A stretch of DNA of 47,609 bases from an uncultured Verrucomicrobiota bacterium (GCA_947169825.1 CAMVRE010000004.1:1-47609), one strand, 5' to 3'. Counted from the first letter of the stretch, positions 1 to 47,609 are shown. A program made the numbers and translations. The notes: generated from the sequence alone by a model not told the origin.

Positions 1-70
1 GGACGTCCGCCGTGAGCAGGATGCCCTGCCCGCCGACGCCGACGAGGGTGACGTTGGTTGTATCGTTCAT
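1..70 (-). CDS. iorB: Indolepyruvate:ferredoxin oxidoreductase beta subunit, N-terminal fragment (runs off window)
   Basis: Reverse complement of 1-70 reads MNDTTNVTLVGVGGQGILLTADV, a typical IorB/2-oxoacid oxidoreductase gamma-type N-terminus (GVGGQG); directly downstream of iorA on the same strand. Confidence 0.85.
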   Translation of the reverse strand, partial: MNDTTNVTLVGVGGQGILLTADV

Positions 71-94
71 GGTCTCAAGTCCCGGATCAAAGGT

Positions 95-127
95 CATTCA
101 GCATTCAGCATTCAGCATTCAGCATTC
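95..127. repeat. Heptanucleotide tandem repeat (CATTCAG)x~4.7 in the iorA-iorB spacer
   Basis: Direct reading: cattcag cattcag cattcag cattcag cattc. Confidence 0.95.
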
Positions 128-138
128 TTCGCCAAGGA

Positions 139-1920
139 TCATTCCTTCGTGGAGGAGATGGCCTTGAACGGGCAGACCTGCGCGCAGACGTCGCAGCCGA
201 TGCACGCGGCCGGCTCGATCTTCGAGCGGAAGCGGCCGGGGGCCGTCTCCTCGCCGCGGACGATCGCCGGGCAGCCGAGCTTGAAGCACGCGCCGCAGGA
301 CTTGCACTTGGCCGGGTCGACCGCGTGCGGGACCGCGCCGACCGCCTTCTTGGCGGCGATGACGCAGGAGCCGTAGGCGACGACGACCGAGGGCTCGCCG
401 CAGTCGAGCTCCTCCTTGAGGACGCGCTCGACCTCCGCGAGGTTGTAGACGTCCACCTCGTGGACGCGTTTCACACCGAGGGCGCGGGCGACCTCGGCGA
501 TGCTCGTCTGCACCGTGGGCTCGCCCAGAAGCGTGCGGCCCGTGCCGGGGTTCGGCTGGTGGCCGGTCATGCCGGTGATGCGGTTGTCGAGCACCACGAC
601 CGTGATCGCGCCCTTGTTGTAGACGACGTCGAGCAGGCCGGTCATGCCGGAGTGGAAGAACGTCGAGTCGCCGATCACCGCCGCGAGGCGGCCCTTGTAG
701 CCCGCCTTGCGCATGCCGAAGGCCGCGCCGATCGAGGCGCCCATGCAGATCGTCGTGTCCATCGACGAGAGCGGCGGCGCCACGCCGAGCGTGTAGCAGC
801 CGATGTCGCCGGTGACCGTCGCCTTGAGCTTCGCGAGCGTGTAGAAGACGCCGCGGTGCCCGCAGCCGGCGCAGAGCGTCGGGGGGCGCGCCGGAAGCGC
901 CGGCAGGGCCGGCTTCTCCGGCGCGGGGGCGGCGCCCTCCCCGCCGAGCAGCTCCCGGCGCAGCGCACGGAGGCGGTCGACGTTGAGCTCCATCATCCGC
1001 AGCTCGGTCGCGTAGTCGCGGACCGGGATGCCGGCGAGGACGATCGCGTCGCGCAGGACGGGGTCGAGCTCCTCGACGACGACGAGCGCGCCGACCTTCG
1101 CGGCGAAGGCGCGGATCCTCTCCGCGGGGAGCGGATTGGAGAAGCCGACCTTGAAGACGGGGAACTCCGGGAACGCCTCCTTCACGTAGTTGTAGGCGGC
1201 GGCGCTCGCGACGAACCCGAAGTCCGTGCGCTCGCCCGGCTCCTCGCGGTTGAAGGGGCTCGCCTCGGACTCCTGGCGCAGGACCTCGAGCCGCTTCTCG
1301 ACCTCGAAGCGCATCGCGCGGGCGTTCGCGGGGACGGAGACGTATTTCTTCGGGTTCTTGACGTAGGGCTTCGGCTCGACGGCGCCGCGGGCGCCGTCGC
1401 CGACGTCCACGAGCGACGAGGAGTGCGACGTGCGCGTGGTCATGCGCAGGAAGACGATCGAGCCGGTGCGCTCGGAGAGGTCCCACGCGGCGCGCGCCAT
1501 GTCGAAGGCCTCCTGCGAGTCGGAGGGCTCGAGCGTGACGGCGCGGGCGAACCTCTGCAGCACGCGGTTGTCCTGCTCGTTCTGCGAGGAGTGCATGCCG
1601 GGGTCGTCCGCCGAGACGACGACGAGCCCGCCGTTCGTCCCCTCGAACGTGTAGGTCATGAGCGGGTCCATCGCGACGTTGAGGCCGACGTGCTTCATGC
1701 ACACGAGGGCGCGGGCGCCGGCGATCGAGGCGCCGATGCCGATTTCCATCGCGACCTTTTCGTTGACCGACCACTCGCAGTCGATCTCGCCCTTGAACTT
1801 CGCGATGTTCTCGAGGATCTCGGTGGACGGCGTGCCGGGGTAGGCGGAGGCGACGTGGCAGCCGGCGGCGTAGGCGCCGCGGGCGATGGCCTCGTTGCCG
1901 GAGAGGAAGAGCTTGCTCAT
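139..1920 (-). CDS. iorA: Indolepyruvate:ferredoxin oxidoreductase alpha subunit
   Basis: 593 aa; SAYPGTPSTEI, TPP-binding GDIGCYTLG...GDSTFFHSG, and C-terminal ferredoxin motifs CKSCGACFKLGCP / CIGCDVCAQVCP. Confidence 0.95.
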   Translation of the reverse strand: MSKLFLSGNEAIARGAYAAGCHVASAYPGTPSTEILENIAKFKGEIDCEWSVNEKVAMEIGIGASIAGARALVCMKHVGLNVAMDPLMTYTFEGTNGGLVVVSADDPGMHSSQNEQDNRVLQRFARAVTLEPSDSQEAFDMARAAWDLSERTGSIVFLRMTTRTSHSSSLVDVGDGARGAVEPKPYVKNPKKYVSVPANARAMRFEVEKRLEVLRQESEASPFNREEPGERTDFGFVASAAAYNYVKEAFPEFPVFKVGFSNPLPAERIRAFAAKVGALVVVEELDPVLRDAIVLAGIPVRDYATELRMMELNVDRLRALRRELLGGEGAAPAPEKPALPALPARPPTLCAGCGHRGVFYTLAKLKATVTGDIGCYTLGVAPPLSSMDTTICMGASIGAAFGMRKAGYKGRLAAVIGDSTFFHSGMTGLLDVVYNKGAITVVVLDNRITGMTGHQPNPGTGRTLLGEPTVQTSIAEVARALGVKRVHEVDVYNLAEVERVLKEELDCGEPSVVVAYGSCVIAAKKAVGAVPHAVDPAKCKSCGACFKLGCPAIVRGEETAPGRFRSKIEPAACIGCDVCAQVCPFKAISSTKE

Positions 1921-1924
1921 GGCG

Positions 1925-2308
1925 TTATTCGACGACGATCTTCGCCTTGGCCGTGTAGCCGGCGGAGGATGTGGAGTTGGTGCCGGAGCCGGACGACGAG
2001 CCCGAGCCGATGGCGATGGCGGTCACGTTGTAGACGGCGTCCGACGCTCCGCTCTCGGCGTAGAAGACGACGCTCTTGCCGGTCGTGGCCGAGAGATGGG
2101 CGCCGTTCTCGTTGTCGAGCGTCCACCGGTAGTTCTCCCAGCCGGACGCGTGGAGCGCCACGCTCTGCCCGCCCTTCACCTTGGCGTAGTTGGGCGAGAC
2201 GGAGATCGAGTAGGAGTCTCCCGACTCGCACCCCGCCACGAGGACGGAGAGCGCGGAGGCGGCGAGGACGAGCGTGGCGACGAGGCCGGTGCGGAGGAGT
2301 GTTTTCAT
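1925..2308 (-). CDS. Small lipoprotein with an Ig-like fold candidate
   Basis: Start chosen at the internal Met (MKTLLRTGLVATLVLAASALSVLVAGCESGD) with a lipobox (LVAGC); remainder is a short beta-rich domain. Confidence 0.75.
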   Translation of the reverse strand: MKTLLRTGLVATLVLAASALSVLVAGCESGDSYSISVSPNYAKVKGGQSVALHASGWENYRWTLDNENGAHLSATTGKSVVFYAESGASDAVYNVTAIAIGSGSSSGSGTNSTSSAGYTAKAKIVVE

Positions 2309-2449
2309 GGCGAAGTCCCGGGTTTTTGCGTCCGTGGCGGGGTCCCGCCGCGAAGCGCGGCGCGGAGGGACCGGAGTATAGCAGGACGCCCGGAACGAGA
2401 CAAGCGGCATTGCGCGGCGCGGCGGGGTCTGCTAGAATCCGACGCCGCC

Positions 2450-4234
2450 ATGAGCGCCACGCCCGTCACCGAAACCCGCTTCCTCCGGCTCGACCTGCCG
2501 GACGGGGGTCTCCGCCTCGAGAAGGGCGGCGTCCTCCGCCAGGTGGACGTCGCCTACGAGACGTGCGGCGAGCTCTCGCCCGAGCGCGACAACGTCGTGT
2601 TCGTCTGCCACGCGCTCACGGGCGACGCCCATGTCGCCGGCCGCCACGAGGGCGACGACCGCGACACCGGCTGGTGGGCCGGCATGGCCTGCCCCGGCGG
2701 CGGCATCGACACGGACCGCTTCTTCGTCGTCTGCGCCAACATCCTCGGTGGCTGCATGGGCACGACCGGCCCCTCGTCGATCGACCCGGAGACCGGCGAG
2801 CCCTACGGCTCGCGCTTCCCGGAGATCACCGTCGCGGACATCGTCGACGTGCACCGCATGCTCCTGCGCCAGCTCGGCTTCGAGCGCATCTACGCCGTCG
2901 TCGGCGGCTCGTTCGGCGGCATGCAGGCGCTCGAGATGGCGCGCCGCCACCCGGACTTCGTCGACAAGGCCGTCTGCATCGCGACCGGCGCCTCGCTCTC
3001 CACGCAGGCGCTCGCCTTCGACGTCGTCGGCCGCAACGCGATCGAGCAGGACCCCGCCTTCAACGGCGGCGACTTCTACGGCGGCCCGCGCCCCGACGCC
3101 GGCCTCGCGCAGGCGCGCGAGCTGGCGCACATCACCTATCTCTCCGGCGAGATGATGAAGAAGAAGTTCGGGCGCCGCCGCCGCGAGCTCGCGGCCGCGG
3201 AGCGCGCCGCGTCCGCCGCCGGCGACGCGAAGGCGCCGGGGCCCGTCCACTCGATCTTCGAGGTGGAGTCCTACCTCCGCCACCAGGGGCACAAGTTCAT
3301 CGGGCGCTTCGACGCCAACTCCTACCTGCGCATCAGCGGCGCGATGGACGAGTTCGACCTCGCCTCCGGGCGCGCCTCGCTGGCCGAGGCGCTCGAGCCG
3401 GTGCGGGCGAAGGTGCTCGTCGTCGCGCTCAACGGCGACTGGCTCTTCCTGCCGCGCCAGTCCGAGTCGATCGTCCGCGCGCTCGCGACCGCGCGCAAGG
3501 ACGTCTCCTACTTCTGCCTCGACGCGCCGTCCGGCCACGACTCGTTCCTCATCCACATCGAGGAGCTCTCGCGCGTCGTGGCGGGGTTCCTCACGCGCCT
3601 GCCGGTGCGCCCGCCCGCGGACATCGACGCCGACCACCGCCGCGACTACGACGCGCTCGTGGGGCTCGTTCCGCAGAGCGCGCGCACGGTGCTGGACATC
3701 GCGTGCGGCGACGGCACGCTCCTGAACTACTTCGCCGAGAGCCGCCCGTGGGCGGACTGCACCGGGATCGACGTCTCGGTCGAGAGCGGCGCGAAGACGC
3801 TCGCGGCGGGGCACAACGTCATCCGCGCGGACGTGGACGGCGGGCTCGCGCGCATCCCGGACGACTCGTTCGACTGCGCGATCCTCTCCGAGTCGCTCCA
3901 GGTGATGCGGCGCCCGGACCGCGTCCTCTCGGAGCTGCTGCGCATCGCGCCGGTGGGGCTCGTCTCGTTCCCGAACTTCGGGATGTGGAAGATCCCGGCG
4001 GAGCTGGTCTTCCGCGGGCGGATGCCGGTCACGAAGCGCCTGCCCTGGCAGTGGTACGACACGCCGAACATCCACCTGTGCACCGTGAAGGACTTCCTCG
4101 ACCTCTGCCGCGCCAAGGGAATCAGGGTCGACAAGGTCGTCTACTTCTCGACGCTGCTCTCCTCGCGCATCCTCCGCGCCCTCGGAGCCCGCAGCCTCGG
4201 CACCTCGCGCGTCCTGGTGAAGATCCGCCGCTAG
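2450..4234 (+). CDS. metX: Homoserine O-acetyltransferase (MetX) fused to MetW-type methyltransferase-like domain
   Basis: Start MSATPVTETRFLRLDLPDGG; GGSFGGMQALEMARRHP nucleophile elbow and NSYLRISGAMDEFDL of MetX; C-terminal VLDIACGDGTLLNYF...SFPNFGMWKIPAELVFRGRMPVTKRLPWQWYDTPNIHLCTVKDF of MetW, in the same frame. Confidence 0.93.
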   Translation: MSATPVTETRFLRLDLPDGGLRLEKGGVLRQVDVAYETCGELSPERDNVVFVCHALTGDAHVAGRHEGDDRDTGWWAGMACPGGGIDTDRFFVVCANILGGCMGTTGPSSIDPETGEPYGSRFPEITVADIVDVHRMLLRQLGFERIYAVVGGSFGGMQALEMARRHPDFVDKAVCIATGASLSTQALAFDVVGRNAIEQDPAFNGGDFYGGPRPDAGLAQARELAHITYLSGEMMKKKFGRRRRELAAAERAASAAGDAKAPGPVHSIFEVESYLRHQGHKFIGRFDANSYLRISGAMDEFDLASGRASLAEALEPVRAKVLVVALNGDWLFLPRQSESIVRALATARKDVSYFCLDAPSGHDSFLIHIEELSRVVAGFLTRLPVRPPADIDADHRRDYDALVGLVPQSARTVLDIACGDGTLLNYFAESRPWADCTGIDVSVESGAKTLAAGHNVIRADVDGGLARIPDDSFDCAILSESLQVMRRPDRVLSELLRIAPVGLVSFPNFGMWKIPAELVFRGRMPVTKRLPWQWYDTPNIHLCTVKDFLDLCRAKGIRVDKVVYFSTLLSSRILRALGARSLGTSRVLVKIRR

Positions 4235-4238
4235 CGGA

Positions 4239-5060
4239 TCAGGGCACCGGGATGCACTCGCGGGGCCCGGGCGGAGGCGGCGGCGCGGGGACGAGCGCCG
4301 GCGGCGAGGCCCGGACCGCGGGCGGCAGGCGGCCGAGGCGCTTGGTGACGCCGGCGGCGAAGGCGCGCGCGCCGGCGTGATCCGGATGGAGCCGGAGCAG
4401 GTTCTCGGCCCGCTCGAGGCGCTGCGGGCTGTCCTTCCACGCGGGGACGAGTTCGCCGAGCAGTCCGTCGAGGAACCCCGCGTCGCGGACGTCCTCGCCG
4501 ACGCGCCGGACGAGGAAGTCGACGTCGTTCCGGCGTTCCTCCTCGGAGCGGGCCGGCTCCAGCAGGGTGTACTGGATGCTGGTGTAGCAGTAGTAGGCGA
4601 AGAGGTCGTTGGTGCGGACGGACGCGTCGAGCCGGCGGACGAGCGGCTCCATGAGCCGCGGGTCGCACCGGCTGGCCCGGACGTAGGCCCGGCTCGGACC
4701 GCAGGCCTGCGGCATCGTCGGGTCCCAGAGCAGCTCCGCCAGCGTCGGGAGCACGTTGGTCGAGGCGAACTCCCCCATCAGCAGGAACGTGATCTCGTGT
4801 TCGAACGAGGCGCAGTAGTCGGTCCGCCGCGGGCGGAGGTCCGCCTCGAGCGCGAGGAGGATCTCGGCGCAGTCGTCGGGCGTCCAGCCGTTGCGCCGGA
4901 CCGCCCCCCGCATCATCGCCTCCTGGCACCCCTCGTATCCGAGGATGTTCCGGACGACCCGGATGCCGTTGGTGAGCCCGGGCGCGTCGAGGGCGTAGGT
5001 CCGCGGCGGAAGCAGGAGCAGGGCGGGAAGGAGCAGCAGGATGGTCGTCTTCGCTTTCAT
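4239..5060 (-). CDS. Secreted alpha-helical (HEAT-like) protein, paralogue of 10202-11164
   Basis: Signal peptide MKAKTTILLLLPALLLLPPRTYA; shares C-terminal pattern (W+xSPQRxExAxxxLxxHPDxAxxxAF) with the 320-aa protein at 10202-11164. Confidence 0.7.
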   Translation of the reverse strand: MKAKTTILLLLPALLLLPPRTYALDAPGLTNGIRVVRNILGYEGCQEAMMRGAVRRNGWTPDDCAEILLALEADLRPRRTDYCASFEHEITFLLMGEFASTNVLPTLAELLWDPTMPQACGPSRAYVRASRCDPRLMEPLVRRLDASVRTNDLFAYYCYTSIQYTLLEPARSEEERRNDVDFLVRRVGEDVRDAGFLDGLLGELVPAWKDSPQRLERAENLLRLHPDHAGARAFAAGVTKRLGRLPPAVRASPPALVPAPPPPPGPRECIPVP

Positions 5061-5078
5061 GGCGCGTTTTCCTTTCGT

Positions 5079-8000
5079 TCAGTTGCTGTGCGGGTTGGGG
5101 TCGGCGTTCTGGAAGAATCCGACGGGCGCGTTCGATTCGCGGTAGGGCTCGGTGGTGTAGATGGGCCTCCAGATGGCGCGGACGCCGCCGGTGGTGATGT
5201 CGCGCTTCGTCGGCGAGCAGCGTCCGTACATCAGCGTCCTCGTGATGAGTTCGGACTGCATGAGGGACGCGGGGTAGAACCCCTCGAAGTCCGTGGTCCC
5301 CCAGTCGCCGGGAAGGCGGTCGCGCGCGACGACGCCCGCGACGTCCGGCATTCCGTCCACGTTGTTCCCGTAGATGTCGGGAAGCCCCTGGGCGTGTCCG
5401 AGCTCGTGGGCGAGGCTGTTCGCCCCCGCCGCCGCGCGGATCGCGCATCCGCCGGGACTCGTGAGGCCGTTCGCCCCGACGATCGATTCCACGAAGTAGA
5501 CCTCGATGCCGTCCGTGACGTGGTGCGTGTCGACCAGTCTCGCGAACGCCGGCCATTCGTCGCCGGCCTTCTGGATCACCGCCCAGGCCCCGTTCGTGGC
5601 GGTGAATCCGACGGGCTCCTGCAGGACGAACCGCCGTCCGACCTGCCGGTAGATGTCGTTGGCACCGGCGATCCGCGCCCGGACGGTCGCGGCGTCCGTG
5701 ACGGGCCCGTTCGTCCCGCAGACGATCCACGCGTGGATCGGGATCACGGTCTCGGAAGTAATGACGTGGACGTTGGCGAGCGGCGCCGGCCCGTCCCAGC
5801 CGGCGATGTCGGCCGTGAGCATCGAGCCGCCCGACGCGATGCCGCCGGTCACCTCGATCTCGCGGCCGCGGAGGCCCGTCGAGGGAACCAGCGCGGAGGG
5901 GTTCGACACGTTCCAGACGATGTTGGAGTCCGGGAACGCCTGCGGCTCGATCCCGATCCGGAAGCGCGCCGTCTGCCCGCGCAGGATGCCGCAGGGGTTC
6001 ACGACGAAGCCGTCGACCTCGTTCGTGTTCACCGGCTCGAACCGGATGTCCGCGACCCAGACCTTGCGCGTCCGCGGCAGCGCGTTGGTGGCGAGATTCC
6101 CCGCGGCGTCGCGCTGCGGGACGAGGATGCTGTAGCGGATCTCGGAGGGCGCGCTCCCGCTCAGGCTCTCGCCGACGACCGTGAGCAGTCCCGTGGCGTC
6201 GTCGCCCGCGGAGAGCTCGTGCCCGGAGGCGTCGCAAACGGAAAGGTTCGGCGACGCGGAGACGAACCGGGCGCCGACCGCCGTGTCCTCCGGCGGGCAG
6301 CAGCACGAGGAGGACCCGACGAGGACGATCTCCCTCCCGTGTTCGTCGAGAATGTCCGCGACGCGCACGACGATCGGCGGGCAGGTGCAGTCCGAAAGCG
6401 CGTTCGTGACCGCGGGGCAGTCCTCCTCGTGCCAGCATTCCTCGTCCTCCCCGTGGACCATGCGGCACCAGTCGCACCAATGCTGGCCCTCGTCGTAGCA
6501 GCGGTGGATCGAGACGGTGTCGGAGATCCCGCCGTAGTCGAGCGCGGCCTCGACGGTCGCCGTCCCCGTCGCGCTCGCGCCCGCCTCGGACGAACCCACC
6601 TCGAGCCGCACGGCGCCTTCGCCGATCGGGTCGAGGTTGTCGAGCGTCGCGTCGGCGAGCCCGATCCCCGTGCCGGCCGGTTCGATCGCGAACCGGTAGT
6701 CGCGGTGGTCGTCGCTTCCGTGGAGGCAGTCGGGCGCGTCGGGGTCGACCGGCTCGAGCTCCAGCGTCGGCTGCGCCACGGCGGCCTCGCCGCCGGCCGC
6801 TTCGCCGTCGAGCAAGCCCTCCGGGTCGTCGCGCCAGCGCGGCGCGCCGCCGCCTCCGCTCCGCAGCCATCCGCCGCCGCGGCGCGTCGGATGCGGCGCG
6901 CGCGGCGCCGGCGAGAGCCGCAGCGGCACCGGGTTCTCCCCCGTCGAGAAGAGATGCACGTCGAGCCGCTCGCCCGGCGGAAGGCGCAGCGCGTAGTTCG
7001 TCGCCGCGCGGAGCGGCAACGCCAGGTCGCCCACCGTCAGCATCGCGCGGACGCCCGCCGGAATGTCCGCGTCGAGGCGGATCGTCCAGTCCGCCGCCAC
7101 GGGGTCGTCCGCCCACAGCCGGTGCGCGCGCCAAGCCGCCGGGTCGGCACCGTCCGGGATGCCGTCGTTGTTCTCGTCCGCGTCGCGCGGATCGGACCCG
7201 GCGAGCGCCTCCGGTCCGTCCGAAAGCCCGTCGCCGTCCGTGTCCGCGCGGCGCGGGTCGGTTCCGTGGACGAAGACCTCGTCCCGGTCGGAGAGCCCGT
7301 CGCCGTCGGAGTCGCCGTCGCCGATCGCCGCGATGTTCCTCCACTCGAGCGCGAACCGCGCGGGCGTCCGCAGCGCGCCGTTCGTGCAGAGCAGGTCCGC
7401 GACCGGGACGCCGTTCGCGACGCGCGCGCCGTCCACGCGCCAGACCGTCTCCGCGAGACTCCCCCACGCGGCTCCGCCGGGAGCCCCCTCGGGGAGGGGG
7501 CCGAAGTAGAGCGCGTTCACGCCGTTCGTTCCGGCCTGCGCGCCGATCGCGAAGTTCGTCGCGGGCGGGTCGAGCACGTCCGCGAAGTCGTAGCGGTAGG
7601 TGAAGTCTCCGCTCGGCTTCAGCTCCGCCTGGATCGTCGCGCGGCGGCCCGGCAGACGGTCCACGAGCACGTTCTCCCACGCGACGATCAGCCCGCCGCC
7701 CGGCGCCGGCGCGTGCCAGAGGCGCGACGGCGCCGCGTTCGTCTCGTTCGCCGCCGGCAGGATCCCGAGCGGCGCGCGGAAGGGCGCGAGCGCCGGAACC
7801 GCGGTTCCGTCCGGCAGCGCCGCCCCGGGCGGCGGATGCCGCGCGCTCCCGAAGGACAGCGCGCCCGACGCGCTCGCGTAGACGCGGTGCACCGGATTCG
7901 TCCCGAGCGCGAAGAACGGCTTCTCCCGCTCGATCCAGACCCCGTCCTCCGACGCGCCCCGCAGCCGCCACGCCGCCGCCTCGACCGAATTCGTCGGCTC

Positions 8001-8324
8001 CGCGCGCATCGCCACGTCCCGCGTCCGCACCTCCACGAGCCCGAACGCCGGCTCCGGCGGCGGCGCGGGCGGCACGCTTCGGAGACCCCCGCCGCCGCCG
8101 CCACCCCCGCCGCCGTCGCCCGGCTTCGTGCCGCCGATCGCGACGACCGCGACGAGCAGCGCGAGCGCGGCGGCCTGTCCGAGCGGCCCGCTCCGGCGCA
8201 GCCGCGCGAGGAGCTCTCGGCCCTGGGTCGAGCGCGCCGCGAGGCGGGCGAGGCCGTAGAGCCCGAAGCCGCACCAGAGCGCGGCCAGCGCGAGCGCGAA
8301 AAGCGTATGGGAGAGGTCGTCCAT
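5079..8324 (-). CDS. Large membrane-anchored/secreted protein with TSP3-like calcium-binding repeats and putative metzincin-like metallopeptidase domain
   Basis: 1081 aa; N-terminal hydrophobic segments; DGDSDGDGLSDRDEVFVHGTDPRRADTDGDGLSDGPEALAGSDPRDADENNDGIPDGADP; HELGHAQGLPD; downstream TLMYGR; Cys/His-rich region HRCYDEGQHWCDWCRMVHGEDEECWHEEDC. Confidence 0.8.
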   Translation of the reverse strand: MDDLSHTLFALALAALWCGFGLYGLARLAARSTQGRELLARLRRSGPLGQAAALALLVAVVAIGGTKPGDGGGGGGGGGGLRSVPPAPPPEPAFGLVEVRTRDVAMRAEPTNSVEAAAWRLRGASEDGVWIEREKPFFALGTNPVHRVYASASGALSFGSARHPPPGAALPDGTAVPALAPFRAPLGILPAANETNAAPSRLWHAPAPGGGLIVAWENVLVDRLPGRRATIQAELKPSGDFTYRYDFADVLDPPATNFAIGAQAGTNGVNALYFGPLPEGAPGGAAWGSLAETVWRVDGARVANGVPVADLLCTNGALRTPARFALEWRNIAAIGDGDSDGDGLSDRDEVFVHGTDPRRADTDGDGLSDGPEALAGSDPRDADENNDGIPDGADPAAWRAHRLWADDPVAADWTIRLDADIPAGVRAMLTVGDLALPLRAATNYALRLPPGERLDVHLFSTGENPVPLRLSPAPRAPHPTRRGGGWLRSGGGGAPRWRDDPEGLLDGEAAGGEAAVAQPTLELEPVDPDAPDCLHGSDDHRDYRFAIEPAGTGIGLADATLDNLDPIGEGAVRLEVGSSEAGASATGTATVEAALDYGGISDTVSIHRCYDEGQHWCDWCRMVHGEDEECWHEEDCPAVTNALSDCTCPPIVVRVADILDEHGREIVLVGSSSCCCPPEDTAVGARFVSASPNLSVCDASGHELSAGDDATGLLTVVGESLSGSAPSEIRYSILVPQRDAAGNLATNALPRTRKVWVADIRFEPVNTNEVDGFVVNPCGILRGQTARFRIGIEPQAFPDSNIVWNVSNPSALVPSTGLRGREIEVTGGIASGGSMLTADIAGWDGPAPLANVHVITSETVIPIHAWIVCGTNGPVTDAATVRARIAGANDIYRQVGRRFVLQEPVGFTATNGAWAVIQKAGDEWPAFARLVDTHHVTDGIEVYFVESIVGANGLTSPGGCAIRAAAGANSLAHELGHAQGLPDIYGNNVDGMPDVAGVVARDRLPGDWGTTDFEGFYPASLMQSELITRTLMYGRCSPTKRDITTGGVRAIWRPIYTTEPYRESNAPVGFFQNADPNPHSN

Positions 8325-8330
8325 GGCGCG

Positions 8331-8930
8331 CTACCTCAGGATGAGAATGCCGGCATCCGTGTCGAGCCGGACCGAAGCCGCCTCGTCGCCGCGCGGATCC
8401 GTTCCGCGCACGTCCACGCGGGCGGCGTTCCACCCGCGGGAGAAGAGCCACTCCGGCGGCGCCGCCGAGAGCGGCGCGAAGAGCGCGTTCGTCGCCCCCT
8501 CCTCGCGCGCCTCGAACGCGACCGGACGCCCCGACTCCGCCAGGCGCATCGACAGCACGAGCGCCCGCGCCGCCGCGCCCTCCGCCGCCACCGCCGGCGG
8601 CTCCTCCGCGCGGCCCGTCGGCGACGCGACGAACCACGCCCCGGCGTCCCAGCCGAACGCGAGCGACTCGTCGCCCTGCACGAGCGGCCCGCCCGGATCC
8701 CGCGACGCGCCGAACGAGACCTGGACGTTGTTCGAAGGCGTCGCGACGAGCGCCACGCGCGCCTTCACGAGACGCGCCCGCGCGACGATCGCGGCCGGCA
8801 ACGGCGCGTTCGTCGTGCTCTCCGTGTCGGGGAACGCCGGCGGCGGCGCGGGCGGAAGCGCCACCTCCGCGGCGCGCGCGGATCCGCCCGCGAGCGCGAG
8901 CAGAAGGATCGGAAGGAGTCGGGCTTTCAT
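8331..8930 (-). CDS. Secreted protein of unknown function
   Basis: Start MKARLLPILLLALAGGSARAAEV gives a signal peptide; 6 nt upstream of the 1081-aa gene. Confidence 0.65.
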   Translation of the reverse strand: MKARLLPILLLALAGGSARAAEVALPPAPPPAFPDTESTTNAPLPAAIVARARLVKARVALVATPSNNVQVSFGASRDPGGPLVQGDESLAFGWDAGAWFVASPTGRAEEPPAVAAEGAAARALVLSMRLAESGRPVAFEAREEGATNALFAPLSAAPPEWLFSRGWNAARVDVRGTDPRGDEAASVRLDTDAGILILR

Positions 8931-9017
8931 TTTCGGGGGGCTCCGGGGGGTTCTGGACATCCCGCGGCGAACCGCCGCGATCGCCCCGTATCCTACCCCG
9001 CCCCCGCCCCGGCCGAA

Positions 9018-9038
9018 TGCTACAAATATGCTACAAAT
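9018..9038. promoter_or_regulatory. Direct repeat TGCTACAAAT-N1-TGCTACAAAT upstream of the 8930-4239 gene cluster (candidate operator/promoter element)
   Basis: TGCTACAAAT at 9018-9027 and 9029-9038 (11-bp period); same arrangement at 14575-14595. Confidence 0.5.
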
Positions 9039-9045
9039 TCACCCC

Positions 9046-9075
9046 GGCGTGGCGGGGTCTCCACCCCGCCGCGCC
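9046..9075. repeat. GC-rich inverted repeat (13-bp stem including one G-T pair, 4-nt loop)
   Basis: GGCGTGGCGGGGT ctcc ACCCCGCCGCGCC. Confidence 0.7.
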
Positions 9076-9100
9076 AGGCCGCGCGGATCGTCGCCCGCCG

Positions 9101-10108
9101 CTACGGCTCGACCGTCGCGGACCGCACCGCGAAGGGCTCGTCCGAGTCATCCGCGACGGCGACGAACACCTTGTAGACCGGCTTCTCCAGGGCGCAGGAG
9201 AAGGCGCCGGAGCCGGGATCGACGAAGCCGAGGCGCCGCTGCTCGTCGTCCGCGTATTGCACCCCGACGCGGACTTTCGGCGGGGCGTTGGTGCTTCCGG
9301 GAACGCCGCACCGCACGGACAGCGTTCCGCGGACGGACGGCCGGTACAGGACGAGAATGCAGTCCCGCTTCCGCGCCGGACCGAGCGTCTGGAACCAGGT
9401 GTTCGTGTTCCCGTCGATCGCGCATTCCGGCCCGTGCCCCGGCGCGACGGCCATCCCCTCCGTCGCCGCGAACGCCTCGGCCGGCGGCGGAGGCGGCGGG
9501 ATGAGTTCCTCGGCCCCGGGGGCCGGACGGGCGGGGGTTCCGGCCCGGAGGAGCCATCCGGCCGCGAAGCCGGCGACGAGGAAGAACGAGAACACGGCGG
9601 CGCGGTAGTGGGCGAACAGCCGGAAGATCCGGTCGAACGAGAGGCCGGCCCGCCTTCCCGGCCCGGGGTTCCAGCGGATGCCGACGCCGCGCTGCCGTTC
9701 GATGCTCGCGCCGAGCGGGCCGAGCTTCCGTTTCAGGCGGCGGACGGCCTGCTCGGCGGCGCGGGAGTCGGCGGGGCCCTTCCCGCCGTAGAGCTCGCGA
9801 TAGATGTCCCCGTCCGAAACGGGGTTGCCGACGTTCCGGAGCAGGAGCCAGAGCACCTTGATCTCCGACGACGAAAGGCCTCCCAGCAGCAGCCGGATCT
9901 GCGCTTCGGAGAACGAGGACCCGGCATCCCCGGCGGAATCGGACGCCAGCCCGGCGGCCTTCCGGGCCCCCTCGCCCCGGAGGATGGAGGCGGGAAACCC
10001 GCGGGAGGCCAGCTCGGCGAGGAGCGTCTCCGCGCCCTCCTCGCCGACCTCCACGACTAGGATCGTCCGCCCGGACGACCCGGATCTCCTGCCCGCCTTC
10101 GTAGCCAT
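9101..10108 (-). CDS. ToxR-like membrane-bound winged-helix regulator with F5/8C (discoidin)-like C-terminal domain
   Basis: Start MATKAGRRSG; OmpR/PhoB-type wHTH (LSSSEIKVLWLLL...AVRRLKRKLGPLGASIERQRGVGIRWNP), one TM segment (AAVFSFFLVAGFAAGWLLRAG), then GHGPECAIDGNTNTWFQTLGPARKRDCILVLY. Confidence 0.75.
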   Translation of the reverse strand: MATKAGRRSGSSGRTILVVEVGEEGAETLLAELASRGFPASILRGEGARKAAGLASDSAGDAGSSFSEAQIRLLLGGLSSSEIKVLWLLLRNVGNPVSDGDIYRELYGGKGPADSRAAEQAVRRLKRKLGPLGASIERQRGVGIRWNPGPGRRAGLSFDRIFRLFAHYRAAVFSFFLVAGFAAGWLLRAGTPARPAPGAEELIPPPPPPAEAFAATEGMAVAPGHGPECAIDGNTNTWFQTLGPARKRDCILVLYRPSVRGTLSVRCGVPGSTNAPPKVRVGVQYADDEQRRLGFVDPGSGAFSCALEKPVYKVFVAVADDSDEPFAVRSATVEP

Positions 10109-10201
10109 CGCGGCCGCGGATACTACCACGCCCCGCCGGAAAACACACGCCAAAAATGATCGCGCGGCTTCGGCGGGCCGATCCGTCTCCCCTTCCGTAT
10201 C

Positions 10202-11164
10202 TCAGAACGGAGGTTCGTAGCCCGGCGGCGGCGTCCAGGGTTTCTTTTCCGGAAGATCGTCGAGAAGCCCGGCCCACGGATCGGAAACGGCGGCGTTGCC
10301 GTTCGGCGCGGCGGGCGCGCCGGCTTCGGACACGCGATTCGTGGAGACGGGCGGCGACGCGGAATCGCGCCGTTCCGTGGGAACGGTCGCGCGTGCCGCT
10401 TCAAGCGCGTTGGTCCGGACGGTCTCGAAGAAGGCGACGAGCCGAGCGTCGTCCGGATGTTCGAGGATCATCTTCGCGGCGTTCTCCGCGCGCTGCGGGC
10501 TCGCTCTCCACTTGGGAACTTCGCGACAAAGAATTTCATCGAGCATATCGAACAACTGTGTGTCGACACTGGCTCGTTCCAATAGAAATCGGATAAGCGG
10601 AACCTGCTGTGACGAGGGTGGCGCCTCGTATTGCAAATGTGTTGAAATGGTTCGATAGACCTCTTGCCTTGCCCAGTTTTCAGTCGGGATGACATCCGCG
10701 ATTGCCTGCAATCGGGTAAGACAATCTGGATTGCTAAGAGACAATCGGGCAAGGGAGTAGGCGGCCGTCCGTCGTTCGGGTTCGTTTATATCGGTAAGGA
10801 GGCGTTCGAGAAATGCATATGCCTCTTCGCATGGATAGTCGCGAATACAACAAATGGCCTGAAAACGATCGTTTTTGTCTTGGAATGACTCGCCATCGGC
10901 GAGGTTGTCGACAAGATACTTCAGAGCCAGAACAGCGTCTTCATTCGACAGTTTGCAGACTGTTTGAAGATAGCCCTTTACGGCGCTCCCCTTCTCGTGG
11001 CGGTCAGAGAGAGCTTCCCGCAATCCAGCAAAGTAGGCAATGGGGTCTTCGGGAATGGTTGGGGCGAAGGCGCTTGAGACATTGTCGTCCTGGTTGATTG
11101 AGCCGGGAGTTTGAGCAACGGCCATAGCGGCCGATGCAAAAAGGAGCGGAAGAAACGATTTCAT
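10202..11164 (-). CDS. Secreted HEAT-like helical protein, paralogue of 4239-5060
   Basis: Signal peptide MKSFLPLLFASAAMAVAQ; repeated helical motifs (ERRTAAYSLARLSLSN...); 4-nt ATGA overlap with the upstream 1108-aa gene. Confidence 0.7.
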   Translation of the reverse strand: MKSFLPLLFASAAMAVAQTPGSINQDDNVSSAFAPTIPEDPIAYFAGLREALSDRHEKGSAVKGYLQTVCKLSNEDAVLALKYLVDNLADGESFQDKNDRFQAICCIRDYPCEEAYAFLERLLTDINEPERRTAAYSLARLSLSNPDCLTRLQAIADVIPTENWARQEVYRTISTHLQYEAPPSSQQVPLIRFLLERASVDTQLFDMLDEILCREVPKWRASPQRAENAAKMILEHPDDARLVAFFETVRTNALEAARATVPTERRDSASPPVSTNRVSEAGAPAAPNGNAAVSDPWAGLLDDLPEKKPWTPPPGYEPPF

Positions 11165-14100
11165 GGTTTTGTCGTAGGTTGTTTGTTTCCGTGAAGGTGA
11201 AAACCGACGGGGACGATCCCGAGATCATGGTGGAATCCCCACGTTCCAGTCGCATCGTCGTATCGCCAATGGTTCCAGAGCCCATCGATATCGCCAGCAG
11301 AAATGTCGCACTGTGTTGATGGGTTTCTTCCCTGCATTAACAACCGGAGAATCAATGTGGATTGGGTAAGGTTCGTCGGATAGTATCCTTCATAGCTGTC
11401 CGAAGGCCAGTCGAGCGGAAGACGATCCTTGTCCACGTACCCGGAAACAGAAAGATTCGTTTTTTGAGGTCTAATTGCGTAGATGTCTCTTAATCCGCAT
11501 GAATGTCCAAACTCGTGGGCATAGGTCACGGGAGGGCTGTCGCCTTGAACGACACAACCATTGGTGCTCGTTAATCCGCCTGCGCCTACAATTGTTTCGA
11601 CGCAATATAATTCAACGCCGCCAGGAGCAAATCCATATGCGCAAATGTTGCTGTGCAAGTTGACTTGGTTGGGGCCATCGGGAATCATCGTCCAGGCTTG
11701 GTTCGTCACGAAGTTGACCTCGGCCAGCTGCCACGTGATTCCGGCCTGGTCCCAGATGCGGTTGATCTCCGGGAACTTGCCCCGGAGGACGGATTCCCCG
11801 ACGGCGGGAGCGCCGTTCGTTCCGCACACGATCCAGGCGTAGACCGGGACGGTGGTCCGCGGCATCGCGCGGGCGCGGACAAGGGGCGGCGGACCGGAAT
11901 AGCCCGTGATGTGCGCGGTCAGCGTGACATCGCCCTTGGAATTCCCCGTGACGGAAACCTGTCGTCCCGTTCGGACGTTCCCGACGAACTGAACGCGGTT
12001 CTCCGGCGTCGCGGTCCATTCGATCAGGGAATCCGGGAATGCGGCCGGCGACACCTCCATCCGAAAGGTCGCCGGCTCGTCGATGATGATTCCGCACGGG
12101 TTGATGATCCGGTTGCCGACGCGCATTGTCGTGACGGGTTCCAGTATCGCATCGATGGCCCAGACGCGCAACGTCCGCGTTCCGAAGACTTCGTTCGATA
12201 CGACGGAGCCGTTGCCGTCGTAGTGTCGGCGGACGAGCTGGTATTCGATCTCGGATGGCGCGCCTCCGGACACCCCCGTCGCATAGATCGTTGCGGAAAC
12301 GGGGCATTGTCCGGCCTCCACCCAGTTCGAAGGCGCCACGCTGTCCCAGATCGAAAGGTTGGAGTCGATGTGCCGTAGGCGCGCGTAGGTGAAGCACGTC
12401 GGCCGGGAGCAGCAGCAGTAGGCTTCGTCCGGGAAGTCCAGCTCGGCGAATTCCGAGAGGGCCGTTCCCGTTCCGTCCACCCGAATCACCGGAATCGGAC
12501 AGGTGCAATCCGCCGTGGCGTTTGTCCTTGACGGGCATCCGTCCCGGTGCGGACAGGAGTGTTCGTCGTCTTCGTCGTGGTACATTCCGCAGGCGGCGCA
12601 CCAGACGAGAGGCCCGCCTTCGCACCGGTGGATGCCGTGGTAGATGTCCGCATCGCCCCAGCAATGGTGCTTCGGCCCGAAACGGATGTATCCGTAGTCG
12701 CTGTCGCCGGGCTCTTCCGTGACGTGGAGCGAGACGAACTTCCCCTGCTGGATCTGGAAGCCGTCGATTTCATCCGCCTCGTGAAGCTCGAAGGTGCAGG
12801 AGGCGGGTTCCGTCACGATGGAATAGACACAGAAGCCCTCGCCGTGGATGCAGCTCCCGAGCATGTCGTCGTCGCCGGATTCGCAGCGCAGGTAGATGCG
12901 CGGCTCGGCGACGAAGCCCTCGCCTTTCGTCTGCTTCCCGTCGAACACGCCGAGAAGGTCGTGGAGCCGGAGGCAGGGGCCGTTGAACTCCTTCTGGGGC
13001 CGGTTCGGGGACGAGCGGAGGAGCCGGGTTGGCTGGCCGGGAAGCGCGTTGGACATCGAAAGGTCGACCGCATCAACGCCGCGGGAGAAGAGCCGGAAGG
13101 GAACTTCGACGCCGCTCGGAATCCCGAAGACATAGTGCCGCGCGTTTCGCAGCGGAATCGTGACGGAGCCGAGGACGAGCGATGCCGCGGCGCCGTCCGG
13201 GATGGCCGTGCCGAGCGTGACGACGAGATTCGTCTTTCCGGCGTTGTCCGCCCAGATGGGATCCGCCGCCCACGTGGCGGGGGCGGCGCCGTCGGGGATG
13301 CCGTCGTTGTTCTCGTCGGCGTCGAGCGGATCCGCGCCGGCGAGGACTTCGGCGGAGTCGGAGAGACTGTCGCCGTCCGTGTCCGCGCGGCGCGGGTCGG
13401 TGCCGTGGACGAACACCTCGTCCCAATCGGGGAGCCCGTCGCCGTCGGAGTCCGCGTTCGGGTCGAGACCGGACGTGTTCCTCCACTCGAGCGCAAACCG
13501 CGCCGGCGTCCGCAGCGCACCGTTCGTGCAGAGCAGGTCCGCGATGCTCTGCGGCTCGCCCGGAGGGCTCGCCCCACCATTGACGCGCCAGACTGGTGCG
13601 GAGAGACTCCCCCACCCGGCTCCGCCGGGAGCCCCCTCGGGGAGGGGGCCGAAGTAGAGCGCGTTCACGGCGTTCGTCCCCGCCTGCGCGCCGATTGCGA
13701 AGTTCGTCGCAGGCGGGTCGAGCGCGTCGGCGAAGTCGTAGCGGTAGGTGAAGTCGCCCGTGGGCTTCAGTTCCGCCTGGATCGTCGCGCGGCGGCCCGG
13801 CAAACGGTCCACGAGCACGTTCTCCCACGCGACGATCAGCCCGCCGCCCGGCGCCGGCGCGTGCCAGAAGCGCGACGGCACCGCGTCCGTCTCGACCGTC
13901 GCCGGCAGGATCCCGAGAGGCGCGCGAAAGGGCGCCAGCGCCGTCTCCAGGTGGGGCGAGGCGTCCCCGCCGAGCCGCTGCGGCAGCGCCGCTCCGACCG
14001 GCGGATGCCTCGCGTTCTCGAACGACAGTGCCCCCGACGCGCTCGCGTAGACGCGGCGCACCGGATTCGTCCCGAGCGCGAAGAACGGCTTCTCGCATTC

Positions 14101-14487
14101 GATCCAGATTCCGTCCTCCGACGCCCCGCGCAGCCGCCACGCCGCCGCCTCGACCGAATTCGTCGGTTCCGCGCGCAGCGCGACGCCCTCCGTTCGCACC
14201 TCGACGAGCCCGAACGCCGGCTCTGGCGGTGGCGCGGGCAGAACGGGGTTTCCGGCGCGGAGCCCGCCGCCGTTCCCGCCGCCCGGCTTCGTGCCGCCGA
14301 TCGCGACGACCGCGACGAGCATCGCGAGCGCGGCGGCCTCGCCGAGCGGCCCGCTCCGGCGCAGGCGCGCCAGCATCTCCCGCCCCTGCGGCGATCGCGC
14401 CGCCATCCGCGCAAGCCCGTAGAGCCCAAAGCCGCACCAAATGGCGGCCAGGGCGACGGCGAAGATCTGGACGGAAGCGTCGGTCAT
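11161..14487 (-). CDS. Large TSP3-like/metzincin-like protein, paralogue of 5079-8324
   Basis: 1108 aa; N-terminal half nearly the same as the 1081-aa protein; NADSDGDGLPDWDEVFVHGTDPRRADTDGDSLSD; HEFGHSCGLRD; LLMQGR; Cys/His-rich HRCEGGPLVWCAACGMYHDEDDEHSCPHRDGC. Confidence 0.8.
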   Translation of the reverse strand: MTDASVQIFAVALAAIWCGFGLYGLARMAARSPQGREMLARLRRSGPLGEAAALAMLVAVVAIGGTKPGGGNGGGLRAGNPVLPAPPPEPAFGLVEVRTEGVALRAEPTNSVEAAAWRLRGASEDGIWIECEKPFFALGTNPVRRVYASASGALSFENARHPPVGAALPQRLGGDASPHLETALAPFRAPLGILPATVETDAVPSRFWHAPAPGGGLIVAWENVLVDRLPGRRATIQAELKPTGDFTYRYDFADALDPPATNFAIGAQAGTNAVNALYFGPLPEGAPGGAGWGSLSAPVWRVNGGASPPGEPQSIADLLCTNGALRTPARFALEWRNTSGLDPNADSDGDGLPDWDEVFVHGTDPRRADTDGDSLSDSAEVLAGADPLDADENNDGIPDGAAPATWAADPIWADNAGKTNLVVTLGTAIPDGAAASLVLGSVTIPLRNARHYVFGIPSGVEVPFRLFSRGVDAVDLSMSNALPGQPTRLLRSSPNRPQKEFNGPCLRLHDLLGVFDGKQTKGEGFVAEPRIYLRCESGDDDMLGSCIHGEGFCVYSIVTEPASCTFELHEADEIDGFQIQQGKFVSLHVTEEPGDSDYGYIRFGPKHHCWGDADIYHGIHRCEGGPLVWCAACGMYHDEDDEHSCPHRDGCPSRTNATADCTCPIPVIRVDGTGTALSEFAELDFPDEAYCCCSRPTCFTYARLRHIDSNLSIWDSVAPSNWVEAGQCPVSATIYATGVSGGAPSEIEYQLVRRHYDGNGSVVSNEVFGTRTLRVWAIDAILEPVTTMRVGNRIINPCGIIIDEPATFRMEVSPAAFPDSLIEWTATPENRVQFVGNVRTGRQVSVTGNSKGDVTLTAHITGYSGPPPLVRARAMPRTTVPVYAWIVCGTNGAPAVGESVLRGKFPEINRIWDQAGITWQLAEVNFVTNQAWTMIPDGPNQVNLHSNICAYGFAPGGVELYCVETIVGAGGLTSTNGCVVQGDSPPVTYAHEFGHSCGLRDIYAIRPQKTNLSVSGYVDKDRLPLDWPSDSYEGYYPTNLTQSTLILRLLMQGRNPSTQCDISAGDIDGLWNHWRYDDATGTWGFHHDLGIVPVGFHLHGNKQPTTKP

Positions 14488-14574
14488 CGGATCATCAAGG
14501 CGCGGCGCTCCGCATCCCTCGCGGAAGCGCGCCTCGCATGCGCACCATTCTACGCCCGGATCGCCCCGCCCGAA

Positions 14575-14595
14575 TGCTACAAATTTGCTACAAAT
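14575..14595. promoter_or_regulatory. Second copy of direct repeat TGCTACAAAT-N1-TGCTACAAAT, upstream of the 1108-aa gene
   Basis: TGCTACAAAT at 14575-14584 and 14586-14595. Confidence 0.5.
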
Positions 14596-14627
14596 TCATC
14601 CCCGCCCTGTGCATGCGATTAACGCCG

Positions 14628-14655
14628 GCGTGGCGGGGTCTGCATCCCGCCACGC
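14628..14655. repeat. GC-rich hairpin, second copy of the 9046-9075 element
   Basis: GCGTGGCGGG gtctgcat CCCGCCACGC. Confidence 0.7.
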
Positions 14656-14704
14656 TGTGCAAGGCCGTCCTTCGACCGCCGTGGGCGGTTCTTTCGACCG
14701 ACCG

Positions 14705-14733
14705 AAAAATGTCGCCTGCCAGGCGACATTTTT
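14705..14733. repeat. Near-perfect inverted repeat, possible bidirectional terminator or structured leader
   Basis: AAAAATGTCGCC tgcca GGCGACATTTTT. Confidence 0.6.
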
Positions 14734-14824
14734 CCCGGGGCGCTGTGGCAGTCTACCCCCCGTTCCGCGGGAATACGCCCGCGAAACGCCACCACGCCAC
14801 CCCCGAACAGAAAGGACAATCGCA

Positions 14825-15784
14825 ATGGACAACCCCAACCGCCAGCTCGTTCCGATTCCGCAGACGCCGGCACCCCTCGCCCCCGTCGTCATCGACGACG
14901 CCTTCATCAAATCGCGCATCTTCACCATCCGCGGCATGCAGGTGATGCTTGACCGGGATCTGGCCGTCATCTATGGTGTGGAGACAAAGGCCCTCAACCA
15001 GGCCGTCAAGCGAAACGCCGAACGATTCCCCGAAAGCTTTATGTTCCGGCTCTCTTCCGCGGAAGCGGAGAAATGGAAGTCACAGATTGTGACCTCCAAT
15101 CTGACGCCGAAGGAAGAGGCCGGACTGAGGATGGGGCTCCGGCGCCCTCCGTATGCTTTCACCGAACAGGGAATCGCCATGCTCTCGGCGGTCCTGAAAA
15201 GCAGGACCGCCGTTCTGGTGAGCGTCCGCATCATGGAGATTTTCGTCGCCATGCGCAGGGCGTTCGTATCGATGGCGCCGATGCTGGCGAGGCTCGACAC
15301 CGTCGAGCGTCGCCAGATCACCGACCAGGCCCGCAACGAGGAACGCTTCGACACGATCTTCAAGGCGATGGACGGCGGAGACTTCCCGCCGCAGAAGGTC
15401 TTCTTCGACGGCCAGGTCTACGATGCGTTCGAGCAGATGAAGAGGTTCGTCCGCATGGCGAAGACCGAGCTGATCGTCATCGATCCGTACTTCGACGACT
15501 CCGTCCTCCCGCTCGTCGCGCAGAAACGGAGCGGCGTGTCGGTCCTCGTGGTCAGGAACTCCCGCAACAAGCAGCTGCACGCCGCCGACGTGGCCGCCTT
15601 CAACGCGCAGTACGGAAACTCTCTCGCCGTGAAGATCTCGGACCGGTTCCACGACCGCTTCCTGATCCTCGACCGCTTCGTCCTGATCCACGTCGGGGCC
15701 TCGCTGAACCACCTCGGCAAGCGGTGCTTCGCCTTCTCCTCCCTGGACAAGTCCAACATCCCCGACATCCTGGCGAAAATCTGA
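14825..15784 (+). CDS. ORF6N-domain DNA-binding protein with C-terminal PLD-like domain
   Basis: Start MDNPNRQLVPIPQTPAPL; ORF6N signature IFTIRGMQVMLDRDLAVIYGVETKALNQAVKRNAERFPESFMFRLS..RRPPYAFTEQGIAMLSAVLKS; C-term HDRFLILD; AGAAAGGA upstream. Confidence 0.85.
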   Translation: MDNPNRQLVPIPQTPAPLAPVVIDDAFIKSRIFTIRGMQVMLDRDLAVIYGVETKALNQAVKRNAERFPESFMFRLSSAEAEKWKSQIVTSNLTPKEEAGLRMGLRRPPYAFTEQGIAMLSAVLKSRTAVLVSVRIMEIFVAMRRAFVSMAPMLARLDTVERRQITDQARNEERFDTIFKAMDGGDFPPQKVFFDGQVYDAFEQMKRFVRMAKTELIVIDPYFDDSVLPLVAQKRSGVSVLVVRNSRNKQLHAADVAAFNAQYGNSLAVKISDRFHDRFLILDRFVLIHVGASLNHLGKRCFAFSSLDKSNIPDILAKI

Positions 15785-15883
15785 CTGGCGAGGGATGCGC
15801 GCAACGGTTCCGCCGTCGCGCGCATCCCGTCGTAGCTCGCTTCGCTCGGCCAACGGCTGGCAACCAGCACTCGGTATTCAGCA

Positions 15884-16399
15884 TTGTCCGCGCCGCGCGG
15901 GCCATTCAGCACTCAGCATTCAGCATTCAGCATTGCCCGCGCAACGCGCGGGCTCTCGCCCGCCGTTGTCGTCCCCGCCGTCGTTCCTGCGGACGAGTCC
16001 ACCACGGATACCCGTTCCCGTCACGCGCCGATCAGGCGTTGTATCGCCGAAGAACGGCTGGCCGCGAACACGAACGACATCGTCGGCATCGTCCTCAAGA
16101 CGGAATACGACATCTCGTTCTCGCCGGCATCGGTTATTTCCAATTCGTTCCGACGAGTGCTGTCCGTCGGCGCCCATGTGGACACGCCGGCCTTTGCCGC
16201 GGCCTATCCGCGAATTGCATGGAATGTCTCCGGAATGTTCATCGCAACGGAACACTATACGGACGACGTGTATCTGTCGGAAAGGCAAAAAGGATTCAAT
16301 ACGCATGTTGAAATGGGGATGAAGTGGGCTTGGGACGCCTTGCACGAAGACGGCTGGCTCGACGTTTCCCCGACGAACGGCCCGCCGGCCGGTCCGTAA
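15884..16399 (+). pseudogene. ORF of uncertain start overlapping the heptamer repeat; possible 5'-truncated gene
   Basis: ORF reads through the repeat (QHSAFSI); plausible coding only from about 15955. AVVVPAVVPADEST resembles AVVSAVVYADESVT at about 17170-17215. Confidence 0.35.
15904..15954. repeat. Second heptamer array (cattcag/cactcag, ~4.6 units) followed by a perfect GC hairpin
   Basis: cattcag cactcag cattcag cattcag catt at 15904-15935, then GCCCGCGC aac GCGCGGGC at 15936-15954. Confidence 0.85.
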
Positions 16400-16454
16400 T
16401 GTCGTTTCCATTCGGGTCCCGCGCCCCGCCGCGCCGGCGGAGGGACGGACGATC

Positions 16455-16599
16455 TTGCAATTCTGTGACGATTTCCGGACAAATCCGCGAAAACGCCCGC
16501 AAAACCGGCCCCTCCGTTCCGGATTGTAAAACCATCGTCAAATCGTCTCCCGCCCCCTTGTATTCCCATCCCCGTTATGCTACTTTTCCACTTGTCGGC
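16455..16599 (+). repeat. Copy B of a ~145-bp dispersed intergenic repeat
   Basis: Aligns almost gaplessly with the reverse complement of 44365-44508; shared blocks include TGTGACGATT, ATTGTAAAA, GTCAAATCGTCTCCCG, CCCCTTG, TGCTAC, TGTCGGC. Confidence 0.8.
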
Positions 16600-16678
16600 C
16601 CACCGAGTGGCGGGTTACGATATTTCACGAATTCGGACACCAAGAATCCACAACCACGAACACAAAAGGAGCCAAATA

Positions 16679-16855
16679 ATGAAACTTGAAGACATTTCTT
16701 ACAATACGGACATTCCTCTGGAAACAATCGATGACATTTGCAAACAAGTTCGCAGTCAGCAAAAACTCATTTCCGAGATTATTCAAGTTCTCAAAACGAA
16801 GTTCCCGGAAGAGTTCTCCACGAAGGAAGGTGCTCCACTTTCCACAAATCCTTGA
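16679..16855 (+). CDS. Small protein (58 aa) of unknown function
   Basis: MKLEDISYNTDIPLETIDDICKQVRSQQKLISEIIQVLKTKFPEEFSTKEGAPLSTNP; good SD (aaaggagccaaataATG). Confidence 0.6.
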   Translation: MKLEDISYNTDIPLETIDDICKQVRSQQKLISEIIQVLKTKFPEEFSTKEGAPLSTNP

Positions 16856-17272
16856 CATAATCAGAATCATACATTCCCGACCCTATCGTACGGACGCGGA
16901 GCTTTTTTCGCATCCGTGCGTGGGTTGTTGAATTCACCTCCTGACTCATTCTGCCGGAACAATCGTACGCCAGCCAACGGACTCGCTGACGAGTTCCATT
17001 TGGTGGTGTGTATTTCCCGATTACCGCCATTGATCAAGAGCCGCGTTATATCCCGCGCACAGACTCGAGCCCATGACCCGCGTCCCGGCACCCGATCTGC
17101 CGCCCCCACGCGATCATTTTCCGCCCGTTCGCGTCGCGCCCGAAGATTTCAACGACGTAAATCAGCCCCCGCCCGCCGTTGTTTCCGCCGTTGTTTATGC
17201 AGATGAATCTGTCACGCTTGTACAAACAAAGCGACCACCTCTTCCGTATGTCTTGCAGAACATAGTTGGCGG

Positions 17273-18433
17273 CTATTTCTGCTTGTCTTCGTTCTCTTTA
17301 CGTGGAGGTCGTGGATATGGAATAGAGAACGACAAATTGGGAAGGGGGATCTTTGTCAACTGATCAATCGGATTTTGAACATCTTTCATTAAGGCATTCA
17401 ATGCTTCTTGAAACTGCTTCATCGGATAAGATGGGGCCACGAAGGAAGCAAACAGTTTAGGATTGTTCATCAAACCGTTCCAATCCATCTTTCTACGAAT
17501 GCGAATCTGGTTAATATCGTTAATTCCGGCTGCAAAGTCCCTATCTTTCTTGTCTAATCGAGCCTCTGTTAGACACTTAAAACTCTCCTTTTCCAGCTTG
17601 CTTCGCACGGCGACAAACCGAATGATGGTCGAAATCAATTGGTCCAACTCCGTTCCTTCCGAATAATCGGCCGAACAAAAATAGTTGATTCGATTTTCGC
17701 GAGCCATTTGCAATACTTTATCCTTGACGCCGGTTTCCGGATTGTAAACACCTATGGAAAAACCTCCGCTTGAGTTAACCAGTTTCATGCAAGGAATGTC
17801 CGTATCGCTATCGCCAATGTAGACAATGTTTCGAAAAGGGACCCGCATCTTTTCCGGAGGAATGTAATCATTCACTGCGTCATCGTTAATATCCAAACAG
17901 CCCTTCTCGATTCGGAAGAGAAACTGGGTCTTGTTCGTGAAGTTGACAATCTGCGCAGGCCATATCGCAACGCCTTTTTCATTGTAATGAAACGAGCTTG
18001 CATAGATTCGTTCAAATACATTTCTTTTTGCCAAACTAGTTCCTTCGATCATTTCTTTCAACCCGGAAGAAATGATGTAGTGTTCCACTTTAATTCCAAA
18101 ACTTTTCCCGAGTTGCTTCGTTCTGTCAAACCAACCTTCCACGCCCGGAAACAACTTGATTTTCGAACCATATTCTTGAAGCGTTTCGCGGGAAAAGACA
18201 ATCCTTCCTTCGGCCTCCTCTTTCATTTTCAACATATAGGCAAGATTCTGGTCCATATTGTTGGCTTTGGCCAATTTGTTCGACTCATCCCAGAACTCCT
18301 TTACATCATATCCGACGGACTGAATATACCCCTGGGCTTGCATATCATCGGGGGTCAACGTCTTGTCAAAATCGTAGCAAATGGCCAAGACGGTTTCTTT
18401 GCTCTCTTCAATGGACTTCTGAGGTGTACTCAT
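17273..18433 (-). CDS. HAD-superfamily phosphatase (phosphoserine-phosphatase-like)
   Basis: 386 aa; motif I ICYDFDKTLTPDD, motif IV VYIGDSDTDIPCM; visibly AT-richer than neighbours. Confidence 0.8.
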   Translation of the reverse strand: MSTPQKSIEESKETVLAICYDFDKTLTPDDMQAQGYIQSVGYDVKEFWDESNKLAKANNMDQNLAYMLKMKEEAEGRIVFSRETLQEYGSKIKLFPGVEGWFDRTKQLGKSFGIKVEHYIISSGLKEMIEGTSLAKRNVFERIYASSFHYNEKGVAIWPAQIVNFTNKTQFLFRIEKGCLDINDDAVNDYIPPEKMRVPFRNIVYIGDSDTDIPCMKLVNSSGGFSIGVYNPETGVKDKVLQMARENRINYFCSADYSEGTELDQLISTIIRFVAVRSKLEKESFKCLTEARLDKKDRDFAAGINDINQIRIRRKMDWNGLMNNPKLFASFVAPSYPMKQFQEALNALMKDVQNPIDQLTKIPLPNLSFSIPYPRPPRKENEDKQK

Positions 18434-18473
18434 GGCGAGGCGTGCTTTGAAATGGAGAGTTCGTTGGGGATGA

Positions 18474-21400
18474 TTACAAGACGTTTTTGATCCTGATCAA
18501 AAACTCTTTTTGGGCTTCCGGTGAAAGCGAATTGAACTGGGCGACGAGGAGGTCGACGCCGAGCGTGTCGTTGTGCTTGGCGAGGGCCTTTTCAATCGGG
18601 GCGAGTTTTGAGGCATCCTTCGGATTGAAGCAAGGAATGCGCCGAGCGAGTTCATTTTGCGCGGCAAGGGTTTCTTGCGGATTCAGCGCCGAAGGATCTG
18701 CATATTTCTCAAGCATCCGCGCGACCCAGGCCTTCGACTCCCGGTTGCGCATCTTTTCACAAGCGGCAACGAGTTGATCGAAAGTTTCCTGAGGATCCCA
18801 CGGAGGTTCGATTTCCGCGAACTTCTCGACAAAGTCGACTCGCGCCCTTTCCACACGTTCTCGGAACGTATCTTCGCTCGTTTCCAAATTGGACAGGGAG
18901 CCGGAAAGGGCGATGTAGTCATTCACCTCAAGACGGGCGTCGCGGAAGTCCGCCTGGTTCGTCGGGCTGCCCTCATAGAGTTGAATGACAGCTTCGATCT
19001 CGTCCAGAATATCCCGCGCCGTTTCCATCGATAGAGCCAGACCGAAGATTCTGCCAGCCCGACGATCCAATGATTGCCGGGTCTTGACCAGTTCGTCCTT
19101 GATGCCGTTCAAGGTCCTGTAGACCACTGCGATTTCGTCCGCGATGCCGGGATTGACCGTCCTCATCGAGGAGGCGCTCCTTTGAAGAACCTCGCGGTGC
19201 TGCTCACATTCCGACTTCCACGTGTCAAGCTGCGCACAGGATAGGTTCTGCGGCACCGACGAATGGGACTCCGCCCAAGCCTCGGCATCACGTTTGCGGG
19301 CCCGTGCGGATGAGATTGCGTCAAGGTGTTGGAGAGCGCGAACAACCTTCTTTTTGAGTTGTTCCTCCTCGTTGAAGAGTTCTAGATTGCGGAGACTCCG
19401 TCCCATTCGTTCATTCGCAATCTGTTTGTATGCCGCAATCGCATCCGGGGTGTCCCCTTCGGGGTTGAACGACTGCAGCCAGGCGGGGAACCAGGCGACA
19501 ACCCGCTGCCGGCTCTCCCGCAGTTCCTTTTCCAGTGGGGCGATGTCCAACTCCTTGTCCCACAGGTAAGACAGGTTGTTTCGTGATTTCAAATCATCAG
19601 TAAGAAGTGATGCGCCATACGCCAACTGGTACGTATCACCCCTTTGCGTAGCAACCATAATGCGGCTCATGTGATCGCTGACAGTTTTATCGGCGGCATC
19701 CATTTGTCGCTTGGCGTCGGCAATTCCCCGTTCGACATCCTGAACCCTGAATTTCAACGTGGGCGGGATGGACGGATGCGTCGCACGGAGGGCGTCGATT
19801 CGGTCCTTGAATGCGAGTTTCTCGCGATAGGAAATGCAGTCGGGCCAATCGTCGACGATCGTCTTCCACGGCGAATCGTCCCCGGAGACCGCCTTGACGA
19901 ACCGAACATCCCGGAAGTCCTTGGGGTCGATGGATGTACGATCAGGGAAGAGGGAGTCGAGCACATCGACATCGACGGCGTCGCCGTCCTTCATCACCTG
20001 AATGTCCCTGGTGTTCCGATGCGCCCGGAAAAACACGGCGAGAAGAAGTCCTGCCGAGGCGATGTTCGCACCATAGGGAGCGGCGCAGGCTCGTTCGAGA
20101 GCATCCACGACGGAGAGCCCTTCGTCCGAGAAGAGCGCCTTGCTCCATTCCTCCAGCAGCGACTTCACGGAGGCCGTCGCGCGCCGACTGGAAACGACGC
20201 CGTCCGTCGTGAAGACGGACCAGGAATCCCGAAGAACCGTCTGGGCTCGGTTCCGCTTCTGAACCCCCATCGCCTGAGTCGCATCGAAGCTGAAGTCGGT
20301 CAGGAAGAGCATACGTGTCAACTCCGCGCAGTCCTTCGACGCCTGAGACACTCCGCCCTTCGTCGTGAAACCGTCGAACGGGAACGGGATGATCTTCGGG
20401 AACATCTTTTCGAACACGGCGTCGCCGAACGCGCGCAGGCGGCGCGGCGCTTCGTCGAGCGATACGCCGGCGAAGAGATGCCGCTCCCGGATCGCGTCCC
20501 CGAGGGCCTGTTCCAACAGTTCCGTCTGTCCGTTCCGCTGCGCGGGAACAAGACGGTCGAACTGCTCCTTCTCCCGGGCTCCCAGCGTTTCCAGGAGGTC
20601 AAGTTGCACAAGCGGCTCGGAAATGCGGTGGTCCTTGTCGAAAAGAAGGACGAGCATAAACGGGACTTTCGCGCATTGGGCGCGAAGCATCCGTTGCGCC
20701 TCGTCACGGACTGCGGCTTCGTCCTCGTCATCCGGGACGAAACAGTACACGACGAATCCGCGCTTGTCCGACACAGATTGGTACCGGCTCCGCTCACGAA
20801 GTTCCGCAGCCAGATTGGAGACCGAGAGCCGGAACAGCTCCCACGTCGTGAATCTTGGCTCGAAGTCCCACTCGCGGGTCTGGATCTTCCGTTCGTTCCC
20901 GAAACCGCACGACAGGTTCTCGTTGATCATCTGGAGCGCCGGCGCCCTTCCGAGGAAGAGCCTAGCCCTCCGACCTTCGTCGTACTCCTCCGCCTTCTTG
21001 CGAAGATAGAGGCGGAACTGGGCCTTGGATCCGGTGTCGGCGAAGATCTCGAACCGGCGGAAAGACTCCTCCCACGCGATGACGTTCTTCTCCTTTTCGA
21101 GTTCCTCGAGGCACTCCTCGGCCTCGGCACGGTCCAATCCGGAAAAGACGGCGACGGCGGAAACCATATCGTTCCTATCGATCGCACGAAGTTTCGTCTG
21201 CTCGATCAGGACGAGAGCCCGAAGAACGGCCGTCTCCCCGCCCGAGAAGTGCTGGGCGTTTCGTTCGAAGACCGCATCGTACGACTGCACGATGACGCCG
21301 GACCCGCCGGAGGAGTTTTCCATCTCGACGAATTCGTCGTGGAGCGCCGCCGTCCAAAGCGCGACGGGCGGCAATGACGGATGGACATCATCGAGAATGT

Positions 21401-22742
21401 CGTCCGCGTGCGCGACAAGCGCCTCCTTGAGAAGGGAGAGGGCCGAACGCTGCTGCAGAAACCGGCCGCTGGAGGAAAGGTAGTAGAGAACCCACATTGC
21501 CTCCGGCGAGAGAGGCCAGCAGCCGGCTGCGATCTTGGCGAAGGAATCGGCATCCGCCCACGAGGAAGCGTTCTTGGCGGACTCGTACCATCCAAGGAGC
21601 CGTTTCTGCGAAGCGTCGGAATCCTTCGACGCCAGCTTCGGCGCCTTCGATTTGACGAGAAGGCTCGCGACCAGCGTCTCGAGGTTGCTGGACAGATAGT
21701 ATTTCTCCGCGGAATCGTAGCGCGTCACATAGCGGTTCGCCTCGTTCTGCCGCAAGCTGGCGAGCCGTTGGAGATAGGCCTTCAGCTCGAACTGGACGAA
21801 ACCGACGAAGGCGATGCAATCCGAATGGGTCTGGACGCCTTCGAAGAGATGCTGTAGGGCGCCGTCGCCGGCGACCTGCGGCTTGTTGGCGGCGAACTCG
21901 AGATAGTGGCCGAATTCGTCGAATAGGATCAGCAGCCGTGCATACGGCTTCCCGGTGCCGATGTATTCGGAAGCGACCTTCCCGAGGACATCCTTGACCG
22001 TTTCGTCTCCAATGGTCTGGATCGGCATCCCGATGGTTCGGAAGAACGTCTGCGCGCGGTCGTAGAGGGACTCGTCGAAGGAGAGAAGTCTGGTGCGGCA
22101 TTCGTCAAGGGAAGGGGCGCCCGCGTCCTTCACGAACGCGGCGGACAGAGCCGGCGAGAGATTCCCGAGCATCGTCGCCGCGATCTGGAATCGCCGGCGA
22201 AGGGACTCCAACGGTTCGATGGAATGGCCGTCCGCCGAGATCCGCTCCTTGAGCTGCGCGAGCAGCACGGACGCAAGATCGGCGTTGTTCATTCCGTTCA
22301 CGGTGAGCACGAGGACCGGACCGCCGATTTCCCGAACGGCCTCCTCGATGCGGCCGGCGAGACCGACGTCGGCCTTGGCGATGTTCCCGACGATCTCTTT
22401 CGCGGTCTTTCCTTCCGTGCCGGAAAACAGTTCCGACAATGTCACCGCAAGGTGCGACTTGCCGCTGCCGTAGCTCGCGATCGCAAGCGTGAAGGGACGC
22501 GAACCCGGATTGGCCAGATCCTCGGCGACATCCGCCACGAACGAGGCGGTGTCGATCAGGCGGTGGCCCGTCCCCTCCGCGACGGACGACGCGACTCCGT
22601 GCGTTCCGGGACCGTGGAACACGAACGATACGGCCGCGCGGGCCGCCTTGCCGGGATCGCTTCGAAGCCAGTCGACATCGACCGCGCCGTTGAACAGGCG
22701 GTCGATCTCGAAGCGGACGAGGTTGCCAAGCGTTTCGTTCAT
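18474..22742 (-). CDS. Large P-loop ATPase (1422 aa), SspC-like in its N-terminal NTPase core, partner of the second DUF4007-like protein
   Basis: Start MNETLGNLVRFEIDRLF; Walker A LAIASYGSGKSHLAVTL; Walker B LLILFDEFGHYLEFA (compare LTGPYGSGKSSFALFLF and GVLFLVDEFGRVFENA in the 36413-39730 product). Confidence 0.75.
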   Translation of the reverse strand: MNETLGNLVRFEIDRLFNGAVDVDWLRSDPGKAARAAVSFVFHGPGTHGVASSVAEGTGHRLIDTASFVADVAEDLANPGSRPFTLAIASYGSGKSHLAVTLSELFSGTEGKTAKEIVGNIAKADVGLAGRIEEAVREIGGPVLVLTVNGMNNADLASVLLAQLKERISADGHSIEPLESLRRRFQIAATMLGNLSPALSAAFVKDAGAPSLDECRTRLLSFDESLYDRAQTFFRTIGMPIQTIGDETVKDVLGKVASEYIGTGKPYARLLILFDEFGHYLEFAANKPQVAGDGALQHLFEGVQTHSDCIAFVGFVQFELKAYLQRLASLRQNEANRYVTRYDSAEKYYLSSNLETLVASLLVKSKAPKLASKDSDASQKRLLGWYESAKNASSWADADSFAKIAAGCWPLSPEAMWVLYYLSSSGRFLQQRSALSLLKEALVAHADDILDDVHPSLPPVALWTAALHDEFVEMENSSGGSGVIVQSYDAVFERNAQHFSGGETAVLRALVLIEQTKLRAIDRNDMVSAVAVFSGLDRAEAEECLEELEKEKNVIAWEESFRRFEIFADTGSKAQFRLYLRKKAEEYDEGRRARLFLGRAPALQMINENLSCGFGNERKIQTREWDFEPRFTTWELFRLSVSNLAAELRERSRYQSVSDKRGFVVYCFVPDDEDEAAVRDEAQRMLRAQCAKVPFMLVLLFDKDHRISEPLVQLDLLETLGAREKEQFDRLVPAQRNGQTELLEQALGDAIRERHLFAGVSLDEAPRRLRAFGDAVFEKMFPKIIPFPFDGFTTKGGVSQASKDCAELTRMLFLTDFSFDATQAMGVQKRNRAQTVLRDSWSVFTTDGVVSSRRATASVKSLLEEWSKALFSDEGLSVVDALERACAAPYGANIASAGLLLAVFFRAHRNTRDIQVMKDGDAVDVDVLDSLFPDRTSIDPKDFRDVRFVKAVSGDDSPWKTIVDDWPDCISYREKLAFKDRIDALRATHPSIPPTLKFRVQDVERGIADAKRQMDAADKTVSDHMSRIMVATQRGDTYQLAYGASLLTDDLKSRNNLSYLWDKELDIAPLEKELRESRQRVVAWFPAWLQSFNPEGDTPDAIAAYKQIANERMGRSLRNLELFNEEEQLKKKVVRALQHLDAISSARARKRDAEAWAESHSSVPQNLSCAQLDTWKSECEQHREVLQRSASSMRTVNPGIADEIAVVYRTLNGIKDELVKTRQSLDRRAGRIFGLALSMETARDILDEIEAVIQLYEGSPTNQADFRDARLEVNDYIALSGSLSNLETSEDTFRERVERARVDFVEKFAEIEPPWDPQETFDQLVAACEKMRNRESKAWVARMLEKYADPSALNPQETLAAQNELARRIPCFNPKDASKLAPIEKALAKHNDTLGVDLLVAQFNSLSPEAQKEFLIRIKNVL

Positions 22743-23599
22743 CAGAGAAATTCCTCGTACAGGCGGTTCCAGAGGGGTGCGGACGGATGAAGGAATCGCA
22801 CGAGCCAGGGATGCATATGGCGGTCTACCTCGGCGAGACGCTTCCGTTCGAGAAGCTCGAGAACCTCCTGCGCCTCGGATTGCGACCAGCCCGTGATCCG
22901 ACGGAATCCGGCCTGGACCTCGAGCTCCTCGACCGAAACCTGGCCGTTCCCGCGTCCGGCCAGCTCCATGCACTCAGCGAGCCAAGCGGCGTATCCAACG
23001 GCATACTCCGGGCGAACCGGCGCGGATGCGCGGACGAGTTCTCCCTTCTCCCGGACGATGGCCCCGCAATCGGCGAACGACGCCTCGTCCGCATACATTC
23101 GGATCGTCGGGGAGACCGCCGTCTCCGGATCCTTGCCGCCGATCAGCGGCGAAATCCATTTCATCATATCGGCGACCGCGGCGCGGTTGCCGAATACGGG
23201 CGCGCTCTCGCAGAAGAGGTAGAACCAGGTGTCGGCCCCGCGCCACTCGTTGCAGAGACGGAGATGCGCCAGCCACTGCGTGAACGGCTCCTTGAAGAAC
23301 TTGTCCTCGAGGAACACGGTGCGCCCGAACGGCGTGAGCGAGAGCGTCGTATCGGCATCCTTCGCCGCCGGCTTCGCGAGCGACACGAGCCCCATCCCGC
23401 GGCAGTAGTCCGCCGTCGGGATCGACTTGCCGCTCGACGCGCCGGTCGGTATGCCGGTCGCCTCGGCAATTTTCCGGATTTCGTAGGCGCCGCCGTCCGC
23501 CGCGTATTTGAGCAGTTCGCCGAGATACTGCCGCTCCGGAATGAACGTCCGGTGGAAGTTCTTCGCGAGCCTGTCCGCCTTCTGTTTCTTCGCGGCCAT
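22742..23599 (-). CDS. Divergent DUF4007-like protein (second SspB-like)
   Basis: 285 aa; NFHRTFIPERQYLGELLKYA..., SLTPFGRTVFLEDKFFKEPFTQWLAHLRLCNEWRGADTWFYLF follows the layout of the SspB-like protein at 39727-40704. Confidence 0.6.
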   Translation of the reverse strand: MAAKKQKADRLAKNFHRTFIPERQYLGELLKYAADGGAYEIRKIAEATGIPTGASSGKSIPTADYCRGMGLVSLAKPAAKDADTTLSLTPFGRTVFLEDKFFKEPFTQWLAHLRLCNEWRGADTWFYLFCESAPVFGNRAAVADMMKWISPLIGGKDPETAVSPTIRMYADEASFADCGAIVREKGELVRASAPVRPEYAVGYAAWLAECMELAGRGNGQVSVEELEVQAGFRRITGWSQSEAQEVLELLERKRLAEVDRHMHPWLVRFLHPSAPLWNRLYEEFL

Positions 23600-23602
23600 C
23601 GG

Positions 23603-26600
23603 TCAGAATCCCCGCTCTTCTAGCGTGGAGACGTTGATGAGGTTGACCCTGCCCTTCAGGGAGTCTCCTTCCGCGGCAGGGCCGATGGAGATGCATTGGC
23701 CTTTCTCCAACGAAGAAAGACGCGCCTTCCACTCTTCCGCCGTTCCGGACTGCGCCGCCGTTCTCACAAGTTCGGAATAGCGCTTCAGCTCCGAATCCGC
23801 CGGCTTGAAGAACAGCTTGTGCGCCGCCTGGAACAGGCGGGCCTTCTCGTCGTCCTTCAGATTGCTCAGCGTCTGCGTCGCCGCGATGAGGCAGAGCCCG
23901 AACTTCCGTCCTTCCGTCAGGAACTTCCCGAGCGGAGAATCGAGCTTCTGGTCGAGGTTCTGCACCTCGTCGAGAACGACGACGTGCGGCTTCGTCTCGT
24001 CCCAGGCGGTCCGTGCCGTGGAATAGAGATCCCAAAGGACGAACTCGGTGAGCAGGAGGTATGTCGTGCGGTCGAGAATCGTCATCTGGAACACCTGGCA
24101 GAGGCGCTCCGTGTCGGCGAAGAGTTCGTCCCAGCCGATGGATTCGCCCTCCCTGAACAGTTTCGCCGCCACAAAGGGCTTGAGCTTGCTGATGACGGAT
24201 TTGAGCGCCGGCTGCTGATGGACGCCGTCGTCAAGAAACGCCTCGAGCGCGGGTATCAGATCGGACATCCCGAACGCGGGGTTCGAGGACATCCCCGTCT
24301 GGATGGCGTCGATGAGCACGCTGCGCTGCTGGTCGCCAAGGTTGTAGACGGAGTCGAAGATCGACGTGACGCGAGTCGCGACATCCCACTCGGATTCTTC
24401 CAGCGTTCCTCCGCAGCCGTCGTCGTCGGTCCCCTTCCGGAAGGGGTTGATGGGAAGCCCGTCCCTCCGCACGATGTGCTGGAGGGGGTCGACGGACCCC
24501 ACGAAGGCCGGTTTCAGCTGCTTGTTCAGGAACCCGTTCGTGTAATCGACGATCAGACTGTTCTGCGTCTTTCGCGCAAGCTCCGCCAGAATGGTCTGGA
24601 TCGCATAGGTCTTTCCCGTTCCGGAATTTCCGAAAATGAGGAAGTGCCGGTTGTTGAGCTTCGGATGGCCGAATTCCCAGTAGACCTCCTTCCCGGCCTT
24701 GGTCCTTCCGAGAAGGATCCGATCGGGAATGGAACGGGGAGTCGGTCCATCGGCCGGGGCCGGGGCATTGTTCGGAGCGACCGGTGCCGGAGCGACGGGC
24801 GAAGGTTCGACCGCCGGAGGCTCATCGACCGCCGTTTCCGGGACGGGTGCGGATGTCCGCGTCGGCGGCGCCGGCTCGTCCGGCTGTGGAACGGTCGGAA
24901 TCGGCACGCCGGTTCCGTCCTCTTCGGGCGCCGGCTCGGGCACCGGCTCGTCGTCTTCGTCGAAGTCGAAGTCCTGCCTCTCGCCCTCGTCCTCCTCGTC
25001 CGACTCGTCGTCCTCGTCGAGGAGACGGTCCTCGCGGATGCCGTAGTCCGGCGCGGCGGAGTCGCCGGCAAGGTCGATGGCGTCCTTCCAGACGAGCTTC
25101 GGCTTCGCGGCGGGCTGGCAGACGGCGTCGACGAAGGCGTATCCCGACTGGAAGACCGGGACGTCCAGCGTGTCTCCGTTCTCGTCCGAGTCGATCGTCA
25201 GGGTCTCGAACCGCTCCAGCGCGGGGCCGCGGGTCTCGTCCGTCACGAACGTGTAGACGGCCGCGTCCCATTCGATCTCGAACCTGCCGTCCGCGAGGTT
25301 CTCCATCGCGCGAAGGAAGGAGTCCTTGTCCGCCGACGACGGAGCGGCGCTCGCGATCATCCGATGAAGCTGCAGATGCCAGTAGCGCTGGTCCGGACGC
25401 GCGGCCGCGGGATCGTTCCACGAAGGCGCGAAAAGAGGCCGCAGGACGCGAAGTCCGTTCTCGATCTGGGTCTTCGCCTTTTCGAGGTGTCCGTCCATGT
25501 TCTGCGACTTGCCCATCTTGCATTCGATGAGGCTGGCGTGCAGCTTCAGGACGTCCCCCTCGATGTCGGCCCGGAGCCAGAGCAGGTCGGGATGGCGGTT
25601 GTCGTCCGCCGCAAGGTCGAACCAGTGCCGGTAGGCGTCGATCGAGAAGAGCCGATCACACAGATGGGACTCCGGGTCGAGCGGAACGATCCGGTGCAGG
25701 ATGCCGTAGGCCAGGAAGTCGCGGACGTATTCGCCCGGCCCGAGGGCCCGGACGAGCGAGAGGCCGGAAAGCTCCTTCGCCTCGTCCAGCAGCGTCTGCG
25801 CGATGCGCGCGTCCCGGTCGGGCGATCCGTAGGGGAACACGCCGCGCATCGCCGAGAGGAGCCGGTCCTTCAGCTCCCCGAGCCGGTACTGCTGGGTCGA
25901 GACGGTGTAATTGCTTTCCCCGTGCTGGCCGACGCCGGAGCCGAAGCCGATGAGCTCCCGCCTGCGTCCGGCGCCGCCATCGTCCGCCTGCGCGATGAGC
26001 GCCCGGTCGATGAGCGGATCGACCGCGACGACCCACTCGGCCGCCTCGTGCGCTGCGTCGACCACGTCTCGCCAGGGTGTGTAGTCGCCGGTCGCCAGCA
26101 CGATGTGCCGGTCTCCCGCGTGGACGCCGGGATCCCTCACGCGCGCGGAGAGGTTCGCGTGGGCGTCCGCCGTCGTGAACTGGCGGTTGCTGACGATCTG
26201 CGAACGGCGGAACCGCTCGTTCGGCTTCGTGCTGGCGCACTGCGACTGCTCGAGGATCGGGAACTTGATCGAGTTCTTGGTCACGACATACTTCTCCGCC
26301 TTCTCGAAGACGCATCCCTGGTTGTCTCGGCGGATGAAGTCGTAGAGGACGAACACGTCCGCGTCCACGTCGGAGCGGATGGTCTTCGCGAGCTGGCGGA
26401 CGCCGTCGGCGCTCGGCCCGACGACCCGGTGCGACACCGAGAGGTCGCAGTCCGCGTAGGGGCCCGACGCGTCCTCCTTCGACTCGACGTAGTCCTGCCA
26501 CGCGGAGAGCCACTGCGCGACGACGCTCGTGTCGGACGACTCGGAGAACACGGTCAGCCGGATCGAATACCGCTCGATCCGGTTCTCGGGCGGGATCTCC

Positions 26601-29026
26601 CGCTCGAGGAATCGGACGTAGGCGTCGATTCCCGCCAGGATGGGCTGGATGTCCTCGTTGCGGTACACCGCGAGCGAAAGGCCGTCCTTCGCACCGGCGT
26701 GGAGCCGGAAGAAGTCGCAGAGCGTCCGGCAGAGCAGGCGCGACTCGCTCGTTTCGCGAACCAGGTCCTCGTCGGCGATCTCGTCGTCGTCGACCTGGTT
26801 GTAGCGCGTGAGGAATCGCGTCGCCGCCAGCTCGGTTCCCGCCTGCGGCGAGCCGACCCGGAACACGAGCGCCGAGCCCGGGTCGGTCACGACGAACTTG
26901 CCGGACTCCGCGACCGGTAGGCCGACGATCGGCGCCTTGACCGCCGCCAGGTCCGAGTAGGCGGTCCACGCGCGGTCCTTGAAGGCCTTTGCGTTCCTGC
27001 GGCCGAACTCCATCTCGGCGGACCTCGCGAAGGCGTCGAGGAGGAACACCCACTGCGCCTGCAGCATTTCGACGAGGGCCGGGTGCAGGATCGTCACGAG
27101 GGCGGAGCCTTCGAATTTCTCGACGCCCCACGTGTTGATGTCCGCGCCGCCCCGCTCCGCGTCGACGAAGAGGAACGCGCGCATCAGCATCGCGCCCGCC
27201 TCCCGCGCGTTCGTCGCCCCGGCCGGGACGCCTTCGCCGCCGTAGGCGAACGCCTCGACCGCGTCCTGGTAGGCCTTGACGAACGGGATCGTCGCCTCCT
27301 GTCCGATGACGGCGTGGAGGCCCTTCGTCCGGCACTCGCGAAGGAACTCGCGGAACTTGTGCGAGAGATTGTCGAGCAGCCCGCGCATCGGCCGGGTGGC
27401 GGCGTTCGCGCGCCAGGCGGAGGTGAAGACGTTGGCGAGGAACGCGTCCTCGTCCAGCGCGCGGAGGGCCGCGTCGAGGACGCGGCTCGTCTCCTCCCCC
27501 TCGCGGGAAAGGAGCAGCTCCCGGTAGTAGGGCAGATGGAACACCGGGACGAGTCCGACCTCGTCCGGATGCGCCTCCATCGCGGCCTCCGTCCGGGCGA
27601 GCAGGTCGTCCGCCAGCCGGAAGGGGTGGATGTCCGGCAGCCGGAGCGCGAAACGCCGGCCGACCGGGGGCATCCCTTCGGGGCCGAACACCTCGACGCG
27701 GAACTCGAAGTACGGCTCGGACGCCTTCGCGGACTTGAACGAGAGTCCGGGCGACTCCGGGATGAGGTCGGAGGAGATCGCAACCTCCGCGTCGGAAATC
27801 TCGTCGTCGAGGCGGAGCCGGATGCGGCGCAGCATCTCGTCGAGGCCGCCGAGGAGCCGGCGGAGGCGCTCCCGGCACAGCTCCTCGATCTCGTCCGACG
27901 GCGCCTGCTCCGTCGCGTCGTGCCGGAACTGCACGCCCGTGAACGCCATCCGCTCCGGGATCGCGCCCGCGTACTCCCCCTTCTTCGTCCGCTCGACGAA
28001 TTCACCGAGCGTTCGCCAGGCCCCCAGGAGCAGGCCCTCGAGCGGCGAGCCGACGGGAAGCTTCTGCAGCGTGTCCTTCGGCTCCTTCTGCGTCTTTTCC
28101 TTCGACGGCTTCGCCTTGAGGATCAGGTCGTTGATCGCGAGGAAGTCGGCCCGGCGCAGATCGTCCAGCCGGGCGGTCTCGTGCGCTTCGATGTAGCCGC
28201 GCAGCGCCGCGAGAAGCTCCTCGCGCGAGGGGAATGGGGCCTCGTCCAGCGGCGGCGGCGGGTCCTTCCCCTCGAAATCGTCGATGGCCTTGAGCGCCTT
28301 CGTCCGGGCGGGTTCGTCCAGGAACGCGCCGTAGTTGAAGAAGGAGGTCGCCGCGTTCGCGTAGTAGCGGAATGTCCGCCGCCCGGGATTCCGGGCCTTC
28401 CTCGCGAAGGCGGAGAGATTCGGCTGGATGCCCCGCAGCAGCGCCTCCATCGCCTCCCGCTCGGATCCGATCCCCTCGTCCGCCGGGACGGAGCCGAGCA
28501 GGCGTGAGACATAGGGCAGGCTCGCGTCGTCGGCGAGGACGCCGAGGACGGAGTCCCACGCGTCCTTCCACTCCTTCGACGCCTCGATGCCGAACGTCCC
28601 GAGCCACTCCGAGACCCACGGCCGGAACGTCCCGCCCATCGTCTCCTCGAAGAGCGCGTCGGCGCCGCGGCGGTAGAAGTCCGCGAGGCTTCCGCGGTCC
28701 GCGGCGAGGTCGACGCCGAGCAGCACGACGAGCTGGCCGTCGGTTTCGTCGTTCCGGTATTGCGTGAGGTTGCCGTCGGCGAAATGCTCCTTGAGCGCCT
28801 CGACGTCTCCGGGCGTCCAGCCCGGGGCCGTCCGGCATTCGTTGGCGATGCGGAAGACGAGCGTGCGCGAAAAGGCGGCCGCGATGTCCTTGCAGTCGGC
28901 CAGGAGCAGGGCCGTGTCGGGGCCGGAAAGCCCGGGAACCATGAAGAGGAGGCGGCTGTTGTCCGCGGCCGACTTGCACTGGCTCCGGATGCTGCCGGAG
29001 AGCGTGCCGACATAGAGGTTCTTCAT
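23603..29026 (-). CDS. dptH: DptH/SspH-like phosphorothioation-dependent restriction ATPase (1807 aa)
   Basis: Start MKNLYVGTLSGSIRSQC; C-terminal HerA/FtsK-like NTPase: ILLGRTKAGKEVYWEFGHPKLNNRHFLIFGNSGTGKTYAIQTIL, VVVLDEVQNLD, ending VNLINVSTLEERGF. Confidence 0.8.
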   Translation of the reverse strand: MKNLYVGTLSGSIRSQCKSAADNSRLLFMVPGLSGPDTALLLADCKDIAAAFSRTLVFRIANECRTAPGWTPGDVEALKEHFADGNLTQYRNDETDGQLVVLLGVDLAADRGSLADFYRRGADALFEETMGGTFRPWVSEWLGTFGIEASKEWKDAWDSVLGVLADDASLPYVSRLLGSVPADEGIGSEREAMEALLRGIQPNLSAFARKARNPGRRTFRYYANAATSFFNYGAFLDEPARTKALKAIDDFEGKDPPPPLDEAPFPSREELLAALRGYIEAHETARLDDLRRADFLAINDLILKAKPSKEKTQKEPKDTLQKLPVGSPLEGLLLGAWRTLGEFVERTKKGEYAGAIPERMAFTGVQFRHDATEQAPSDEIEELCRERLRRLLGGLDEMLRRIRLRLDDEISDAEVAISSDLIPESPGLSFKSAKASEPYFEFRVEVFGPEGMPPVGRRFALRLPDIHPFRLADDLLARTEAAMEAHPDEVGLVPVFHLPYYRELLLSREGEETSRVLDAALRALDEDAFLANVFTSAWRANAATRPMRGLLDNLSHKFREFLRECRTKGLHAVIGQEATIPFVKAYQDAVEAFAYGGEGVPAGATNAREAGAMLMRAFLFVDAERGGADINTWGVEKFEGSALVTILHPALVEMLQAQWVFLLDAFARSAEMEFGRRNAKAFKDRAWTAYSDLAAVKAPIVGLPVAESGKFVVTDPGSALVFRVGSPQAGTELAATRFLTRYNQVDDDEIADEDLVRETSESRLLCRTLCDFFRLHAGAKDGLSLAVYRNEDIQPILAGIDAYVRFLEREIPPENRIERYSIRLTVFSESSDTSVVAQWLSAWQDYVESKEDASGPYADCDLSVSHRVVGPSADGVRQLAKTIRSDVDADVFVLYDFIRRDNQGCVFEKAEKYVVTKNSIKFPILEQSQCASTKPNERFRRSQIVSNRQFTTADAHANLSARVRDPGVHAGDRHIVLATGDYTPWRDVVDAAHEAAEWVVAVDPLIDRALIAQADDGGAGRRRELIGFGSGVGQHGESNYTVSTQQYRLGELKDRLLSAMRGVFPYGSPDRDARIAQTLLDEAKELSGLSLVRALGPGEYVRDFLAYGILHRIVPLDPESHLCDRLFSIDAYRHWFDLAADDNRHPDLLWLRADIEGDVLKLHASLIECKMGKSQNMDGHLEKAKTQIENGLRVLRPLFAPSWNDPAAARPDQRYWHLQLHRMIASAAPSSADKDSFLRAMENLADGRFEIEWDAAVYTFVTDETRGPALERFETLTIDSDENGDTLDVPVFQSGYAFVDAVCQPAAKPKLVWKDAIDLAGDSAAPDYGIREDRLLDEDDESDEEDEGERQDFDFDEDDEPVPEPAPEEDGTGVPIPTVPQPDEPAPPTRTSAPVPETAVDEPPAVEPSPVAPAPVAPNNAPAPADGPTPRSIPDRILLGRTKAGKEVYWEFGHPKLNNRHFLIFGNSGTGKTYAIQTILAELARKTQNSLIVDYTNGFLNKQLKPAFVGSVDPLQHIVRRDGLPINPFRKGTDDDGCGGTLEESEWDVATRVTSIFDSVYNLGDQQRSVLIDAIQTGMSSNPAFGMSDLIPALEAFLDDGVHQQPALKSVISKLKPFVAAKLFREGESIGWDELFADTERLCQVFQMTILDRTTYLLLTEFVLWDLYSTARTAWDETKPHVVVLDEVQNLDQKLDSPLGKFLTEGRKFGLCLIAATQTLSNLKDDEKARLFQAAHKLFFKPADSELKRYSELVRTAAQSGTAEEWKARLSSLEKGQCISIGPAAEGDSLKGRVNLINVSTLEERGF

Positions 29027-30666
29027 TGGGCGGTCCTTTCTTCGGGCGCGAAGGGGTTGCGGACGAGGGAGCAGGCGTCGGAGAGCCGCACGAGCATCCC
29101 GGACGCCTCGAGCATCCGTTCGAGCCAGGCGTCGCCCGACTCCTCGCCCGCGAGCTCGTCGATCCGGCCCGACCAGTTGCGCGAGTCGGCCAGGCCCTTG
29201 AGGTCGAACACGAAGCCGTGGTGCGCCTTCATCCGCGCCTTGAACGTGTCGAGAGTCATCCGGCGCCCCGGCACGAGCGAAAGCACCAGGCACCGCAGGA
29301 TCTTCTCGTTGAGCGTGAACTTCATCGCGCCGCCGCGCGGCGGCACGATCAGCCCGATGCTCTTCCCGAGCTTGCGGAAGAGCTTGAAGCCGTACTTGTC
29401 CGCTTCCCCGTAGATGGACCGGAATCGGGTTGGAGAACCCGCGGCCGCCTCGCGAACCTTCTCCAGCAGGTCGGGCCGGCGCACCACCTGCTGGATTTCG
29501 CGGCTGATCTCCGAGAGGGACTGTTCCGAGAACGATTTCAGCTTCCGCTCCCCGCTCGCGGTGTCGCAAAGCAGGATGCGGTAGTCGGACCCGTCGGAGG
29601 GGCCGCCCGCCGTCGTCGTCTCGCGGTAGGTCTGCGAGGCGAGCGTGCGAAGAACCTGCAGCGCGCACTCGACTTCCAGCAGCTCGAGCTTGTCGATGAT
29701 CCCGATGTTCGCCGCGAGGATTCGGTTGAGCTCGACCGCGAAGAGATACCCCTCCGTCCAGCTTTTCTGCGGGATCCATCCGCAGGAGACGCTTCTCGGG
29801 TCTCCCCCGGGGAAGTCGGAAGCCCTTTGCGTCTCCTCGTCGGTCGACGTGTCGATGAACCGGATGACGTCCGCAAGCCCCTTCGGCGTCGCGTCGAAGA
29901 AGGCGTCGATGGCCTTCGAAAGTCCGTCCCTCAAAACGACGGGGTTCGCTTCGTCTGCGGTGAGGTCGACGCCGGGTCGCGAGCCGATTCCGCTCTCGAC
30001 CTCTTCTTTCGTCTGGGTCAGCGCATTGCAGATTTGAAGATAGAGCGACTCGCCGCTTCTGGCAAGAAATCGGTGTTTGCTTGAATCAAAGAGAGTGGAG
30101 AAGTTTTCCAGAACTTCTCCCCAGTCTGTCGGATCGACAGACCGCGCCTCGGTTGTGTTCCAGATCTCTTCGCCGCAGAGCAGTTCCCGGCAAAAGGGAA
30201 GGAAAGTCTGGGCACACCAGGTCCGGCTGGCGCCGTTGCCCCAGAATCCCAGAAACAGAGCGCTCAAGGTCTTGAGGAAGGCGCTCTTCTCCGCCGGCGT
30301 ATCGAGGTCGAGACCGTCGGCGAGGTCTTTCCAAAGCCGTTCCGCGTGCTTGCGATGGCTGCGGTGGCGGGTGTCCAACCGGGAAGATTCCAGGAAGGCG
30401 AAGAGCTTGAGGTTCAATCGCGCCTTCGGGAAGTAGGAGAGTCCGGCCGGTTTTGTACGCCAGTCACGGAGCGTCGCATCGTTCGGAAAGACCGTCGAAA
30501 ATTGGTCATTGTATAACTGCTTTCCAGACGCGCAGACAAGAAGAAACTCGGCCAGCATATCCATCGTCTGCTGGTCTTCTGAGAACCGCCGTCCGAAAAG
30601 ACGGATGGCGGGATTAGAATCCTCGCTGCTTTGCGGTTGGTAGATTTCAGAGGGGAAACTAATCAT
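29023..30666 (-). CDS. dptG: DptG/SspG-like protein
   Basis: 547 aa; located between DptF-like and DptH-like ORFs with overlapping start/stops; C-terminal wHTH-like region. Assignment mainly positional. Confidence 0.6.
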   Translation of the reverse strand: MISFPSEIYQPQSSEDSNPAIRLFGRRFSEDQQTMDMLAEFLLVCASGKQLYNDQFSTVFPNDATLRDWRTKPAGLSYFPKARLNLKLFAFLESSRLDTRHRSHRKHAERLWKDLADGLDLDTPAEKSAFLKTLSALFLGFWGNGASRTWCAQTFLPFCRELLCGEEIWNTTEARSVDPTDWGEVLENFSTLFDSSKHRFLARSGESLYLQICNALTQTKEEVESGIGSRPGVDLTADEANPVVLRDGLSKAIDAFFDATPKGLADVIRFIDTSTDEETQRASDFPGGDPRSVSCGWIPQKSWTEGYLFAVELNRILAANIGIIDKLELLEVECALQVLRTLASQTYRETTTAGGPSDGSDYRILLCDTASGERKLKSFSEQSLSEISREIQQVVRRPDLLEKVREAAAGSPTRFRSIYGEADKYGFKLFRKLGKSIGLIVPPRGGAMKFTLNEKILRCLVLSLVPGRRMTLDTFKARMKAHHGFVFDLKGLADSRNWSGRIDELAGEESGDAWLERMLEASGMLVRLSDACSLVRNPFAPEERTAQ

Positions 30667-32890
30667 TGATCACCTCCAGTGCGTTCGCGCCGTCGCTCGG
30701 CTTGACGGAAACGGTGGAAAGGCTCCCGTCCGTCTGTCGTCGTAGCAGGACAAGGCCCTGCACGTCTCCCGAACGGATGGTCGCCAGGATTCGCGCCTTC
30801 AGGTCTTCGAGCCGGTCGCGGTAGGAGCGTTGCAGTCCGCGCCCCAGCTCTCCCTTGTTCCGCGCCGTCAGGTAGTCGAGGAACGGAAGCGGAAGATCCA
30901 GCCGGATGCCGTCCAGCCTTCCGATGCCGCAGAGCGCAGGCGTTCCGTCGACGAGCCGGATCTCGAAGTGGTCGTGGAAATCGAACTTCGAGAGGACCAG
31001 CTGGACGCTCTGGCGGATGTCGCCGCCGCGCCGGCCCAGGGTGATGTAGAGCGTTCCCGCCTTGCCCGTTCCCTCCGGCGGACGCATCCCGGAGAACTCT
31101 TCCTGCAGGACGCAGTAGATCGGAACGGCGAGGATCCTGGCCTTGAAGCTCGAAGGATCGTCCCGCCATCCCTGGACGTCGAGGATCCGGGGGGAGTCCA
31201 GGAACGCCGAAAGGAACGCGGGGAAGCCGTCGTCCCCCTCGGGGGCGGGCGAGCCGAGGAAGAAGGCGAGCCGCCTGTATTGCCGGCGCGCCAGGGCGGC
31301 GTCCCGGCCGGGGAGCGCCGCCTTCTTTCCGCCGCGGATCCGCCTTTCCAGGTCGGCGAGCGTCGCGTCCGTCTCCGCAAGCGGGGTGTGGCCTCCGAAG
31401 TTCCAGAACGCGCGCTCCTCGCGGGGCGAGTAGCGCGCGTCGAAGCGCTGCTCCCGCATCGCGGACACGGCGTGGAGCTGTCGCACCGCCTGCGGAATGT
31501 CCTTCTCGCCGTCGTCGCCCCAGAAAAGGTTCGTGAAGAGGTGTCTTTCGGGACGGATCTCCGCGCCGGAGGCGACACGCGCCGCCATCTCGCGGCAGGT
31601 CGCGCCGCCCGTGAGGAGGAAGGAGAAATGGGCGGCCATCTGCCGCATCGTGAGCCGCTCGCCGTAGGCGTAGGCGCGGAAGTAGAGCAGCCGGATGCGC
31701 CGGGATGCGAGGGCGAAGTGGCGTTCGAGGAGGTTGCGGTTCGCTAGCAGCGGGCAGCGGCCCGAGGCGGGGCATTCGCCGCATCGGTCCCATTGCGGCG
31801 AACGGACCATCCGTTCGAGCATCCGCAGCCCGATGTCGAGGTTGTCCTTCCGGGCGAGGTTGTGGACGGCGAAGGAGACGTGGCCGAACGGGAACGTGCG
31901 CCGGACGTCGGAATCCATCGCGCCGAGCAGACGGTCCTCGACGGTTGCGACGTTCTCCCCTGCCCGGCCGCAGTTGCTCTGGAAGAGGGAGAGGAGAGGC
32001 CCGGTGTTCGAGACGATCAGGAACCGCTCGCCCGACCCCGGCCGGAACAGGTCGTCGGCGAGCTTCCCGCGCTCGTCCTCCTTGCATTCGCTCAGATCCT
32101 TGACGACCGAAACGGTCCTTTCCCCGCAGGAGATGATCTCGCGCTTCTTCAGTCCGTCCTTGAGGGGATCGTCCGGGGGAAGCTTGCGCAGGGCCCGGAT
32201 CACCTCCAGCGCGAGGGTCGACTTGCCGTCGCCCGCGTGTCCCGTGAGGATGACGTTTCCTCCGTTTTCGCCGGTCAGTTCGGCGAGAATCTCTTGGGCG
32301 AGAGGATGGGGGACGCGAAGCTCCTTGAAAAGCGGGTTCTTGGCCTGCGATTCGGCAAGAGACCCCTTGTTGTTCGCGTCGGTTCCTTGAAGGGTGTTGA
32401 GGTAGGCGACAAATGGGTTTTCCATTTGCGATCCTCCGTTTGTTTGATGAGACGAAAGACGTTGTTCGGCGATCCGTTGGAAGGCAAGATTGAGTTCGCG
32501 GTCGTTGCGCATATCATACAGCACCCCTTCAAGAAGGGCACCCTTGACGAGCCTGTTCAGGTCGCCGGGCCCACCAATGGTCGTAGCTGCTTCAAGCGCT
32601 TGCTCCTGCCCTTCGTTGGGAATTAAACTCCACACGCCGGATGTGCGTAGATGGAAAAAGGGATTGTAGGGGCGGTTTCTATCACCATCTGCCCTAAACC
32701 GATCAAATAGGGTTTTGAACTCGTTGACAAGTTCCGGGCAGTAATAAACTATGGGGTCTTCAAGTTCTCCCCTGTAGCGAAGGCGAGCCCAGGCGAGAAG
32801 CAACAGCAACTTATGCGGCTTGTGCTGCGTTCCGGAAGGAAGCAACGAGTCTACAAGCTCTTCGATTTTCGCTTGGTTCTCGGGGGTCAT
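30659..32890 (-). CDS. dptF: DptF/SspF-like ATPase with N-terminal putative sulfur-binding (ScoMcrA SBD-like) domain
   Basis: 743 aa; DptF core from MENPFVAYLNTLQGTDANNKGSLAESQ...NVILTGHAGDGKSTLALEVIRAL; N-term HKPHKLLLLLAWARLRYRGE...RPYNPFFHLRTSGVWSLI. Confidence 0.75.
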   Translation of the reverse strand: MTPENQAKIEELVDSLLPSGTQHKPHKLLLLLAWARLRYRGELEDPIVYYCPELVNEFKTLFDRFRADGDRNRPYNPFFHLRTSGVWSLIPNEGQEQALEAATTIGGPGDLNRLVKGALLEGVLYDMRNDRELNLAFQRIAEQRLSSHQTNGGSQMENPFVAYLNTLQGTDANNKGSLAESQAKNPLFKELRVPHPLAQEILAELTGENGGNVILTGHAGDGKSTLALEVIRALRKLPPDDPLKDGLKKREIISCGERTVSVVKDLSECKEDERGKLADDLFRPGSGERFLIVSNTGPLLSLFQSNCGRAGENVATVEDRLLGAMDSDVRRTFPFGHVSFAVHNLARKDNLDIGLRMLERMVRSPQWDRCGECPASGRCPLLANRNLLERHFALASRRIRLLYFRAYAYGERLTMRQMAAHFSFLLTGGATCREMAARVASGAEIRPERHLFTNLFWGDDGEKDIPQAVRQLHAVSAMREQRFDARYSPREERAFWNFGGHTPLAETDATLADLERRIRGGKKAALPGRDAALARRQYRRLAFFLGSPAPEGDDGFPAFLSAFLDSPRILDVQGWRDDPSSFKARILAVPIYCVLQEEFSGMRPPEGTGKAGTLYITLGRRGGDIRQSVQLVLSKFDFHDHFEIRLVDGTPALCGIGRLDGIRLDLPLPFLDYLTARNKGELGRGLQRSYRDRLEDLKARILATIRSGDVQGLVLLRRQTDGSLSTVSVKPSDGANALEVIND

Positions 32891-34029
32891 TTTAAGGCGT
32901 CCTTTGCGGCACGGAGAGCATTAAGAAACGATTGGAGTTCCGTCTCCAAGGTTGACACCGAAGTTGAAACACGAATGCAGTTACGAGCCTTGTCCCTGGA
33001 AAGTCCCATCGCTTGAAGCACGTAAGAAGGATCGATGGCTCCCGTGTTACAAGCCGAACCATTGCTCACACAGAAAAGGGGCAGACTGTCCATTAGAATA
33101 TCCGATGGCACTCCCGGGATGAAAAGATTCGTCGTGTTCGGCAACCGCTCCGCGCCCGCGCCGTTCACTCGGCTGCCCGGAATGGCAACGAGCGCGGCGG
33201 TTTCGAAAGCGTCGCGCATCGCCTTCATCCGGGCAAGGGCGGATGCGTCGGGCAGAAGCTCCATCGCCCTGCCGAGACCGACGATGCCGGGCACGTTGTG
33301 CGTCCCGGGACGGACGCCGCACTCCTGTCCGCCGCCCGCGAGCGGCATCGGGAACGGGAAGCGGTTCGCGCCGGCGCGCAGGAAGAGGAACCCGGCGCCC
33401 TTCGGGCCGTGGATCTTGTGGGCGCTGAACGCGGCGGAGTCCACGCCGAGGTCCGCAAGGGAGAACGGCATCTTGCCGAGCGCCTGCACGGCGTCGCAGT
33501 GGAAGAAGGCGCCGGCCTCGTGCGCCAGTTCCGCCAGTTCGCGGACGGGCTGGACGACGCCGGTCTCGTTGTTCGCGAGCTGCACGGAGACGAGGCCCGT
33601 TCCGGGCCGGATCGCCTCGCGCGCGGCGGCAAGGTCCACCACGCCGTCCTGCGTCACGGGAAGCAGCGCGACCTCGAACCCGAAGGACTCGAGCCGCCTG
33701 GCGGCGTTGAGGACGGACTTGTGCTCGATGGCGGACACCGCCACGCGCCGCGCCGCGGACTTCGAATCGGCGAACGCCTGGAAGATCCAGTTGTTCCCCT
33801 CCGTCGCGCCCGAGGTGAAGAAAACCTGACCGGGGTCGGCGCCGAGGGCGCCCGAGACGGCCGCGCGGGCGGACTCCACCGCACGGCGGGCGAGCCGGCC
33901 CGCGAAGTGTGCGCTCTCGGCGTTGCCGAACGCGGCGCCCCAATACGGCTCCATCGCCGCGACGACCTCCGGGGCGCAGGCGGTGGTCGCGTTGTTGTCG
34001 AGGTAGACGAGGCCCTCGGGAATCCTCAC
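32887..34029 (-). CDS. dndA: Cysteine desulfurase (DndA/SspA/IscS-like)
   Basis: GTG start (VRIPEGLVYLDNNATT) overlapping the upstream stop (GTGA); FSAHKIHGPKGAGFLFLR (PLP Lys), SNGSACNTGAIDPSYVL (catalytic Cys). Confidence 0.92.
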   Translation of the reverse strand: MRIPEGLVYLDNNATTACAPEVVAAMEPYWGAAFGNAESAHFAGRLARRAVESARAAVSGALGADPGQVFFTSGATEGNNWIFQAFADSKSAARRVAVSAIEHKSVLNAARRLESFGFEVALLPVTQDGVVDLAAAREAIRPGTGLVSVQLANNETGVVQPVRELAELAHEAGAFFHCDAVQALGKMPFSLADLGVDSAAFSAHKIHGPKGAGFLFLRAGANRFPFPMPLAGGGQECGVRPGTHNVPGIVGLGRAMELLPDASALARMKAMRDAFETAALVAIPGSRVNGAGAERLPNTTNLFIPGVPSDILMDSLPLFCVSNGSACNTGAIDPSYVLQAMGLSRDKARNCIRVSTSVSTLETELQSFLNALRAAKDALK

Positions 34030-34847
34030 AGATGGCACATCAGACACGCCTGGTCTCCCATATCGTCGCCCGCGAAAACATCCTTCAGGGAAAGGTTCGC
34101 CGCGCTCTTCGGCTTCGCCGCCTGCTTCCTGGCGAACTGCTCCTTGATTTCCGCGACGCGCTCGGGGCGCTGGAGTTCTTCCAGACTTTCCCCCTGGCAC
34201 CAGGTGAAGCGTTCCCCCGTGAGCGGATCGGCTTTCTCGTATTCCATCGCTTTCTTGAACAGGTCGGGATGTCGTTCAAGCAGGCCGACCCATTCAATTC
34301 GTTGCTGGAAGAAACAGAAGTAGCAACCGGAGCGCGAACGCCAGTCGTAGTAAGTGGGAACGCCAAGACCAGAATCTTCAAGAATTTTGAACACATCCGC
34401 TTTGCGGATGTTGTGCTCGATGAAGGGAAAAACCGCCTTGATGTTCGGCTTTGTCGAGATGTATCCCGTTCGATAGGGTTCGTCCGCACGGATTCCAACA
34501 TAACTGATGACATTGTCGTTCCCGATGTACTCCTCGTAGGGAATCAGTTTCAGATACTGCGTGCACCACCGCGACTGCTGGGAAGGAAGAAACCCTCTCT
34601 TGAGTTTAAGAATCTCGTCGAAACCATAGCCCGCCTTGTATTTAAGCGTCTTGATTGGTTTCCCGAGATACTGGCTCAGCCGTTGCATGTACTCGTAGGT
34701 TTCGTCCAGTTCCTTTTCCGTGTCGCAGAACACATATTCCATCTCGGGAACCTTGTCCTTCATAAACACGGCAAGGGCGGAGGAGTCCTTGCCCCCGGAA
34801 AGGGCGAGGATGTGGCGGACGGGCTTGTCGGAAAGCGGCGCGTTCAC
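34026..34847 (-). CDS. sspD: Phosphoadenosine-phosphosulfate-reductase-family protein, SspD/DndC-like
   Basis: GTG start after AAAGGAG; ILALSGGKDSSALAVF PP-loop; SRSGCYFCFFQQRIEW and C-terminal CLMC. Confidence 0.85.
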   Translation of the reverse strand: MNAPLSDKPVRHILALSGGKDSSALAVFMKDKVPEMEYVFCDTEKELDETYEYMQRLSQYLGKPIKTLKYKAGYGFDEILKLKRGFLPSQQSRWCTQYLKLIPYEEYIGNDNVISYVGIRADEPYRTGYISTKPNIKAVFPFIEHNIRKADVFKILEDSGLGVPTYYDWRSRSGCYFCFFQQRIEWVGLLERHPDLFKKAMEYEKADPLTGERFTWCQGESLEELQRPERVAEIKEQFARKQAAKPKSAANLSLKDVFAGDDMGDQACLMCHL

Positions 34848-36292
34848 GTGCGTGTCTCCTTTGGTTGCATAACCTTCCACGTGCCATGCGCGCGGCCGCC
34901 TTCGCGGACGAGCAGACCGGCGGCCTTGAGATTGCGGATGTGTTCGGCGACAACCGACCTCGCTTTCCCCAGTCGTTCGGCCAGCATGGTCATCGTTCCG
35001 CTTGGATTGTTTTCCAGAAATGCGAGAATGGCCTTGTCCAATTCGCTCTTTAGTCCGGCTGTTAGTCCGGTTGTTGGTCCGGATGTTAGTCCGGGGTATT
35101 GTGAAGACCGCCCGGGCACGTGATTGTCGTCGAGGGGGATCGTCACCTTGAACTGGTCCTCCTCGTCGAGGACGGGATCGGCGCCGGAATAGAGCCGGAC
35201 GTAGCGGAAGAGGTTGCGGGTTCCGGAACCGAGCTCGTCGGCGTTGCCGATCTGCTTGAAGAACGACGCGAGAATCGGATTCTTCGGGACGGGCTGGACG
35301 TTCTCCGGCGTGATGAGGCCGTGAAAGGCGGCGCGGTTGGCGTTGTCCGCCCAGAGCCGATCCTTCTCGATCACGAGCCGGGCCGGCTTGGAACTGGAAT
35401 ACTCGCGGTGCACGAGACTGTTGGAGACGACTTCGCGGAGAATCTTGCCGCGGAGACTGACGCGGTTCGGACCGTCGAGCCAGAACTTGTCGGGCAGGTG
35501 CTTCTCGCCGAAGGCCATCAGACGGGAGAACGCCTCGACGAGATTGGTGCAGACGGTGTCGCGGTCGTCGTAGCGGTCGACGTCGACGCGGCGGAGGAGG
35601 GCGTCCGTGCGGTAGGCGGGAAAGACGTCGAGGATGGTGTCGTCCTTGCCGAAGAGCAGGACTCCCGCCGCGTTGAAGCCCTCCTTGCCCGTGGCGGCGT
35701 CGCGCCCGAATAGGCGGGCGCTCTTGAAGAACGCATCGGCGCCGAGCTTCCGCCAGGGATGGTCGGGACGGAAGGTCGCGGCCATTTCCTTCGCGACGGG
35801 CACGAGGTCGAGCCGCAGATCGGATTTGCGGATGCCGGGATAGACGCGGCGCTCCGTGTAGATCTCCTGCTTGCGGATGTAGAGCTGGGCGATCGCCTCG
35901 GTTTCGCGGACGCGGACGTCCGCCTCGTGGAAGCGGTCGAAGACGACGCCCTTGAAGCGGTGGACGTCCGCGCTCGGGGGAACGCGGACGTGGACGACGT
36001 TCCGGCCGCCGACCTTGAACGACTCGGGCTGGAGGTAGAACGGCGGGTCCATCAGCCCGGGATCGCCGGCGACCTTCACGACGTGCCGCATCGTCGGTTC
36101 GACCGCGCCGGCCGGCACGCCGACGACCGTCCCGTCGTCTTCGACGCCGAGAAAGAGGTCGCCGCCGAAGCGGTTCAGGAACGCGCAAATCGACTCGAAC
36201 GTGTCCGACTGCGCGCCGTTGCCGCCGCGCTTGAACTCGATGCCGACGTTTTCGCCCAACTGGCGGAAGTGTTCGAAATCCCGTGCCGTCAT
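34844..36292 (-). CDS. AlbA_2 (Schlafen-type) domain protein with HATPase_c_4-like and C-terminal winged-helix region
   Basis: ENVGIEFKRGG...FLNRFGGDLFLGVEDDGTVVGV; REVVSNSLVHREYS; C-terminal MTMLAERLGKARSVVAEHIRNLKAAGLLVREGG. Confidence 0.85.
   Translation of the reverse strand: MTARDFEHFRQLGENVGIEFKRGGNGAQSDTFESICAFLNRFGGDLFLGVEDDGTVVGVPAGAVEPTMRHVVKVAGDPGLMDPPFYLQPESFKVGGRNVVHVRVPPSADVHRFKGVVFDRFHEADVRVRETEAIAQLYIRKQEIYTERRVYPGIRKSDLRLDLVPVAKEMAATFRPDHPWRKLGADAFFKSARLFGRDAATGKEGFNAAGVLLFGKDDTILDVFPAYRTDALLRRVDVDRYDDRDTVCTNLVEAFSRLMAFGEKHLPDKFWLDGPNRVSLRGKILREVVSNSLVHREYSSSKPARLVIEKDRLWADNANRAAFHGLITPENVQPVPKNPILASFFKQIGNADELGSGTRNLFRYVRLYSGADPVLDEEDQFKVTIPLDDNHVPGRSSQYPGLTSGPTTGLTAGLKSELDKAILAFLENNPSGTMTMLAERLGKARSVVAEHIRNLKAAGLLVREGGRAHGTWKVMQPKETRT
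35050..35094. repeat. 12-bp coding tandem repeat (~3.75 copies)
   Basis: ttagtccggctg ttagtccggttg ttggtccggatg ttagtccgg; encodes GLTS-GPTT-GLTA-GL on the minus strand. Confidence 0.85.
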
Positions 36293-36412
36293 CGCAGCGT
36301 CCTTTCCGGTTCACTCCCGTTCCATCCGTCGCCCGATCCGTGACGCGGCGCGTCACGAATCGGGGCGAAGGGTTCGCTGTTCTTCCGGGGCGTTTCGTTC
36401 ATGGATGGCATT

Positions 36413-39400
36413 CTATCCTTTCCCGTCGAGTTCGGCGAGCGCACGCAGGAGCGCGGCGCGGAAGGCGGCGGAGCCGGTCTTCTTCGCCTTCGCGGACGAA
36501 CGGATGGCGGCCAGAAGCGAATCCGCGGCCTTCTGTTCTCCGGCCGACAGCAGGACGGTTCCGTCGAAGGGCTTCCAGGCGGCGCGGAAGCGTTCGGCGA
36601 GACCGGCGACGCTCCGCCCGAATTCCTCGATCTGCAGCGGACCCCACTTGTCCATCGGCGACTGCTGGAGGTAGGCCATGACCTGCGAGGCCTTGGTCCG
36701 GTCTCCGTCGGTATTCTTGACATTCTGGAGGAAGGGCACGAGGTCGGAGGCGCCGACGCGGGCGAGAAGGAAGCAGCAGCGGTCGTAGAGCAGGCGCCAG
36801 CCCTCCTCCGAATCGTCGAAGCCGAACGCTTCGAGAAGTTTCTTCCGGCTGTCGGCGATGAGCGTCGGGAGCGCGCTGCCGAGTTCGCGGAGGCAGCCGT
36901 TGAGGTCCTCGAAGTAACGGTCGAGCTGGCGTTTGTCGAGACGGGTCGCATCGATGTCGCCGATTCCGAAGACGTCCGGCAGGGAGCGGAAGAGGAGGAC
37001 TTCGGGCGAGCGGGCTTCTTCGAACGCCTTCCGGAACGCCTTGGCGCGGTCGGAAACGGAATCCGTTTCCCTGGCGTATTTCGAAAGGGAGTTGCGAAGG
37101 CCGTAGAGTTTGCGGACGACGGGCATCACGGTTTCACTCGGGGCTCCGAGACCGGCGGCGAGCCGCTTCACGATGGCGGCACGGGTTCCGGAAACCTTCA
37201 TTCCTGAAAGGGCGAAGAGCTCGGGGCGACGGACCAGCAATTCGAAAAGGGCATCGGTCGGCTCCGGCTGGAAGGTCCCCTCGGAATACAGGAAGACCTC
37301 GTCCCGGTTGACGAGGTAGAACGCGATGACGACAACCGGCAGGAGTCCGTCGAGCATTCCGTAGGGCGGTCGGCGGAGCTCGTCGTAGATTTCCTTGACC
37401 GTGACGGGCCTTTCGCGCGAAGCGAAGACGATGCTTTCGAGTTTTTTCCACACGGGAAGGAGATTCGTCGGGGCGTTGGCGGCGGGAGCGACGAGCCGCC
37501 AAATGCCGTCGGCGCCTTCGATGTGCATTCCTGAAGCGAGGATGACGGCCTCGTAGATGCTCCGTTCGGGCGGGTATCCCTCGATGCCGAGGCGCTTGAG
37601 CTTGCGCGTTTCCGGATCGTTGAGGCGCTTCACGAGGGCGTTGCGCGCCGACGCGGCCTGTGAGGACGGTACGCGGCGGTTCACAAGCTCATTCCGGACG
37701 CGCGGCGATTCCGAGTAGAGCAGGTCACACCGTTCGGAAAGCAGCCGCGTCAGGTCCTTCCCGGAGCGAACGCCCGTCTGCCGTTCGCCGCCGCAGGCGA
37801 ACACGCACTCGACGCCGTGCGGCGAGGGTTTCGGATCGAGGAGGCCGAATTGGCGGAGCATCACGCTTTGCGTCGCCTCCGCCAGGCGGACCGAGATCTC
37901 GCGGCTCGCGATCCTGTCGTCGCGCAGCGCCTTTTCGGTGTCCTCGATCCAATGCAGGCGGCGGACTTCCTTGAGCGCTTCGCGCAGATCCCCGCACTCG
38001 CGGGGCACGGCGAAAAGCAGGGACGGATCGCCGGCGGAAAGCCGCTTCGCCTCTTCCAGGAACGTGTCGACTTCGCTGCGCCGCTCCGGCAGGCAGACGA
38101 CCAGCAGCCCGGACGCGGTTCCGCGATCCTGGCGGGAGACCTGTTCCAAGTCCGCCGGCCTGTCGGCGTAGCAGGTCTTGAAGAATCGAAGCGAACCCGT
38201 CTCGAAACTGTGCCGTTTGGCGACGATCGGTTCGGGGGGAAGGAACTTCCCGAGCGTTTCGGCAAGCGAAAACCCCGTTTTCCCAAGTTCGGCGTCCGCG
38301 CGTTTTTCGCAATCTTCCAGATCGACGTCGCTTCCGTTCCAGAGAGCGAACGTCTCGTTGAATTTCCGGTAGACCACGATGGACCGGCGCTTCAGTTTTT
38401 CGAGGCTCTCGTCGATTCGGGCGGGATGGAGCGCGAGGGAAACAAGCGGTTTCGTCGCGCGAAGCGGGCATTGCGTGCCGAGCGAGGAGAGCAGCGCGAT
38501 GGTTTTCAGCGTGTCGCGGTCCTCGTCGGAGAGGTCGTCCTTGGAGGAAAGGACCTCGTTCGCCTCGAGAAACGCCTGCCCGAACGGATTGCGGCTGAGC
38601 TGCGCCTCGAAGTTGGTGAAGAGGTAGTCGTAGAGGTCGCGAAGGCAGACCCGTTCGACGGGATCGTCGCCCGAACACAGGGCAAGAAGGCTTTTCGGCT
38701 CGTTGCCGGCGAGATAGGAAAACACAGATCGCTCGTTCTGCCCGAGGCGCCGAAACAGAACCGGCAGGGCGGCGAGGGCAAGGGGGTGCAACGGGTGCGA
38801 GGCCCGCGCGTATTCCGCGAACTCCTCGTCGGAAAGGCCGACTTGCCGCGGAACGCCGAGACGAACCGCTTCCGTGAGGATTTTAGCGTCGGCGGCGGAA
38901 AGGGGGTCTCGAGAACGGATGGCGGAGGCGACGAGCTGGATCTGTGAAGCCGTCGTCTCCGAGAAGACGATCGGATCAAACCGCCCCTCGATTTTGCTGA
39001 ACTCCCGACGAAGGGAAGGATCGGACGCCGCATAGTCGCCGACGCCTTGATGGAGAACGCCCATCAGGGCCAGCCCCGTTTCCCCGCCGCGCGATGCCGC
39101 TTCCGCGAGATCCTGGAGGACGGAAACGTCCGTTTCGCCCGGGCGAAGCCGGGCATTTTCGAACACGCGGCCGAATTCGTCAACGAGAAAGAGGACGCCG
39201 GCGTGACCCGCCTTGCGGAAATCCTTCGCGATTTCTTCGACAAGGCGCAGGACGTCGCGGGCGTCGCGGGCCGCGCGCAACTGGGAGGAAAGCGCGAAGA
39301 CGCTCCGGGGCGTCTTGCCGGAATGGGAATCGACGGCGTCGGCCAGCAATTCCGGAACGGACTGTCTCGACGCCGCCGTGGCCACGAGGCAGGCGTATCC

Positions 39401-39730
39401 TTCGGGAAACCGTTTCGGCCAGACGGTGGTGCGGAATTCGTCCGCCAGCGGCGGATCCGCCTTGCGAAGAAGGTTCCACGCCGATCCGTTCCGGTTCCGG
39501 AGCAGATGGAACAGGAACAGCGCGAACGAAGACTTGCCGGAACCGTAGGGGCCGGTCAGCGTGAAGGCCCGGTCGTTCCTAGATCCGGAAAGGCCTTGTC
39601 CGAGACGGGCGAGGGCCTGTCGGACGGACGCGGTGACGACATACCCTTCCAGTCCGGAATCGGACTGCCGGTCCCGCACGAGATTCGCCGAACGGAGAAA
39701 GCGGCGGGTGATGGACAGCGCTCTTTTCAT
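36413..39730 (-). CDS. sspC: SspC-like ATPase (1105 aa)
   Basis: Walker A FTLTGPYGSGKSSFALFLF, Walker B GVLFLVDEFGRVFENA; directly after the DUF4007 gene with 4-nt ATGA overlap. Confidence 0.75.
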   Translation of the reverse strand: MKRALSITRRFLRSANLVRDRQSDSGLEGYVVTASVRQALARLGQGLSGSRNDRAFTLTGPYGSGKSSFALFLFHLLRNRNGSAWNLLRKADPPLADEFRTTVWPKRFPEGYACLVATAASRQSVPELLADAVDSHSGKTPRSVFALSSQLRAARDARDVLRLVEEIAKDFRKAGHAGVLFLVDEFGRVFENARLRPGETDVSVLQDLAEAASRGGETGLALMGVLHQGVGDYAASDPSLRREFSKIEGRFDPIVFSETTASQIQLVASAIRSRDPLSAADAKILTEAVRLGVPRQVGLSDEEFAEYARASHPLHPLALAALPVLFRRLGQNERSVFSYLAGNEPKSLLALCSGDDPVERVCLRDLYDYLFTNFEAQLSRNPFGQAFLEANEVLSSKDDLSDEDRDTLKTIALLSSLGTQCPLRATKPLVSLALHPARIDESLEKLKRRSIVVYRKFNETFALWNGSDVDLEDCEKRADAELGKTGFSLAETLGKFLPPEPIVAKRHSFETGSLRFFKTCYADRPADLEQVSRQDRGTASGLLVVCLPERRSEVDTFLEEAKRLSAGDPSLLFAVPRECGDLREALKEVRRLHWIEDTEKALRDDRIASREISVRLAEATQSVMLRQFGLLDPKPSPHGVECVFACGGERQTGVRSGKDLTRLLSERCDLLYSESPRVRNELVNRRVPSSQAASARNALVKRLNDPETRKLKRLGIEGYPPERSIYEAVILASGMHIEGADGIWRLVAPAANAPTNLLPVWKKLESIVFASRERPVTVKEIYDELRRPPYGMLDGLLPVVVIAFYLVNRDEVFLYSEGTFQPEPTDALFELLVRRPELFALSGMKVSGTRAAIVKRLAAGLGAPSETVMPVVRKLYGLRNSLSKYARETDSVSDRAKAFRKAFEEARSPEVLLFRSLPDVFGIGDIDATRLDKRQLDRYFEDLNGCLRELGSALPTLIADSRKKLLEAFGFDDSEEGWRLLYDRCCFLLARVGASDLVPFLQNVKNTDGDRTKASQVMAYLQQSPMDKWGPLQIEEFGRSVAGLAERFRAAWKPFDGTVLLSAGEQKAADSLLAAIRSSAKAKKTGSAAFRAALLRALAELDGKG

Positions 39731-40704
39731 CGCCGGGCTCCTTCCGCATAATGGCTTCGGAGAAAACCGTCGGCGTCTCTCCGCAGTTTCAACCGGTCTC
39801 CTTTGTATTGCACCGTGTTCAGTCCTGCGGTGTCCGAATAGGAGAGCTTGGCTCCTCGCCGGTCTCCGAGTTCGAGAACGGCGTCGACGAGAGCTCCCTG
39901 GTCCAGTTTGAAAACCTGGCCCGGAGACTTCGGGTCGAACAGGAGGCGGGAGAGGGAAACGCTCAATTCCCCTCCGATCGACTCCATGTACCGGAGAATG
40001 GCGTAGCCGACCAGTTCGTTTGGAAGGTTGCTCTTCTTGCCGATGTTGAACCGGTAAAGTCCCGGATCGCTCGTCGGTTGCAAGAGCCGCAACGCAAGGA
40101 AGGGTGAATCGAAAGACTCTTCCCCGCCTTTGCCCTTCGCACCGGAGTAGGTTCGGACGAAACAGTCCACGTCCCGCTCCAACGTCGTTTCCGAAACCGA
40201 GGTCCCGAGATCCGCAAGTCTTCTTGCGATGAAGGCTTCAGCATCCTCCTTGCGAAACTCCGGCTTGTTGTAGAAGTTGAGCATCATGCTCCATGTGGAA
40301 AGAGGCGCGTCGACCGCCATCTGGTAGTGCAGAAGCCAGAGCGAGGCATCGTCTTCGAGGAACGGGTCGACGCCGGGAGCGTCTCCATCCCCGAATAGGA
40401 ATCGTCCGAGTTGGGCGAGCCGCATCGTGCCGGGCTGGTCCGCGTCTTCGATCAAACCGGTCTGGAGGCACCAGTACTTGATGCTTTCGACCATGTTCTT
40501 TCCGACGCCCAGCCGGACCACGGCATCGTCGGCGAGAAAACCGCCTGGATCGGCCTGAACGAGCCGGACTCCTTTTTCGAGCCACCCGTTGCGGGCGACG
40601 AAGGTTTGATGCCCGGAGAACCGCAACCTGTCCGGTTTCTTGGGTGGTTTGTCGCGAAGGACGGAAGTCCGGTTTTTCGAGGATGGACTATTCTTTTCAG
40701 CCAT
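39727..40704 (-). CDS. sspB: SspB-like DUF4007 protein
   Basis: Start MAEKNSPSSKNRTSV; DUF4007 signature RLRFSGHQTFVARNGWLEKGV...VGKNMVESIKYWCLQTGLIED. Confidence 0.8.
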   Translation of the reverse strand: MAEKNSPSSKNRTSVLRDKPPKKPDRLRFSGHQTFVARNGWLEKGVRLVQADPGGFLADDAVVRLGVGKNMVESIKYWCLQTGLIEDADQPGTMRLAQLGRFLFGDGDAPGVDPFLEDDASLWLLHYQMAVDAPLSTWSMMLNFYNKPEFRKEDAEAFIARRLADLGTSVSETTLERDVDCFVRTYSGAKGKGGEESFDSPFLALRLLQPTSDPGLYRFNIGKKSNLPNELVGYAILRYMESIGGELSVSLSRLLFDPKSPGQVFKLDQGALVDAVLELGDRRGAKLSYSDTAGLNTVQYKGDRLKLRRDADGFLRSHYAEGARR

Positions 40705-40905
40705 GGTGGGAATCAGGGGCGACACGTTCCCCCGGGGATAGACCCGGTGTGTCGCGAACGAGCCGTAGTATACCCGAAAGCCGCTCTTGTTTCCAACCAA
40801 AATTCTCGCAACTGCCGCCATCTTCAGTTCTCTGTGATGTCGCTGCGGAAGACCGCCGAATGCGTTGATCGGAAGAGATTCCAGAAAGGGCGTCGGAATG
40901 CTTGG

Positions 40906-42453
40906 TTATCCTTCCGTTCTAGACGGTCGTGGGCTCTCCATAAGATTGACGAGAGTTTCATATGATTTCAACGGATTTCCATTCGAGAACGCAGTTCTCA
41001 TTTCGCCATCGATGCCAGAAGACCAATCCGAAAGACTTTTGAGATTTTGCATTCCCCATCCACGCATCACTTTCGGAACAAACTCGGGAATGCTCGGAAG
41101 AGTGTTTATCGGCGCGCCCGGAGAAGATTGAAGAGAGTTTGCCCATTTGATGAGTTGCGTTGCGGGAGAATCCATCGGTCGACGATGCTCGGCCTCCTTG
41201 TTCCAAGGGTGGAAGGCATACAAGATTGAAACGGCCAATTGGCTTGGAAGATGTGCCGTGCTTGCCTCTAGGTTTGCTGGCAGCAAATAGTTGATGACTT
41301 CAGCAGGCTGACAGATAAGATTCACAAAGCGAGTCTCCAATGCTCGATTGCGCAACCGCAACAGTAACATCGCAGCAAGGAGTTGCGGCTGGATTCGCCG
41401 ACCGCTGGTTGTTTCGTCACGGAGAACAAGTAGATACGATCGGAAGACATATTCGATTTCACGGAAGGTCAACCGATGAAAAGTGGCAAGGAATGTGAAC
41501 GATTCCTTGAAAGATGCGTTCTTCTTAAAGAAACAATCACGTTCGTCATTACATCTTGCATCATGATCCATCAAACTTCCTGAAATGTCATAACGATCCC
41601 AAAGCATATCACAAAACGCATGTTGATCAATGCTTGTGAGAGGGAAAACAAAATCGAAAAACCGGTACAAGTAGTTGTCAACCTCGATATCTCCGTAGAC
41701 CGCTTTCAAGGATTTACTGAGATTCTGTTTGTCAACACAAAACACGAATACGAGATGCGGAACCGACAAGAAGTGTTTGATCCGCTCCAACACCTGCACC
41801 GCGAAGATCGGTCTGCATCGGTCGAGTTCGTCCACAACGAAAACGACAGGTTTTGCAAGCCCCGCCGAGGACTGCTTGGCCGCCCGTTCTACCGTACGAG
41901 AAAGAGCAGCGCGAAAGAGTGTCTTTGCACGACCTTCCTCTTCGAATCGGTTGAGTATTGAACCGGCATCGGAAGTGTCGTCGCCAACGATCATTTCCAA
42001 AGAGGCCTTGTCCAACCCACTCCAGGATTCCCATTTTCGCTCCGCAAAATGGACGGCAGCTCCCCTTGCAACTCGACAAACAAATGATAGAATCGTCTTG
42101 ATGTCCTTCTTGATTTCTCCCTCCAATTCTGTCTTGCTTTTCGACAATCCGAGATCGCGCCAGAGTTGACCGACAAGTGCCAGCATAGGATCATCAAAGG
42201 AATCGTCTTCCCATGCATTAAAATGGATGACCTTGAAATCGGAACTTTTCAAACTCTTTTCCCACCGTTCGACGAAGAAAGTCTTTCCGGAGCCCCAAGC
42301 ACCGTCAATACAGATGCTAATGGGCTGATTTTGGGCTGCAATCAGATTCGTGAGGCGTTGAGCAAGAACGCGACGCGTTTTCAATGCATCATCTTTCCAA
42401 GGATTGGTTGCATCGATTTCGTTCGGCGGAAGCTTCAGGCAGATGTTGCTCAT
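40906..42453 (-). CDS. KAP-family P-loop NTPase
   Basis: 515 aa; ISICIDGAWGSGKTFFVERWEKSL, VIHFNAWEDD, KPVVFVVDELDRCRPIFAVQVLERIKHFLSVPHLVFVFCVDKQNL. Confidence 0.9.
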   Translation of the reverse strand: MSNICLKLPPNEIDATNPWKDDALKTRRVLAQRLTNLIAAQNQPISICIDGAWGSGKTFFVERWEKSLKSSDFKVIHFNAWEDDSFDDPMLALVGQLWRDLGLSKSKTELEGEIKKDIKTILSFVCRVARGAAVHFAERKWESWSGLDKASLEMIVGDDTSDAGSILNRFEEEGRAKTLFRAALSRTVERAAKQSSAGLAKPVVFVVDELDRCRPIFAVQVLERIKHFLSVPHLVFVFCVDKQNLSKSLKAVYGDIEVDNYLYRFFDFVFPLTSIDQHAFCDMLWDRYDISGSLMDHDARCNDERDCFFKKNASFKESFTFLATFHRLTFREIEYVFRSYLLVLRDETTSGRRIQPQLLAAMLLLRLRNRALETRFVNLICQPAEVINYLLPANLEASTAHLPSQLAVSILYAFHPWNKEAEHRRPMDSPATQLIKWANSLQSSPGAPINTLPSIPEFVPKVMRGWGMQNLKSLSDWSSGIDGEMRTAFSNGNPLKSYETLVNLMESPRPSRTEG

Positions 42454-42532
42454 TGGTGATCTCTATTTCGTTTTGATTTGTTTGAATGATTCGCGTTGTG
42501 TTCGGGTACGATGTGTATTCGTTGCGAGTTCC

Positions 42533-43288
42533 TCATTCCCTCCACTCCTGCGGGATTTCGGGGAGGACGAAAGTGGCGGGGAGGACGCGGGGGGCGGGCG
42601 GGGCGCGGGGGACGGGGAGGGAGAAGGGCGCGGGGTTGGTGGCGACGGCGGTCGCGAGGGGGCGCTCCGCTTCGGTCTGCTTGGCCCGTTCGGACGCCAG
42701 CTCCTTTCTCGTCCGTTCGAGATCGGCGAGGACGGCCCGGAAGGAGGGTTCTAGGCGACGGAGTTCCTCGAAGGTGCCGATCTGTCGACGGAGCGCGTCC
42801 TGGAAGTTCCGCAGTTCAATGCCAGCGTCGCGTCTGTTACCCGAGTCGAGCTCCTCCCGGAGACGATCGAAGGTCCGCAGGGGCCAGGCGAGCTCCGCCT
42901 GGACGACGGGATTCGTCGCGACATAGGACTTGATTGGTCCTTCGAGGACGAAGGCTTCGGCGACGGCGTTCGTCCAGTCCTCGTCAAAGCGGTCTCGGAC
43001 GGCCTGCAGCCGGTCGACGAAGGACTGCAGCGGTCCGACCGTCGCCGCCCGCTGCTCCAGCTCGCGGAGTTTCCCGGTCGCTGTGCCGATGCCGCCGCCG
43101 ATCCGCTCCTCCGCTTCTCGGAACATTCCGCGGGCAAGCAGGTTCGTGCCTTCCCGGCTGATCCGTTGCGCCCGGCGCAGCTCCGTTTCCGGCGTGATTT
43201 CCTCGTGCCATTCCCACTCTCTCGCGCCGACAGACGAAACCGCCAGCGCCGCGAGGAGGGCGATCAGAACCTGATTGTTCGCTTTCAT
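42533..43288 (-). CDS. Secreted coiled-coil-like protein of unknown function
   Basis: Start MKANNQVLIALLAALAVSSVGA (signal peptide); helical Glu/Arg-rich; overlaps the upstream 351-aa gene stop. Confidence 0.7.
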   Translation of the reverse strand: MKANNQVLIALLAALAVSSVGAREWEWHEEITPETELRRAQRISREGTNLLARGMFREAEERIGGGIGTATGKLRELEQRAATVGPLQSFVDRLQAVRDRFDEDWTNAVAEAFVLEGPIKSYVATNPVVQAELAWPLRTFDRLREELDSGNRRDAGIELRNFQDALRRQIGTFEELRRLEPSFRAVLADLERTRKELASERAKQTEAERPLATAVATNPAPFSLPVPRAPPAPRVLPATFVLPEIPQEWRE

Positions 43289-44340
43289 TTGAGGAACGGT
43301 GTTGGGTCTGCGTGTTCGAAGAAACCGACCGGGGCGAGCGATTCGTGCCACGACTTCACTCGTCCGCTCGGAGAAGGAGCGTTCGTCCAATGATACCAGA
43401 CGCCCCAGACGTCGCCACGGGGAATGTCGACGGCGTCGTGCTTCCCCCGTCCGAACATGAGAAGGCGTTCGACGAGGTTCGACTGGGTCTGGTCCGGCGG
43501 ATAGAATCCGTCGGTTTCGGAATCCGATCCCCAGTCCATGGGAATACGGTCGTGTCGAATCGGCATGGTTGGCGAGAGCGCCAGCGGAGAATCGTCGTCC
43601 CATGCGTAGACGTCGGAAAGACCGAAGCAATGGCAGGCTTCGTGGGCAACCGTCTTCCCCGTTCCGTCCCGTTCCACGAGAACGTCGCTCCCGCTCCGCA
43701 GTCCCCGGTATCCTCGGATGTCGTTCACGAAGTAGTAGACGAGACCGCCCGTTCCGTTCGTGACGGAAACGATTTGGTTGGCGATCGGAAATACAGTTGG
43801 AGGATTGGTCAGGTTGAACCAATCGGGGCGGTTCGTGGAATTGACGGAATCGAGCGAAAGCCGGACGCCGACTTGCGAGAGGATGTCGTTGGCGTCGTCG
43901 AAGAGTCCGCGGACCTCCTGTTCCGTCCGGGCCCAGACTCCGTTGTCCCCGATGATCCAGGCGTCGGCCTTGACGGTCGAGAGCGGAACCACGCGGGCGT
44001 TGGCGACGGGATGTTCGCCCGCGTAGCCGTCGATCGCGACGCGGAGAGCGACGTCGCCTGGCGCCTCCCCGCGCACGGCGACGGTGCGACCGGAAGAACC
44101 GGAGGGGAACGAGACGCGGGACGCCGGCTCGGCGGTCCAGCGGATGGCGGCGTCCGGGAAGGCGGCCGGGGCGATGTCGACGCGGAACGTCGCGGTTCCG
44201 CCCAGAACGATTCCCGCCGGGTTCAGCAATCCTTCCGTGCGGGCCGGCGCGGCCGCGCTGGCGAGAAGGGCGAGGACGGCCGCGCCTGCGCGGAACAGGC
44301 GGGCGGAGGAGAGGGGGCGGTTCGGGCGGAATGCGGACAC
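43285..44340 (-). CDS. Secreted metzincin-like protein; matches the C-terminal part of the 1081/1108-aa proteins
   Basis: 351 aa; HEACHCFGLSD, LLMFGRGKHDAVDIPRGDVWGVW; GLLNPAGIVLGGTATFRVDIAPAAFPDAAIRWT matches INPCGIIIDEPATFRMEVSPAAFPDSLIEWT of the 1108-aa protein. Confidence 0.78.
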   Translation of the reverse strand: MSAFRPNRPLSSARLFRAGAAVLALLASAAAPARTEGLLNPAGIVLGGTATFRVDIAPAAFPDAAIRWTAEPASRVSFPSGSSGRTVAVRGEAPGDVALRVAIDGYAGEHPVANARVVPLSTVKADAWIIGDNGVWARTEQEVRGLFDDANDILSQVGVRLSLDSVNSTNRPDWFNLTNPPTVFPIANQIVSVTNGTGGLVYYFVNDIRGYRGLRSGSDVLVERDGTGKTVAHEACHCFGLSDVYAWDDDSPLALSPTMPIRHDRIPMDWGSDSETDGFYPPDQTQSNLVERLLMFGRGKHDAVDIPRGDVWGVWYHWTNAPSPSGRVKSWHESLAPVGFFEHADPTPFLK

Positions 44341-44364
44341 GGAGAAGGGTTGGAAGAGGGAGGA

Positions 44365-44508
44365 GCCGACAAATGGAAGGTAGCAGAACGGAAGGGGGAA
44401 GGCAAGGGGTCGGGAGACGATTTGACGGTGCTTTTACAATTCGGAAGAAAAGATGCGGATTTACGGGCGATTTCGGCGATTTTTCCGGGAATCGTCACAA
44501 ATTTGCAA
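44365..44508 (-). repeat. Copy A of the ~145-bp dispersed intergenic repeat (inverted relative to copy B)
   Basis: Reverse complement aligns with 16455-16599 by eye; lies between divergent genes 44340(-) and 44561(+). Confidence 0.8.
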
Positions 44509-44560
44509 GCAGGGCGGAAAAGGATTGTCTCCGCGTTCCGTTTCTGCGATACTGGAGCGC

Positions 44561-45646
44561 ATGGAACCGAAGGAGGGAGCCCGCGTCTTCGCCGTCCCGG
44601 AGGGGCTGTCCCCGACGGAGGAACGGCTGCTGGCCGCGCTGCGGTCGCGGCCGGGGGAGGTTCTCTCGCGCGGAGAACTGCTCGAGATGATGCACGGGAC
44701 GGGCGGCGGCAACGTGCAGGAGCACGCGGTCGACGCGATGGTCTCGCGGCTGCGCAAGGCGCTCGGTCCGGGCGGCGCGTGCATCGAGACGGTCCGCCGG
44801 AAGGGCTTCCGGTGGAATCCGGACCGCGTCGAGGTCGATCCAGCGACGGGGAACGTCTGGGTCGGCGGAAACACGGTCGAGCTGATCCCCTGCGAGGCGG
44901 CGCTGATGTCGAGGCTGGCGTCCCGCCCGGGACGGACGCTCTCCCGCGAGGAACTCGCGGGCGGCGGGGGAAGGAAGGGCGAGCCCCCGTCCCGCGCCGC
45001 GGACGAAATCGTCTCGTCCCTGCGGCGCAAGCTGGGCGCCGCGGGCCGCTGCATCGCGACGGACCGCGGCCGGGGATACCGGTTCGTGCCGGACGGACCG
45101 GAGCCGGGACGGAAGGCGGCGGCCGCCGGGCGGGCGGCCCTCGCGCTCTTCTTCGTCGCCGCCCTCGCGGCCGGGTGGCTCCTCCGCTCCGGGCGGGACG
45201 GGGAACCGGGGGCGAAGCCCGTCCCGGCCGCGAGCGAACTTCCCTTGCCGCCTCCGCCGGTCCAGGCGTTTCCGTGGGGCGTGGATCAGCGCGCGCTGCC
45301 CGGACATGGGCCTGAATGCGCGATCGACGGGGACACGAACACCTGGTACCAGAGCGCCGGCCCGGCGCGGAAGAAGGACGGGCTCGTCGTCGAATACCAC
45401 CCGCCCATCCGCGGGACGCTCTCCGTCCGGTGCGGCGTTCCGGGCAGCACCAATGCCCTGCCCAGGATCCGCGTCGGCGTGGACTCCAACGACGACTCCC
45501 GCATCCGAAAGCTCGGGGAGATCGACCCGGCGACGGGCCTCTTCTCCGGCGACATCGGCGAGAAGCCGGCGCTCCGGGTCTTCCTGATCGTCGCCGCCGA
45601 CGCGGACGAACCCTTCGCGGTCCGGTCCGTGATGGTCGAGCCGTAG
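44561..45646 (+). CDS. ToxR-like membrane regulator with two tandem winged-helix domains and F5/8C-like ectodomain
   Basis: Start MEPKEGARVFAVPEG; two wHTH units (ETVRRKGFRWNP and ATDRGRGYRFVP), TM AALALFFVAALAAGWLLRSG, ectodomain GHGPECAIDGDTNTWYQSAGPARKKD. Confidence 0.8.
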   Translation: MEPKEGARVFAVPEGLSPTEERLLAALRSRPGEVLSRGELLEMMHGTGGGNVQEHAVDAMVSRLRKALGPGGACIETVRRKGFRWNPDRVEVDPATGNVWVGGNTVELIPCEAALMSRLASRPGRTLSREELAGGGGRKGEPPSRAADEIVSSLRRKLGAAGRCIATDRGRGYRFVPDGPEPGRKAAAAGRAALALFFVAALAAGWLLRSGRDGEPGAKPVPAASELPLPPPPVQAFPWGVDQRALPGHGPECAIDGDTNTWYQSAGPARKKDGLVVEYHPPIRGTLSVRCGVPGSTNALPRIRVGVDSNDDSRIRKLGEIDPATGLFSGDIGEKPALRVFLIVAADADEPFAVRSVMVEP

Positions 45647-45793
45647 GGGCAAGGCCCGGCGCGCGCACGCTCGCGGGAGCCCGGCGGCGCGGCGCGCGCT
45701 TTTTGCTTGCGCCGGGCGGAGCGGCTGTGGTATTCTCCGCCCCCGTGGGACGCCACGGGAACCGGTTGCGGAAGACCCGGCGGCCCCTCCCGC

Positions 45794-45885
45794 GGAGAGA
45801 TGGCTGAGTGGCCGAAGGCAACGGTTTGCTAAACCGTCGTTCCGGGTTTCTGGAACCGGGGGTTCGAATCCCCCTCTCTCCGCCA
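45794..45885 (+). tRNA. tRNA-Ser (GCU), CCA encoded
   Basis: Acceptor ggagaga...tctctcc-g-cca; anticodon stem/loop acggtttgctaaaccgt (GCT); long variable arm; ggttcgaatcc T-arm. Confidence 0.95.
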
Positions 45886-45900
45886 GCTCCTTTTCGCGCC

Positions 45901-47040
45901 ATGCACGCCGCTTCCCGACACGCCGCCGCCCTGCTGGCCGCCGCGCTCCTCGCGGCGGCGGGCGCCGCGCATCCGTGCGCCGCGGCGGCGACGGAGCTCC
46001 GCGTCGCGAACTGGAACGTCGAGAACCTCTTCGACGCGACGGTCAACCAGTCCAAGAGCTTCCTCACCGGCCAGCCGGCCGACGCGGAGTGGTGCGCGCA
46101 GTCGTGGCGGCGCTGGACCGAGGCGCGCTACCAGACCAAGCTCACGAACCTGGCGTGGGCGATCGACCGGATGAAGCCCGACATCCTCGTCGTCGAGGAG
46201 GTCGAGAACCGGGACGTCGTCCAGGCTCTCGCCGACCGCATCCAGGAGCGGCACGGCTGGACGTTCCCCTACATCGCGCACCGCGAGTCCCGCGACCCGC
46301 GCGGCATCGACGTGGCGATCCTCTCGAAGCATCCGATCCGCCGCGTCGACTACAAGGGGAAGATCGGCCGCCGCGGCCTCCTCGTCGCGGAGATCGAGGT
46401 GGACGGCACCACGGTCGTCGTCCTCGCCAACCACTGGAAGTCGCAGGTCGGCGACGCCGCGACGAACATCGCCGCGCGCACCGTCGAGGCGCAGGACGCG
46501 CGCGCGGAGATCGTCCGCCGCCTCGAGGCCGACCCGGACGCCGTCGTGGTCTGCTGCGGCGACTACAACGAGGACATGGACGGCCCCGCGATCACCGAGG
46601 GCCTCAAGCCGGCGAACGACCGCGTCGCGGCGCTCGCGTCCGCGAACGGCCCCGCGAGGGACGTCCGGCCCTTCAACCTCATCGGCGACATCCCGAAGAA
46701 GGAGCGCGGCTCGTTCTACTACGCGCGCCGCAAGATGTGGAACACGTTCGACGGCATCCACGTCGCCCCGCGCATGCTCCTGCCGCCCGGGCAGCCCGGC
46801 CCCGCCTGGCGCGCCGGGAAGCCGGAGGAGACGGTCACGTTCCGCCCGAAGGAGCTGCGCTGGGGCAAGGACGGCCGCCCGAACTCCTTCCGCCGCGTCC
46901 GCTCCTACGAGGAGGGGACCGACGGCGACAAGGTCGAGGACTCGAACTACTACGTCGAGGGCTACTCGGACCACTTCCCCGTCTACACGACGCTGCACCG
47001 CGCGCCGGCCGCCGGCGGCGGCGGAAAGGCCGCGAAGTGA
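45901..47040 (+). CDS. Secreted endonuclease/exonuclease/phosphatase-family protein
   Basis: Signal peptide MHAASRHAAALLAAALLAAAGAAHPCAAAA; LRVANWNVENLFD, DILVVEEVENRD, GDYNEDMDG, SDHFPVYTTL. Confidence 0.9.
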   Translation: MHAASRHAAALLAAALLAAAGAAHPCAAAATELRVANWNVENLFDATVNQSKSFLTGQPADAEWCAQSWRRWTEARYQTKLTNLAWAIDRMKPDILVVEEVENRDVVQALADRIQERHGWTFPYIAHRESRDPRGIDVAILSKHPIRRVDYKGKIGRRGLLVAEIEVDGTTVVVLANHWKSQVGDAATNIAARTVEAQDARAEIVRRLEADPDAVVVCCGDYNEDMDGPAITEGLKPANDRVAALASANGPARDVRPFNLIGDIPKKERGSFYYARRKMWNTFDGIHVAPRMLLPPGQPGPAWRAGKPEETVTFRPKELRWGKDGRPNSFRRVRSYEEGTDGDKVEDSNYYVEGYSDHFPVYTTLHRAPAAGGGGKAAK

Positions 47041-47453
47041 ACCCCGCCCCGCCCGCCTCGGAGAAGGAGGCGCGCCTCGCCGCGCGCATGCTCTCGCTCG
47101 GCATCCGCGAGGAGGACCTCGCCGAGACGTTCGTCCGCGGCGCCGGCCCCGGCGGGCAGAAGATCAACAAGACCTCGTCCTGCGTCTCGCTCGTCTACGC
47201 GCCGCTCGACATCCGGATCAAGTGCCAGGCCTCCCGGTCGCTCGCGCTGAACCGCTACCGCGCGCGCGAGGAGCTCTGCGAGCGCGTGGCGGCGATCCTG
47301 CTGGGCGAGAAGACGCGCGCGCAGCAGGAGGCGGAGAGGATCCGCCGCCAGAAGCGCCGCCGCTCCCGCCGCGCGAAGGCGAGGATGCTCGCCGACAAGC
47401 GGGCCAACGCCGAGAAGAAGGCGCTGCGCCGCGCGCCCGCGCCGGAGGACTAG
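47037..47453 (+). CDS. Peptide-chain-release-factor-like protein (RF-1 domain, GGQ)
   Basis: GTG start overlapping the previous stop; FVRGAGPGGQKINKTSSCVSLVYAPLDIRIKCQASRSLALNRYRAREEL, basic C-terminus. Confidence 0.85.
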   Translation: MNPAPPASEKEARLAARMLSLGIREEDLAETFVRGAGPGGQKINKTSSCVSLVYAPLDIRIKCQASRSLALNRYRAREELCERVAAILLGEKTRAQQEAERIRRQKRRRSRRAKARMLADKRANAEKKALRRAPAPED

Positions 47454-47456
47454 GCG

Positions 47457-47609
47457 ATGCGAGCCGACCCCGCCACGCACCGGAGCGCCCGCCTCGCGGG
47501 CTCGGCGCTCGTCGAGTGCCTCGTCGCGCTCGCCGTCGCGGCGGCGGTGTTCCTGCCGGCGCTCGCCGCGATCCGCGCCGCGATGCGCGCGGACGCCCGC
47601 GCGGCGGTC
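47457..47609 (+). CDS. Pseudopilin-like N-terminus (runs off window)
   Basis: MRADPATHRSARLAGSALVECLVALAVAAAVFLPALAAIRAAMRA: Gly(-1)/Glu(+5) followed by a hydrophobic stretch, as in type II/IV prepilins. Confidence 0.55.
   Translation, partial: MRADPATHRSARLAGSALVECLVALAVAAAVFLPALAAIRAAMRADARAAV

Follow-up and report, generated by a model that had tools for sequence, protein, structure and literature searches.

The SspABCD-SspFGH system joins a phosphorothioate (PT) modification module to a restriction module. On the modification side, SspB binds DNA and is a reported nickase, SspC is an AAA+ ATPase, and SspD and SspA supply the sulfur (PMC8092258, PMC9240713, PMC12707154). The canonical restriction module, SspFGH, consists of three genes, each of them required; it attacks DNA that lacks PT and is toxic in cells without PT. 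The host is spared by the restriction complex even though only about 10-15% of motif sites bear sulfur (PMC8092258). Orc/Cdc6-type ATPases of this kind have been proposed to encircle and scan DNA with a triple-wHTH partner (PMC10853773), and other defence loci repeatedly place such ATPases and SspB/DndG-like wHTH proteins next to a HerA translocase (PMC10853773, PMC12839542). Methylation and restriction in BREX are reportedly both under the control of BrxC (PMC13326643).

The window analysed here is a stretch of 47,609 nucleotides from a Verrucomicrobiota MAG. Ten genes occupy positions 18474-40821 on the minus strand, in the order sspB-sspC-AlbA_2-sspD-sspA-F-G-H-B2-C2 (Table 1). This is the order given in the initial annotation, which had described a PT defence operon with a second SspB/SspC-like pair, here called B2 and C2, at its restriction end. 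The annotation had set the limit of the operon at 40704; that position is an internal ATG of SspB1 and its likely start, whereas the open reading frame itself opens at 40821. SspA probably also starts inside its open reading frame, since homology begins only near 34005. The genes F through C2 are packed as in one operon, with overlaps of 4-8 nt, a 3-nt gap 5' of B2, and a 1-nt overlap between B2 and C2.

Table 1. Genes of the ten-gene operon, in transcription order, and neighbouring genes in the window.
Gene	Assignment	Coordinates	Strand	Evidence
SspB1	Canonical DUF4007/SspB DNA-binding protein (reported nickase)	39727..40821	-	PF13182 258 bits; PADLOC SspB 2.5e-75; PDB 6juf (SspB) 6e-32
SspC1	ORC/Cdc6-type AAA+ ATPase of the modification module	36413..39730	-	PADLOC SspC 6e-271
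AlbA_2	AlbA_2 (Schlafen-type) plus wHTH, putative regulator	34844..36292	-	PF04326 6e-11; HTH_24 2e-7
SspD	PAPS-reductase-like sulfur-transfer enzyme	34026..34847	-	PADLOC SspD 1e-110; PF01507 3e-9
SspA	Cysteine desulfurase	32887..34200	-	PADLOC SspA 8e-120; Aminotran_5 2e-65
F	SspF-like P-loop protein with N-terminal sulfur-binding domain (SBD)	30659..32890	-	PADLOC SspF 4e-27; SBD 8h0l 1.7e-13; NF045808 3e-7
G	SspG-like protein	29023..30666	-	PADLOC SspG 1.6e-18, C-terminal part
H	SspH/DndH-like; PD-(D/E)xK nuclease and C-terminal HerA/FtsK translocase	23603..29026	-	DndH 8e-51 (HerA region), SspH 2.5e-19 (PADLOC)
B2	Diverged DUF4007/SspB-fold protein, 285 aa	22742..23599	-	PF13182 27.5 bits; SspB 1.7e-6; profile-profile; AlphaFold
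C2	SspC-type AAA+ ATPase, 1422 aa, helical C-terminal extension	18474..22742	-	SspC 2.7e-16; C1 profile alignment; Walker motifs
KAP	KAP P-loop NTPase, PADLOC candidate PDC-S20; directly upstream of the operon	40906..42453	-	PF07693 6e-37; PDC-S20 7.5e-86
HAD	HAD-family protein, PADLOC candidate defence family PDC-S34; directly downstream of C2	17273..18433	-	PDC-S34 7.6e-151
ORF6N	ORF6N-domain protein, close to the operon region on its left side	14441..15784		ORF6N 1.4e-32
OloA-like	Weak PADLOC match to OloA	10202..11164		OloA 5e-6

The first five genes support what the initial annotation had claimed for them: SspB, SspC, SspD and a cysteine desulfurase stand in one operon as an SspABCD-type PT modification module. 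The AlbA_2 gene among them was not found at the same position in other loci in the neighbourhood comparison. F, G and H are diverged homologs of SspF, SspG and SspH beside SspBCD, in agreement with their reading as SspFGH-type restriction genes. The nuclease motif of H (PDL at residues 1146-1148, ECK at 1168-1170) and its motor motifs are conserved in 27 relatives. Residues ~1430-1807 of H, the HerA part, are nearer to DndH and the rest is SspH-like, which agrees with the exchange of HerA domains described for DndH. As for neighbouring genes, the weak OloA match may represent another piece of a defence island, and the ORF6N domain is common in phages and mobile elements.

The SBD of F spans residues ~1-150, is similar to a solved SBD structure (8h0l), and coincides with the stretch covered by the NCBI model for PT-DNA restriction, NF045808. 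The sulfur pocket of ScoMcrA comprises H116, R117 (K in most homologs), Y164 and P165 (PMC6224610); H26, K27 and P77 of F align with it. Of 25 F proteins with a visible N-terminus, 22 have the domain, every one of them with PHK or PHR, whereas all four canonical F proteins compared lack it. In several F proteins from Desulfobacterota and some from elsewhere, the SBD is followed by NERD nuclease and protein kinase domains, and in one F protein these domains replace it. Fusions of wHTH, NERD and kinase domains to DndF are known, and the SBD has been equated with the wHTH (PMC10853773). The SBD type of fusion is already known, then, and what appears new is its near-constant presence in this lineage of F. 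Near a canonical SspABCD-FGH locus, a gene of its own (L062, 7113-8411) encodes a 432-aa protein, part of which resembles an SBD.

Taken by itself, the match of B2 to PF13182 is borderline (27.5 bits against a cut-off of 27, positions 63-136 only), but it is upheld by comparison with the SspB1 profile and by the predicted fold. Profile-profile alignment of B2 with SspB1 extends over 200 columns (prob 93.6, E 2e-7), and B2 also matches the SspB profile (Table 1). An AlphaFold2 model built from 33 sequences (pLDDT 91, pTM 0.90) finds its sole convincing matches in the PDB among the SspB crystal structures, 6juf and 6lb9 (E ~1e-8, 1.2e-8 for 6juf; TM 0.72), while the next unrelated structure reaches a TM of 0.21. 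The 285-aa protein is thus related to DUF4007, as had been claimed. An HxTF motif is common to B2 and SspB1; other motifs that SspB1 conserves, RDVDC and SPGQ among several, are lost in B2, and many conserved positions differ. A relationship of B2 to G, which is also a triple-wHTH protein, was considered and rejected on a negative profile comparison (prob 0.2%).

C2 aligns with the profile of C1 over 729 columns, corresponding to C2 residues 63-923 (hhalign prob 99, E 6e-18). It is an SspC relative and not a stand-alone BrxC, its match to SspC standing against a best BrxC match of 0.005. Walker A (GYGTGKSH) and Walker B (FDEFG) motifs are conserved in 26 relatives, and the YGSGKS and DEFG motifs noted in the initial annotation lie where it had placed them, intact and conserved in the family. 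The last ~500 residues are mostly helical and correspond to nothing in the SspC1 alignment. The idea that this tail conceals an effector domain was considered and rejected, as its AlphaFold model (pLDDT 88, pTM 0.54) consists almost entirely of long helices and matches nothing in the PDB at E 0.001. No solved relative of SspC1 or C2 was found by sequence, and neither B2 nor C2 contains a known nuclease or sulfur-transfer domain.

A search with B2 as query turned up five further carriers among 390 Verrucomicrobiota genomes, with identical gene order in all five. A scan of 85,462 species, represented by one genome each, found 33 B2 loci, four of which coincide with the five Verrucomicrobiota finds. 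The 33 loci carry the labels Verrucomicrobia, Lentisphaerae, Kiritimatiellae, Bacillota, Deltaproteobacteria/Desulfobacteria, Spirochaeta, Sumerlaeota, Atribacteria, Chloroflexi, Acidobacteria, Bacteroidota, Cloacimonadota and Chlorobi. All come from uncultured organisms (MAGs or environmental assembly), which may explain why surveys based on isolates missed the layout. Including loci found with G as bait, this survey of neighborhoods in which a DUF4007 gene lies beside FGH-like genes brings the total to ~38 genomes with the layout. Because the same order is repeated in so many genomes, the operon is far beyond chance, and a chimeric assembly or one-off insertion is ruled out. Some of the survey loci carry frameshifts, possibly errors.

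The association of B2C2 with this lineage of FGH is strict. In all 37 loci where the region is visible, B2C2 comes immediately or almost immediately after H; H lies 5' of B2 in 32 of the 33 loci from the species scan, and the remaining one starts too near the contig end. In every one of the 21 loci that extend far enough upstream, F is preceded on its contig by SspB1-C1-D. With G as an independent bait, B2C2 accompanied 6/6 strong matches in Verrucomicrobiota and 4/4 in Desulfobacterota, the latter four with the full set, and none of these ten loci had FGH of this lineage without B2C2. B2C2 with SspBCD but without FGH of this lineage was never found in the samples tested; SspBCD is frequently present without B2C2. 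Among 380 Verrucomicrobiota genomes, a second DUF4007 gene occurred only in those with this layout. A second SspD or SspA was found beside B2C2 in no locus. Carriage of B2C2 on mobile elements was considered and rejected, there being no match in viral contigs, PLSDB plasmids or phages.

Individual loci depart from the common form. Two have a pair of extra genes between H and B2 (L041, 8158-9983; L045, 4649-6441), encoding in L041 an AAA_21 (AbiEii/OLD-like) ATPase and a DUF4276 protein; the open reading frames in L045 are of like size and place. In genome G006 (L014, 2227-10090), B2 is frameshifted and C2 is split by two DDE_Tnp_1 (IS4-like) transposase genes, and the open reading frames of F, G, H and most of B1, C1 and D remain open, a natural knock-out of the second pair.

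The canonical loci sampled for contrast number four, from two Sphingomonas plasmids and two Verrucomicrobiota genomes; these have SspBCD, A, F, G and H and one SspB/SspC pair. Their F, G and H proteins score only 20-72 bits against profiles of the lineage linked to B2C2, which suggests, from these sequence scores, that the latter is a separate lineage and not a canonical set with two genes recently added. No description of a second SspB/SspC pair was found in the open-access literature. As far as tested, against the three-gene SspFGH (PMC8092258) and the four one-pair canonical loci, the second pair falls outside the described Ssp and Dnd layouts, as the initial annotation had held, and the layout is a real subtype of SspABCD-SspFGH, apparently not described before.

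Trees and rate-corrected distances for 20 loci separate three blocks, B1-C1-D, G-H and B2-C2. The rate-corrected link is 0.75-0.96 within blocks and 0.34-0.57 between them, and each block rejects the trees of the others. B2C2 is linked about equally to B1C1D (0.34-0.49) and to GH (0.37-0.46). Raw distances from 13 loci had indicated inheritance of B2C2 with FGH (B2-H 0.68, B2-C1 0.26; partial Mantel p 0.001), a signal overturned by the trees and rate-corrected distances and dropped because it is mostly shared evolutionary rate and the three block topologies disagree. In their rates of evolution, B2 and C2 covary more strongly with G and H (row-mean r 0.61-0.93) than with B1, C1 and D (0.31-0.49; 0.31-0.34 for D). 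The three cassettes re-assort, yet all are always present and in the same order, which is strong evidence of joint function; on which side B2C2 serves, the cassette data are weaker evidence. Genomes G406 and G414 share 74-82% in B1C1D and 83-86% in B2C2 but 45-48% in G and H, a pattern also compatible with a need for B2C2 to be matched to the modification module.

On balance we favor, with a confidence somewhat above even, a restriction side built as a five-subunit machine of F, G, H, B2 and C2, in which B2C2 acts as scanner or loader. The obligate link of B2C2 to FGH, the lack of second sulfur enzymes, and the covariation of rates argue for this side. SspA, SspD, SspC1 and SspB1 would place sulfur marks on host DNA. 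B2, with its triple-winged-helix SspB fold, and C2, an AAA+ ATPase, would form a second unit for scanning and loading on DNA, the restriction-side counterpart of SspB-SspC, and would bring FGH to DNA sites. The SBD of F would check for the sulfur mark; at unmarked DNA, the HerA motor of H would translocate and its PD-ExK nuclease would cut. A bound mark would accordingly restrain cutting and not trigger it, and the two tasks of marking and restriction would be divided, in this subtype, between the two pairs. We suggest more tentatively, and with rather less than even confidence, that marking and cutting each have their own SspB-SspC scanner reading the same sites, with the cutter gated by sulfur sensing through the SBD. 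Against the restriction machine stand the gene trees, which do not show B2C2 inherited with FGH, and the canonical SspFGH, which functions without a second pair (PMC8092258). The evidence is computational throughout, and both the function of B2C2 and its contact with FGH are putative. The layout also shows that the SspB-SspC pair was duplicated and has become established on the restriction side in many phyla. With a scanner pair of its own and an integral sulfur reader on that side, such a subtype makes the question of self and non-self answerable by gene deletions.

The initial annotation had offered three ideas for the second pair: a nicking or restriction engine, a modification unit with a different motif, and a host-protection switch. 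It had not noted the SBD of F, the strict pairing of B2C2 with this lineage of FGH, or how widely the layout is distributed. An engine on the restriction side is the most likely of these, and the switch is also kept. As a licensing switch, B2C2 would read PT or unmodified motifs, hold FGH inactive on host DNA, and release it on an invader. A switch that has to be matched to the mark is compatible with the tree data, as the sharing of B1C1D and B2C2, and not of FGH, between G406 and G414 illustrates, and also with the strict co-occurrence of B2C2 and FGH. Cells without PT suffer toxicity from unrestrained SspFGH (PMC8092258), and BrxC of BREX, a relative, has been described as balancing idling and restricting states (PMC13326643). 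However, B2C2 is broken in G006 with the FGH reading frames open, and loss of a brake with a live nuclease should be lethal, an argument from one MAG, in which FGH may be silent. We regard the switch as unlikely, though more probable than the readings that follow.

It seems improbable that the pair is a second nuclease, with B2 a putative nickase of the SspB kind that, with C2 as its motor, would attack invading DNA alongside FGH. SspB itself is a reported nickase (PMC8092258, PMC9240713), and B2 retains the SspB fold and the HxTF motif; but many positions conserved in SspB1 differ in B2, and H already has an intact PD-ExK nuclease. The different-motif modification unit is the least likely of the three earlier ideas, since no second SspD or SspA occurs beside B2C2 in any locus, and we give it very little weight. 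B2C2 would be an extra target selector that shares SspD/SspA and directs PT to another motif; its homology to the pair that selects PT sites is in keeping with this, and a single SspD could serve two pairs. Yet B2C2 never accompanies SspBCD in the absence of its own FGH lineage in the samples tested, its rates follow GH and not D, and the RDVDC and SPGQ motifs of SspB1 are among those missing from B2. That two independent defence systems lie side by side by chance is scarcely credible, despite the disagreement among the gene trees of the three cassettes, given an order fixed in ~38 genomes of many phyla, FGH of this lineage and B2C2 never seen apart (B2C2 on its own in 0/37 loci), and genes that overlap across the H-B2-C2 boundaries.

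Among known systems, SspABCD-SspFGH of the Vibrio anguillarum FF-93 type (PMC8092258) is similar in having SspB, C, D and A for PT, a P-loop F, and an FtsK/HerA-type H; it differs as a cassette of exactly three restriction genes with one SspB/SspC pair, whereas here the second pair is always present, after H, and F usually has an SBD. DndFGH/DptFGH (PMC10853773) likewise has a three-protein restriction core, with an H ending in a HerA/FtsK region, to which that of the present H is nearest, and with N-terminal fusions on DndF (wHTH, NERD, kinases) that those of F resemble. The partner here, however, is SspBCD, upstream in 21/21 loci, and not DndBCDE, and no second AAA+/DUF4007 pair is described in that work. 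Type 4 BREX (BrxP, BrxC, PglZ, BrxL; PMC12839542) shares DUF4007, a BrxC/SspC-type ATPase and a PAPS reductase; the operon instead has FGH and two DUF4007/ATPase pairs, and no protein in it matched PglZ or BrxL in PADLOC at E 0.01. The capture systems anchored on HerA/FtsK, of which a BREX-related one contains DUF4007, a DUF6079 ATPase, HerA, PglZ and STAND, similarly combine a HerA translocase and a nuclease with an Orc/Cdc6-type ATPase and a wHTH protein resembling SspB/DUF4007 (PMC10853773, PMC12839542); the present pair, without PglZ, STAND or TGT, is set in a complete PT restriction-modification operon. Finally, ScoMcrA and other SBD nucleases (PMC6224610) have the same PHK/R and P pocket residues, but in those enzymes PT triggers cutting and the fusion partner of the SBD is HNH; in the present operon its partner is SspF, and the nuclease is a separate protein.
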